Positions 1 to 64,000 of a stretch of DNA of 64,000 nucleotides are shown here, piece after piece (within the stretch, counting starts at the first letter, position 1; each line of letters opens with the position of its first letter). The translations under genes were made by a program, and so were the position numbers. The DNA comes from Eutreptiella sp. 'Long Island Sound 2002' (Eukaryota; Euglenozoa; Euglenophyceae; Eutreptiales; Eutreptiaceae): the NCBI GenBank assembly GCA_964036045.1, contig OZ038381.1:130021708-130085707 (forward strand), written 5' to 3'. A model generated the notes under the pieces. It had not been told where the DNA came from and made no database searches. It was given only the letters and a program-made list of their open reading frames with translations.

Positions 1-326
1 GGTGACACTACCATATTGCACAAAGGTGAAATTAAATATTCTTCAATTCAATGCGTCATGTATATAGTAAAAAGCGAGCAGGTGGCAACTACTACACACC
101 ATGTGCATTCCCTTTACCGCCACGTGTTGGCCACCACGTGCCGGCTCCAGTTTTCATGTATGTGGTCACCACACCGCCACCTGCCCATTGGTAGTAGGTT
201 CCAGGTTTTAACTGGGTTTTAGGGAACAGCTCAAAACCAAAATTGTGGGACAGGCTACATTTACCAATTAACCACTGTTGAACGCGTGATCGCGTGAGCA
301 CGCGCCACCGATTGGCGCGATAGGCC

Positions 327-420
327 AGTTGAACTGTTCAACCGCGTTCAACCGAGTTCAACTGGGGGGTTGAACAGCAACATGCTGTTCAACTGGGTTC
401 AACCGCTGTTCAACCGCTAC
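327..420. repeat. GTTGAAC/GTTCAAC inverted-word cluster
   Basis: About ten copies of GTTCAAC or its complement GTTGAAC alternate within 95 bp, with the near-palindrome GTTGAACAGCAACATGCTG in the middle; another copy lies near 270. The style (one short word repeated in both orientations) resembles the subterminal arrays of the E1-E3 transposons, but no matching termini were found here. Confidence 0.6.
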
Positions 421-948
421 GCTCAAAGGTGTGCAAAAGGGGTCACTAGGGTCCCACTGCCCTATGTCAGGTGCCTCTTGAGCCGCTCCCGCATGTGCTT
501 GGGAAGGCATTGTCGCGGCCACCCAGTCCATGTGTCCCAGGTGGGAGGGTGTCCCCACATGTGTCCATGGGTAGGGCCACATGCCCCCTCCTTTGGGCGG
601 CAGCTCTGGGGGGCTGCCCAGCCGTGTGGAGTATCTCTCACCACAAGGGGTATTGCTCCCGCTTGTCTACGGTACGACCGCCTCACCCTTGTGGCTTGAG
701 TTGCGGGGCCACTCTGCTTGGCAGGTGACCCCCTCCTGGACTGTGTACCGGCTCGCCTGTCACCGGTTGCTTCCATGGCTCCGGGTGACGTTTGCCATGG
801 TCCCCGATGCAGCCTGGCCGGGCTCGGACCAGTGGCCTTGGAGTACCGCTCCTGCCACTGGCCCGGTGGGTCGGCTGGGTCGTGCCAGTGCGTCCGACCC
901 ATGGGGTATTGGTTCTTTCCTGTCCCTCGGCCGCCCTACGTGTGTGCA

Positions 949-1126
949 GTGTCCTGGGCCGTTGGGCTCCTGTTCACCGGTGTGCCCGCGCGGTTTGCTG
1001 TGGTGCGTCTGCGGTGTCCTGGGCCAGCTGGCTCCTGTTCACCGGTGTGCTCGCTCGGTGTGTTGTGTTGCATGTGCGGTGTCCTGGGCCACTGGGCTCC
1101 TGTTCACCGGTGTGCGTGCTGTGTGC
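949..1126. repeat. 65-bp tandem repeat, nearly three units
   Basis: GTCCTGGGCC recurs with its last base at 960, 1025 and 1090, so the period is 65 bp. Each copy is followed by GCTCCTGTTCACCGGTGTGC. It is a minisatellite with no coding evidence. Confidence 0.85.
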
Positions 1127-1394
1127 GGTGCGCGTGTGCCATGGGTGGTTGTGTCCCTCTTCTTCCCCCCCTAATTTTCGTTTTTTTTTTCTGTTTTTTT
1201 TTTTTTTTTGGAAAAAAAAAAGAAAAAGAAAAAACAAAAAAGAGGAATGCAGGGGCGCGCGTACACTGCAGGCACAGGCATGGGCAGCTGGTGCGCCGGT
1301 GCTATAGCGTTGTGTCCTCTGGCGTGTGTCGTCGGTGCTGTGGCGGCGGTCGCGCCCCAGGGGTGCGGCTCGCGTGTCCTGATGTACACGGGTA

Positions 1395-1735
1395 TGGGTC
1401 AGGGTGGGTTTGGTTAGGTGTCTCTTTGCTTCTGGTGCTGGCTGGTTAGGCGGCTGTGTGGGCTGTGGCCGTGGGCTGTGTCTACGTATTTCCCTCAGCG
1501 GGCCTGGTTTGGAGTCAAGGGTTGACGGTTTCGGAATGTGGCTCGGGTTTGATTTGTGTTGGGGCTTCGGCTCGGTTAGGCTTGGGTCAGGGTGGGTTTG
1601 GTGAGGTGTCTCTTTGCTTCTGGTGCTGGCTGGTTAGGAGGCTGTGTGGGCTGCTGGTGTGGGCTGTGGTTACCTTGTTCCCTCGGCGGGTTTGGTTAGG
1701 AGTCAAGAGTTAGCGGTTTCGGGGTGTGGCTCGGG
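1395..1735. repeat. 188-bp direct duplication
   Basis: GGGTCAGGGTGGGTTTGG followed by a long near-identical stretch (TCTCTTTGCTTCTGGTGCTG) begins near 1396 and again near 1584, giving a 188-bp offset with a few substitutions. It lies between the minisatellite and the 3' end of the gypsy element. Confidence 0.8.
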
Positions 1736-1869
1736 TTTGATTTGTGCTTGAGTTCTGGCTCGGTTAGGCGGTTGCGCGGGGCCGGGCGTGTGGGTAGCGG
1801 CGTCCACGGGGTCGTGTGCCCGAGGCGAGTGCGGGGTGGTGCGTGCGGGCCGGCCGTTGGCCGGTGGCC

Positions 1870-3576
1870 TCACTGGGAGTCCCACACGGAGGGGTCGACG
1901 GGCGTGCCGGGGGCGTACGCAGCGTGCAGGTTGGGCAGCAGCGGGCGCACGTGCAGGGCGTGGGCGTGCTCGATGGGGACCTCACTGAGGACCGAGGGGT
2001 TGGCGGCAAGCAGTATGCGATGCCCGGGAGGGGTGGCGGCGAGGAGCGGGAGGATGTCCGCGGCCCTCGACGTGGGGGTGAACACGACGTGGGCCGGGTG
2101 CGGCCCCGGGAGCGGTGTTGGGGGGGGCGGGACCACAGGACGGCGGTCTACTGTGAGGCGATGCTGTGGCACAGTGTGTGGGGCCGGGTGCTGGGCGGCG
2201 TGGGGACGTGTGGCGGGAGGGGGGGGGGGCGGGGCGGTGGCGTGGGAGGGGGCACGGCGGAGGAGTGACGTCAGTGACGTGTGTGTCGTGCTGAGGGTGG
2301 GGAGGAGCCCACGGTATCGGGTCCGGGTTCGGCGCCTTTGGGCGTAGTGGTGCTCGTTGTCGTGGACATCCTTGTGGTGCCGCTCCACCCACACGGTGTC
2401 TTGGAGAGCATACTTCTGGACTTTTCCCTGCTTGAAGTACTTGGCCCTCTTGTCATGCTCGTCCTGTAGTGCCTTGCACACCTTGGCCGCCGTGTCGTCC
2501 GCCTCAGCCATCATGGCGTTCGCATCTCGGGCCACGTTGCCATGGTTCATTCACGGGAGAGTGCGTGACACTCGATCCCGTAGGAACAGGATGCGATGGG
2601 GCGACAGTCCAGTGGGCCCCGGAAGGTCGTGATACGCTTGGAGTACCCTCCGCAGCGAATTGTACCAATTCCGGCCCGGTTCGTCGATGTGCAGCTGGCG
2701 GAACTTCTCGAACATCTGCCGCCCGGCCACTTCAGCCCGGCCATTCGACCGGCTGTGGTATGCCACGGTCTTGGCGTGCCGAATCCCCATGTGCTTGCAC
2801 ATCATCTTGAACCACGTCCCCACGAATTGACTGCCCCGATCGCTGCAGATGACAGCCGGGACATCAAAAATAGTCAGCCAATGCCTGATCATGGCATTAG
2901 CGACCGTCTTGGCCTGCAGCCCCACTCCATGCTTGTCCTTCTTGTCCTTCTTCTTGGACTTCTTGCCAGGGACCGCCACGATATACCCACTGTGCCTGTC
3001 CACCGCCAGGATGACACAGTCGTAGGTTTCTTCTTCCACGGTGACCTCAGGCATGGCGAATACATCCATGGCCACGGACCGCATAGGGGCCTCCGGTATA
3101 GCCGTATACACCGGGTTACCCGCTGTGGAGTGGTTGGGGCTCTTCGTGGCCCGACACACGGCACAGTTGCTGCAGTACCTATCCAGGATGGCGTAGTACC
3201 CCGGAGGGAACTTGAAACGCCACTCCAGGTCCTGCTGCATCTTGTCTCGGCCAGGATGCATGAGCTGGGCATTGTGCCAAAGGTCAATGAGCTCTCCCAC
3301 TCGGTTCTCGGGCACCAGCAGCTTGTCCTTCAGGAACAACTTGTCCCCATCCTCGGTCAAGCCCTCGGGCCATTCGTCGTCCGACGGGGCGCTCACGGCA
3401 TTCCAGTACTTGCTCCAGTGCTCGGATGCCGCGTAGTCATCCAACCAGTCCTCTGTGAGCACAGACCTGACTAGCTCTACAGGGGCCACCATCCACTGCT
3501 CGAGGGTTTCCTCTCGAATAGCTTGGACGCGGGCACCCCGGAACTTGGCCAGGTCCGTACGATTTGCCATCACCAC
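1870..3576 (-). pseudogene. gypsy integrase, interrupted by a stop
   Basis: The integrase part of pol. From the start at 3576 it shows the N-terminal HHCC zinc site (HNAQLMHPGRDK then YCSNCAVC). A DDE core follows: the first D is in AMDVFAMP, the second in CSDRGSQF, and the E in GRAEVAGR. A conserved region after the core (GLSPHRILFLRDR) is cut by an in-frame TGA at 2551-2553, where related proteins have a Trp-like continuation. The same frame continues as MNHGNVARDANAM... through a lysine-rich segment and then degenerates into proline-rich sequence after about 2340, probably by a frameshift. The role would be insertion of the element's cDNA into the genome. Confidence 0.85.
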
Positions 3577-3582
3577 AAAGCA

Positions 3583-4443
3583 CTAGACCCCCTCTTGCTC
3601 CATGGCCTTCTCCATCTCGATGATGCGCTTGGCCTCCTCGGTCTCCTCGGCGTCGCCATGGCTGGATATGTCCATCCACGCCTTGCCCGCGGGGTAGGCC
3701 CAGCGACTGAGGCAATCTGCCACAGTGTTGTCCTTCCCCGGGACGTACACGACGCTGAGGTCGAACTTGGCGAACGTCTCGTGCCATCGGGCCCTCCTAG
3801 CCGCTGGTCCTGAGGAGGTGTCGACATGATCCTTGTGCCAGCTCTGTAGGGACTGGTGGTCCGTGCAAACCACCAGCGGCTGCAGTCCGATGTGGCCAGA
3901 CCACTTCCTGAGCGCACATACAATGGTGTATGTCTCCTTCTCCCTCGCGGTCCATGTTCGGCGTTGGCCCTCGGCCAGGATCCTGCTCCAAAACGCCACG
4001 GGAACATGAGTCCCGTCGTCCCGGACTTGCTCGAGGACTGCCCCCACGGCATAGTCCGAGGCGTCTGTCCGTAGCACCAATCCCTTGTCCGGGTCCACCA
4101 GGAACAGCCCCAACTGCCCCAGGAGTCGCTCCTTCAGGCGGTTGAACGCATCCTCGGCCTCAGGGGTCCAGGCAACCTTCTTCTTGCTCCCCTTCCGGCC
4201 ATCGAAATGCCCACTTGCAGCATCTTGTGCAGCGGCCCCGACAGTTCTGCATACATTCGGACATAGCCCGAATAGTAGTTGCAGAACCCCATGAAGGATC
4301 GGAGTTCGCTGATGGTCTGGGGCTTTTCCCAGTGGTGCAGGGACGCCAGCTTCCCAGGCATGGGACGGCGTTGCCCGTGACCAACCACGTGACCCGCGAA
4401 CCCGACTTCCTTCACGAAGAGTGAGGCTTTGGTGCGCTTGCAC
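3583..4443 (-). pseudogene. gypsy RNase H domain (pol fragment)
   Basis: RNase H of the Ty3/gypsy type. Visible motifs are LVLRTDASDYAVGAVL (first catalytic Asp), a central Glu in the TAREKETYTIVCAL helix, VCTDHQSLQSW, and VPGKDNTVADCLSR at the C-terminal end. Only about 4220 downward is meaningful; the upstream part of this frame is a shadow of RT. The RT frame shifts into this one near 4200, and the frame ends at a TAG (3583-3585) directly before the integrase. It would degrade RNA in the RNA-DNA hybrid during reverse transcription. Confidence 0.85.
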
Positions 4444-6905
4444 ACCATGTTGTGCTTGTCCAACTCGCTGAGCACTCGGCGCAGATCTTTCTCATGCGCG
4501 TCGATGAGCTCGTCCTCAGTCATGTTCTCCGTGCCGGACCCGATGATGATGTCATCTACGAAGGGATCGGCACCGTCCCGGACAGGACCGAGTAGGTCCT
4601 CCATCATGCGCTGGAAAGCGGCGTTGCCATTCTTGGCGCCCATAGGCACCACTTTCCACTGCATGGGCCCCAGCGGCGTCGACATCGCTGTGCAGGGCCT
4701 GGAGTCCGGGTGTAGCGGCATCTGGTGATAACCGTGTTTCAGGTCCAACACCGTGAAGATCCGCTTTTTCTGTTGTTTTTGGAGGATGGAGTCGATCAGG
4801 GGAAGCGAGTACGAGTCGTGCTCGGTCTGCTCGTTCAACCCTCTGGAATCAACCACCAACCTCCACTCGCCCTTCTCCTTCTTGGGCACGATGAAGGCTG
4901 GGCTGGCCCACTCACTGTCGGAGGGTTCGATCCATCCCCGCTCAATGAACTCGGCCAACAGCTTCTTCATGGCCTCGGCCCGATCGCCCTGAAGTTGGTA
5001 CTCCCGATGACGATAGATCTTCGGGTTTGGCTTCAGCTTGATCTTCGCTGTACGAAACCTCCCACGATCTGGATGGTTCTTGTTGGCGACGCCACTGAAT
5101 AGCCGCGGATAGGCATTGATCAGCCTCTCCTTCAGCTCGGCGACCTTCGGGTTCTCCTGGGCCTCTTCAGCCGCTTGCTTCGGTATAGATACAACCGACC
5201 GCACTGCGGTATAGGCCTCTTCTGGGTCCGATTCCGACTTCTCCTCGTCCGATATGCCGTCTTCATCGTCGTGGGGTGCACTTCCCACCGATAATCTTCG
5301 GAAATTTGCGGCCTCGGGCTGGTGACTGTCGCTATCGGCTCCCATTCTTGGAAAATCCCATGTTGGTGGGTCCGACCCAACCGGACCATCGCATTGGTCC
5401 GCAATGTGATCCATGACCCTCGCCACGAACTCGTCCTTCTCGTACTTGCCGGTGACCAACATCTTGTCATCCCACCAATGCGGAGATGTGACCATGGCCC
5501 GCCTCTTCTTGGCTGCCACACGGTCGTGCATCCCCATCCGCATGTAGTTGACGACGTCGTCGATCTCGGCGTGGGACAGGACGTCAATGCCATCAATAGG
5601 CTGATCCGTCCCCTCGTTGGGCTCAAACATGACCTTCATGGGCACCGCCTCCACCCTACGGATGAATGCTTCATCACCCGTGGGCTGGGCTTGCGCCCCA
5701 TCCACCAGGAAAGCCTTGGTACCACACGCTTGACCCGGGGAGGGCATTGATACACCCGTGGCGTCGATGAACAACTCCTCTTCTGGCCCGAATGACATCT
5801 CGTTCAGGGTGATGGAGTCCAGCGTCGACTTGAGACCCTCCAGCGGACATGGTGTGGATCCTATGCCGGTTATGACCAGGATCCCCTTCGCCCCATCCGC
5901 GATGATCTTCTCCACCATACGTCTGGTATTGTCCAGGGAGCCATGCCAGTACATGGGTCCCCACTCCTTCAAACCCCAATGCCGGTCCCAGGCTGAGTCT
6001 CCTCGATGCCAGTGCCGCCTACACTTCCTCAGAAGTGGGGCATCCCGGGAAGCAATGACGTCCGTCTCGGGCGTTTCGGCTCCTAGCGTCTGGATCATCC
6101 TGGCATACACCTGTGGCGCCATTCCATACTCCGTGAGCTGAACTCCGCGGTCTCCTCTGGAATTGGCACCCACAGCTTGCACCGCTCGGACGATCCGATC
6201 CTCTTCCTCAGCATTCCATTGGGATGATCCGCATGCATAGTCCGTGGACAGCCATGTGAGGCATTCATCATCCTCCCGGACCAGCGTTGCACGATGGGGA
6301 GGGGTTCCAATGGCGTTTGCCACCATGAAGTCATACCCCATGATCATATCCCAATCGGTAATGTCGGCCACATAGAAGTTCCCGGATAGAGTGCTTCTCT
6401 TCGCCTGATCAGGGCGGTTCAAGCGCTCATGCTCCCAGAATTCCATACTGATGGTGGCCTCATGGGTGCCGCCACCCATAATCTCTCCGTTGGCGACCTT
6501 CAGGCGGACCGGTCTCCGGCTGTCCTGCAGGAGTTCCTCCTTGAACAACCCTCTCCGGACCAGGCTCACCTGGGCACCCGTATCCACTAACACATCCACC
6601 CCCTTCTCCTCTCGTCCGCACCCTACTCGCACTTTCAAGTGCAACTGCCGCTCGTCGCCATGAGGTGTATGGACGACTCTCACGGCATGCAACTCTAGCA
6701 CGTCCGGGTGCATCAGGACTTCAAGGGTATGATCACGGATGGTGTAGATCTTGGGTTGGTCCTGCCCGTCCACGGGGCTCTCCGTGGTCGCTCCTTCCTT
6801 CTTGCCATGTCCCGTACCCACATGTACTTCCCTTGGCAGGGCGCTCCAGGGGTTGGGAGTGGCGAAGCTCAGTGGTTTTGGCTCTTCTGGAGCCTTCTTC
6901 GGCAC
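4134..6905 (-). pseudogene. gypsy pol: protease, long spacer, reverse transcriptase
   Basis: A 923-codon frame. The aspartic protease lies near residues 100-200 (VDVLVDTGAQVSLV, with IMGYDFM as the C-terminal flap-side motif). About 400-450 residues without a recognised domain follow. RT then occupies roughly residue 590 onward: WASPAFIVPKK, FTVLDLKHGYHQMPL, the variant FVDDIIIG in place of YVDD, and SFMGFCNYYSGYV in the connection. The last about 25 residues are out of frame, marking a frameshift into RNase H. The start is the first ATG; a gag-pol fusion by frameshift is possible since gag ends 80 bp upstream. Confidence 0.9.
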
Positions 6906-6986
6906 CCGATGTGCCTTCGGTTTCTCTGGGATTCCACTGATTTTCGGAAGATAGACCTCCGAGGTCCCACTCCAGTGGGGGCTCCT

Positions 6987-9290
6987 CTAGACTTGGCTTC
7001 CCGCAGCCCCTTCCGGCTGCGATCCGCCAGGACTTTGTCCACCACGTTGCTGGGCTTTAAGTTCCTCCAACGTCCTCAACATGTCCTCAGCAACCTCCTC
7101 GATCAACCTCACTCGTCGGTCTTGGCCATGTCCACCACCATAGCCTCTTCCTCCGCCTTTTCCTTGTCCTTTGCCTTGGCCTTTTCCCCCGTCTCCGCCC
7201 TTCGCCTTCCAATCGGAAATCCGCTGCTCCTTGGGTTTCTTCTCGGGGTGGGCGGCGAAGTAGGCCTTCTTGTCCGCCTCATACACCTTGCACTGACGGT
7301 GGTCATGTGCATGGTTGTTTCCCTTGCCATAACAGACCCAGCACCCGTCGTGCTGAGACCTGTACTCCCGGAACGAGAGCGGTGGGTTCCCGATCCTCCT
7401 TGGCGCTCTGCTCTTATTGGGTCCCACCTGATTCCATCTGGACCGATCCTGCCCATGGTTCCTCACGTTGTGAGCCACAAACGCGAAGAAGTGGGCCTCC
7501 TCATGATCCTCCCGGGACCCGGTCCAGTGGTCTTGGCCACTTCCACTACCATCCTCCGCGGAGTTGGCCGTGTCTTCCTGGATCTCCCGATGATGGCGGT
7601 CTTCTCGGTGGCCTCGTTGTCCATGACTATGTCGATCCTGCACGTGGGCCTCGTTCTTCGCATTGAGCTTCAACTCCACCGTGATGTACTTCACGATCTC
7701 GTCAAGGCTCATGCGGGCGAAGATGACTTGCATCCTCAGCGGCTCCCCGCGCCTCCACTCCACGTTGTTGAGGCGCAGCAACCTTTGCCCCATGGAGTCT
7801 CCAAACACCTCCACGTACACGGCGTTCTTCAGTCCCAACATCCGATTGGGTTCGCCCAGGTTCCTCCTGAAGAACTCCATGATACCCGCATGGGTATCCT
7901 CCGCCGCCATGATCCTCACCGCCACCCGCTTCTTGGCGCGCTTCTTCTCCTCGTCCTCCACTCTCCTCTTCCAGTTGCCGGGGAGGACGTCCTTCAGGAG
8001 GTGGCGGATCTCGCTGGCCTCGTTCCAGTCCTCCACCAGCTTGAGGCATCTGCGGTACTTCCGCAGATACCGGTTCCACTCCCGGACCCGCAACTCACCG
8101 CGGTCCAGGGGCAGCAGGATGGACCACAAGTCCTCCAGCTTCTGGTTCCGAGCGTCCAACCGCTCCTCATCCTCCAACCACTGGAGGCAGGCCTGCTCCG
8201 TACGGATCAATCCTTCCCGGATCTGATCCCGTAGCTCCTCCTTCAGGTCCTGCGCCAGCCGGTGTGGGAATGTCCGACATACCCACTTGTCCCGCGGCGC
8301 TCCCCGCATCTCGCCGACGACCTCCTCGGCGAAGTCCTCCCAGTCCAGGATGAAGTCATCCAGGTTGGAGGGGTTGCCATCGTAGTAGGGGATTTTGATT
8401 CCCCTGAGGTCGTCAATCCTGATGGCGTCTCCGACGTCCCCATCCACCACTCCACCGAGATGGATACCACCTGTGGCCGGGGGGTGTGAGTACACTCCCC
8501 GTACATCCCTCTCCTCCATGGAGTGCGGTCCAGTTGGGCCTGAACCCATGGGGTTTGGAATGCGGGAAGGACTTGCTCCATCGGCCGTCCATATCCCCGT
8601 ATTGGGGTCCTTCGCCCACAGGTTTCCGCCTGGATGACCTCGACCATGTCCGTCGGCACTTCCCATGGTTCGCCCCTGCATGGTCTGGCTCTGGATCTCG
8701 TCTTCCGCATAAACTACCATATTCGTCGTAATCGGTAGATTCTGGGCGGCATGGGACATCTGTACCGTCAGGCTCCTCGGGTCCGTGGTTACGTGCCCTT
8801 CCCGCATGGACCCAGCCGGTGCCGTGTGTTCCCCGAGCATTGTGGATTCGCTGAACATGGGAACAAACGGCAGCGCACCCGGGTCAACACGCGGAGGCGC
8901 GTATGGTGCCTCTGCAGGGCCGCCCATGGGTTTATCCATGGCGCTCCTGAGGGTCTCAACCCGCTCCACCAGCTCTGCCGCGGCCGGCTTTGCCGGGAGC
9001 TCCGGACCCGAGGCGAGGGGCTGTAGCTCCTCTGGCCTTTTCAGGCGTCCCGACATGTCCTCCACCAGGTGGAGGAGGCTGTCCACCACTCGCTGCTGCT
9101 TCTCCAGGGCCAGCTCCAGATTCTCCCGGTACCGGTCCCGTTCCGCTTGCAGCTCCTCCATGTCTTTCTCCGCGGCCGACTGGTCATCCAGGATCCCGGC
9201 GACGTCCATCTCTAGGCCGTCCTTCGCGTTGTCCAGGCTGTTGAGGCGGTGCACGATGGCGTCCATCCCCATCTTCGGGTACTTGCCCAT
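6987..9290 (-). CDS. gypsy gag (capsid/nucleocapsid-like)
   Basis: A 767-codon open frame. The N-terminal about 100 residues form a coiled coil (QSAAEKDMEELQAERDRYRE). A capsid-like helical region lies at about 280-520. The C-terminal part has a Cys/His box with the arrangement C-W-V-C...H-D-H-R-Q-C, different from the usual CX2CX4HX4C knuckle, and then a Gly/Lys/Gln-rich RNA-binding-like tail. It sits directly upstream of pol on the same strand, as expected for gag. Intact as read, although the pol of the same element is broken. Confidence 0.8.
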   Translation of the reverse strand: MGKYPKMGMDAIVHRLNSLDNAKDGLEMDVAGILDDQSAAEKDMEELQAERDRYRENLELALEKQQRVVDSLLHLVEDMSGRLKRPEELQPLASGPELPAKPAAAELVERVETLRSAMDKPMGGPAEAPYAPPRVDPGALPFVPMFSESTMLGEHTAPAGSMREGHVTTDPRSLTVQMSHAAQNLPITTNMVVYAEDEIQSQTMQGRTMGSADGHGRGHPGGNLWAKDPNTGIWTADGASPSRIPNPMGSGPTGPHSMEERDVRGVYSHPPATGGIHLGGVVDGDVGDAIRIDDLRGIKIPYYDGNPSNLDDFILDWEDFAEEVVGEMRGAPRDKWVCRTFPHRLAQDLKEELRDQIREGLIRTEQACLQWLEDEERLDARNQKLEDLWSILLPLDRGELRVREWNRYLRKYRRCLKLVEDWNEASEIRHLLKDVLPGNWKRRVEDEEKKRAKKRVAVRIMAAEDTHAGIMEFFRRNLGEPNRMLGLKNAVYVEVFGDSMGQRLLRLNNVEWRRGEPLRMQVIFARMSLDEIVKYITVELKLNAKNEAHVQDRHSHGQRGHREDRHHREIQEDTANSAEDGSGSGQDHWTGSREDHEEAHFFAFVAHNVRNHGQDRSRWNQVGPNKSRAPRRIGNPPLSFREYRSQHDGCWVCYGKGNNHAHDHRQCKVYEADKKAYFAAHPEKKPKEQRISDWKAKGGDGGKGQGKGQGKGGGRGYGGGHGQDRRVRLIEEVAEDMLRTLEELKAQQRGGQSPGGSQPEGAAGSQV

Positions 9291-9347
9291 GAGGAAGGAC
9301 GTGTGCTTGCAGTGGCACGCGGCGTGCTTTCCGCCTGATCCAGCGCA

Positions 9348-10100
9348 TCACGCGGTTCCCGGCGCCTCAGACTCATCGCCCATGGGCGTATCGCCTATGG
9401 CGTCCGTCTCGGGTCCCGTGTGCAGGGGCACAGGTGCCGTCCGGGCCCTGGCTGGCCTCTCCAAGCCCTCGGCGTCGTGCTTCAGGGCGGGCTCGGGGGC
9501 CGTATGCGCCCTGGCGATCAGCGCGGACATCTCCGACTCCGAAGGTGGCTCGTAGGCCGTCTGATAGCACTCGGAGTGCCCCTCGGATTCCCACAGCCTG
9601 ACCGGGCTGGGGTCCGTGTCCATAGCCCCGTCGTCCCTTGCCGCGGACTTGGGTGACCCGCGCTTCCGGTAGCGCCGGGCTCGTCCTCCACCGCTGCCTG
9701 AATGGCAGGCCTCATCAGAGTCCTCCGCGGCGGAGCGGAGGTTGCATGCCTTTCGGCAGCGACGCTCACACATGGAGACCAGGTCCTCCATGTCACGTCC
9801 TCCTCTTCCCGAATGTCGTACTTCTCTTCGGGCTTCAACTTCCGGAGTTCGCCATGCTCTTGAACGTCTCGGTTCTTCTATGGCTCCAATCTCCGGCGTG
9901 GTCTCCACCGCGTCCACAATATGCACCCGGGGCGTACTTGGGCAGGGCTCATAAGGGCCCAAGTCCCCGGGTCGGCGGTAGGTAGGAACAGCAGCAGGTA
10001 AGCCTCTGCTACCATAAAGAGGGTCCCTACCAGGACCGGCCCCCGCTGTGCCCCTTCCGCCTGTAATCCCTGCTGACTTGCTCCTGATCAATGCTTGCAT
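9348..10100 (-). CDS. ORF upstream of gag, possible gag leader
   Basis: A 250-codon frame on the gag strand ending about 57 bp before the gag ATG. It is rich in Arg, Glu, Pro and Ser, and is probably disordered. No domain is recognised. Position and strand suggest a leader ORF or the N-terminal part of gag. It could also be a non-coding frame in GC-rich DNA. Confidence 0.4.
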   Translation of the reverse strand: MQALIRSKSAGITGGRGTAGAGPGRDPLYGSRGLPAAVPTYRRPGDLGPYEPCPSTPRVHIVDAVETTPEIGAIEEPRRSRAWRTPEVEARREVRHSGRGGRDMEDLVSMCERRCRKACNLRSAAEDSDEACHSGSGGGRARRYRKRGSPKSAARDDGAMDTDPSPVRLWESEGHSECYQTAYEPPSESEMSALIARAHTAPEPALKHDAEGLERPARARTAPVPLHTGPETDAIGDTPMGDESEAPGTA

Positions 10101-11892
10101 TCCTCAAAATCCAGGGTCCAAAATCCAAAAATATAGAAAATAAAATCCTCCTTCAACCCTGAACAGCAACCAGATCCCACAAATACAGCAATAACCCAAT
10201 CCACAATCCAATCCAAATGGCGGGCCTTCGTTCAGCACATCGATGGTCTCACGATGGCGGGCATGTACAAGAATTGCACCAAGGAAGAAAGCCCTGAAAT
10301 TGGCATATGAACACAAATAAAGCAAAGTTGGGAAAGCAGGTAAACATACACATTCACAACCATAAACCCCTCATTCCCTGGACTCAAGACCTTTCCCTGA
10401 CTCACCAACATATTGCCCTGAACCAGGTCAAATGAGATGGCTGAATGCCATGTGTCACAAGTCACTACACAAACCCCAAAAATGTGTTCACTCCCAAGCC
10501 TCTAAATCCTAGCCCAATAGGGGAGGTGGCGTGTCATGGCTTAGAATGGCACTCAGGACCATGCCCTACCCTGACATAACCTTGGTTGGACTTGGAGTCG
10601 ATTGGGCTTGGAGAACTGCCCCATGATGTTGACCTCACAACATGGCAAAATCAGGCAAATCACACCATTATGCCCAAAAGTCAATTATATACTCAAAAAT
10701 GCAGACGGCAAATATTCAAATGCTCCATGCACGTGTCAAACCGGAAAGCAATATACAAGGGTGATATAGACCAAAGGTCCATGCCCAAGAATATCCCATC
10801 ATTGGCTCCGAAACCTCTCCGGTTATGTACATGGCATGCTCCACAAGTCAGCTCATGAGTTTGAGACCTAATTTTGTGAGGCCTCGTGTGCCAAGCCAAA
10901 GTGACTACGTGATCCGGCATATGGTGAGGTACAACACCGAAGCATATGCCAACATATAAGCAACATACCATAGTTCACGGATCTCTAGGCACTTTACTGT
11001 TAGCCGACCAGTTGAGCACATAAAATACAAAAATGAGCATAAAATGAGGTCAAAAACATGAAAATATGTCCAAATACAAAGTTGTCATGATAGTATATCT
11101 CTATGCTCACCCATGATATCCGCTCATGGTTCAATACACAAATGATTGGAACCATTTACCAACAATTCTCCCACTTGGATACCCAATCGGGCGCATGGAG
11201 ATACCTTCGCCACCCATATCTACATGCCCCATGAAAATGGGAGTGCACTCATGGATCTCCTTGCCAAACATACCATGAGCAATACATATGCGGTAGACTT
11301 AGTCTAGCGCTTTGAATTCGGCAGTTGGGACACGGGCAAAGCCCTTGTCACGTATGGCTCCCCATCTCTTCGGCCACACGAAGATATATAACATGGGCGT
11401 GAGCATATCAAACATATACCATGCATATAACGCATACCCTCAAAAGGTGGCTCCCACCATGATATGCCATGTCCCTCCATGGACATAACTTCACGTTTAA
11501 AATACGTAGGAACCCAAGGAAAGTTGCTATGCAACCCCAACACTCATGCGGTACACTCGAAAGTCGCAATAAACTGTTCGGTTGCACGGTCCAAGAGTTA
11601 TATATCACTTTATACCCTCTTGACCATTATCCCTTGCTATACCGGGCATGTGTACACACCAAAGGCGTTTGATGCTTCCTAAATTAAGTTGAGACTAAGG
11701 CGCTTGCAACCCAACCTTCCTTATTCTCTTTCCTCACACTCGCGCGTAGATATGGTCCTTCAAAGTGGTCCCACGATTCACTTTTGTTTCCCTTATATCT
11801 CCAAGTCAAATGGGTGGCAAGGATAAAGGGAAACCTGATTCGGGCATAGGGAAAGGATTATGACCACTCGAAGAAGACCAAATCAAGTGCGG

Positions 11893-11926
11893 CGATGTCG
11901 AAGTCGAAAATCCGATTTCGACATCG
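11893..11926. repeat. perfect-arm hairpin CGATGTCGAA/TTCGACATCG
   Basis: CGATGTCGAA at 11893 is the reverse complement of TTCGACATCG ending at 11926, with about 14 bases between the arms. No gene stop lies nearby that would make it a terminator; function unknown. Confidence 0.7.
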
Positions 11927-12674
11927 CGAAAAATTCAGAATAAAATTTCGAGTGCATATTTAGAAAATTGCGGAAGCACCGAACCCTTTACTGATGAAAT
12001 CTGACCCTTCATCGGGGTTTCCGCCAAAATATCTGGAAATAACAGTTAACCAATCGGTTAACGCAAAATCGCGGGCCAACTGACAGTCGCCGATACATTG
12101 ACCATCATAACGAAAGGCTGAAAAATTACGGAAACATTATGATAATAAAACCCTGTTGATTCCTGATATTCTGATATATAAAACTCCGCTGGCGGCGCCT
12201 CGGTACTGAATATGGCCGCTCGTAGCCGGAATGGCCAAATCTATCACACTATCACATCGGGTTAGTTCAGGTGGACGGGAGAGTATGATATCAGCCAATG
12301 GCGGCTTGTCGGCACATAGATACACACCCCGAGTGACCCCAAGATGGCCACGGGGGTCCGAACCGGCTTCAGATGATATCAGCAGCGGGGACTCCACAGG
12401 CCCTTGAGCCCCCAGTCACGCCGTACCACAGGCTTCTGCCCAATTTCTGAATTGCGTCAATCACGGGCTTCATCAACGCAAGCGGCAACCCATTGGCTCT
12501 CTTCAATGGATCCTGTGGACGACAGAAGTGGAATCTGTGCACCGAGAAAACGTACATTGTGCAGGGGGTGCCGTAACAGGAAAGCATGTGACCGTCCGTT
12601 GCAGCCAACTGAGGTACCTCAGGTTTTGGATACCCCAGAATCTAACAAGGGGGTGTGGGGGGGGGCAATTAGAA

Positions 12675-12965
12675 AGTGGCTAAAACTGGCCAAAAATAAT
12701 AAATCTACCGCAATCCAAAAAACGGTCAAAAATAATACATCTACCGCAATCCAAAAACGGCTCACAATGAAAATCCAACCCCTTCCATAAAAAATGCAAA
12801 ATGGCCAAAAATAATCAATCTACCGCTATCCGAAATTGGCAGAGAATGTCGAAAAACAAAAAGTGTACCGCAGTCTGAAAGCAGCCAAAACGGCCTACAA
12901 TAATAAATTTATCGCAATCCAACATTAGCAAAATAATGGCCAAAAATAGTAAATCTATCACAAGC
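12675..12965. repeat. degenerate tandem repeat (AAATAATAAATCTACCGCAA)
   Basis: Five or six diverged units of about 45-60 bp share AAAATAAT.AATCTACCGC followed by AATCCAAAA. AT-rich and non-coding. Confidence 0.7.
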
Positions 12966-13353
12966 CAAGGGATGTGGTGGCAAGAAGGTGATATACCGCT
13001 AATTCTCAGCTGGCAATTTCGGTTCATGCGTGTACCAGAGAGTTGGAGACAGCCAGCCTTTCCTCCACAGCCCCAACCAGAGCAGTAAGAAAAAATGCTT
13101 TTCCAATGCTTTGAGGCATACTCTAGTTTCATGAGAGATGCACTGAGCACACAGGCATTTCCATCTTAGTATTGGCCCAACCAAAAGTGGTGATAACACA
13201 TTTTGACCTATGGAACCATACACTAAATCAGGATATGGAGTGGACCCCTTAATCCCCTACCAATGTGAGGCAATTCATCTTTTCCTGAGTCGACTGAGAA
13301 CTGACATATCCAGGGCAGAGCCTATGAATTTATCTATGTTTTCTCATGAATTC

Positions 13354-13430
13354 TTAGCTGTCGTAGTGGTATGCACCCTAGGGGGCTGGGCACCTCTTTT
13401 TGAGAGGTCCTGGGTTCAATTCCCGGTCAA
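13354..13430 (+). other. tRNA-like sequence, possible SINE head
   Basis: TTAGCTGTCGTAGTGGTA resembles an A box. GGTTCAATTCC (13412-13423) differs from the B-box consensus GGTTCGANTCC at one base and sits in a plausible T-arm (CTGGG/CCCGG with one G-U pair). The anticodon arm does not fold convincingly, so a functional tRNA is unlikely. A tRNA-derived SINE or a relic is more likely. Confidence 0.35.
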
Positions 13431-13784
13431 TAAGGGCAACAAGTGGTTCACATGTGATGGTTTGTGTGTGGGTTGGTGATGTTGCATGCTTCGTTGTTGC
13501 TTCTTTTCCAAAAGGCATTTGAGAGAAGCAAGGAACTTTGGAATTCTTGGTTTTGATTTGCTTTATTTTTGTCAAATCGTCACATCGTTTCAGCATGGTA
13601 AATGCAAGCAACAACAAACAACAAAAATTGCACGGTTACGGAAGCTTTTGGGGAATCTTTTATGCGACATGGTACTGGGTAGTGGCATACCCATATGTAA
13701 ACAGGTGAATTGCAACCTAGAAGGTAAATTGTAGGTGCCTATGGATTCAATCAAGTGAATCAGGGAGGATTGGAATTTGAAGTT

Positions 13785-13865
13785 GCGAATTCGAGTTCGG
13801 AGTGGTCCACGAATTTGTGCGAATTCGGGGCGAATTCGAATTCGAGCGAATTCGTGCGAATTCAA
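13785..13865. repeat. GCGAATTCG palindrome array
   Basis: Six or so copies of the self-complementary core GAATTC, mostly flanked as CGAATTCG, occur within 80 bp (GGCGAATTCGAATTCGAGCG in the middle). It abuts the 3' end of the second retroelement's coding remains. Its form matches the palindrome arrays of E1-E4 but with a different word. Confidence 0.75.
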
Positions 13866-14582
13866 ACCTGCATCCCTAAGATTAAGACTCTCAAGTTTCT
13901 GCAGGAAATGCTCCTGAGCAAGGAGGTTGCTCTTTCCATGTTCTTTCTTTTTCTGCCGATCAGCACTTTCGGCAGGCACAGAACCATCGTCCCACTCAGG
14001 GGAACATTGCTGCCCATAGTGCAGAGAATACACTAGCGGTATCCCAGGATCAGGCAGCATATAGGAATCATAGTCCTGCTCATACCCGATGGAGGATTTC
14101 CAGGTGTGTCTGAGGTATTGCAGCCGCTCTTGGCGCTCAATACCTTCGGCCTTCAGGTACAACAGCCGCCGGAGTTCCTGAGTGTCATGCTCAGACAATG
14201 GCATGTTATCAAAAGCAGGCCGCGCCAGAGCATCAGCACTCCCGGCCACAGGTTCACCTCTGTGCATAGGCTGCATGTGTAGCACTGGCTTCCCAACAGG
14301 GGAAGCGGGCTCAAAGGTTGACTCTAGATCTACCTCCTCTAGCAACAGCTGGGCTAGGAAGGCAGTGTGTTTGAGGTCAACATAGCTGGGATCAACAAGA
14401 GGAATAGTGCTGGCGATCTCAGACAGTTGGTCGTCAGCATCCTCCTTTACAGCTGCAGGTTCCAGATAGCCATCGGGAGACTCACACCCTGTAAGTGTGG
14501 CACAAAGGTGCTCAGGAGATCGATTTTTAAGATCAGAAAGGGTGAGGCCACGATTTTCGGCCATGACCTCTTTCAGTAGCAC
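13866..14582 (-). pseudogene. retroelement ORF downstream of protease
   Basis: About 240 codons of an open frame starting at 14582. It contains acidic and Leu-rich segments (LAQLLLEEVDLESTFEP, DTQELRRLLYLKAEGIERQE). No catalytic motif is recognised. It probably encodes the linker that precedes RT in this element. The frame runs beyond 13866 to 13590, but that part is translated palindrome array and non-coding sequence. Confidence 0.5.
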
Positions 14583-14881
14583 CTGGTCTTCGTCACACAG
14601 AGGTACAGGATTGAGAGATCCATCAATAATGGACAGGAAACTGGCCCACTAGGGAGCCCGCATGGCTGTGTCTGAGTCCTCAGGCACATAGATGGGGCCG
14701 TCGGGGAATTGCACTCTTCCCACAGTCATTCGATCTAGCATACGGCGCCATTAAGCAGTTCACCAGAGCAGCCCCTGTCAGGGGTGCACATGACAACCCT
14801 TCCTCCCTCATAGGCGATGTTGGTTAGAACCATCGCGAGCAGGGAGAAGGGAGGGTTAGCATACGCTAGGCCCATTGCTTT

Positions 14882-15457
14882 TCAGAAGAAACGGAAAGCA
14901 TTGTTCAATTGTTTTGAGCAGTACAACTGCATAATGTGCTGTTGTTGGCTCGCAAACAATTCCACTTGGATCTCATCCAGGTTTACCTGAAGGGCCGCCG
15001 GTCCATTTTCAAGAACGTGACGGGCCAATTGGTAGTTTTCAGTACGATAGTTAGTCTTGGATGCGTAGCGCAGCCCAGACTCTTTTGGTCCTAACAGCTC
15101 CAAAGGTACGGAGAACAGCCCACTGCCAAAGTCGCAGTGCAAAGAATAGAGGCGCTGGAGAGACAGCATTTTTACCTGGAGGTTTCTTCGTAGGAAGTCT
15201 GTACCGATGACGATGTCAAAGGCGTCGGTGTCCAGCACTCTGCAGTGTTGGGTCACGGTTTCGTCGCCCAGGCATATAGTCACATTGACCCCCCCCAAGG
15301 AATGGATGGTACGCCCATTTCCTACTCTTATGGCCACGGTCTTAGTTTTCTTGAAAGTCTTGAGCAGGCGCCGGGCCACTATGGAAAGTGTGGCACCGGT
15401 GTCAAGCACCGCTCGAAAAACCTGATCCCCGATTTTCATGAGGATCCAGAAAACCAA
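14882..15457 (-). pseudogene. retroelement aspartic protease
   Basis: About 190 codons. AVLDTGATLSIVARRLL carries the D-T-G active-site triad of a retropepsin-like protease that works as a dimer. FDIVIGTDFLRRN corresponds to the conserved C-terminal (I/L)(L/I)G.D(F/W)L motif. Cleavage of the gag-pol polyprotein is the family role. It is separated from the zinc-knuckle part by stops, so the polyprotein is broken. Confidence 0.8.
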
Positions 15458-15731
15458 GTCCTCCTCTTCGGAGCCGCCCCCCTACTCCTCATTAGGGAAC
15501 TTGACATCTACACCTGCAGCTATGAGGGACCTGGCCATCCAGGCCAATCGCCTCTACTTGGAGTTATTGCCCTAACGGTTAGCGTTATCCCCTTGGGTGC
15601 GCTTCTTGAGATCACTTGCGGCAGGAGGGGGTGTAGCAGCAGGAGGGGGTGTAGCAACGGGCGCTCATGAGCGCCTGTGGGGGTTAGGAGGTCCACTTTT
15701 GCCAACCCCCTTGCCACCTCCTTTACCACCT

Positions 15732-16241
15732 TTATCCCCATTCTGTGGGTTTTTGGTGGGTGTTCTGGGTCTTCTGGCGTTCAGCCTCCTCCCGCTTGAG
15801 TTTATCACTCTCGCGTTGCTTTATGTGACATTCGTCTTTGTAGTGACGACGTTTGCCACAATAGCCACAGGTGATGGTACACCTGAAATGATCCTGATGG
15901 GTCACAGGTTTCCCATCCTTGGTATGTTGGTGTCGCTTCATCTGCACCATACAGCTACTGCATTGATCGCAATCAGGGGCATGACAAGGCCCCCCCTTGT
16001 CATTGACAGGTTTGCAGTAGAACAAAGGGGGTGTACCTGCATCAGGTTTAACCTCATTCATGGCACGTAGTTTACCCCTTCCTTTACCACCTCCCTGGTC
16101 GGCTTTCCCGGGATTTTTAGGCCCTTTCCCTTCGCCACGTTCAAGCTTAGGGGTACCCCCTTGAGCCAAGTGCTTCTTGAGGAATTTCTCCATGGGGGAA
16201 TCATTCTCTCTCTCAGGAGCTAGCTCAATCAGAAGGTCCAC
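15732..16241 (-). pseudogene. gag nucleocapsid part with zinc knuckle
   Basis: Contains CGYCGKRRHYKDEC, an exact CX2CX4HX4C knuckle, preceded by a second Cys-rich segment (CHAPDCDQCSSC) and a Lys/Gly-rich stretch. These features fit RNA binding by a gag nucleocapsid domain. The frame is closed on both sides, so this is a fragment of a longer gag. Confidence 0.8.
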
Positions 16242-16307
16242 CAGTTCATCGTACGAGTGGGTCCGACTCTTCGTCTCAGAGGTAGAGCGGCAATCATCCC
16301 ACGTACG

Positions 16308-17794
16308 TTAGGGGATCTTACTCATGAGCCACCGGTGGGGCTCAGTGGCTCCGTAGGAGCCCACGTTCATCCGTGAAAACAGATACTCCAAATTGCACAC
16401 GTATTCAGAGATTCGCGCAGCGGAAGGAAACTCAGGGAGCATAGGTAGCTCCCCTATCTGTGTGCGCACATTAAGGTCAGCCTCATAGACTGGGAACGTT
16501 TTCTCCAACCTCTGGAGTACCTCTGCGCAGGTGGAACAGGTTTTCACAATCTGTTTCACTTGTTTTTGCAAAAATTTCTTTTTGCATGAGCGTTTCAGCA
16601 GTGAGCATTTGATGACCATATCCACATGGGATTGGCCAGTCAGCAAAAGAAACTGAGCAAATTCTACTGCCCATTGGGGCAGATTTTTGGGGTCGAACTC
16701 CGGCAGTTCCAGCTGGATTTTGGCCTAGGCAATAGGTCTGCCCGTCTTCCCACCCCCCGGAGTTAGGCCAGAAGGTGATACACCGGCACGAGGTGCCAGG
16801 GCTGACAGGCCTCTTTTCTCAGTTTCTCTGACTAGCACGTCGAGTAGTTCTGCCATGGGCACTGTCCTGGAACGGGGGTGAAAGGCGCTGGGGCAGGTGA
16901 CCTTAGGCAACAGCCTTGAGACCGTTGATCTCTTAAGATCATCGGCCAGGGTACTCAGTCCGGGGGAGGGGGAGGACAACTCTGGCTTGGGTAAGGGTTC
17001 TGCAATACCCAGTTTCGCCTGAAGGGCCTTTGATAGGGCCGTCACATCTGGATCTTCTGATCCCGACAGAAGTTTGGCCAGCAGTTTGGCCGTATGATCC
17101 AGGGCACCGTAGGTTGGCCTTGGGGATGTTGTCCCTCAACTCGTGTCGGGCCTACTTCGGGAGCCCTTGGGGTTGGACAACATGCTCTTGGATACTCGGG
17201 TCTCGGTCGTCTTGGCAGGGATGCTGTCTCGGCTTTGTCGGACGACGCGGCAGAGTGCGTGAAGGACCCTAGGTCTCTACGTGGACTGGATCCTTGTACT
17301 GCCAATGGCTCCTCCCCGTCTTCTCCACGAATGGATTTGTAGTACTCCTCATGGAGGATGTATTCATCCATTTTCTTCCTCAGTTCGTCGTATTCCTCAG
17401 GGCCCCCAATCGCTGTTGAGGATGATGCCGGACAGGCGGATCGGGAGACTGAGGTTGCTACGCGCCTGCGGAGATGATGCAGGCTGTCTCCACCGTGGGC
17501 CGTTAAGGCCTCGGTGGTAAGGATTGTATTTTCTTCCGCCCTTCTGCGATCTTGATCTCCTTGAGACCCAGATGCAACACTGAGATGTGGAGCTTGGTAA
17601 GGTGGTTCACTCATAGGGTGGGCCATGCTGCCAATTTGTACTTGGACAGTTCTTATGGGCCAGGTCCTGGCGGACAGTTGTACACTTGGAGTGGACATGA
17701 TGAACTTGTTGTTGAGCTTTGTGTGCACTTCTTCTGAGGATCGGTTCCAAAGGTCACAAGGGACTGCCTCTGCTACCGGAAAGATGTCCTCCAA
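16308..17794 (-). pseudogene. gag N-terminal and capsid-like part
   Basis: Three overlapping open segments (17794-17042, 17045-16725, 16646-16308) give a continuous-looking gag in shifting frames. It begins with MEDIFPVAEAVPCDLWNRS, passes through a Ser/Arg/Pro-rich region, and ends in a helical segment. Assignment rests on its position before the zinc knuckle and protease on the same strand. No LTR is seen upstream of 17794. Confidence 0.55.
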
Positions 17795-20700
17795 TTATGC
17801 CCTATAGATTTGAGTGAAAATCCTGCAAGGTTTTCGTCGAAGAAAAACAGGTTCACAACACGTTGTAGAGCAAGAGAACAATAGGATGGTGTCAATGATT
17901 AGTTTGTGAAATCCAGAGTATCACAGAAAGGCGGCAGATAGACAAAGCAAGTATAAACACAAAGATTCAATCACAAATGGATAATACAAAAGATTTCATA
18001 TGAAAACTCGGCTGACTCTAGCCTCCAAGATAGCATCAAGCACTTCATGTGCACTCTTTTGGGTCAAATGGTGCTGGTTAGGAATGTGGGGCATAGGTGT
18101 CACGCCAACACACAAAATGACTTGCCCAGTTAAAAAGTAGAACCACAATAAGTGGTAGAAACAATTGAGTATAGGGGTCTTGGGGTGGGAGACCACTAGG
18201 CTTAACCTGCAAGGCCTAAAGCATGAAATGCCTATTTCCTTTCGGTATATCCTCCATAAAGGAAGGTACCTCCGCTCAATTGAGTGGTAGGGGTGAACTT
18301 CATGGGGGGCTAGGGCTACAACCCTAGTTACTTTGAGAAAGTTTACTGTAGGCTTCAAAAGAGTGATAAAAATACTTAAGTTAGTCTTAGCATCAACAAA
18401 AGGGGTTTAAGGGGGGCTTGGCGTGGATCAAGCCCTCCAAGAAAGACATGGCAGTGACTTTTTCTTACTCCTCTCATTGGTAGGTCCAAGGACGCCACGC
18501 CCGGGTTAGCATCTGTCTGTACCTGTGCTCGCCCGTCCGAGCGTCATGGTCGGGGCGGGCGGTGAGGACTCCCGGGCGCCTTTTGGTGTGCCTCACCGTT
18601 GCTTTGGCCGTCGTGGATTCTTGTTGTGTTTTGTCGTTTGCCTCCGGGCCTTGTTTACCCCGGTTTTTTTTCCCGTGCCTCTGTTATCTGTAGCTTTCTC
18701 TCGTTTCCGGCCTGAGGTGCCCTAGGTCTTGGCGCCGTGTGTTTGGGCTACCTCCCCCAGTATTCTTTTTTTCATTGTTTTTTTTTTTTGCGCCCCCGAT
18801 GTTGCCAACTTTCCGCGGTTATCGGCCTTGGGTGCCCTGGGCCTTGACGCCGTTTGGTTAGGCTTCCTTTTCCTTCTACGTCGTGTTCTATGTTGTGTTT
18901 TGCCCCGCTCTCCCTTCGCTATTCTTTTCTGTGCCTCTGACCCCCCCCCCCCCTTTTTTTTTCGCTCTGTCCAGCTTTCCGTGGTTTCCGGCCATGGGTG
19001 CCATGGGCCTTGGGGCCGCATGGTCAGGCTTTCTTTTCGTTGCGCGCTTTGCTCTACGCTACGGCCGTCCCGGCAATCTCTTCTGTCCCCCGCCGCCCCC
19101 TCCATTGCACACCACTTTATGGCATTGTTGTCCCCATGCACACCACAGCAGTTCTTTGGCTAGACATATGCTTCTTGCATTGTTGCTCGCATGGTCATTG
19201 CTCAAATGCAATGTTCAACATCCACCTCCCATTGGAAAGCCGGGGCACACGTCAACTTAAGCATTTTCGGGCCTTAACAACATCAAGAAGCAAACGCACG
19301 TACGCGTGCATGGGACCGCGGCTTGACGCCTTTTTTTCCGCAAAACTGACCGCATCCACATAGCGTAGCCAGGGTGCACTGGCCAACAGGGCTGTCCATG
19401 GGTTGACGGTAAGAGGCATTGTACAACAAGCGGAAGGGGGCTCCACGAGATGGGGAAGGGCAGTGTGCGGGCTGCGATCGCCTCTGAAAGGTACCTGTCG
19501 GACGTGGAAGTCAAATTACACAATATGCACGTGCAGGATCAGGTATTTATAACAAAGAACGATGAGCATGTTAAGGATATTTCAATGAAGCAATGATACA
19601 TGATATGTTGTGGAGGGTGTGGAAAAGTAGGATTAAATGAATCCTTCGTTTTTCGTGCTTGGTGTGGCTTTTCCTTTGCTGGTGCGAAGCACCATCAAAA
19701 GAAAAGCGTCATTACGTCTTTAGCCATTTTCGGGTCACCTTTCTATGTCGGAAGTGGAGCCGGGCGGTGACAAACAAGAGCAAAAACACTCCTTTGCCTT
19801 GTGTTTAAGCTAGCAGCGCAAGGACAGGGGGGTGCATTTGGCAAGATTAGCGACACAAGGTGCAAATAGCATAAAATTGACACATTCATAACTTGGGCCT
19901 ATTGTATCGGATTTTGACGAAATTAAGGGCAATTTTGGTCAATTTGGGGGTGATCTTTTCATTTTAGAGCTTGAAAAGGCGGCTGTATGCACTGAAAACC
20001 GTCAAATCGAAAAGTGGCGCTAAAACAAAATGACGGCGGATTTTCAATTGTACAGCAAGGCGAAGCTTTCAGAACCATTCATAAATCTTGTCTTAGATCG
20101 AAATTTCGTGCACTATAGCCCCATTTCACTTTGAACAATCAAAATGAAAGATCGCAAATGCCGGCGACTGCGAAATGCACGCATGCACAGCAAATAAATA
20201 ATATGTCAAATGGATTTCTTGGGATTTGGGGCCTGTGGCTTATATATAGTGTTTTTCGTCACCTCAACTTTGCTAGTGCACCTCTAAATCGCATCCCTAG
20301 CTTATATGCAATTAGTGGATGCAGGTAAAGAAGTTAAAACCTTGTAAAGGTCGTAACTTTGCAAAACAGCCATGATGAATCAAAAGCAATCTGACAGCGC
20401 GAATCAGCTCTCCGAGGCGGTCATTTAGAAGGGCTGCATCATAGACTTTTGAGGTATGTTTCGCTTCGGCGCGCAGCCTGTATATAATGGCATAAGGACT
20501 GCTTTTAGAGGGGGGCGGGGCCCCATTCCCCGGCCCCCTAATTAAAAGCACCCCATGGGGGGGAGGTGAACTAGGTGGACCGGATACAGACCCGCTGAAC
20601 CACCGCAGCGCACACAACTCAAAACGGACACCGGAGGGACCTGCTAATGACCACCTCATAGTTGGGCACCAAAAGAGTACGGTGAAGAGTGCGTAAAAGT

Positions 20701-22524
20701 CCACACGGCCGTGGGGCGGGCACAATGCGCATGCTGCTGGGTGGGCCTCGAAGTGCCCCACTCACTGACCAGGGCAGCAATACGAGCGAGAAATCCAGAT
20801 AACAAATTTTCAAAAGATGAGTGATTTGAAAAGCTGTGGTTTAGCAAATCAAACCCTTCATCTTTCATCCCCAATGTACCAATGATAACGTTGCACTTTT
20901 CATTGCGGCGCCCCCTATTGCGGCTACAGGTGGTGGCACCTATTAGTCATGGTACCTTCGCTGCTTTGAAAATTGGCTGCAACATGGTGGTTGGATTCCA
21001 AATCAACTCTAAAATAGCCTCGATTCATTTCCTTGCACAAGTCGCCCAAAAAACCCCCACAGTTGTCAACACATGTTGTAGCACATTCCTACCTAATACC
21101 ACATCCATAGTGCATGTTGCATGCACGTGTGCAGCACTTCGACACCAAAAATTCAACCGCCAAACATGTGATCGTTTCCTTGTGTGTTGCTTGCTCGTCA
21201 AACCAACAACCAAAGAGCACACACATGTTCCAATCAAATCGCGCTACCTACTTAGCATGCTACCAGTAGTGCACCTCACAAATGCACCGGGTTCAATGGG
21301 CTGCAATGAGCTCCATGTACGTACACCAACAAAACATCTAAGCGGTACAATCGGTCGAATGCACAACCTCCCAAAACCAATCTTCCTGCTACTCACACAC
21401 CACACACCAAAACCACACCAATTGCACCATCTGTACATTGAATCATCAAAACATACTACTTGATTCAACCCAATTGAGCAATGCATTCAACTACCGCCCT
21501 CCTTTGAATCACCACCAGACCTTCTAATTAGAGCCCAACCGAATTCCTCTCGGCATCACCTAACTACCTGCAATGAGAACAAAACACAGGCCAACATAAT
21601 GCACAGTCTGTTGGATCCATGTTGCATAATCCTGCCCCAAGGTCTATGGCGTAGAACTATTCGACTACTCATGCATATGGGTCGGCTGTGCAACAATTAC
21701 CCTACAGCACATTTGACAATTTCTTCCAGCTTGGTTGTCTCAAATCCAGTGACAACAGCCACACCAGTGAATGCCTTTTGCTTCTTGGGCAACCTGCATC
21801 AAAACCAATTTGCTTTGACATCCTATCACGTTGTTCCTTCGCCATGACCACACATGTAGTAAAGGCTGAAATTCAAAAAAACCAGCATCATCGGCCAAGT
21901 ATTGTGGTGACATACCAACCCATTGAATGCTCAAAAAGCATAACTTGAATATCTCCACAACTGGAATATCTATGAACAAGATCAGCAACTTCCCCAGAAA
22001 ATCAAAGTGAGTCTCCTTCTGCAATCCAACTCCCTCAAACCAATTCGACACACAGCCCTAACATAGGTGGTCTCCATAAACTTAATTTTTCGGATATTTA
22101 TTATTCACCTGGATACTATTATCGCTGGAATCATGAAATCATGTTTGTACTCTTCCACCTTCTAATTTCACTGTATCATCATATACCGTGGTTTGTGGTG
22201 TTAGTTTTACAGGTGACAGCGAGCCATCTTGAGTTTGCTCATGACGAATGGTACCATGATACAAATTTTTGCAAGCAACTAATTTATGGGCATTTCATCC
22301 AGTGACCCGGATGCTATGCTGATTACATTCAGGCCCTTCTTCCCGCCTCACATCTTTTGAAGCATCAAATCTATTGTATTCTATTGCCGTTCTATATGGA
22401 ACCCTTCCCCCCACCCAACCAGCCCCGTTAATTTTGCCATTGTGCCCTTCCACACGAAGACATGGAACACAGAGTGGCAATCGAACCCCTGACACAATGT
22501 GCAACCGTGCAGTGCAATATCTGC
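17795..22524. other. gene-free stretch upstream of eS24 3' end
   Basis: No gene is supported on either strand. It holds polypyrimidine-rich sequence with a diverged repeat (18.7-19.06 kb) and mixed AT-rich DNA after 19.1 kb. The right end includes the 3' flank of eS24. Confidence 0.6.
18700..19060. repeat. diverged GGCC..GGGTGCC..GGGCCTTG repeat, three units
   Basis: Similar units start near 18708, 18824 and 18989; each has GGCC, GGTGCC, GG.CTTG and .GCCG in order and is followed by a T/C-rich run. Spacing is irregular (116 and 165 bp). Confidence 0.6.
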
Positions 22525-23106
22525 TTATTTCTTCTTGGCGCCAGCCTTGGCCTTCTTCACACCACGCAGTTTCTTCAATCTGTTCTTCTTCTCCTTGCGC
22601 TGCTTTCGTGAACCTGACTTCTTCGATGCCAACCCCAACTGCACAGGGCAGACGGTAACACGTTCGTTTGGTGTGCACGTCACAACCAACTGAACCATTG
22701 GATCGATCGCATGCAGACTGAAAACGGATCTCAACATACCCTCACCAGGCGGTATTTGGGCTCGTAACGCTTGCAGGCGGAGAGGTTGTCGTAGACGAGC
22801 CCAAAACCCTTGGATTTACCACCACCGAAGGCAGTTTTGAAATGGAAGAGGACAACGGTGTTCACCTCCTGGCACGGCAGAAATGGATGTCACAAACCCA
22901 CGTACGCAGTGCGTGCTTTTGAGGTAAACAGCGACGGGCCGCCATACCTGCACTTTCAAAATCTGAGCAATTTTTTCCTGCAGCTCCTTTTTTGGAACAG
23001 TTCCGCGACCAGGATGCTCACACTCGACGACAAACTGCTTCCGCATCAGCAGCCTGTTGGTCATGAAGTTGCGCAACCCAACCCTGATTGGGGTTTTCTC
23101 AGACAT
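22525..23106 (-). CDS. RPS24: 40S ribosomal protein eS24, three exons
   Basis: Exons 23106-22948, 22868-22740 and 22638-22525 join to about 133 codons, the usual eS24 length. The small-subunit protein is recognised from [39 protein letters not shown] and the basic tail [17 protein letters not shown]. Intron 1 (79 bp) runs GTATGG...AG and intron 2 (101 bp) GTATGT...GCAG; both fall between codons. The first base of exon 2 is uncertain by one codon because two AG acceptors lie 3 bp apart. Using GTATGT as the second donor gives the alignment expected for the family without a gap. The N-terminus has about two more residues than in many species. There are no stops or frameshifts, so the gene looks functional. 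It is the only clear host gene in the window. Confidence 0.93.
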
Positions 23107-24240
23107 GGCGAGGGGTTCTGTCGCAAGGTACGCAGGTTCTGGCGATATCGCTGGTATATCAGACGCCTTGGGGTATGGGCCTACGACGCATCCACATCCA
23201 TTATTACTTGCAGCTGGTGCTCTATCCAGGTGGGTGATGGTGGCAGGGGAAATGGGTTCTGTCAGCTCGAATTGGCGAATTCAGACTGCCAGTGATTTTT
23301 TTCGTTTTCAGCCATGAAATAGCCCTCAGTTGCTGGAGTTCCTTCGTGCTGCATTGAAATCATCACCAATCGCTGCAGACTGCAACACAGACATATGGCT
23401 TTTCCAAAATTGTCGCCAATCCAACTGTCGCCAGACATACTACTTTTGAATAGGCCTCAGCAGAGTACAGTGAGTAGAATCTGACTGACTCGATCGTGAT
23501 TCAGGATCTGCGATACCCATTTTTGCCGTGATTTTGGGAAGGAGCACAATGGCTTACACATTTAGCTCTAACCAGCCCCATAATTAATGGTTGCACCTTG
23601 GTGTTAGTGAGTTGGGTCAAAGTGTAAGGCAAGAACTTTTGGGTCAAAGTGTAAGGAAAGAAATGGAGGGTTGGACACATGGAGTTTTTCGCGATGAATC
23701 CGTTGCTTCAAGGGTTAAGATGACAAGTTGCAAACAGTGCCCTTTACATTACAAGTTACCACCCTCATCGTGGAGGGGAATACTAACTCGGTTCGGGATG
23801 TGCCCAAGTGGGTTCCAAGACAGGACACACACAAACAAAGTAAATTAAGCAATTAAGCAAATCACGAGGAGGGCATTCCAAGTTGCAAAAGCCAAAAAAA
23901 AGGGTTTCTCTTGTGCTTTTGCGACAGGTGGAACGCACTAAGAGGGTCAAGCAAGCAAACATAGTGTTAACAATAGAAGTGTAGGAACCAAAAGCCACGT
24001 CGATCATGAAACAAAAAACTCGAGTGGCAAGCAATGGGGGCTAGGGGTTAGGGGTAAGTGATAAGATCATTTTTGATCCAAACACTAGGCAGTTGTGCAT
24101 ACAGTGGGAAGAGGGGGTTTGGAGGGTGACCCAAAAGTGATCCATGGATCATTCTTCGCCCATTTTGTCCACTGCACTTCCAACTGAATGTGCATGCTCT
24201 TGTGGACTTGTGGATCAATTTTGTGCCTTGCCCAAAATTT
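23107..24240. other. gene-free region upstream of eS24
   Basis: It should hold the eS24 promoter on the minus strand, but no TATA box or other element could be defended. GGGTCAAAGTGTAAGG occurs twice 26 bp apart (near 23614 and 23641). A short telomere-like GGGGTTAGGGGT near 24042 has only about two units. Confidence 0.5.
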
Positions 24241-24241
24241 G

Positions 24242-24277
24242 AAACTCGTGTTTTGAGCTTGCTCAAAACGCGAGTTT
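24242..24277. repeat. hairpin GTTTTGAGC/GCTCAAAAC before the YR element
   Basis: AAACTCG.GTTTTGAGC is followed after two bases by its complement GCTCAAAACGCGAGTTT, with one mismatch in 17 pairs. It lies 26 bp upstream of the first ORF of the YR retroelement and could be near its left end. Confidence 0.7.
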
Positions 24278-24302
24278 AACGTAATACATCTACATTAGGC
24301 AT

Positions 24303-25004
24303 TTGTCCGTTTGTTTTTCATTTGCCATGTCCGGTCTCCATGGAAGCAGTGGTATGCAAGAGGATATCGTTGTGGTATCGGATGATTCGGCGGTGGGTTC
24401 CGAGACGGCAAAGGAGTTAGCCGAACTGAAAATGATGTTTAGCAAGCAAGATGCCGAGATGGAGAGATTGCGAACACAATTGGCGGCAACGGAAATTGAG
24501 AAGCGCAAAGAGGAAGTGATCCCGGATTTGAGTTTGGAGGAAATTGAGCGATTTCTGAAAAAGTAGCGCATGACGGTTTGGATGAAAGACATGTCTGAGG
24601 TCTTAAAAAATTACGTTGCTGCAGTGCCGACTCCAAGTAGGCCTACCAACGTGGGTGGCAGACAGGGACAGCAATTGAGTTTGGGCGATGCGTTGGCTTA
24701 CAGGGTTTGGAAAGTTTTGAACGTTGCACATTCTGCTTATGTCAAAAGGCATTCTCATCGTGAGAAGTCAGGGCCAAAAGGATCTTCGGGGACCTTTGAG
24801 CAAGCTATGGCGGCGGGCGGAGATTCGTGGCGTTACAAAAGCATTCAATTCAAGCGCAAGGATGGCGTGGCCTATTGGTTATCCAAGGCCGGAGATTGGA
24901 TTCCAGTAGACGCATCACCGAGTGAGGATTGCCGGAGGTGTGCTGCTGCTGGGAAAACGGAAAACTTGCGCCGTTGGTGTTTGAGGTGCCCGCTATGGTC
25001 CTGA
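24303..25004 (+). pseudogene. ORF1 of the YR retroelement, in-frame TAG
   Basis: One frame with a single TAG at 24564-24566. The first part has a coiled coil (ELAELKMMFSKQDAEMERL); the second ends in a Cys-rich stretch (CRRCAAAGK...RRWCLRC). No enzyme motif is seen. Position at the 5' end suggests a gag-like or DNA-binding role, which is inference. Start is the first ATG near 24303; a later Met (24327) is equally possible. Confidence 0.5.
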
Positions 25005-25525
25005 AGGACCAACCCGTGGCGGTACCGGGACGTCGTCGCGGGAATACCAGCGCCAGGAGAGGAGAGAACGACGTTCCGGTGGTTGGCGATGGAATTTGAC
25101 TCGCTCCGACGCGAGAAAGAACCCACTACGCCGGTGGGTATTGCAATTCGGAGCTGGAAAGCATCCACAACGGCAGGGTATGCAACTCATCTTCGGGGAT
25201 TGGCGGATGTCGAGGATGAATTGGGGGAAGAGGGACGGCTACCCGAAATTTTGTCGCGGCGGCTGGCGAGACATGTGCAACACGGAGGCAGTGCGAGTGC
25301 AGCCAGAGGCATTACAGCAGCGGTCCGTGCATGCGAGGATTTGCAGTGTGGGATGCAGCGTTCTAGGGCGTGGTGCGGAACCCCCCCAATTTTGGGTGTT
25401 GTTAATATGGTTGGAACCCGGAATTTCACATGTTACATGGGTGCACTATGATGCAACAATGTGCCTTGCATGTTTCGTTTGCTCGATATTGCCCGTTTTG
25501 CACTTTTTGCGATTTGATCTTTGTG

Positions 25526-25680
25526 TGCTCTAACTAGTTAGAACGGGGTTAGAACGGGGTTAGAGCACTAGTTATCGCGTGGGTTATCGCGCGATAACCT
25601 AGTTATCGCGGGGGTTATCGCGGGGGTTATCGCGCGATAACTAGTTATCGCGCGAGTTATCGCGTAGGTTATCGCGCTTC
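25526..25680. repeat. E1 subterminal array, GTTATCGCGCGATAAC and TTAGAACGGGG
   Basis: GTTATCGCG or its complement occurs about ten times, twice as the full palindrome GGTTATCGCGCGATAAC-like unit. It is preceded by CTCTAACTAGTTAGAACGGG words. An almost identical copy is at 28678-28831 in E1b, and an inverted set is at 30495-30618. Confidence 0.95.
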
Positions 25681-25685
25681 ATTTT

Positions 25686-26555
25686 ATGTTTCCCCTTTTC
25701 GCTTTAGCTCTCAAAGCTTTCATATCCTTTGTAATGGCCCTTGCTGCTACCCACGCTTGGTGCGAGCACCATCAAAAGCTCCTTGTGGTCCGTCGCCTTG
25801 GCGGTCCTGAGGGGTTTACGATGGGTGACGCAAACGTGAGGCGCCCCGTGGCGACTCGCTTTGAACATGGTGTGGACTTTGGACTCCTTGTCCATAAGTC
25901 CCCCTTCATGGCCGACAAGAGCTAGAGACCCCCTGGTTCTCAGCAACTACATCTTCGAGTTGCTAGAGGTAAATCCAGGGGTTGCTGGATTCCTGATCCA
26001 GCTGCATCCCGAGGATATGTGGACGCGGTGTTGGAGTCCGTCACCGCCCATGCCGAGAAGGGTGCGGGGACGAAGACGACCCTTTATGTGGGTCACGAGG
26101 AAGAGGAGGAAGTGGAGGAGGAAGTGGAGGAGGTGGAGGAGGTGGGGGCTGGGAGGGGGAAGCCCCACAACCCCCTCATGATTAGTGTCCAGAAGGTAAG
26201 CATCCGACCTGGTAAGGGGAAGGGGAAGTCGGATGGTTGGTTCCCCCAACCCCTCACCCACAACACCCGCCGGGTCTGCACTGACGACCCCGAAAACAAG
26301 CTCCCCATGCACTCCCTTTGCCCCACAAGGGAGTGGGAGCGTGAGTGGTATGGGGTCACCACTCCCAACATTATTTCGGGGCAGGGGGTGATTCTTTTTC
26401 CATTTGGGGCAACACCCCCCCTTATTGGGGAGGCACAGGATCAGAGGTGGTTGCCGCCGAGACCTTGGGGGCCTTTAATAGGGACCCCAATGACCTTGTG
26501 CTCACTGTGGGGGGAAGGCTGGTGGTCAACCACCTCCTCGGGCACGATTTTTTGA
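25686..26555 (+). pseudogene. E1a ORF of unknown function, acidic, one TAG
   Basis: A frame with one in-frame TAG (25923-25925). It contains a Glu/Val run (EEEEEVEEEVEEVEEVG), a basic GKGKGKSDGW segment and WEREWYGVTTPN. It lies where E2 and E3 carry their dioxygenase-like gene (between the left array and the transposase), but no H-x-D motif is visible. Not recognised. Confidence 0.4.
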
Positions 26556-26631
26556 GTGATGTACAGCTGCAAAGTCTTTTGGATGATTTGGATAGGGTGA
26601 CTCTCTCAGAGAAGGCACCCATTTTCAATGA

Positions 26632-27301
26632 TGTAACTACAAAGCCAACCCCAGATACTGTACATTCGCCAACTCCTGGTCAATTCCATGTCGAGAGCAT
26701 TCAACTTGCTTGTACTTGTGCACTGTGTTGGTGCTACGCCTTGTGCATGAATCGTGAGGAACTATCTATATTTTACAGCTTATGGTTGCGTTGCTTTGTT
26801 GTTATGTTGCAATATGTGTCAATGGGTTTTTTGGGTCAAAGCCAACTTTTTGGAAGCCAAGTCAAAGTTTAATTTAAATTGGCGCGCCAACTTGGCACTT
26901 GGTGCGCGCCAACTGCAAAGTTGGCGCGCCAACTCAAGAGTTGGCGCGTGAATTTGGCGCGCCAACTCTTGAGTTGGCGCGCGCCAAGTCCGGTTTTGGC
27001 GCGCGCCAACTGCCCCATTCTTCCTGTTTGTTTGCACCCCGTGCCCCTTACACCCTTCATGCATTCCCTAGCATTGCCTTCTAGGCATCTCAGCACTTTA
27101 TTCTTCTAATGCCTGCAAAGAGCACGAGAGGGCACGAGAGGGGCATGAAACCCGGGGTTTTTCAGGGTAAAAAGTTTCCATTTACACCAAAAAGGAGGAA
27201 AAGATCCCTAGGTAGCCAGTGTAACAACATAATAGACACCCGCCATGATTTGGCTGCATTCCGAAGCAAGTTGGCGAATGTCTCTTGGCTTCGTAATTAC
27301 A
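26632..27301 (+). mobile_element. E2a: short E2 derivative, TSD GA
   Basis: Left end TGTAACTACAAAGCC, right end GGCTTCGTAATTACA, TSD GA on both sides (26630-26631, 27302-27303). The first about 380 bp match the left end of E2c/E2d including the GGCGCGCC array, and the last about 180 bp match their right end. The 670-bp element is an internal-deletion derivative with no genes, nested in E1a. Confidence 0.93.
26877..27012. repeat. E2 palindrome array in E2a (TTGGCGCGCCAA)
   Basis: About eight copies of AGTTGGCGCG(CG)CCAACT in 135 bp. Both the 12-mer TTGGCGCGCCAA and the 14-mer TTGGCGCGCGCCAA are self-complementary. Confidence 0.95.
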
Positions 27302-27726
27302 GAGAACCCCCCCATTGTCGGCAGGCCCCAAGATTCTGGGACCCGCCGCACATTGTATGGCAACTATGGGGGGCCAACCACCACAAGCACAACCCCCACA
27401 AGCTCCATGATCTGCCAATCCTCAAAAGGGTGGCAGAACGTGTGCTGGAGACGGCGAAGAAGACTGTGGTGGGGGTGTCGGATGGAGCTGCACCATCCTT
27501 GACATGGCCGAAATTTCGGGCTATGACCACACACCGCTGCATCCCATGGGTTGCGGGAGTGGTGCAGCCGATCCATTGGAGGTTGGCTAAAGCAGGAGCG
27601 CAGTCTGGTGCCCAAGAGTATGCTTGTCCTGTCATGTTACGACATTTGGTTGAATCGGCGAAATCGGCGGACGATAGGGCGGTGGTGGCTATGGTTTTGG
27701 TTTCGTATGTGTGTTTTTTGCAAGTG

Positions 27727-27958
27727 TGGGGTGTCCCACAGTAAGGGGGTGCATGGTAAGGTATCCTTATGTGAGCCCCCCTTACTATGGACCACTTTTT
27801 GTGGGAGATGGTGTCTCACTCCCTATACCCCCTCAATTTGGGTGTGACGAATGCATTTTGACCCACATCACATTGTATCTAAACCAAAAACGGGGCAAAA
27901 GTCGGGCAAAACTAGTAGGATCAAGCTGGATCTGACCCCCTTACTGTGGGACACTCCA
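27727..27958 (+). mobile_element. M3a: 232-bp non-autonomous element, TSD TG
   Basis: Left end TGGGGTGTCCCACAGTAAGG and right end CCTTACTGTGGGACACTCCA are inverted repeats. TSD TG lies at 27725-27726; the right copy is the TG at 30809-30810, after E1b, because E1b later inserted one base from the end. A second copy of the same length (M3b) lies at 36614. No ORF. Confidence 0.88.
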
Positions 27959-27960
27959 TT

Positions 27961-28500
27961 TGTAACTACGAAGCCAACCCCAGATACTGTACATTCGCCA
28001 ACTCCTGGTCAACTCCATGTCGAGAGCATTCAACTAGCTTGTACTTGTGCACTGTGTTGTTGCTATGCCTTGTGCATGAAACGTGAGGAACTATCTATAT
28101 TTTACAGCTTATGGTTGCGTTGCTTTGTTGTTATGTTGCAATATGTCGGTTTTTTGGGTCGAATCCAACTTTTTGGAAGCCAAGTCAAAGTTTTTTCACA
28201 AGTTGGCGCGCCAAGTCGCAAGTTGGCGCGCCAAAAGTCCGGAGTTGGCGCGCGCCAACTTGCGAATTTGGGCCAGCCAAGGCCCGGGAAGCCAACTTTG
28301 GGACTTTTTCACCGTGTAGGAGTGTTTTCAGCACGAGAGGGGCATGAAACCCGGGGTTTTTCAGGGTAAAAAGTTTCCATTTACACCAAAAAGGAGGAAA
28401 AAATCCCTAGGTAGCCAGTGTAACAACATAATAGACACCCGCCATGATTTGGCTGGATTCGGAAGCAAGTTGGCGAATGTCCCTTGGCTTCGTAGTTACA
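27961..28500 (+). mobile_element. E2b: short E2 derivative, TSD TT
   Basis: TGTAACTACGAAGCC...CTTCGTAGTTACA, TSD TT (27959-27960, 28501-28502). It has a 540-bp left-plus-right-end structure like E2a, with a shorter GGCGCGCC array (28199-28262). It sits exactly at the left end of E1b: its target TT is made of one base of the E1b TSD and the first base of E1b. Confidence 0.92.
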
Positions 28501-28677
28501 TTGGGATGTGGTGTTCTAGGGTGTGGTGCGGAACCCCCCCAATTTTGGGTGTTGTTAATATGGTTGGAACCCGGAATTTCACATGTTACACGGGTGCACC
28601 ATGATGCAACAATGTGCCTTCCATGTTTCGTTTGCTCGATATTGCCCGTTTTGCACTTTTTGCGATTTGATCTTTGT

Positions 28678-28831
28678 GTGCTCTAACTAGTTAGAACGGG
28701 GTTAGAACGGGGTTAGAGCACTAGTTATCGCGTGGGTTATCGCGCGATAACCTAGTTATCGCGGGGGTTATCGCGGGGGTTATCGCGCGATAACTAGTTA
28801 TCGCGCGAGTTATCGCGTAGGTTATCGCGCT
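28678..28831. repeat. E1b left subterminal array
   Basis: The same series of GTTATCGCG palindromes and TTAGAACGGGG words as in E1a (25526-25680), nearly base for base. It ends just before the transposase ORF. Confidence 0.95.
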
Positions 28832-28838
28832 TCATTTT

Positions 28839-30425
28839 ATGTTTCCCCTTTTCGCTCTCAACACAGCTAACCTCCGGCGGTACACCGATCTGCAGTGCCC
28901 CAAGGCCCGGCGGCGGCGTTTGAAGGCGGTTCAGCGGCTGGTGCGAGTTCTATTGGGTAACCCAAACGTTGTGTGTGGCACCAACACCAAAGGCGAAGTT
29001 TGTTTAAGTGGTGGGGCGTGCACTGCCCTGTCTGGCCCACTTGGCGGCCATCTTGCATTAACAGCTCAGGAGCATGAGGCCCTGAGCATGCTACGCATGG
29101 CATGCAGCATGCATCTCTCCCAACGGGCCCTTTTGCGAATGCCCCGCCGTTGCACACAACGGGACCTAAGGACCGTTCGGCAACGGATCATGCCCTACTT
29201 TCCCCATGCAATATCTATGCCCCGAGTTATCGGGAAACCCCCCCCTAGTGGCGTTGCCATTGTTGTTATTTCAGTTGATGCGACTTCCTTGTGGAAGGCA
29301 TCCTCTACCCGTGCGGATGTATGGGTTAATGTATGAGGGGGGGCAAAATATGCTTCGAAGGTGAAGCTATGGGCCTCATGGTTTTGCATGGATGGCGGGG
29401 ATGAAGAGGCTTTTTTGAGAAGCCTGGACATCTCCGCCAACCTCAACCAAGAGGTGAGGGATGTGGAAGAGGACGTTGTCCTCTTTCAAAACCGATTTTT
29501 GACTTGCACTGTCATTTTGACAGGGGATGGGAAGGGGATGCAAGCAATGGGGGGGGCTGGGTCTAAGTGTTGGTTGTGCAAAGACCCCAATGGGATTGTT
29601 GAGCAAAGGGGGGTGGAGTCCACCTCAAGATGGGGGGCATTCTTGAGAAGTGTGACCCCTGATAGGTGGCCGGGGGACTACCAACATGCAGCATGCCGCA
29701 TCCTAAACGGCATTGCAAAGCGCATTGAGACCACCCTTCGGGCCCTCCCCGGTACTTCGGTCCCTGGTACCCCTGGTAAGGCCCAAGCTCTTTCAGCTCT
29801 GCAGGCCGTCAAACAAGCCCTCAAGGATGAGACCTCAGGCATTCCTCTGAGGGAACGTCTCCCTTCGGCCTCGAGGGCCACAGAAAAAGATTTCGATCTA
29901 ACAAGCACCAAGGTTTTCCTAACCTCCCCCCCCTACCAAAGGCAATTTGTGGATTGCCTCAAAGAGCATGTCCCCACAGTGAGGACCCCTGGGGGACCTA
30001 TGTTATGGGTTGTTGTGCATGTCATGGTGAAATGCATTGAGTCTAAGGGTTTGTATGAGCTTTGGAGGGTGAGGGAGTTGTACACTCTAACCCAAGTGGA
30101 ACGCCACCGTGCGTTGACCACAAAATTTTCAAAAGCGTGGGGAGACTCAGGTTGGTCCCCCACCAGGTGGATCCATTGGTGCTTGGCACATTCCACCTTT
30201 TTTGCCGAGAAATGGAGGACCATTTTTCAGTTTTCCTCCATCCCAACGGAGTATCGGCATGGGCCTTACAAAAGGAGGCTCAAAAATTGTTTTAAGGGTT
30301 GGTCCTTGGTGAGGCCAAGTGTGTCCCTCCGCCACATGCACCATTGCATGTCCATGAACGCCCTGGAGCAAGGGCTTTTGGGACTGGAGGCAGCCAAGGC
30401 CTCAGACATTGATGACTTTGTATGA
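28839..30425 (+). pseudogene. E1b DDE transposase, one in-frame TGA
   Basis: A 528-codon frame closed only by a TGA at 29334-29336. The N-terminal basic helix (RRRRLKAVQRLVRVLL) matches those of the E2 and E3 transposases. The first catalytic Asp is in ISVDATSLWK and the second in TGDGKGMQ; CWLC follows 14 residues after it. Then HWCLAH (H-x4-H) is followed by Glu 20 residues later in PTEYRHGPYKRRLK. The C2C/H4H zinc pattern around a DDE core is that of RAG1/Transib and, as I recall, CACTA/Chapaev. The role would be excision and insertion of E1. The start codon is uncertain: ATG 28839 overlaps a possible splice acceptor (CTCTCAACACAG). One stop from intact. Confidence 0.8.
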
Positions 30426-30494
30426 AAAACGACCACACATGCTTTGTGCCAAGTGTTTTGTGTGGTTTGTCCTAGGGAGGGAGGGAGGAGGGGT

Positions 30495-30618
30495 GCGCGA
30501 TAACTACACGCGATAACTACGCGATAACTGAGTTATCGCGCGATAACTAGCGCGATAACTAGTTAGAGCAAGGTGCTCTAACTGCGTTCTAACTCTGTTC
30601 TAACTGTGCTCTAACTCT
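30495..30618. repeat. E1b right subterminal array
   Basis: GCGATAACT words and their complements (TGAGTTATCGCGCGATAACT) are followed by TTAGAGC/GCTCTAAC and GTTCTAAC words. It mirrors the left array in inverted orientation. Confidence 0.93.
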
Positions 30619-31466
30619 TTGACCCCCCCCCAAAAAAACCACCCCTACAATGAGGGTTATGTGGGGAAAGAAAGGGGATGGGGGTTTTTTGAGGGTGCTG
30701 AATCCATTTTTTTAGGTGGTTTGCCCCAAAATTGAGGGTAGGTGGGTGTTCCAGAAATTGCGTTCTAACTAGGGGTTCCGCACCACGCCCTAGAACGCTG
30801 CATCCCAATGGCGGAAGCAGCTAGTGTGCGTGCTGGGGATGTTCGTGACAGTTGCTACGTGGTTTTCTAGAACAACAAAACTGGTGATGAAGGATGGCAG
30901 CGGAGACCTGTGCCGGAGTGGCAGCGGCCCTATGTGGGCCGAGGACAGAGGGCTGGCTCGGGATGATTTGTTGTACCCGGCAGGAGCAGCTCAATTGGAA
31001 AGATCGCTGGCTGACCAGGTGCGCGGAACGACTTGGGCTCGCCACAGGTGGCACTGCTTCCGTAGAGGCGGTGCCGCGGCTTGCTGGAAAAGGAGTCCGG
31101 AACTACCACATTTCAAGAAGTGGGGCCAGTGGGCAACCACAGCCACAGCAATGGCATATGCCCTGGGGTATCGGGATGAGGACATTGTCGCTCCACTTTG
31201 CTTGCCGCAGGTTTGGAATGCGGAGCCGAGATCCCTGTTCCTGGAACCCCAAAAGGTGTGGGGCGACATCATGTATGAGGGTCAGCGACGCGACAAGAAC
31301 AAGCCGGTTTGGGGACGTGGAGAACGCAGGAGAGCAGCGCCCAGCATGTTCAAGAGGAAAAGGTATGCCGGAGAACCACGGTCCGACGCGGCGGATCCGG
31401 GCAGCTCGTCGGACGATTCCCACTCTGGGGTTTCGGCGGACGAAGGTGTTGTGCAGCGTCTAGGTG

Positions 31467-31955
31467 TCCGACAGCCTCCAGGCGTTGTTCCAGCAGCAGC
31501 GGGAAAGCGGGGCTCCGGGCGAGGCGGTGATGCAAGGGCCAGGAGTGTGGATGATGGCGCCCAGTAGAGTGCCAGTGCAAAGCCCAGCCGTGCAGGACGA
31601 CAAGCGGAGCAGTCAGGCGCATGGATCAAGCAACCCGTCAGCAAAAGAGGGAGGAGAGTTCAAGTTCACGGCGCCGCCCTCGGCCAAACCTAGGGCCGGA
31701 GAAGTCAGGGATCCGTGGCGCTCTGCGCACGCCGTTCAAGGAGTCCCAGGAGCCAGGAAGAGGGCGCTGGCTAGCCGAGCCTTATCAGTGCCACCAAGGA
31801 GGACGCGTGGCGAGACGTTGGACGTGGCGCAAAATTCTGGACGGGGAGCCGGTGCCCGAAGGGTGGAGAGACCTCAGCGGCGAGGCCGGACGAGCGATGG
31901 CGAGTCGGGACCCCAACGCAAGCGATCCAGGACTTTACCCCGTGGCCCCGTTAAA
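31467..31955 (+). CDS. basic ORF after the tyrosine recombinase
   Basis: About 160 codons, rich in Arg, Ser, Pro and Gly (RRVERPQRRGRTSDGESG), probably disordered. It overlaps the C-terminal end of the recombinase in another frame and has no ATG at its 5' end, so it may be translated as a continuation of an upstream frame or not at all. Function not recognised. Confidence 0.3.
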
Positions 31956-32254
31956 TGACAGCGGAGTGCGCGCTGTCCTGGGTAATGAAGGAGCAGGGAC
32001 TTAGATGCAGATTTCGGGTGTCCCGGATGGTGTTGTAGGCCTCGGTCCGGGGCTACACTATAAAGGAGGCGTTTTCGTCACTATAATGGCCGAGCTAACT
32101 CGGCATTTTGTTTGGCTGACTGTGAAGCTAGCTTGTGCAGAGGCACTTCTGGTGCATAGGCTCTGGACTTTTTTGCTTAGGTTGACCAGTGTATGTGAGG
32201 ATTTTAGGCTTGATGAACCGATGGCTATTTGTCTCATGGCTGTGCGTTGTCTTT

Positions 32255-32510
32255 TGTAACTGTCATGCTAAGATGTGGCCTTTTTTGTTCACATGGACAT
32301 GTACGCGTTGAAATCACAACTCGTGCGCACTGATTTTCCACACCGTACGCACTGGGTACCAAACGCGCACGCGCCGCGTACAATTTTGCGCCAAACGCGT
32401 AGGTAGTGCGTACGGTTTGGTAAATCGGTGCGTACGAGTTGGGATTTCAACACGTACGTGTCGTGCTTTTAACACGTACGTGTCCATGTGAACATATCTT
32501 AGCAGTTACA
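32255..32510 (+). mobile_element. M4a: 256-bp non-autonomous element, TSD TT
   Basis: TGTAACTG(TCAT)GCTAAGAT...ATCTTAGCAGTTACA with a 4-bp insertion in the left end, TSD TT (32253-32254, 32511-32512). It contains CGTACGC words and CACGTACGTG palindromes. It shares the first eight terminal bases TGTAACT(A/G) with E2. Confidence 0.93.
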
Positions 32511-32532
32511 TTCACCGGAGGCTTGGGACTCC

Positions 32533-32808
32533 TTGAATCATCTTGGAACCTCCCCCAAGCCCAAGCTGGCTAGGGTGACACCTGAGATTTTGGCAGCAGG
32601 CATAGGGGAGGTGGGGTGTTACCAGATGACGGAGAGGGAGTGGGACGAGATAGTGCCCCCACAATTTCTGCGGTTCATGGAGTTTTTGACTTACGTGAAA
32701 TGCCCAAGGGAAACGGTAGGGTGAGGAGACCTGTCCTGGTTATGACCAATGCGTCGATTCGCAAGATGGGTGTGTTACACGACGAGGACCCCTCAATGAC
32801 CCCGACCT
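32533..32808 (+). pseudogene. RT gene, 5' part (YR retroelement)
   Basis: Open segments before the E2c insertion (VTPEILAAGIGEVGCYQMTE, then in the next frame NASIRKMGVLHDEDPSMTP) lead into the RT. Removing E2c and one CT continues as ...SMTPTCFPFVIPK, the motif that opens DIRS/retroviral RT domains. One frameshift lies near 32720. Confidence 0.65.
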
Positions 32809-33035
32809 TGTAACTACGAAGCCAACCCCAGATACTGTACATTTGCCAACTCCTGGTCAACTCCATGTCGAGAGCATTCGACTTGCATTTACTTGTGCAC
32901 TATGTTGGTGCTACGCCTTGTGCATGAAACGTGAGGAACTATCTATATTTTACAGCTTATGGTTGCGTTGCTTTGTTGTTATGTTGCAATATGTCGGTTT
33001 TTTGGGTCGAAGCCAACTTTTTGGAAGCCAAGTCA

Positions 33036-33128
33036 AAGTTGGCGCGCCAACTTGGCACTTGGCGCGCGCCAACTGCAAAGTTGGCGCGCCAAGTGCCAAG
33101 TTGGCGCGCTAATTTGGCGCGCCAACTG
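33036..33128. repeat. E2c left subterminal GGCGCGCC array
   Basis: Five copies of TTGGCGCGCCAA or TTGGCGCGCGCCAA-type words in 92 bp, matching those of E2a and E2d. Confidence 0.95.
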
Positions 33129-33195
33129 CCCCATTCTTCCTGTTTGTTTGCACCCTTAATGCATTCCCTTTGCCTTCTAGGCATCTCACTTTATT

Positions 33196-34841
33196 ATGCC
33201 TCCAAAGCAACCCAAGAAGGGCAAGGGGAAGAAGGTGACAGTCACCGACCCCACGTCTGCCCCCGCCAACCCCGAGGTGCAGGCGGTGCTCGACGCCCAC
33301 ATCGCCAACGTCGGCTCCAAGCACTTCCCCGCGGGCTATTTTCCCATCCCCTACACCCTCACCCCCCCGGACGCCGAATCCTTCCCCCAGCTCCCCCCCC
33401 CTCCGCGAACCCCTGGAGGCCGCCCTCTTCGGCAAGTGGGACCAGCCGGGCAATCCCTGCTTGGTCTGGCGAATTGACGCCACCCGCGTCAACTTCGCCC
33501 TGACGAGGGGGGTTCTTAGCAGGTTCTGCTGTGCCGTGATGGGGCGGTGCGCCACGACCCTCGCGGTCGAGTTGAAGCTTTGTAAAGTCACCCTTGAGGC
33601 CTTCAACAAGACGGCGAAGTTGTGCACTGCTGCAGCGTCAAAAGAGTTCGTCAACGTTCTCGCGGTGCAGGAGATGCCGCTTAAGGGTCTCGACCCCGAG
33701 GAGCAGTGGCTGTGGGTGGATCCAGTCAAAAAAAGTGGCTGGACGCACCTCACGGCCACTAACGCCGTCGTGCGGTACCAGACGGTGAAGGTGCAGGCGT
33801 GGGATGCAGTAGCTCCCACGGAGTTCTCCACCAACCGTCGCCTGCGCACCCACATCCCCCACATCACCCACCCCATTCTCTACAGCACCGACGCCCCCTT
33901 CACCATGCTTGGCATGGGTTGCCCCCACCCCTCCTTCCACAACTCCTACCCCGTTGCCACCCACGACATCCCCAACCCCCCCATCGTCACGAAATCTACG
34001 GAGTCTAAGGAGGGTTTTGCCGCGGCGGGCTACCGCTAGTATGACCGCATCATCCCCGAGGATCCGTGGGCCAGATTGGCGGAGCTCGCCACGGTGGAAC
34101 TCAACCCGTCGATGCTCGAGGAGGTGGACCTCCAGGCCCCCGGGGAAGGTGGGGGGCGCTATCAGACGACGGTCTCCAGCGTCCCCCAGTGGCTCCCGGA
34201 CGACCTCTGGCAGGCAGTTCTGGCCCTGCTGGGGTTCTCCCTCCCAATGCTGGAGGGACTTGAGGCCTTGTGCCCCAAGATCATCGAGCGGTGGGAGGCA
34301 GAACCTTGGAAGGGCTTCCAGATCACCCACCGCGATTTTGCACTGTTAGTGAAACAGTCACTGCAGTGCATGGTCGTGTTCATCCCCCTCGATCACCACC
34401 TCCCCCCCGTCCAAGTACGTCCCTCCAGGTGTGCCCGGGCACGCAGGGGGGCTATCACGCTGCGAATCGGTGGGATATTGTTATCCAACCGCTTCGCAGC
34501 GTGACGCTCCTCCGCGGGACGGTGATCCACCGCGGTGCGGGCCTGGCCGGGTACTGTTTATCCCGTTTGCACCTGTGGGCTACCGGTCGCGCATGCCGAC
34601 CGTGGAGCCGGAGAGTGTAACGGAGCTGACGAACAGTGTTCCGGTGATGCCCTCCGAGCTTCTGGCCGAGCAAGCTGCAGTCGGGTCTCCTCTGGGCACA
34701 GAGGCCAGTTTGAACTACAGCCCCCTCGACCAGGCCTGCTGGACAAGCACCCGGTTGCGCACCTGCTTGACCCGGAGCGCAGGCGGGCGGAAGAGGGCGA
34801 GGGGAGTCAGAGTCAGGGCAGCAAGCGGTCGAGGAAATGAG
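33196..34841 (+). pseudogene. E2c 2OG-Fe(II) dioxygenase-like protein, decayed
   Basis: Begins MPPKQPKKGKGKK (basic tail). A frameshift in a C-run near 33400 moves to the frame LEAALFGKWDQPGNP...; an in-frame TAG lies at 34037-34039. The C-terminal half reads ITHRDFALL (H-x-D, 34328), a central VFIPLDHH, TVIHRGAG (distal His, 34528) and, after another frameshift, FIPFAPVGYRS. H-x-D...H in a beta-rich setting fits a double-stranded beta-helix dioxygenase; the TET/JBP group is one candidate. E3 carries a comparable gene in the same place. Assignment is by motif only. Confidence 0.5.
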
Positions 34842-34860
34842 CAGGCACTGGCTTGGCATG

Positions 34861-35051
34861 GCTTTGGCGCGCGCCAAGTGGTAAGTTGGCGCGCCAACTC
34901 CTGATTTGGCGCGCGCCAACAGGGGAGTTGGCGCGCGCCAAATGGGAAGTTGGCGCGCCAACTTACCACTTGACGCGCGCCAGCTCAGGACTTGGCGTGC
35001 GCCAACTGACGAGTTGGCGCGCGCCAAGTCCTGAGTTGGCGCGCGCCATCT
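34861..35051. repeat. E2c internal GGCGCGCGCC array
   Basis: Nine or ten copies of TTGGCGCGCGCCAA-type palindromes separated by CTC/GAC-type spacers of 5-7 bp. It lies between the dioxygenase-like gene and the transposase start. Confidence 0.95.
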
Positions 35052-35368
35052 GCGTGCCGACTGTGTGCCATCTGTGTGCCAACGTGCACCAACGTTCCGT
35101 TGTGTGATCCAACCCGCCTGCCACGTCCTCACGTGCCGCAAGTCTTTGTGTGTGCACCATGCAGCGGGCCTTTGAGCAGCTGGCGCCCTCAAACTACCGC
35201 GACAGGCGCGCACGGCTGGCGCGCCTTCGCGAAGTCGTGGGGGAGATTTTGGGGCCACATTGGCAAGTACATGTCAAACCCGGCCGCCGCCGCATCCACC
35301 TCGTTTGCGGGGAGGGCAAACCCCCCACCCCCGATTGGGAGCTGTTGGCCGCGGCCATTGTGTAGGAG

Positions 35369-35617
35369 TGTAACTGCTAAGATGTGGCCTTTTTTGTTCA
35401 CATGGACACGTACGCGTTAATCTCAACTCGTACGCACTGATTTTCCACACCGTACGCACTGGGTACCAAAGGCGCACGCGCTGCGTACGATTTTGCGCCA
35501 AACGCTTAGGCAGTGCGTACGGTTGGGTAAATTAGTGCGTACGAGTTGGGATTTCAACACGTACGTGTCGGAACTTTAACACGTACGTGCCCATGTGAAC
35601 AGATCTTAGCAGTTACA
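35369..35617 (+). mobile_element. M4b: 249-bp non-autonomous element, TSD AG
   Basis: TGTAACTGCTAAGAT...ATCTTAGCAGTTACA, TSD AG (35367-35368, 35618-35619). Closely similar to M4a over its whole length, with CGTACG and CACGTACGTG palindromes. Nested in the E2c transposase. Confidence 0.95.
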
Positions 35618-36613
35618 AGAGCCGCAAAAATGGCGACAGCTTCGGCAAGCTGCAGTACAGCCGGGCACACAGCCAATGGAAGTGCCCATGGGGAACCCTA
35701 ATGGAGGTGCGAAAGGCATTGTCCGCCCCCCGTGTCACGGGGGTCCATTTTCAGACGGACGAGGACAATGACATTTTTGGGGCCGCATGCAATCTTCGGC
35801 ACAAACTGCAGGTATTTTCACCCTGCACCAAAGCGTTTCCCGGCGACCGTTCACGGTGACCCGTTACACACGGCCTGCTTTCTGGCACAGGTGATGTGGC
35901 ACCGTGATGGCCCCACGTTCCTGACGGACAACGTGTGGGTGGGCATCTCCTTCGACGGGACAAAGCTCTCGCAGGCCTCCTTCGTGCATTTTGCCGTTGG
36001 AGACCTGGGGAGTCATATGCCCTTGGGCTCTCGGATCTTGCTGCGCAGATCCGAGAAGAAGGCCATCATTACCCAATTGGCCGAGGTCTATGACCTGAAC
36101 GCGAACCTCACCGAGGTGGCGCAGCAGCAAATCCCCGATACAGGGGGCTACCTGCGTAAGGTGATTTCTTTTTATAGAGCAGACACCAAGGCGGAGGTCA
36201 TTTTGGGGGGTTGCTCCTCGTTCAAAGCCAAAAATCCCGCATCCACTGTTTGTTGGCTGTGTGGGAAAAATCGGGCAACCATTCTGCACGAATTTGGTTG
36301 CGGGATGGGGGTGATGGTCGAGGAGTGGCTCTGGGCAGGGATGATTTGCCGGATTGTGCGCCCCCCCCCAGCGGCCCCCCGATTATGGGCTGCATGGCGT
36401 GCACCGGCATGTGCACAATGGGCTTTCAGCCCTCGTGAACGGCCTCCACACGGTGCATCGGTGGGAGAGGGGAAAGGCCGTGAGGTGGGTGCAATGGTTC
36501 TTGGATCCCATTCGGATCCAGCCACGGACCGCCACCAGTGTGGCATTGGAAGAGGAGAGGAAGGATAAGAAGAAGGTGCCCCTGAAAATCGAGCAGACGG
36601 CGGCTGCAGAGTG

Positions 36614-36845
36614 TGGGTATCCCACAGTAAGGGGGTGCATAGTAAGGTATCCTTATGTGAGCCCCCCTTACTATGGGGCACTTTTTGTGGAAGATGGTGT
36701 CTCACTCCCTATACCCCCTCAATTAGGGTGTGACGAATGCATTTTGACCCACATCACATTGTATCTAAACCAAAAACGGGGCAAAAGTCGGGCAAAACTG
36801 GTAGGATCAAGCTGGTATCGGACCCCCTGACTGTGGGACACTCCA
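36614..36845 (+). mobile_element. M3b: 232-bp non-autonomous element, TSD TG
   Basis: TGGGTATCCCACAGTAAGGG...CAGTGGGAC-type complement ending ACACTCCA, TSD TG (36612-36613, 36846-36847). E2d has the empty site GCAGAGTGGGTGAAGAG at the same place, which proves the insertion and its length. Same length as M3a. Confidence 0.95.
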
Positions 36846-37960
36846 TGGGTGAAGAGTGAGGGATGGGACACGTGTACCATGTGTGACCATCTGGACGGGG
36901 AGGACCTCCTGCAGCATGTCTTTGACGTGGGGGGGGTCCAGGTGTCCTAGACGGACGCCTTCCGGCAATAGGGAAAATCCCTGTTGGCAACACGCGATGT
37001 CGTCTGCAAATCCGGACCGTTGCAGTTGCCCGACATGATAATTCTGCGAGCAGAATTGAAAAAAATGGGGGAGGCCCATAAGGCCTGTAAAGTGAACATC
37101 ACCATGTGGGCCCATCTGTGGATTGCCCACCTGTTGGGATGTGCCCGCAGCTGGGGGCACATTGCCATTTTTGCCGCCTTCAAAGGAGAGGGGCGGCACA
37201 AAGCCCTGAAATGTGAAATTTCCAAGCGCAGCTTTCGAGGTGGAAGTAAAGGCGGCCGGGTGTCCAGACTGCGGGGGGCGAGAGTGCGGGTGAAGGGGGG
37301 CAAGGGGGATCGCACGCGGAAGGGGTGGGGGGAAGTGATCCGCTCGGATAATCTGGACTGGGGGTTGTATAATAAAAAATCTCCTGTTTGGGAGTCGTCG
37401 TGGACGAAGCAAAGGGGGTACATAGAGAATAAGGGGGTCTCCGTCTAGGCTGAACAGGGGTCCCAAGGCATGTGACCTCTATATTCCTTTGTCTACCACG
37501 CGCAGAACGGAATCAACGTTTTTTGTTCGTCAAAAATGAATCCATAAAGTTTTGTTGTTCCGGGGGGTTTTCAAACGTGCCGGACGTCATGGAAGCATCC
37601 GTTTTGTTCATTTCCACCGTTTTCCATGTGAGAAGCGTATCGTGCTGTTGCCTCTACCTTGGCTTTCGTGCTCCGTGTGCCGCGCGTGTTACGCGTGTTA
37701 CGTGTTCTAAGCGTTTCTCTAGGTGTGCCTCCGGAACTCGAATAACTCGTGTCGCATATCCGTGCAAGGCGCGTTCCGCGTTCCGCACGTAACCGATATC
37801 ACGCTTCTGGAGGCCGGAACCCACGTTTTGCGCGAGCTACGCGTCCTCCTGTACCTCAGCCCTTTCTTTATGCCCGCACCGCTTTTTCCCGGAGAGCCAC
37901 AAGCAGTGGCTGGCCAAGGGGGGCCATGTACCCTTCGTGAACCGGCCGTTTGAATCCGAG

Positions 37961-38232
37961 ATTCACGGTACCGTGAATTTCACCCAATTTTGCTGTGTTT
38001 TGCTCGTAACTTGGTGCTATCGTGTGCTTTTGTCGTGCTACCTTCGCCCAAAGTAAGATGCAACAAATAGGTGCAATTTAGAGGTTTAAAGTCCCCGCAT
38101 GGTTTAACAGATTTGGTGAGATTCACGTGAATGTGAGATTCACGCACCTAAATTCACGCAGAAATTCACGCTAGATTCACAGATTCACAGTATGTGAAAT
38201 TCGTACGAAATTCGTACGAATTTCGTACGAAT
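37961..38232. repeat. E3 left array (TTCACGTGAA and TTCGTACGAA)
   Basis: GATTCACG(GTAC)CGTGAAT and GATTCACGTGAAT inner copies are followed by three consecutive AATTCGTACGAAATT-type units at 38196-38230. All words are self-complementary or nearly so. Confidence 0.95.
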
Positions 38233-38299
38233 TTACCCTTATTTCCACTGTTTCGCTTTCCCACAGCTCTCAAAGCCTTTCTTCGCATTCTCTTTGACA

Positions 38300-41200
38300 A
38301 TGTCGCAGCAGACTATGTCTCAGCTCGCCAGCCTGGCCTCGCGCCCTGACCCCGCAGCCGACACCCTCGCCCACTACCAAGCCCTCCCCGTTGCCCACCA
38401 TCAATTGGAGGAGGCAACGTACGAGTCGGAGGCACTGGGGGTGGATGCCATCGTGGGCTGGGCAGCCTCCCTCGACCCCTCCCCCGACGTCATCCACATC
38501 GACATGCGCAGCCCCACCCGCAACAGCTACCTCGGGGGGAGGGGATGGGCCACAACCCTGTGGAGGGAACTGCGCCACCAACTTCCCACCCTCAAATTTC
38601 TCCATCTGACCCCTCTCCCCTCCAGTGTTGACCAGCTGCTCAACTCGATGAGGAATAACCCTGTGGGGAAGCCTAAGGACGCCCACGTCCAGGTGTACCC
38701 CACCGCTAACCTTGTCCACACACCCCCCAACTGCGATATGGTGTGCCTGCAGGATCTTTCTGTAGGTGCACCAGCGGACCACTCTTTTTTCCCCTTTTCT
38801 TGGCATCTTGCCAACCCCCGGTGGTGGGATGATTTGGGCATCGCCCCTTTCCATCCCACCATCCCCCCCCAGGTGCACGTCCCCGACGTCACCCACCCCA
38901 CCTTCTATAGCACAACTTCTTTGCAATGGTACCGTGGTGCCTCATGCGCCCCCCCCTTCATTTCGAGTGAACCCCCCCTCCGCACCGAACCCCTTCCCGA
39001 CCCCCCTCATGGGGTGACGGGCAGCCCTGACCCCGCCCCCGACAGGGTTGGCCCCTCTCAGCCGCCCCTCAACTTTGTTGATGGGAACGGCTACATTGTG
39101 CTTCGGGGGCTTGTGGAGGCACGGGATTGTGAGGTGGGGTGGAACAAGGTGATGAAGGCGTGGGGCAGCGGCGACGAAAAAGTCGTCGCAAAAAATTTTG
39201 AGCTCCTTTTCAACGCCGCGCCGAGTGAGGAGCAGGCCAAGGATCCCGAGCTCCCCCGCCGGTGGCAAAGCAAGAGCACCTTGGGGTCGGGGGTGGGGGG
39301 GCCTCTCTTCAAGAAGTTCCACCCCCACCTCACCGAAAGTGTCCCTGGGGTTGGGGACCTCCACCCAATGACGCCGGGCAGCGTCATTGTGGCCAGTGTG
39401 GGGAGTGGGCCGCAGCTCCCCCACACCGACGTGACCACGCACCCCGACGTCCTCCCCCCCAGCGACAGGGCGGTGGGGGACTGCCACCTGAGTAGCTTCC
39501 TCTGCTTGTCAGAGGACTACCAGGTGGCGGTGCAGGCGGGGATGGCCCTGGGGGAGGCGGGGGAGGCGCGCTGGGATACCATTCAGCTGCATCGGGGGGA
39601 CATGCTGCTGATGGTGGCCACCAGCCGCCATCATGGATTGCCTGCCCACCCCGACTCCAAGGATGGGCTGCAGGGGGCTCTTTTTAACTTGTGGACCCCC
39701 GACCCCCGACACAAACACCACCAGGCCAACACCACACACTTGGACGCCATCCCCCCCAAGGAGGCCCTGGACGTTGCTGGGGATTTGTCCAGCTGGGACC
39801 TCCCCAGCGTGGATCAGGTGTTGTGGGTGGGGAAGGGGGCGGTTGCGAGGGTGGGGTTGTGGGAGGGGGAGGCTGCCCAGGCCCTGTTCGCCGACGCCCC
39901 GCAGACGCTCCCGGCAGGCCCCCCCACCCGCCCCTTCCACCCCACCTTCATCTCCCGGTCGGCCCCGGCCGCCGACCTCGCCGTCATCGAGGTCGGCCCC
40001 CAGTGCATGCTGTTCTTCCTGGGCAGCGTGCACCAGCTGGAGGTCGTGAAGGGGGGCGATGTCGACGCGGAGTCGGAGATCCACTTCACCTTGTCCGGCA
40101 TTGCCCCCCCGGGTCGGCCGACCACGCTGTGGCACCTGGTGAACACGGTCCCAGCGTGGCGGTCGCCCAAGTGCGCGAGGACCGGGGCATGGAGCATCAC
40201 CTGCCCATGCGACTGCAAGGTGTGCTTGCTTGTGTGTTTGCTTTGTGTATTTGCAAAAATTGGACGAAATTCACGTGAAATTCGTACGAAATTCGTACGA
40301 AATTCGTACGAATTTCGTACGAATTTCACGTGAATAAATTTGTGTGAATTTTCTCGAGATGTGAAATTCGTACGAAATTCGTACAAAATTCGTACGAATT
40401 TCGTACGAATTTCTGTGAATTTCGTCCAATTTGCTCCTTTTGCTCTTCCATTGCCCCGTGTCCACTCCCCCTTTCTCAATTTTTGCCTTGCACACCTCCC
40501 CACATCTGCATGCAGGTCCCGTTCACCGCTTGGTCGCCGGATATTGGGCACCACACCAGGCGCCAGTACAAGCCCCGGCCCCGATTGCCTGAGGAGCACG
40601 CCGAGCCCGCCGAAGGCCCCGGTGGCGCCCAGCCCGCAGGCACCGGCGGTGGACGGGCACCAAGCGAGGCCGGCAGTGTGCGCAGTGTGGGGTCGCAGCG
40701 CTCTCGGCGTTCGGGAGGCAGCGAGGCCAGCACCGCCAGGGGGCATATGGCGCGCGAGGTGGTGGTGCCCCAGCCGTCCCGCGACGAGTTGGGCGAGGCC
40801 CACACCGACCCCCCCCCTGGACCGGGTCACCCTGGCCGCCAGGCAGCCGGATCCGGCCTGGACCCAGCAGGTGCCGCCCGGGCCGGATGGGCGGCAGCGG
40901 CACCTCAGTGCCGTTTGGGACATGGAGTTGGAGTCGCGGGGGGTGCAGGGCACCCTCCGTGTCTCCTTCCCCTGCCCCATTGTGCTCCGGGGGGGGTCCA
41001 ACCTGCCTGCGGGGCAGGAACTTGTGGGCATGTTTGCCTACCGGCTTGTGAGTGGGCACTGGCGGGTGCAGACGGGGGTGTCGGGGATCGGGGAGAAGGG
41101 GACGGTGACGACGGCTGGGATTTGTGGGCTGAATGTGCTCACAGGTAGGGAGCAGCGGAGGCCGGAGTGGGTGGACGTGGCATGGCTTGCCATGCGCGTC

Positions 41201-42034
41201 CATGTGGGGAGGCAGCGGAAGGGGGCACCCCCAGTGGCTGACGTCATTGACGTCGAGGAGGACGAACCCCCCCCCACGCGCAAGCGGAAAGGGCGCCCCG
41301 AAGGGGACACGGGCCCCACCCCCCCCCCCAAAGCCCCGCGTACGGCCACCCCGGGGGAGCGGGCAGGGCGGGCGGAGCAGGCGGAGCCGTCGGGGGGGCG
41401 GGGGCAGAGGGGTGTGGTCCAGGAGTGGGTGGACCAGCAGCGGGCGGGGGCGTGGGAGGCACGCGCCATCAGCGCGGAGGCCGCCAACCGCGACCTCGAG
41501 GCCCGTCTGTCCAGGGTCCACGAGGACAGGCGGGACTGCGAGTCGCGGTTGGCGGACGTCACCAGGGAGCGTGACCGGCTGGCCACCAAGGTGAAGACCC
41601 TCGAGCGTGACGTGGCGACGTTGCGCAAGGCAAAGCCAGCGGCACAGCCAGCAGAGGCAGTGGAGAGGGCTGAGGGTGCCGAGGCCCCCGCCCCCCCGGG
41701 TGACAGGGGGGGGGCCAGTGCTGCCGGTGTCCGGTACCTCCTGGCCGGCGCACAGGCCTGGCATGCCCAGGCCGAGGCATGCGCCGGCCAGATGTCCGCA
41801 GTGTCCACCGGCCTGCGGATGGCCATGATGGCCAGTGGCCAGCAGGTCGATGTGGACAGCGTGGCCCCGGACGCCCCCAAGGTGACTGCTGCACTGGAGG
41901 AAGTGCGCCGGCAGTACCCCCCCCACCGCCTCACGTCGGCAGCCATGGACCCCTCCTTTGTGGAGGCGGTGGCGGAGCAGAGCTCCCAGGGCTCCGCTAG
42001 CCGGAGCTCTGCTCCCCGGGGGGGGGGTGCGTAG
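38300..42034 (+). pseudogene. E3 2OG-Fe(II) dioxygenase-like protein, two exons
   Basis: Exon 1 38300-40219 (640 codons) joins in phase 0 to exon 2 from 40516 (acceptor TGCATGCAG). Residues about 350-470 look like a double-stranded beta-helix oxygenase: QLPHTDVTTHPD (H-x-D near residue 375), LHRGDMLLMVATSRHHGLP (distal His about 444), then FNLWTPD where a 2OG-binding Arg would be expected but is not obvious. Exon 2 adds Pro/Gly-rich and coiled-coil segments (RVHEDRRDCESRLADVTRE) and ends at 42034. A 1-base shift at the nine-C run 40809-40817 breaks the frame; it may be a real mutation or a homopolymer error. The start is the ATG in TTGACAATGTCG. Possible substrate: methylated bases in the CpG palindromes (inference). 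Confidence 0.55.
40262..40425. repeat. E3 array inside the dioxygenase intron
   Basis: Nine AATTCGTACGAAATT-type units in two groups, flanked by TTCACGTGAA, lie within the 296-bp intron 40220-40515. Confidence 0.95.
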
Positions 42035-42416
42035 GTACCCTCCGGAGCACCTGTCCTTTCTAACCACGACTTTCTAACCACGACGAATGTTATCCTGCCC
42101 CCCCCCCCCCCAAGCATGGGCAGTTTGACCGATATGTGGGGTACTCCCCCCCCACTGTGCGAAATTTTCTGCAGCACTGTTTGTACATTACCCCCTGACC
42201 TGATGTGCCCCTGACCTGTTAACCTGTTAACCTGTTAATTTGCGATTCCTTTCTGCGGAACTGTTTGTATATTACACTGCTGGCTGAGTGACAGCCGGAA
42301 TGACAGCATGAGACAATGACACTGACAATGATAGCATGAGCACTATCCTGAGCTTGCTTTGTGAGGGTCAACGAGGGCACAAGGATGAGGCTTTGGCAGA
42401 AATTCTGTGACAGTCA

Positions 42417-42562
42417 TGTGAAATTCGCACGAAATTCGTACGAAATTCGTACGAATTTCACATTTTCAGAACATTCACACATTTCTATTCATGTGAAATT
42501 CGTACGAAATTCGTACGAAATTCGTACGAATTTCGTACGAATTTCGTGCGAATCTATGTGAA
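42417..42562. repeat. E3 array between its two genes
   Basis: ATTCGTACGAAATTC units in two groups (near 42425-42460 and 42490-42560) lie about 110 bp upstream of the transposase ATG. Confidence 0.95.
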
Positions 42563-42672
42563 TTTCTCTTAATTGCATGCGAATCACAGTAGAGAGAGTG
42601 GTCTGCGGCAGGGGGATGGTAGAAACTTTGCGATGACTGCCTGCCCATTCAACAGGTCCTGTATCTCACATC

Positions 42673-44436
42673 ATGCCACGGCCCAAGGAGCCATTCCATC
42701 TGGTAGCGGATCGTACACGACGGCGGCGCCTACAAGAGCTCCAGGAGGTTGTTACCAAGGAGCTTGCAGCACCCTACACCGTCAAGTACCTGCCCGACAC
42801 GGGGCAAATAGTGCTTACCCCCGAAACAAGAATTGTAGCCACCGTCCAGCCCGAGCCCACCCAGGAGGAGAGGTTGATTATGGCCGTGTGGAGGATCCGG
42901 TCATTGCACCTCTCTAGGACAGAGTCCCGGTACCTGGTGGGGAGCATGACGTACGGTGTGGTATGGGACCAGGTGTACGGCATGCTCCGGCAGCTAGCGT
43001 TGCCGGAGTCCCGGGCGTTTACTGCCTATACGGGTGACGACACGGCCATCAATGGTGCGGCCTGCTACCTACCTGACCGCATCGCCCACCTATTCAAGTG
43101 TCGACCACCACCACCCTCGGCCATCATGCAGCCCGGGGACCGACGGCTGCATTGGTTGCCTATTGCGGTGGACGGTACATCGAGGCATGAGGCCTCGTAC
43201 GTCCATTGCACGCTTGGTGGCACCGCCAGCCCCAACCAACTATCTAGTTGGTGGCTACTAGGGGGCAGTGAAAAGTGGGACACCCTCTACGCGGCCTCCC
43301 AGGAAATTGATTTTGATGATGAGTTGCGCAAGGCCGCAACCGTAAGTTTTAAGGATACGGCAGGGAACGATAGGCAGTCCCTTTTTTTTCTGTGTGCAGA
43401 TGGTAAGGCACAGGTGCTCATGGCGGGCTGCCAAAACTGGAAGGCAGAATCCCCTGGTGCCACTGTGTGTTGGGTCTGCATGCGTAACCGTGCTCTGTGC
43501 CTTGCTACCTTTGGCACAGCAAGTGCGATAGACGGCAACTGGGAACCAGCCGTTGCCATAAGTGCTATATATAGGACCATTATGAGTGATAGGCGAGTGC
43601 CTGATTATGGCCTCCATGGGGTCCTTCGTGTCCTGTTGTGTGCAGTCAACGGGACACGGGACCTAGTTGTACAATTGACAGGGAAGGCACCGGCCACTGT
43701 GGCACGCACCATGCTGCAACCGGTTTTAGATGAGGCACGGCTTGCTGCACGAACTTGCACCCGTGCCTCATTAAATAATGACAAGGCAAACAGCAAGGGG
43801 AAGGTGAGGATGGAGTGTGCTGCTGCCATCCATTTCATGCGCAATAAGGGTTGGGAGAAGATAATAGATGCTTGCATAGAGCAGCCTAGTGTCAGGCAGC
43901 ATCAAGTAGGGGGAAAAAGTTGGGAGTCGGTGTGCAAAACGTGGTGGGAGAATTTTGCAAGCATGTGTGTATACGCGTGGCGTTCCGCATGGTTCTCCGG
44001 GGCCGACTTGGGGCGGCTCCGGAACCATAGCATAGCCATGGGCGCTGCCCACAATGAGCTCCAGTGGGGCAAACTTCTGTGGACGCATCTTTGGATCGAC
44101 CACATGTATTATTTTGCAAAGAAGTGGAGAATCTTGTCAAAGTTCTCCTGCTTTGCCATGGAGGGAAGTCACCGGAGGCTGAAGCGCATGTTGCGCAACA
44201 GCGGGGGCCTAAGCCTCCTCCGGGGGAGACTAGGGGTGCAAGTGGTTGTGGACAACCACACCATTGACAATAGCCTTTGGTTGCATGGGTGGGATGCGAC
44301 CAAAAGGGCTCAACAATGGCAAGGGCCCATAAGTGTACAAACGTATGCAAGCCGCACAAGAAGACGGCTTCTAACCGACATGCAGCACCTTCAGACTCTA
44401 CAGCGGCGGTTCCGGTGCCGCAAGAGACGGACATGA
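42673..44436 (+). CDS. E3 DDE transposase, intact (587 aa)
   Basis: A single open frame from ATG 42673. The N-terminal basic helix is RTRRRRLQELQEVV (residues 14-27). First catalytic Asp 167 (IAVDGTSR), second Asp 243 (CADGKAQV), zinc-type C266-W-V-C269, H315 in DYGLHG, H472-x4-H477 (HLWIDH), Glu 497 (AMEGSHRRLKR), and a basic C-terminus. The spacing D2-to-E of 254 residues and H-x4-H-x19-E equals what I recall for mouse RAG1 (D708, H937/H942, E962). The shared C2C/H4H layout links it to RAG1/Transib and CMC-type transposases; I do not recognise a named family. It should cut at the TGTACCC ends and act through the TTCGTACGAA arrays (inference). Confidence 0.85.
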   Translation: MPRPKEPFHLVADRTRRRRLQELQEVVTKELAAPYTVKYLPDTGQIVLTPETRIVATVQPEPTQEERLIMAVWRIRSLHLSRTESRYLVGSMTYGVVWDQVYGMLRQLALPESRAFTAYTGDDTAINGAACYLPDRIAHLFKCRPPPPSAIMQPGDRRLHWLPIAVDGTSRHEASYVHCTLGGTASPNQLSSWWLLGGSEKWDTLYAASQEIDFDDELRKAATVSFKDTAGNDRQSLFFLCADGKAQVLMAGCQNWKAESPGATVCWVCMRNRALCLATFGTASAIDGNWEPAVAISAIYRTIMSDRRVPDYGLHGVLRVLLCAVNGTRDLVVQLTGKAPATVARTMLQPVLDEARLAARTCTRASLNNDKANSKGKVRMECAAAIHFMRNKGWEKIIDACIEQPSVRQHQVGGKSWESVCKTWWENFASMCVYAWRSAWFSGADLGRLRNHSIAMGAAHNELQWGKLLWTHLWIDHMYYFAKKWRILSKFSCFAMEGSHRRLKRMLRNSGGLSLLRGRLGVQVVVDNHTIDNSLWLHGWDATKRAQQWQGPISVQTYASRTRRRLLTDMQHLQTLQRRFRCRKRRT

Positions 44437-44545
44437 GATGACCTTACGAACCCAGACCGTTGTTGCCTGTGACCGGGGTGCATGCTGGGGGGCTTACTAG
44501 GGGTGTGAGGACAAATCAGGGGGTGCACACGGGTAACATTTGTGT

Positions 44546-44852
44546 AAATTCACGTGAATTCACGTGAATTCACGTGAAATTCGTACGAAATTCGTACGAA
44601 TTTCACGTGAATTCACGTGGATTCACGGCTGTGAATCGGCTACAGGCTTGCCGGGTTCCGGCACCTCTCGTTTTGGGCACGGTGCGGTCATGATGCATGC
44701 TTTTGGGGCGGGACTTTCATTGGATGATGCGTAACAAACCTAGGGGAGGAATTTTGGCCCCTCAAAGCCCTTGAAATGAACCAAGAATATGGCATTTTCC
44801 CCCAAAAACCTCAAATTTTGGGTAAATTCACGTGAAATTCACGCAATTATTC
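44546..44852. repeat. E3 right array (TTCACGTGAA, TTCGTACGAA)
   Basis: Four TTCACGTGAA-type words and two ATTCGTACGAA units at 44546-44636, and further TTCACGTGAAATTCACG at 44824-44841 just inside the right end. Confidence 0.93.
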
Positions 44853-46867
44853 AAACGGCCACTTAACGGCCGTTCACGAAGGGTACACACCTGGGCAGTT
44901 GGGGGAACGCGGCCACGCTGAAGCACAACGCGTTCATCGTGTTCCAGATCGAACAACAGACACGTATGTGATTGTTCAATGGGGTGGAGTACGGGTGTTG
45001 TGCCTTTGGATGTCCCCCACGTCGATGTCGTTCGTTTCACATTTTTTTTTCTGTTTCTGCGCCGTGCCACACATTTGTGCACAGCTGGGTGGCACGCAGC
45101 CTGGGTCAACCGCAAGAAGCCCGGTAGCAAGGATCGCCGAGAAGATGAGATGTACCTCACCAACGTCACCGCATATCAAGTATGCTTGCATGACAAGTGC
45201 CATCATGTTCCGTTTCGTCGCACCGTGCCGGTCCCTAGTCTCCATTTTCGATAAGCTGCTTACCCCACTAAGTGCTTGCAGATCAAGACGAAGCCAAGCA
45301 AGCCCCGGGATCCCGCAAAAGTCCAAGATTGCTGCGCTAAGCCGGATGGATGGTTCGAGTACACAAAGGTTGTTCTGGGCGTGCTGCGTGTTGCATCTGT
45401 ACGTGATTCTGCCCCCTGTTCTACGTGTGTTGCGCGTGTTGCGCGTTCTGCACGTTCCGCCGGTGTGCCTCTCGCTCCGCCTCTGGGGGCACCACCACCG
45501 TGTTACGCGTGCTGCGCGTTCTGCAGATCCAAGCGAACCGGTTGTGGACCTGGTTGGAGGGCGAGGCAGAAGAGAGTGAGGAGGAGGAGGAGGGGGAGGA
45601 GGAGGAGGAGGCAGCGGACGATGGAGACGAGGAGGAGGAAGAGGAGGAAGAGGAGGCAGACGACGACGTGCCATTGACACCCCATGGCAAGAAGCAGGCC
45701 CGAGGCACAGTGAAGAGGGAGCATTCAGAGGACGAGCCAGATGATGTGCCGGAGAAACACTCCTCTTCTGCTGCAAAAGCTTCTGGAGGACAGACGTCAC
45801 GTCGTTCGCGTTCTGCAGAAGCCTCCCCCGGAGACGGAAGGTTAGGGGGCCAAAGAAGGACCCAAGGAGCCCGCAGAAGGCGCTGCAGAAGGCGCTGCCG
45901 CACGCGCGGAGGTCTCAGCAGGGGGCGATGGTGGTTCGGCGAGTGAGCAGGTGCGCGTTGCGGGGTCACTGCTGTTTGCGCGTCATGCCCGTATTGTGCT
46001 GTTGTGCCTCTGGAATCCGCCCTGGCATGTGTTGCGCGTTGTGCGCGTGTTACGCGTTACACGTGTCTCAATTCTGGCCTTCCTCTGGAGCTAGGACAGC
46101 ACCCCGTTTTCCGCGTTTTGCAGGCGCCTGTGCGAGTGAAGGAGGAGCCCCCCGACTCCCCGGAATGCCATGCCGAACCGGAGGGGGATCCAGATACGGA
46201 GACGGCAGCCGAGGGCAAGATGACGGACGGCGAAATCCAAGAAGTGTAGAGGGTTGCGAGGGCTGGGAGGGGGAGGAGGGGTGGGAGGGGGAGGGGTCCC
46301 AGGGGTTTTCTCCCCGCTTGACGAACCGAGTCCGGGATGGCCGGACCCCGACGAGTCCCGGGGGCGGAAGAGTTCGCAGCCCGCTTTGCGGGTCCCCCCT
46401 TGGGAAGTTTCAGCGCAGACAGGCGCTTTTTCTCAACAGGCGCCGGACTGGTGGCGTCGTAATATGTGGTAGCTATACCCGGTTTCTTGGCTGTACGATA
46501 ACGGAGTATTATGGCGATCGGACATGTAGTGCCCGGCGCCCAGCACAAGCGAACTGGTGGTGTCCCGCAAAAAAAGATGCCACACCTGTTGCCTATTGCT
46601 CTGCGGTCGGGGAATCGAGGTTGAAACCCCCCCCCTCCGCTGCAGGTTGCTGTGTGGTAGGGGAATTGAGGCTCAAACCACCCCCCCCATGAAAAAAACA
46701 CCCACAGTGCCCTGTGCTACGTGTGCTGCGTGTTGCCTCTGACTGTGCCTCTGGACTGCGTGTGGCGCGTTCTGCGCGTGTTGCGCGTTCTCGGCGTTGC
46801 CTCCGGTTCTGCCTCTGGAGCCTAAAAGTCAGTGTTCCGTGTTGTGCAGACACACCGCTCTTCAAAA

Positions 46868-48490
46868 ATGCCCTTTCCCACGAATCTTTGGGCGGGTTCA
46901 CTCCCCGTGGTGGAATGTGCAGCAAATATCATGCATGGAGTCTGGCCAGGCCAAACTGAATTAGTCGGGTACACCGAGGATGAGGTGTGGGACCACATGT
47001 TGGCTCCCATCCAGGAATTACAGCGGGCATCCCTCCGGAAGGCGAACCTCTCCCACTTGATCCCCCTAGTACCAAGGTGTGTCCCACTTGATTCTAGCGG
47101 TTCGGCCAATCGATTGTAGTGTTTGCCCCAATCGATGTGGCTTCCATTTCCGTAGGTACAACGCCTTCATCCTCCTACTAGGCATGGTACGGGCCATGCA
47201 AGTAGACGGCATCTGGGAACGGGACGGGTTACTGTACAACCCCTTCATGGCACAATTGCTAAGCCGCAAGCAGTACTACGTCTTGCGCCGTAACATCCGG
47301 CCCGACGTTGTTGAACTACTGGAGGAGTGCAATGGGCAGTGGGCTGGTGCCTGGCGGTTGGGTGGCGCGGCTTCCGGGGATGAGTCCGTGGTGCCGCACA
47401 AAGGCATACGTGCCGGCCCACTGCGGATGCATGTTCATCGCCCGCAAGCCCCACTCCACCGGCATCAAGCTCTATTGCCTTGCCGATGCCACTAGTGGGT
47501 ACGTGGTGGACATGTACCTGTACACGGGTAGAACGGGCACCTGCGGCGGTTCGGCAACAGTGCGGGCGACTACAATGCCCAGCAGATCATGACCATGTGG
47601 GCAGGTCTCCTCCCTTCCGGGACCATCCTCTGTGCGGGTTCCTTTTTTGGATCCCAGGAGCTAGCGTGTGACCTTGTTGCGGAGGGGCACGCATTCTTGA
47701 TGATGACGAAGCGCTCCACGTACGGGGTGGACACGGCAGGAGAGCTTCTATGAGAAGGACAAACCGCCACGTGCACTGTGGACGACGCGAGGTACACCAC
47801 GGTGGTCTTCAAGAACCCAAAGGTGGGTCACAAGCCGCCCCGCGTAGTGCCGATGCTCACCAACGTCCACTTCCCACAAGCCGGACCCGTGCATCGCCGC
47901 AGCGGGAATGAGGTGAACCCGGTGGTCGCCAGCTACCGCCAGCTATCGCGTGGGGTAGATGGCGTCAACCAGATGGCGCTCCAGATGCGCCAGAAGGGAC
48001 GTCAGATGACGTGGTCGCATGCGGTGCGTGCGTTCGTCCTCCGGTATGCCGTGGTCAACGCATACGCGACCTGCCGGTCCCTCGGGGGGGCCCGAACGGG
48101 TACCATGTTTGACTGGCAGTGGGACCTTATCCGGCGCCGCTTTTGTACAGCGGCGGTGGCCAAGCCCATCCACGTGCCGGTGCGGATGCCGGGCTGCCGG
48201 GTGTGTGCCCATTGCAACCGGGGCAAGACCCACTACGTTTGTTGTGGGTGCTGCAAGTGGTACCATGTGGGGTGCTTTGCCGTGGCGCATTGGGTGACCG
48301 GGGTGGTAGAGGCGGATGTGGAGGAGGAGGGCGACGAGGCCGAGGAGGATGGAAGCGAGAGGGAGGAGAGTTAGGATGACACGGAGGAGGAGAGTGAGGA
48401 GGAGGGGGAGGAGGATGAGGAGGAAGAGAGTGAGAAGGAGGAGGAGAGTGACGGGGAAGAGGACGAGGACGTGGAGGATGACGAAGATTA
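46868..48490 (+). pseudogene. E2c piggyBac-like transposase, frameshifted
   Basis: Same gene as at 61637 in E2d. Exon 1 46868-47076, 79-bp intron to 47155, exon 2 from 47156 (YNAFILLLGMVRAMQV). A 4-bp insertion (CGGATGCATGTT) near 47429 and a 1-bp loss near 47530 shift the frame, a TGA at 47751-47753 is shared with E2d, and the acidic tail is cut by a TAG near 48372. Catalytic positions and the C-terminal zinc finger (CRVCAHCNRGK...HYVCCGCC) are described under the better copy. Confidence 0.85.
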
Positions 48491-49110
48491 GGAAGGAGAA
48501 GGTGATGGAGGGCGGACGTGGTGGAATCGTGAACTTCATGGCCGCCAAGCCTCTGCCATCCCTACCCATGGGACCAGTGCGAACCCTGGGGGACAACCGC
48601 GTAGGCTGGATGCCCAAACTCTGAGGACGCGGCCACCCAAAAGTGCGCGCGTGTGCAATAGTGACGTGCTACGCGTGCTACGCGTTTTGCGCGTGCCGGA
48701 AGTCTGCTTCTAAGTCTGCCTCTAGAACGCCGTGATGCGCGTTCTGCGCGTTCTGCGCGTGATGCGTGTGTTGTTTGCGTTCTGCACGTGCTGCGCGTGC
48801 ATCGCGTTTTGAAGCAACACGCGCAGCACGTATTGTGCCGCGCGGAGCGCTTCCGGACAGAAACGTCCCCTCTGTAGACAATGGAATATATGATTGATAT
48901 ACCTCCATGGCCCCCAATTTTGAGCTACGGCTCCACAGTGTATACTACATCGGGAAGCACATCTCTTGCACATTGTTTTACACAGTGTTTTGCACATTCA
49001 TCAAAAAAAGATGGAACAATAATTTCTTCGTGCCAGTTGTGCAAGGGCAGGTGAGGGACGGAATTTCCAGTGACAACAATAGTGTGCAAGTCGATGGTTT
49101 GATCGGTGGG
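48491..49110. other. E2c 3' region, non-coding, GCGCGT-rich then unique
   Basis: No gene supported. 48.65-48.85 kb is the GCGCGTTCTGCGCG low-complexity type seen in the E2 introns; GAAGCAACACGCGCAGCACG forms an inverted match to the preceding TGCTGCGCGTG word. The rest leads to the right array. The same sequence is at 63.4-63.88 kb in E2d. Confidence 0.6.
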
Positions 49111-49245
49111 GGTACATTTGGCGCGCGCCAAGTCCGGACTTGGCGCGCGCCAAATTGACAGTTGGCGCGCGCCAACTTGCCAGCTGGCGCGCGCCAACCA
49201 GACAGTTGGCGCGTGCCAAGTCCGGACTTGGCGCGCCAACTTGTG
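49111..49245. repeat. E2c right subterminal GGCGCGCGCC array
   Basis: Seven TTGGCGCGCGCCAA-type palindromes with short spacers in 135 bp, about 240 bp inside the right end. Confidence 0.95.
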
Positions 49246-49483
49246 AATTTGCGCGAGCCCAGGCCCGGGAAGCCAACTTTGGGACTCTTTTACCGCGTAG
49301 GAGTGTTTTCAGCACGAGAGGGGCATGAAACCCGGGGTTTTTCAGGGTAAAATGTTTCCATTTACACCAAAAAGGAGGAAAAAATCCCTAGGTAGCCAGT
49401 GTAACAACATAATAGACACCCGCCATGATTTGGCTGCATTCCGAAGCAAGTTTGCGAATGTCTCTTGGCTTCGTAGTTACACT

Positions 49484-50174
49484 GTTTCCCTTTTGTTATA
49501 CCGAAAAAATTCTGTGAAGTGTTCCTTGATCCTAAGGTGTGTAGGTATACACGAAGGCTTGCGTCTAAAGCCCCCTAAGTTTTCTTTGGCGTCGTGTTAG
49601 TTGATAGGGCGGTGGATTGCAGAGCAGGACCCTTCCAAAGAGATGTACGGGACACATGTGGATCTGTAGAATGCATTTTGGTCATTCAAATTGCCTGGGA
49701 AGGCCGGCATAATTTTTAGGTTTTATACCAGGCAAGGGGGGGGGGGTTGGTGTCACTTGATCAGTTGCCTTTCGGATGGGCTTTCTCACCTTCTATTTGT
49801 CAGGAGTTGCTGGGCAGGATTGTGCGTGACATTGTACCAGAGGGTGTGTATTTGGTGCATTATTTAGATGATTTTATATTATTGTCCTGCGATCGTGATT
49901 TGTTGGAGGATGTAACGGCGACGGTAGCGACACGGATTCGGCAGGCAGGTTTTTCGGAGAGCTCGAGCTCGATCTAAGAGTACCCCGAGTCCTGTGCAGG
50001 TACTGCAGGCGCTGGGAAAGATTGTAAATTTGCGAGAGCGGTTTATCCAAGTACAACCATTTCTTTTCCTGCAGCTTATGGTGGCGTGGATTCGATTGGC
50101 CACATGTGGTAATTCCAAGAAGCGGTTACATAAATTGTTAGGAACCGTGCAGTGGCACCTTCGGCCTCGTAAAG
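49484..50174 (+). pseudogene. RT gene, 3' part (DIRS-like)
   Basis: After E2c the RT continues in shifting frames: FPFVIPK across the junction, GTHVDL*NAFWSFKLP (first catalytic Asp region), QLPFGWAFSPSICQELLG, then YLDDFILLSCDRDL with the Y-x-D-D core, and RLHKLLGTVQWHLRPRK (thumb). One in-frame TAG and at least three frameshifts. The F-G-W-A-F-S-P and Y-L-D-D-F-I-L-L style is that of DIRS/Ngaro-type RTs rather than gypsy. The gene is cut at 50175 by the next insertion. Confidence 0.8.
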
Positions 50175-50712
50175 TGTAACTACCAAGTAAAGGCCCAAAG
50201 TGCTTCTCAAGTAAAAACCAGGTAAAAACCAGGTAAAATGGGTATAAAATCAATAACTTGCTTTGTGCGTGTTTGCTCGCCTTGCCCTCTCTTATGATGT
50301 GTAACGGACACATTTTCATGCAAATAGGCTGAAACCTGGGTGAAAACGGAGGTGTTTTGCCACTTTTACGTCTCTTGCACCACAACACCACCCTTGTAAC
50401 TACGAAGACAAATGGGTAAACTGAAGTTTCGCTAAAACGCGGTAAAACGCGGTAAATTGAGGTCAAACTTGGTTGAGCGGTGTTTGCCATGTCCCTCCAT
50501 GTGTTTGGGTGGTGGTAGGACAAAACCATGTCAAATTGATGTAAAATGAGGCTAAATCCATGCTTTTTCCGGTAATAGGTTCGGTCGTCATACGTCAAAC
50601 CTGGGTCCCCGTCGACTTTTGTCTTGTGTCGTGTTTGCTCCGTTTGCCTTCGTTTGTCGCACGTCAAAACTAGTTTTACCGCGCGTCAAAACCAGTTTTA
50701 GCTTGTACTGTA
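50175..50712 (+). mobile_element. two further left ends (E5 at 50175, E6 at 50395)
   Basis: TGTAACTACCAAG at 50175 (preceded by AG) and TGTAACTACGAAGAC at 50395 (preceded by CT) look like left ends of E2-related elements. Downstream words differ from E2: AAACCAGGTAAAA twice, AACGCGGTAAA twice, CAAAACTAGTTTTACCGCG. No matching right ends lie in the window. They would be nested outward of E2d, with right ends beyond 64 kb. Confidence 0.6.
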
Positions 50713-50941
50713 TGTAACTACGAAGCTAACCCCAGATACTGTACATTCGAACTCCTGGTCAACTCCATGTCGAGAGCATTCAACTTGCTTGTACTTGTGC
50801 ACTGTGTTGTTGCTACGCCTTTTGCACGAAACGTGAGGAACTATCTATATTTTACAGCTTATGGTTGCGTTGCTTAATTTGTTGCTATTTTGCAATATGT
50901 GGGTTTTTTGGGTCGAAGCGAACTTTTTGGAAGCCAAGTCA

Positions 50942-51100
50942 AAGTTGGCGCGCCAACTTGGCACTTGGCGCACGCCAACTGCAAAGTTGGCGCGCCAACT
51001 CAAGAGTTGGCGCGCGAATTTGGCGCGCCAACTCTTGCATGAGTTGGCGCGCGCCAACTGCGGTTTTGGCGCGCGCCAAGTCTGGTTTCGGCGCGCGCAA
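50942..51100. repeat. E2d left subterminal GGCGCGCC array
   Basis: About eight TTGGCGCGCCAA/TTGGCGCGCGCCAA words, some with single-base decay (CGGTTTTGGCGCGCGCC, TTTCGGCGCGCGC). Confidence 0.95.
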
Positions 51101-51196
51101 GCTGCCCCATTCTTCCTGTTTGTTTGCACCCCGTGCCCCTTACACCCTTCATGCATTCCCTTTGCCTTCTAGGCATCTCACCACTTTATTCTTCTG

Positions 51197-52984
51197 ATGC
51201 GTGCAAAGCAACCCAAGAAGGGCAAGGGGAAGAAGGTGACGGTCGTCCCCGACCCCACGTGTGTCCCACCCCCAGCCCCCGCTGCAGCACCTAACCCCGA
51301 GGTGCAGGCGGTGCTCGACGCCCACATCGCCAACGTCGGCTCCGAACAGTTCCCCGCGGGCTATTTTCCCATCCCCTACACCCTCACCCCCCCGGACGCC
51401 GAATCCTTCCCCCAGCTCCCCCCCCCTCCGCCAACCCCTAGAGGCCGCCCTCTTCGGCAAGTGGGACCAGCCGGGCAATCCCTACTTGGTCTGGCGAATT
51501 GACGCCACCCGCGTCAACTTCGCCCTGACCAGGGGGGTTCTTAGCAGGTTGTGCTGTACCGTGATGGGGCGGTACCGCACGACGCTCGCGGTCCGATTGA
51601 ATTAAGCTGCGTAATCACCCTTGCAGACCTCAACAAGACGGCGAAGTTGTGCACTGCTGCAGCGTCAAAAGAGTTCGTCAACGTTCTTGCGCTGCAAGAG
51701 ATGCCGCCTCAGGGTCTCGACCCCCAGGAGCAGTGGCTATTGGTGGATCCAGTCAAAAAAAGTGGCTCGAAGCACCCCACGGCCACTGACGCCGTCGTGG
51801 GGTACCAGACAGTGAAGGTGCAGGCGTGGGATGCAGTAGCTGCCACAGAGTTCTCCACCAACCGTCGCCTGCGCACCCACATCCCTGACATCACCCACCC
51901 CACCCTCTACACCACCAACGCCCCCTTCACCATGCTTGGCATGGGTTGCCCCCACCCCTCCTTCCACAACTCCTACCCCGTCACCACCAACGACATCCCC
52001 AACCCCCCCATCGTCACGGAGAAGGGTTTTGCTTTTGCTTTTTTTATAGCAGACACCAAAGCGCAAGTCATTTTGGGGGGTTGCTCCTCGTTCAAAGCCA
52101 AAAACCCCGCAGCCACTGTTTGTTGGCTGTGTGGGAAAAATCGGGCAACCATCTTGCACGAATTTGGTTGCGGGATGGGGGTGATTGTCGAGGAGTGGCT
52201 CTGGGCAGGGATGATATGCCCGATCGTGCGCCCCCCCAAGCGGCACCCCGATTATGGGCTGCATGGCGTGCACCGGCAAGTGCACAATGGGCTTTCAGCC
52301 CTTGTGCACAGCCTCCACACGGTGCATCGGTGGAAGAAGGGATAGGCCGTGAGGTGGGTGCAATGGTTCTTGGATCCCATTCGGATCCAAGCACGGACCG
52401 CCACCGGTGTGGCGTTGGAAGACGAGAGGAAGGATAAGAAGAAGGTGCCCCTGAAAATTGAGCAGACGGCGGCTGCAGAGTGGGTGAAGAGTGAGGGAAC
52501 GGACACCATGTGTGACCATCTGGACGGGGAGGGCCTCCTGCAGCATGTCGTTGACATGGGGGGGGTCCAGGTGCCCTGGACGGACGCCTTCCGGCATTGG
52601 GGAAAATCCCTGTTGGCAACAAGCGATGTCGTCTGGAAATCCGGACCGTTGCAGTTGCCCGACATGATAATTCTGCGAGCAGAATTGAAAAAAATGGGGG
52701 AGGCCCATAAGGCCTGTGAAATGAACGTCACCCTGTGGGCCCATCTGTGCATTGACCACCTGTTGGGATGGGCCCGCATGGGGGGGCACATTGGCATTAT
52801 TGCCGCCTTCAAAGGGGAGGGGCGCCACAAAGCCCTGAAATGTGAAATTTCCAAGCGCAGCTTTCGAGGTGGAAGTAAAGGCGGCCGGGTGTCCAGACTG
52901 CGGGGGGCCAGAGTGCGGGTGAAGGGGGGCAAGGGGGATCGCACGCGGAAGGGATGGGGGGAATTAAGTGATCCGCTCAGATAA
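51197..52984 (+). pseudogene. E2d dioxygenase-like/transposase fusion by deletion
   Basis: The N-terminal part equals the E2c dioxygenase-like protein (basic tail, LEAALFGK, FSTNRRLRTH); the frame shifts in a C-run near 51425. At about 52018 a deletion removes everything equivalent to 34.01-36.16 kb of E2c. The frame therefore passes into the transposase at FIADTKAQVILGGC (second Asp), CWLC, PDYGLHGVHRQVHNG, one TAG at 52343-52345, HLCIDH (H-x4-H) and FKGEGRHKAL with Glu 20 residues later. The first catalytic Asp and the dioxygenase core are lost, so this copy cannot be active. A 4-bp insertion near 52962 alters the C-terminus. Confidence 0.8.
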
Positions 52985-53189
52985 TTCGGACTGGGGGTTG
53001 TATAATAAAAAAATTTCTGTTTGGGAGTCGTCGTGGACGAAGCAAAGGGGGTACACAGAGAATACGGGGGTCTTCATCCAGGCCGAACAGGGGTCTTTGC
53101 CTAATGATCCATTCAGTGCCGCCCGGCATTCTCCCGGCAACCCACCCGCCAGATGACCCTGGGACCACAACAAGGCATCTGACCTCTAT

Positions 53190-53206
53190 ATATACCTTTG
53201 TCTACC
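53190..53206 (+). promoter_or_regulatory. possible TATA box before gene B
   Basis: TCTATATATACC lies 370 bp upstream of the first exon read for gene B, between the end of the transposase and gene B. In E2c the same place reads CTCTATATTCC. No other promoter evidence. Confidence 0.3.
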
Positions 53207-53572
53207 ACGCGCAGAACGGAATCAACGTTTTTTGTTCGTCAAAAATGAATCCATAAAGTTTTGCTGTTCCGGGGGGTTTTCGAACGTGCCGGACGTCATG
53301 GAAGCATCCGTTTTGTTCATTTCCACCGTTTTCCATGTGAGAAGCGTATCGTGCCGTTGCCTCTACCTTGGCTTTCGTGCTCCGTGTGCCGCGCGTGTTA
53401 CGCGTGTTACGTGTTCTAAGCGTTCGCTTCTAGGTGTGCCTTTGGAACTGGAATAACTCCCGTCGCATATCCGTGCAAGGCGCGTTCCGCGTTCCGCACG
53501 TAACCGACATCACGCTTCTGGAGGCCGGAACCCACGTTTTGCGCGAGCTACGCGTCCTCGTGTACCTCAGCC

Positions 53573-54942
53573 CTTTCTTTATGCCCGCACCGCTTTTTCC
53601 CGGAGAGCCACAAGCAGTGGCTGGCCAAGGGCGGCCACCTGGGCAGTTGGGGGAACGCGGCCACGCTGAGGCACAACGCGTTCATCGTGTTCCAGATCAA
53701 ACAACAGACATGTATGTGATTGTTCAATGGGGTGGAGTACGGGTGTTGTGCCTTTGGATGTCCCCCACGTCGATGTCGTTCGTTTCACATTTTTTTTTCT
53801 GTTTCTGGGCCGTGCCACACACTTCTGCACAGCTGGGTGGCACGCAGCCTGGGTCAACCGCAAGAAGCCCGGTAGCAAGGATCGCCGAGAAGATGAGATG
53901 TACCTCACGAACGTCACCGCATATCAAGTATGCATGCATGACAAGTGCCATCATGTTCCGTTTCGTCGCACCGTGCCGGTCCCTAGTCTCCATTTTTGAT
54001 AAGCTGCTTACCCCACCAACTGCCTGCAGATCAAGACGAAGCCAAGCAAGCCCCGGGATCCTGCAAAAGTCCAAGATTGCCGCGCTAAGCCGGATGGATG
54101 GTTCGAGTACACAAAGGTTGTTCTGGGCGTGCTGCGTGTTGCATCTGTACGTGATTCTGCCCCGTTCTACGTGTGTTGCGCGTGTTGCGCGTTCTGCACG
54201 TTCCGCCGGTGTGCCTCTCGCTCCGCCTCTGGGGGCACCACCACCGTGTTACGCGTGCTACGCCTTCTGCAGATCCAAGCGAACCGGTTGTGCACCTGGT
54301 TGGAGGGCGAGGCAGAAGAGACTGAGGAGGAGGAGGAGGAGGAGGAGGAGGGAGCATTCAGAGGACGAGCCAGATGATGTGCTTGAGAAACACTCCTCTT
54401 CTGCTGCAAAGGCTTCTGGAAAGGCAGCACGGTCCACCATGCTGGAGGTCAAGCAGGAGCCGCAGACAATGGCAGAGAAGAAGAAGCGGACGGCAGAGGA
54501 GCGGAGCCCGCCCAAGGTGCCACCGAAGAAGTCCGAGGCCGAGATGCCCGGGAAAAAGAAGGACAAGGACAAGCCGGCCCGTGGGAACGTGTCCTTTGCG
54601 ATCGGCGGGAAGGGCCCGCAGAAGAGTATCAGCGCCGCACCTACAAGAGCAGAGAAGTTCCAGCATGAAGGCGGGTACGACCGTGATCTGGAGACGATGC
54701 AGATAATTTTGGAGACGGACTTCAACGCGACCGTGGGTCGCCTGGTGATGCACTACAAGGAGTGCCTGTCGGAGGAACCCAAGTCCAAGCAAGAGCTCGG
54801 GTTGGCCCTGCTGCTGCACACCAGTGTGTGGGCCCTGAGCGTGCAAAGCGTGCTGAGATGCGGGACCAAGAACGCCCAGTCGGCTGCAGCAGCCCGTGAG
54901 CACTTCGAGAAGCTTAGGCGTCACAAGTTGCCCGCCCTCTAG
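53573..54942 (+). CDS. E2d gene B, multi-exon, Lys/Glu-rich, unknown
   Basis: Exons about 53573-53711 (HRFFPESHKQWLAKGGHLG), 53833-53927 (GWHAAWVNRKKPGSKDRRE), 54030-54116 (PSKPRDPAKVQDCRAKPDG) and 54273-54942. The last has a Glu run, then KREEx-type basic segments and a helical C-terminus (FNATVGRLVMHYKECLSEE, AAAAREHFEKLRRHKLPAL). A frame change in the Glu run (about 54340) suggests a deletion relative to E2c. Introns are GT-AG; the last is GCGCGT-rich. More exons may lie upstream in 53.2-53.57 kb. No family recognised; it could be a host-derived cargo gene or a second transposition protein. Confidence 0.5.
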
Positions 54943-55099
54943 GACCCCATATACGCACGATGTGAGAATATTCTACATTTCTAGTTTGAGTATGCTGTTT
55001 GACATATGTGAGCAATGTTGGTACCAGCGTTGTGTGACATCCATTGAAATGGGTGGTGATGTGTTAGCCTTAGGTATCCGCTTCTTCTAGTGTATCATG

Positions 55100-58000
55100 T
55101 TTGAGGTTTTTTGCAAGCTGGCCGAAAAACAGGCAGCTTTTGGGCTCCATTGGAAACATCCATGTGTATATACACCTTTTAACGCTTCTGGCCGAAATTT
55201 CGGCCAGCTTTTTGGTTTAATGTTGAATGACTATACTCATTTTCATTTTTTTAAGGGCTGGCCGAAATTTCTCCCAGCTCTCTGCTCTAATCACCATTCA
55301 TACACTTATACTGGGCTTTTTTTTGTTGGTGTGGCCGAAATTTCGGCCAGCATTTCCTCTTTCTGCGCATATCAGCAATTGTTTTCCCATCCAACACATT
55401 CTTCTTGGTTCCAGGGGTTCCACAAAACCGACCTATACACCACAAGTGAAAGAACAGCAAAGATACGGTTCATTGAGCAGCAAACAAAACTACCCCCAAA
55501 GGATATACGTGTATTTCCTATTTTTATTAACCTGGCCGAAATTTCGGCCAGCTTTTCCAAGAACATCAAAACACATGGTCTTATTCACCAGACAGGCCCA
55601 AGCTGGCCGAAATTTCGGCCACGTCCTTCAAAACTTTAAATAACGCCACAGAAATGGATACCTTTGAGGTTTTTTGGAAGTTGGCCGAAATTGAGGCCAG
55701 CTTTTCCATTGGTTCCACTGGAAACATGCATGTGTATATCCACTTTTTAACGCTTCTGGTCGGAATTTCTGCCAGCTTTTTGGTTTAACGTTGAATGACT
55801 ATACTCATTTTCATTGTTTTAAGGGCTGGCCGAAATTTCTCCCAGCTCTCTGGTCTAATCACCATTCATACGCTCATATTGGGCTTTTTTGCCAGTGTGT
55901 GGCAAAAAAATCAAAACACATGGGGTTATTCACCAGACAGGCCCAAGCTGGCCGAAATTTCGGCCAGGTCCTTCAAAACTTGAAATAACGTCACGGAAAT
56001 GGATACCTTTGAGCTTTTTTGGAAGCTGGCCGAAATTGAGGCCAGCTTTTCCATTGGTTCCACTGGAAACATGCATGTGTATATCCACTTTTTAACGCTT
56101 CTGGCCGGAATTTCTGCCAGCTTTTTGGTTTAACGTTGAATGACTATACTCATTTTCATTGTTTTAAGGGCTGGCCGAAATTTCTCCCAGCTCTCTGGTC
56201 TAATCACCATTCATACGCTCATATTCGGCTTTTTTGCCAGTGTGTGCCAAAAAAATCAAAACACATGGTAGTATTCACCAGACAGGCCCAAGCTGGCCGA
56301 AATTTCGGCCAGGTCCTTCAAAACTTGAAATAACGTCACGGAAATGGATACCTTTGAGCTTTTTTGGAAGTTGGCTGAAATTGAGGCCAGCTTTTCCATT
56401 GGTTCCATTGGAAACATGCATGTGTATATACACCTGTTATTACCGAAATTTCGGCCAGCTTTTTGGTTTAGTGTTGAATGACTATACTCATTTTCATTTT
56501 TTTAAGGGCTGGCCGAAATTTCTCCCAGCTCTCTGGTCTAATCACCTTTCATACACTCGTATCCCGCTTTTTTGCCGGTGTGGCCGAAACTTCGGCCAGT
56601 GTGTCCCATTTCTGCGCATATTAGCAATTGTTTTCCCATCCAAAACATGTGGCCGAAATTTCTGCCAACTTGCAATTCTTGCTGTGCATAAATATTACAC
56701 CGTACACTCCTATAAAGCTACTTTCTTCTGACAGCGTTAATGTCTTCTGGTATTACTATAACTGTCATGCTCGTATGGGGTGTGTGCCACGCATTGCCAC
56801 TCTTTTGTGTGTACATTCTCTGTTTTGCATTTTGCTGGCCGAAATTTCGGCCAAAGTTGCCTTATGTGGACCCCTGATTCCAAATGACACACATTTCGGG
56901 CCGAAATTTCGGCCAGCTTCTCGGCAACCCAATTTTGAACAGTGGTTTCACATCCAGTGCATGGCTGGCCGAAATTTTGGCTATGGTATTCCATCATTCG
57001 TGTCAAGACGTCGATTTTGGGCCATTTTGTGTTGAATTGCGCTTGTTATTGCCACTTTTGTTATTTCTCCTTCCATGAAATCCCCTGCTGTAGCATCCTT
57101 TTTTATGACCGAGCCTGCACTGGATTCACAGGAGGGGCTTATTTCCCCTCCAGCTGAAGCTGCGTCCGAAAATGGGCAATCCCAACCTGCCCATCAACCG
57201 GACGGGGATAAGGCAAGCACAGAGGGACTTCAAGGGAAGCCTAAGGCACCACCAATGAAAAATTCATCAACCACCATCACGTTATCCGACTGGGTCACGT
57301 CAACAACCAAAATAAAAGTTTTCTTTGACCAAATTGTAATAGACCACGACCGAAGCATTGGCCACGTCCATAAATTATCCGAGGATCGTGTGCAGCGGCG
57401 CTATGACGATCTCAAGGCCGCACCGCCTGTGGATTACATCCAAGATCTTCTTTTTTATAAACTCATTCGTATGTCTCTTGTTGCCTACTGCCATTCCCAA
57501 CGGGTTATATTGTTTGCCGGTACGAAGGTTGGCCGAAATTTCGGCCAGCATCTGCGTCCCTAAGTGTTTTTGGTGTACTGCTATTGTTTTTTCCCATAGC
57601 CTGTGTGGATTTGTCAGTTGGCAAGTATTTGCTTGTCATTGAGTGTGGTACATTGTACACCATCTTCAAATGTCAGTGCACCTGTGTTCTTTGCGCATGT
57701 CTACCGTCATAGGTATCCATTTTGGTGATGTTACTTCAACTTTTGAAGGACCTGGCCGAAATTTCGGCCAGCTTGGGCCTGTCCGGTGAATAAGACCATG
57801 TGTTTTGATGTTCTTGGAAAAGCTGGCCGAAATTTCGGCCAGGTTAATAAAAATAGGAAATACACGTATATCCTTTGGGGGTAGTTTTGTTTGCTCTTCA
57901 ATGAACCGTATCTTTGCTGCTCTTTTACTTGTGGTGCATAGGTGGCTTTTGTGGAAACCCTGGAACCAAGAAAAATGTGTTGGATGGGAAAACAATTGCT

Positions 58001-58890
58001 GGTATGCGCAGAAAGAGGAAATGCTGGCCGAAATTTCGGCCACACCAACAAAAAGAGCCGAATATGAGTGTATGAATGGCGATTAGAGCAGAGAGCTGGG
58101 AGAAATTTCGGCCAGCCCTTAAAAAAATGAAAATGAGTATAGTCATTCAACACTAAACCAAAAAGCTGGGCGAAATTTCGGCCAGAAGCGTTAAAAGGTG
58201 TATATACACATGCATGTTTCCAAGGGAACCAATGGAAAAGCTGGCCTCAATTTCGGCCAGCTTGCAAAAAAGCTCAAAGGTATCCATTTCTGTGACGTTA
58301 TTTCAAGTTTTGAAGGACCTGGCCGAAATTTCGGCCAGCTTGAGCCTATCTGGTGAGTAAAACCATGTGTTTTGATGTTTTTGGACCCGACTAGCAAAAA
58401 AGCCGAATATGAACGTATGAAAGGTGATTAGACCAGAGAGCTGGGAGAAATTTCGGCCAGCCCTTAAAAAAATGAAAATGAGTATAGTCATTCAACGTTA
58501 AACCAAAAAGCTGGCCGAAATTTCGGCCAGAAGCGTTAAAAGGTGTATATACACATGCATGTTTCCAATGGAACCAATGGAAAAGCTGGCCTCAATTTCA
58601 GCCAACTTCCAAAAAAGCTCAAAGGTATCCATTTCTGTGGCGTTATTTAAAGTTTTGAAGGACTTGGCCGAAATTTCGGCCAGCTTGGGCCTGTCTGGTG
58701 AATAACCCCATGTGTTTTGATTCCTTTGGCACAAACTGGCCGAAATTTCGGCCAGGTTCATAAAAAAAGGAAATACACGTATATGCTTTGGGGGTAGTTT
58801 TATTTGTTTTTCAATGACCCATATTTTTGCTGTTCTTTTACTTGTGCTGTATACGTGGGTTTTGTGGTAACCCTGGAACCAAGGGGTAAA
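55100..58890. repeat. E4: fold-back block with GGCCGAAATTTCGGCC palindromes
   Basis: About 16 perfect copies of the 16-bp palindrome GGCCGAAATTTCGGCC and many one- or two-base variants. Units of 345 bp repeat in tandem (GAAATGGATACC at 55651, 55996, 56341) and again inverted on the right (GGTATCCATTTC near 58278 and 58623), so the two sides form long inverted arms around a unique centre (56.6-57.66 kb) with one ORF. The layout matches E1-E3, but no terminal repeat or TSD was found. The block lies inside E2d between genes B and D. Confidence 0.9.
57075..57470 (+). CDS. ORF in the centre of E4, probable first exon
   Basis: About 130 codons from the first ATG. A Ser/Pro/Gln-rich N-terminus is followed by a more ordered part (LSDWVTSTTKIKVFFDQIV, SEDRVQRRYDDLKAA). 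A GTATGT donor at about 57469 (ACTCATTCGTATGT) suggests an intron, and the frame then runs into palindromes. No motif recognised; by position it could be the start of an E4 transposition gene. Confidence 0.4.
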
Positions 58891-59239
58891 AGTAATAATA
58901 GATAGACCCCCCCCCCCCCTACTAAAGGAATGCAATGGTCTAAATGTAAAATACCACCATATTTTTGTGATTTGGTATCTTTATTTCGAAAATTTGTGTG
59001 TAGCTAGAAATAGAAATAACGGCATATATTTCACATACATACCTTCATTTTGCCTATTGCCACCGGGGGGGGATAGATACCCCCAAAATAACACCCCTTT
59101 TCGCATACTTTTCTCCTCACTACAACATGGACTTCCGTGGGCCATAGCGCCAGGTGGGGGGCGGGCAACTTGTGACGCCTAAGAGAAGCGCTACCCATCG
59201 AGCAGCCCGAGACAAGTGGCGGAGGGGATTTTGAAGGGC
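58891..59239. other. gene-free, C/G-run flanked AT-rich segment
   Basis: Begins with AGATAGA and a run of about 13 C, and contains a G-run followed by GATAGATACCCCC near 59066. The two C/G runs in opposite orientation could be ends of a small element (about 58.9-59.08 kb), but no TSD is clear. Confidence 0.35.
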
Positions 59240-61016
59240 CTTTCGGTTTGAACGGGTTGCGCCGCCGCGCCGCAATGGCCGGTGGACCTCAGCCCGCCGG
59301 CAGAGGGCCTGAGTTTGGCCAAGCTGAAAATGGAGGGCCTGCGAGGTGGTGGTGGAGGTGGGGTCAGCGATCGGGTGAGCGCAACGGGCATCGAAGGCAT
59401 TGTTGACATGGACACGGATGTTTTGCAGGTGTTGCGGGCGTCCTCTGTTGTGTTTCTAAGTAGTCGCTCCGCGCGTCATGCGCGTTCTGCGCGTTCTGTG
59501 TGTTTGCTTCTACTGTGCCTCTGGAGCACCGATCGTGTTTTCCGCGTTCTGCAGGACAAGTTTGTCCGGTTTGTCCGGATGGCCGGCCTGATGGCGTACG
59601 AATTGGAAGAGGAACGGCAACTCGAACTTCCGGCGTCTGGAGCATGGTCGTTGGTGCGCACCCGAGAGCTGGCGGCGAAGAAACCGCGGGTATCTGTGTG
59701 CTTTGTGGTCTCGGTGGTGTGCGCGCTAGTGCCTCCGCGCCGCCTCTGGAGGCCCATGGTAGCGTGATGCGCGTTCTACGCGTGTTACACGTATGATTCC
59801 TTGCACGCTGCTGGAGGAGGACTTGCCGTGTTACACGTTGTCTAGACTGCCGCTTGGGATTGGGGGCCCCCGCACATGAGCGGGTACCCGCACCTGCCAG
59901 CCCCGCCACCGCAGTACGAGCAGTCGTACGACGAAGACGCGCAGTGGCCCAGCTATCCGCCGCTGCCGCGGGGCCCGCCGCCGCATGGCGAGCCGCCGCG
60001 AGGGCACCCGCCTCCCTTGCCCTATGGCGCGCCGCCGCGGGGCCACCCCCCTCCCGTGCGGTATGGCGCGCCGCCGCGGGGTCCCCCGCCTCCCCTGCCC
60101 TATGGCGCGCCCCCCGGCGCATCGAGCGAGCCGCCGGAGCTTCGTCCGAAGGCGCTGCTCGGCCCATTCACCGATGTGGCAGAGAGCAAGAAGGTGCGTG
60201 GGCGGCTGCGGAACCAACCCAATCGTACGTCCTCCGTTGCGGCTTTCAATGCGTGGTTTGTACGGAGCCGTGAGTCACATAAATGTGGAGCCCCGGTCTC
60301 GTCTGCCCAATGTTCTGCCACTTGGTTGCCCCCCTCGTGTTTCCACAGGATCCGCAGGAGACGGGCGAGACGCCGGACGATCCCCAGAGCATCAAAACAC
60401 AAGGATCTGGCGCCGTTGGGATGGAGGTGGAGCAGGTCGCTGTGCTGCGTGTTCTCCACGCGTGCTTCTTTGTCGCCTCTAGAGGCTGGTACGCTCCGTG
60501 TTGCGCGTGTTGTGCGTTCTCCGCGTTCTACATGTCTTGCCTCCGCCGTGCCTCTGGAGGACAGACGTCACGTCGTTCGCCTTCTGCAGAAGCCTCCCCC
60601 GGAGACGGAAGGTCAGGGGGCCAAAGAAGGACCCAAGGAGCCCGCAGAAGGCGCTGCAGAAGGCGCTGCCGCACGCGCGGAGGTCTCAGCAGGGGGCGAT
60701 GGTGGTCTGGTGGGTGAGCAGGTGCGCGTTGCGGGGTCACTGCTGTTTGCGCGTCATGCCCGTATGGTTCTGTTGTGCCTCTGGAATCCGCCCTGGCATG
60801 TGTTGCGCGTTGTGCGCGTGTTACGCGTTACACGTGTCTCAATTCTGGCCTTCCTCTGGAGGACAGCACCCCGTTTTCCGCGTTTTGCAGGCGCCTGTGC
60901 GAGTGAAGGAGGAGCCCCCGGACTCCCCGGAACGCCATGCCGAACCGGAGGGGGATCCAGATACGGAGACGGCAGCCGAGGGCAAGATGACGGACGGCGA
61001 AATCCAAGAAGTGTAG
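59240..61016 (+). CDS. E2d gene D, six exons, Pro/Glu-rich, unknown
   Basis: Exons: up to 59428 (ends DMDTDVLQ), 59555-59689, 59846-60193, 60349-60435, 60590-60721, 60891-61016 (ends EIQEV, stop TAG). Internal exons are 135, 348, 87 and 132 bp, all multiples of three, and every intron is phase 0. Exon 3 has a Pro-rich repeat (APPRGHPPPLPYG, about four units). Later exons are acidic (PPPETEGQGAKEGPKEPAEG). Four of five introns are the GCGCGT/GTGCCTCTGGA type. The first exon lacks a secure ATG. No family recognised; possibly one gene with B before E4 was inserted. Confidence 0.6.
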
Positions 61017-61636
61017 AGGGTTGGGAGGGCTGGGAGGGGGAGGAGGGGTGGGAGGGGGAGGGGTCCCAGGGGTTTTTCTCCCCGCTTGGGGAACCGAGTC
61101 CGGGATGGCCGGACCCCGACGAGTCCCGGGGGCGGCAGACTTCGCAGCCCGCTTTGCGGGTCCCCCCTTGGGAAGTTTCAGCGCAGACAGGCGCTTTTTC
61201 TCAACAGGCGCCGGACGGGTGGCGTCGTAATATGTGGTAGCTATACCCGGTTTCTTGGCTGTACGATGACGGAGTATTATGGCGATCGGACATGTAGTGC
61301 CCGGCGCCCAGCACAAGCGAACTGGCGGTGTCCCACAAAAAAAGATACCACACCTGTTGCCTATTGCTCTGCGGTCGGGGAATCGAGGTTGAAACCCCCC
61401 CCCTCCGCTGCAGGTTGCTGTGTGGTAGGGGAATTGAGGCTCAAACCCCCCCCCCAAATGAAAAAAACACCCACAGTGCCCTGTGCTACGTGTGCTGCGT
61501 GTTGCCTCTTACTGTGCCTCTGGACTGCGTGTGGCGCGTTCTGCGCGTGTTGCGCGTTCTCGGCGTTGCCTGCGGTTCTGCCTCTAGAGCCTAAAAGTCC
61601 GTGTTCCGTGTTGTGCAGACACACCGCTCTTCAAAA

Positions 61637-63257
61637 ATGCCCTTTCCCACGAATCTGTGGGCGGGTTCACTCCCCGTGGAGGAATGTGCAGCAAATATCA
61701 TGCATGGAGTCCGGCCAGGCCAAACTGAATTAGTCGGGTACACCGAGGATGAGGTGTGGGACCACATGTTGGCTCCCATCCAGGAATTACAGCGGGCATC
61801 CCTCCGGAAGGCGAACCTCTCCCACTTGATCCCCCTAGTACCAAGGTGTGTCCCACTTGATTCTAGCGGTTCGGCCGATCGATTGTAGTGTTTGCCCCAA
61901 TCGATGTGGCTTCCATTTCCGTAGGTACAACGCCTTCATCCTCCTACTAGGCATGGTACGGCCCATGCAAGTAGACGGCATCTGGGAACGGGACGGGTTA
62001 CTGTACAACCCCTTCATGGCACAATTGCTAAGCCGCAAGCAGTACTACGTCTTGCGCCGTAACATCCGGCCCGACGTTGTTGAACTACTGGAGGAGTGCA
62101 ATGGGCAGTGGGCTGGTGCCTGGCGGTTGGGTGGCGCGGCTTGTGGGGATGAGTGCGTGGTGCCGCACCAAGGCATACTTGCCGGCCCACTGCGGATGTT
62201 CATCGCCCGCAAGCCCCACTCCACCGGCATTAAGCTCTATTGCCTTGCCGATGCCACTAGTGGGTACGTGGTGGACATGTACCTGTACACGGGTAGACGC
62301 GGGCACCTGCGGCGGTTCGGCAACAGTGCGGGCAACTACAATGCTCAGCAGATCATGACCATGTGGGCAGGTCTCCTCCCTTCCGGGACCATCCTTTGTG
62401 CGGATTCCTTTTTTGGATCGCACGAGCTAGCGCGTGACCTCGTTGCGGAGGGGCACGCATTCTTGATGATGACGAAGCGCTCCACGTACGGGGTGGACAC
62501 GGCAGGAGAGCTTCTATGACAGGGACAAACCGCCACGTGCACTGTGGACGACGCGAGGTACGCCATGGTGTCCTTCAAGAACCCAAAGGTGGGTCACAAG
62601 CCGCCCCGCGTAGTGCCGATGCTCACCAACGTCCACTTCCCACAAGACGGACCCGTGCATCGCCGCAGCGAGAATGAGGTGAACCCGGTGGTCGCCAGCT
62701 ACCGCCAACTATCGCGTGGGGTAGATGGCGTCAACCAGATGGCGCTCGAGATGCGCGAGATGGGACGTCAGATGACGTGGTCGCATGCGGTGCGTGCGTT
62801 CGTCCTCCGGTATGCCGTGGTCAACGCATACGCGACCTGCCGGTCCCTCGGGGGGGCCCGAACGGGTACCATGTTTGACTGGCAGTGGGACCTTATCCGG
62901 CGCCGCTTTTGTACAGCGGCGGTGGCCAAGCCCATCCACGTGCCGGTGCGGATGCCGGGCTGCCGGGTGTGCGCCCATTGCAACCGGGGCAAGACCCACT
63001 ACGTTTGTTGTGGGTGCGGCAAGTGGTACCATGTGGGGTGCTTTGCCGTGGCGCATGGGGTGACCGGGGTGGTAGAAGCGGATGTGGAGGAGGAGAGCGA
63101 CGAGGCCGAGGAGGATGGAAGCGAGAGGGAGGAGAGTGAGGATGACACGGAGGAGGAAAGTGAGGAGGAGGGGGAGGAGGATGAGGAGGAAGAGAGTGAG
63201 GAGGAGGAGGAGAGTGACGGGGAAGAGGACGAGGACATGGAGGATGACGAAGATTAG
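61637..63257 (+). pseudogene. E2d piggyBac-like transposase, one in-frame TGA
   Basis: Exon 1 61637-61845 and exon 2 61925-63257; the 79-bp intron (GTGTGT...GTAG) joins LVPR to YNAFILLLGMV. Features of the DDE_Tnp_1_7 family: first Asp in GDECVVPHQG, HSTGIKLYCLADATSGYVVD, second Asp in LCADSFFGS, third in SRGVDGVNQM, then NAYATCRS. The C-terminal cross-brace-like zinc finger is CRVCAHCNRGK...CCGCGKWYHVGCF. A long Glu/Asp tail (about 60 residues) follows. The only lesion is TGA at 62517-62519, also present in E2c. An upstream exon probably exists, since a GCGCGT-type intron ends at 61618. No TTAA-flanked piggyBac ends were found, so it may be E2 cargo. Confidence 0.88.
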
Positions 63258-63888
63258 GAAGGAGAAGGTGGTGGAGGGCGGACGTGGTGGAATCGTGAAC
63301 TTCATGGCCGCCAAGCCTCTGCCATCCCTACCCATGGGACCACTGCGAACCCTGGGGGACAACCGCGTAGGCCCGATACCCAAACTGTGAGGACGCGGCC
63401 CCCCAAAAATGCGGGCGTGTGCAATAGTGACGTGCTACGCGTGCTACCCGTTTTGCGCGTGCCGGAAGTCTGCTTCTAAGTCTGCCTCTAGAACGCCGTG
63501 ATGCGCGTTCTGCACGTTCTGCGCGTGATGCGTGTGTTGTTTGCGTTCTGCACGTGCTGCGCGTGCTGCGCGTTTCGAAGCAACACGCGCAGCACGTATT
63601 GTGCCGCGCGGAGCGCTTCCGGACAGAAACATCCCCTTTGTAGACAATGGAATATGATTGCTATGCCTCCATGGCCCCCAGCAAGGCAATTTTGAGCTAC
63701 GGCTCCACAATGTATACTACTTTCGTCATCGGGAAGCACATCTCTTGCACATTGTTTTACACAGTGTTTTGCACATTCATCAAAAAAAGATGGAACAATA
63801 ATTTCTTCGTGCCAAGTGTGCAAGGGCAGGTGAGGGACGGAATTTCCAGTGACAACAATAGTGTGCAAGTCGATGGTATGATCGGTGG

Positions 63889-63935
63889 GGGGACACTTGG
63901 CGCGCGCCAAGTCCGCACTTGGCGCGCGCCAACTT
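63889..63935. repeat. E2d right subterminal array, truncated
   Basis: Only two TTGGCGCGCGCCAAG palindromes remain, against seven in E2c. They are followed by the conserved E2 right-end sequence, which is cut by the window edge. Confidence 0.9.
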
Positions 63936-64000
63936 GTGAATCTGCGCGAGCCAAGGCCCGGGAAGGCAACTTTGGGACTTTTTTTACCGCGTAGGAGTGT

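Follow-up and report, generated by a model that had tools for sequence, protein, structure and literature searches.

The window, the whole 64-kb stretch of DNA analysed here, is a dense nest of cut-and-paste DNA transposons, comprising the large families E1, E2 and E3 and the MITEs M3 and M4, which encode nothing. E1 has a full length of 7.1-7.65 kb (four copies with both ends), and in E1 and E3 gene 1 comes first, followed by gene 2 and the transposase. The insertions, with their target-site duplications (TSDs) and terminal inverted repeats (TIRs), and the reading frames they carry are:

25349..27546, + strand: E1a, of the E1 family; TSD TG, 12-bp TIR; holds E2a
26632..27301, + strand: E2a, short E2 copy within E1a; TSD GA, empty site
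27727..27958, + strand: M3b, MITE; TSD TG after removal of E1b and E2b
27961..28500, + strand: E2b, short E2 copy; TSD TT
28502..30807, + strand: E1b, E1 copy with transposase gene, without gene 1; TSD AT
28839..30425, + strand: E1b transposase frame, one in-frame stop (29334-29336); C(2)C and H(4)H-x19-E
32255..32510, + strand: M4a, MITE; TSD TT
32809..49481, + strand: E2c, large E2 copy, 9.7 kb without E3; TSD CT; houses M4b, M3a and E3
35162..37466, + strand: broken E2c transposase region, split by M4b and M3a
35369..35617, + strand: M4b, MITE; TSD AG; frame runs on across the joint when compared with the E3 protein
36614..36845, + strand: M3a, MITE; TSD TG, empty site
37927..44887, + strand: E3, full element, 6.96 kb; TSD CA, empty site
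38294..40333, + strand: E3 gene 1 frame, 679 aa; H-x-D..H pattern, by eye only
40340..42034, + strand: E3 gene 2 frame, by eye resembling a coiled coil
42673..44436, + strand: E3 transposase, 587 aa, intact; D167, D243, C266/C269, H472/H477, E497
50713..64000 in the window, + strand: E2d, second large E2 copy, ending 175 bases outside; TSD TA left and right
52019..52966, + strand: E2d transposase remnant, first-D part missing; C(2)C and H(4)H-x19-E

A preliminary description of this DNA had claimed ten insertions with TG..CA ends and a 2-bp TSD. With the ends located by sequence and each insertion tested singly, we find TG..CA termini in all ten and an exact 2-bp TSD in the raw flanks of nine. 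The exception, M3b, is flanked by TG on the left and TT on the right because its right edge was the target first of E1b and later of E2b; once E2b is removed with one TT copy and E1b with one AT copy, its right flank reads TG, and the insertion order M3b, E1b, E2b thus renders all three TSDs exact. The claim is therefore borne out directly for nine insertions, and for M3b after removal of the nested ones. An eleventh insertion, E2d, has its right end at position 64175 and TA on both sides. When both ends were moved by 1 to 8 bases as a control on the raw flanks, at most 6 of 10 insertions matched after inward and at most 2 of 10 after outward shifts, compared with 9 of 10 at the ends listed. 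The chance of a 2-bp match from base composition is 0.064, so that eleven matches in eleven insertions, E2d included, correspond to p ~ 7e-14. In M3a the terminal inverted repeats are imperfect.

For an independent view of the joints, flanks were joined minus one TSD copy and compared with the window and with genome loci, yielding empty-site matches that span the joint for at least seven insertions. The empty site of E2a is present in many E1 copies, that of the window's E3 lies at 53588-53685 of the window, and that of M3a at 52433-52524, where the match has a 6-base gap that does not touch the joint. Four genome copies of E3 have equivalent sites, two (L031 and L053) in E1 copies and two (L035 and L051) in the window's E2 copies. 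At the M4b joint, both sides fall into one frame relative to the E3 protein, with a score of 71 where 300 shuffles reach 48 at best. Across the E1a, M3b and E2a joints the frame is open for 32 codons, which for E1a and M3b is weak evidence, because a second frame is also open there. Directly ahead of the M4b insertion stands an in-frame stop.

Elsewhere in the genome (2.28 Gb in 2205 contigs), TSDs were counted for E1, E3 and M3; the match lists hold the best-scored candidates only, and the survey therefore favours young, intact copies. For E1, we retrieved 20 of the 39 non-window matches listed (40 with the window copy) and located the 3' TIR, within 9 kb, in nine of them; eight of these have an exact TSD, the exception being locus L016 with flanks TG/TA. 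For E3, the ends were examined in 19 of the 73 non-window transposase matches listed (74 with the window copy); the 3' end was present in all 19 and the 5' end in nine, with an exact TSD in eight of the nine. The exception (L045) has an altered 5' end, and a further locus with 15 mismatches at its 5' end (L041) was left out of the count. The remaining 11 E1 and 10 E3 copies were uninformative, one end lying beyond reach. All 20 M3 copies fetched, from 39 non-window matches listed (40 with the window copy), have an exact TSD, but count as 11 distinct sites because groups of four and seven copies have common flanks. Three further pairs read by eye from the flanks, M4 in L002 (TT), E2 in L018 (TA) and E3 in L023 (AG), are exact as well.

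Counted by site and with the window's eleven included, an exact 2-bp TSD is found at 41 of 43 sites among the best matches listed, and a 3-bp flank match in none of 8 E3 and 20 M3 genome copies. Many copies lacking the duplication, which the preliminary description had named as evidence against its reading, did not appear, the exceptions amounting to 2 of 43 sites; empty sites and genome copies also uphold its view that the two bases belong to a TSD rather than to the element end. An apparent target preference, C being absent from the second TSD position in 27 insertions, was considered and dropped in view of two M3 sites with TC.

The E3 transposase matches those of E2d (E=9e-34), E2c (1e-22) and E1b (7e-11), and the E1b, E2d and E3 proteins all contain H-x4-H-x19-E and C-x2-C. 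A fourth transposase family, found at locus L016 (5837-7466) and matching E1b at 28-36%, has H-x4-H-x19-E by eye and a degenerate aligned C-x2-C. The motif arrangement that marks CMCT transposases, C(2)C and H(3-4)H between the second D and the catalytic E, is found in E1b, E2 and E3. In RAG1 the corresponding residues are D600, D708, C727/C730, H937/H942 and E962, going by the text available of PMC4914335, and the step from the second H to the E, 20 residues, is common to RAG1 and E1b, E2d and E3. Two AlphaFold models were of poor quality (pLDDT 37.5 and 42.5), and the alignment with RAG1 and Transib is a weak one of a low-confidence model. Searches of the PDB by sequence gave nothing credible, and two scans of viral contigs gave no relatives.

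Gene 1 of E1 has weak matches to PhyH (0.021) and 2OG-FeII_Oxy_3 (0.049), both under the cut-off, and that of E3 has no family match; the two E1 matches, together with motifs seen by eye, suggest that gene 1 could encode a dioxygenase. The gene 1 sequences of E2 and E3 have a stretch in common (E 2.6e-6); that of E1 matched neither. Each family also has its own palindromes, clustered near the element ends and ahead of genes:

38122..38231, no strand: E3 5' palindrome cluster, TTCGTACGAA and TTCACGTGAA; more near 40270-40410, 42435-42541 and 44549-44837
E3, element coordinates 196-296, 2344-2474, 4509-4606 and 6623-6901: TTCGTACGAA and TTCACGTGAA
E1 (copy L015), element coordinates 183-290, 2550-2670, 4854-4962 and 6844-6865: ATCGCGCGAT and TAACTAGTTA
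E2c, element coordinates 231-306, 2056-2230 and 9349-9460: GGCGCGCGCC and kin

Palindromic 10-mers number 37 in E3, where shuffles average 8 and reach 14 at most, and 31 in E2c, where they average 11 and reach 20; in E1a, E1b and M4b they are no more frequent than the shuffle maxima, and M3a has none.

We consider it probable that the group consists of CMCT-type cut-and-paste DNA transposons with a DDE transposase of the CACTA-Transib-RAG1 type, which integrate with a 2-bp stagger and whose non-autonomous forms are moved in trans. As to their mode of movement, we infer that E1, E2 and E3 would be autonomous or once-autonomous cut-and-paste elements, and that M3, M4 and the short E2 copies would be non-autonomous derivatives or MITEs mobilised in trans. 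The transposase, by its motifs a putative RNase-H-like DDE enzyme with a C(2)C/H(4)H insertion predicted to bind zinc, would bind the terminal inverted repeats, probably assisted by a protein that occupies the family-specific palindromes near the ends; it would then cleave at TG..CA and attach the element to the two target strands at positions 2 bp apart, leaving a stagger that host repair would turn into the 2-bp TSD. A 2OG dioxygenase, if this is what the accessory gene encodes, could counter base methylation.

Within this frame the group is possibly a distinct lineage, with palindromes particular to each family and with accessory genes. In its full form, which we put forward tentatively, this reading sees a separate branch of CACTA-Transib-RAG1 elements defined by TG..CA ends with variable inner bases (TGT, TGG), 2-bp TSDs, three genes in E1 and E3 with dioxygenase-like ones among them, and family-special palindrome arrays at both ends and before genes, where one binding protein could bring the ends together and also regulate the genes; E3, high in copy number and nearly uniform, would probably be active still or have been so until recently.

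It is rather unlikely, in our estimate, that the elements are instead ordinary PlavakaA, a lineage described from fungi, and merely occupy another host. The available text of PMC12730594 gives 2-bp TSDs and TGT..ACA ends for the PlavakaA families of fungi, members of the CMCT clade, and agrees in this with the TSDs of the whole group and with the ends of E2, E3 and M4; the C(2)C and H(3-4)H motifs are likewise found in Plavaka transposases, as far as the sources at hand describe them. E1 and M3, however, end in TGG..CCA, which is absent from that text of PMC12730594. With a limit of E 10, Pfam models, including the Plavaka model PF18759, gave no match to the E3, E1b or E2c transposases, and a search of this genome with PF18759 was empty as well; this silence is weak evidence against PlavakaA, because the model is also silent in 14 of 14 control genomes. 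The preliminary description had stated that the termini match no known family and that a described group with the same ends would tell against it. Judged by the portions of the literature available to us, the statement stands for E1 and M3 and has to be withdrawn for E2, E3 and M4, the part of the set for which such a group has been found. TG..CA ends with a 2-bp TSD thus make no new superfamily by themselves, and the first reading is corrected in this respect. Since the CMCT motif and the TSD fit, TGT..ACA is confined to E2, E3 and M4, and the likeness is one of ends, TSD and motifs, the elements are, on sequence grounds, best filed as CMCT-type and PlavakaA-like, and not as PlavakaA.

Alternatively, E1 and M3 on the one side and E2, E3 and M4 on the other could be unrelated transposon types whose likeness in TG..CA ends and 2-bp TSDs is coincidental. 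The ends do diverge beyond TG, and the similarity of E1b to the E2 proteins is not above that of shuffles. But E3 matches both sides, with a score of 150 against E1b (best of 300 shuffles, 60) and of 322 against E2d (62), and H(4)H-x19-E is common to E1b, E2 and E3, which makes a coincidence improbable. The large families thus belong together, as had been proposed at the outset, with the reservation that the kinship of E1 and E2 runs only via E3, since E1b and E2 are not directly similar above shuffles; M3 and M4 would join the same group by ends and TSD alone.

We regard it as very improbable that E2 is mobilised by a piggyBac-like gene of its own. E2c does contain a gene matching PF13843 (piggyBac-like; E 2.2e-4, just under the cut-off), and the matching stretch in E2d is 96% identical to it. 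However, piggyBac duplicates the target TTAA, whereas the TSDs collected for E2 are GA, TT, CT, TA and TA, and both the ends and the transposase of E2 resemble those of E3. A nested, TTAA-ended piggyBac inside E2 was rejected as well, as all four TTAA found lie in the 5' part, apart from the PF13843-match gene. An origin as LTR retrotransposons or solo LTRs, whose termini are likewise TG..CA, can practically be dismissed, because LTR elements have direct terminal repeats and 4-6 bp TSDs, whereas the elements here have inverted terminal repeats and a 2-bp TSD, and the scanned E1 and E3 proteins contain no reverse transcriptase.

With the CMCT-type, PlavakaA-like assignment, the RAG1-type transposase clade would widen to proteins that are invisible to current Pfam models. 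The exact nested insertions, the empty sites and the many near-identical intact E3 genes are suitable material for tests of ends, TSD and enzyme.

Among known systems, PlavakaA was the only group with both TG..CA-type ends and 2-bp TSDs in the literature covered, mostly outside subscription journals and in part as excerpts, in which TGG..CCA ends and palindrome arrays were not queried as such. Plavaka-type elements outside fungi are named, with neither ends nor TSDs given, in the accessible parts of two reports, as EnSpm-Plavaka in the alga Auxenochlorella (PMC12633428) and as Plavaka in Amoebidium (PMC11244446), and their occurrence outside fungi is therefore not new in itself. The KDZ elements (Kyakuja, Dileera, Zisupton) resemble ours in being large and in that they may bear a dioxygenase gene, but have TSDs of 7 or 8 bp instead of 2 bp, and Kyakuja has CA..TG ends without TIRs, according to the available text of PMC12730594. 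The TSD length here falls within the 2 to 5 bp typical of CMCT elements, with 2 bp at 41 of 43 sites among the best matches listed. CMCT ends are mostly CA..TG, whereas ours are TG..CA; CA..TG is, however, no strict rule of the clade, given the TGT..ACA ends of PlavakaA in the source text at hand.

With CACTA/EnSpm the elements share a DDE transposase with C(2)C and H(3-4)H. En/Spm has clustered subterminal repeats, as do the elements described here. The ends differ, being CAC..GTG there and TG..CA here, and so does the usual TSD of 3 bp, for which no match was found in the copies surveyed; 2 bp would fit a minority form, as some CACTA elements have 2-bp TSDs in the text available of PMC6004678. 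The likeness to Transib and RAG1 comprises C(2)C, H(4)H, the 20-residue step to the catalytic E and the weak structural alignment of a low-confidence model. Both differ from the elements here in their 5-bp TSDs and CAC ends. The comparison bears on the latitude that one enzyme fold allows in ends (TG..CA or CA..TG) and in TSD length (2, 3 or 5 bp), a question that underlies the origin of V(D)J recombination.

All 74 E3 transposase matches listed, comprising the intact frame at 42673-44436 and its copies across the genome (best-scored candidates only), show 98-100% identity, and 67 of these 74 best-scored candidates contain no stop. Such near-identity and rarity of stops among the listed matches indicate a recent burst of this TG...CA family. 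The M3 MITE, which also has TG...CA ends, occupies one and the same site in seven places (L073-L077, L085 and L087) and another in four (L068-L071), indicating, as judged from these shared sites, that once inserted it was copied along with another repeat.

A copy of the E1 family with both ends present lies at L016:100-3688, where the flanking dinucleotides differ (TG/TA). In another E1 locus a frame (L015:4049-4672) shows, on inspection by eye, a resemblance to TET/JBP-like dioxygenases of algae; it gave zero Pfam matches up to E 1 and no credible match in the PDB. In the window, the gene at 24300-31970, split by the E1 copy E1a and the MITE M3b, has the look of a tyrosine recombinase by eye, and four of its pieces found no match in Pfam. 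The window also holds the following frame, which includes a weak aspartic-protease match:

4134-6905, minus strand, reverse-transcriptase ORF, 923 aa (PF00078, E 4e-25)

Relative to E2c, the other large E2 copy, E2d contains an insert of about 6 kb (54421-60549), in which the stretch 55100-58883 has both tandem and inverted repeats. From the short overlap of the insert, its target-site duplication would be longer than 2 bp, which suggests a different type of transposon. E2c also carries a further gene, whose stretch is 96% identical in E2d:

46870-48490 (E2c; PF13843 match at E 2.2e-4, narrowly missing the cut-off) and 61638-63257 (E2d), piggyBac-like transposase gene

No TTAA was found near this gene, and the piggyBac-like gene is apparently cargo of E2.
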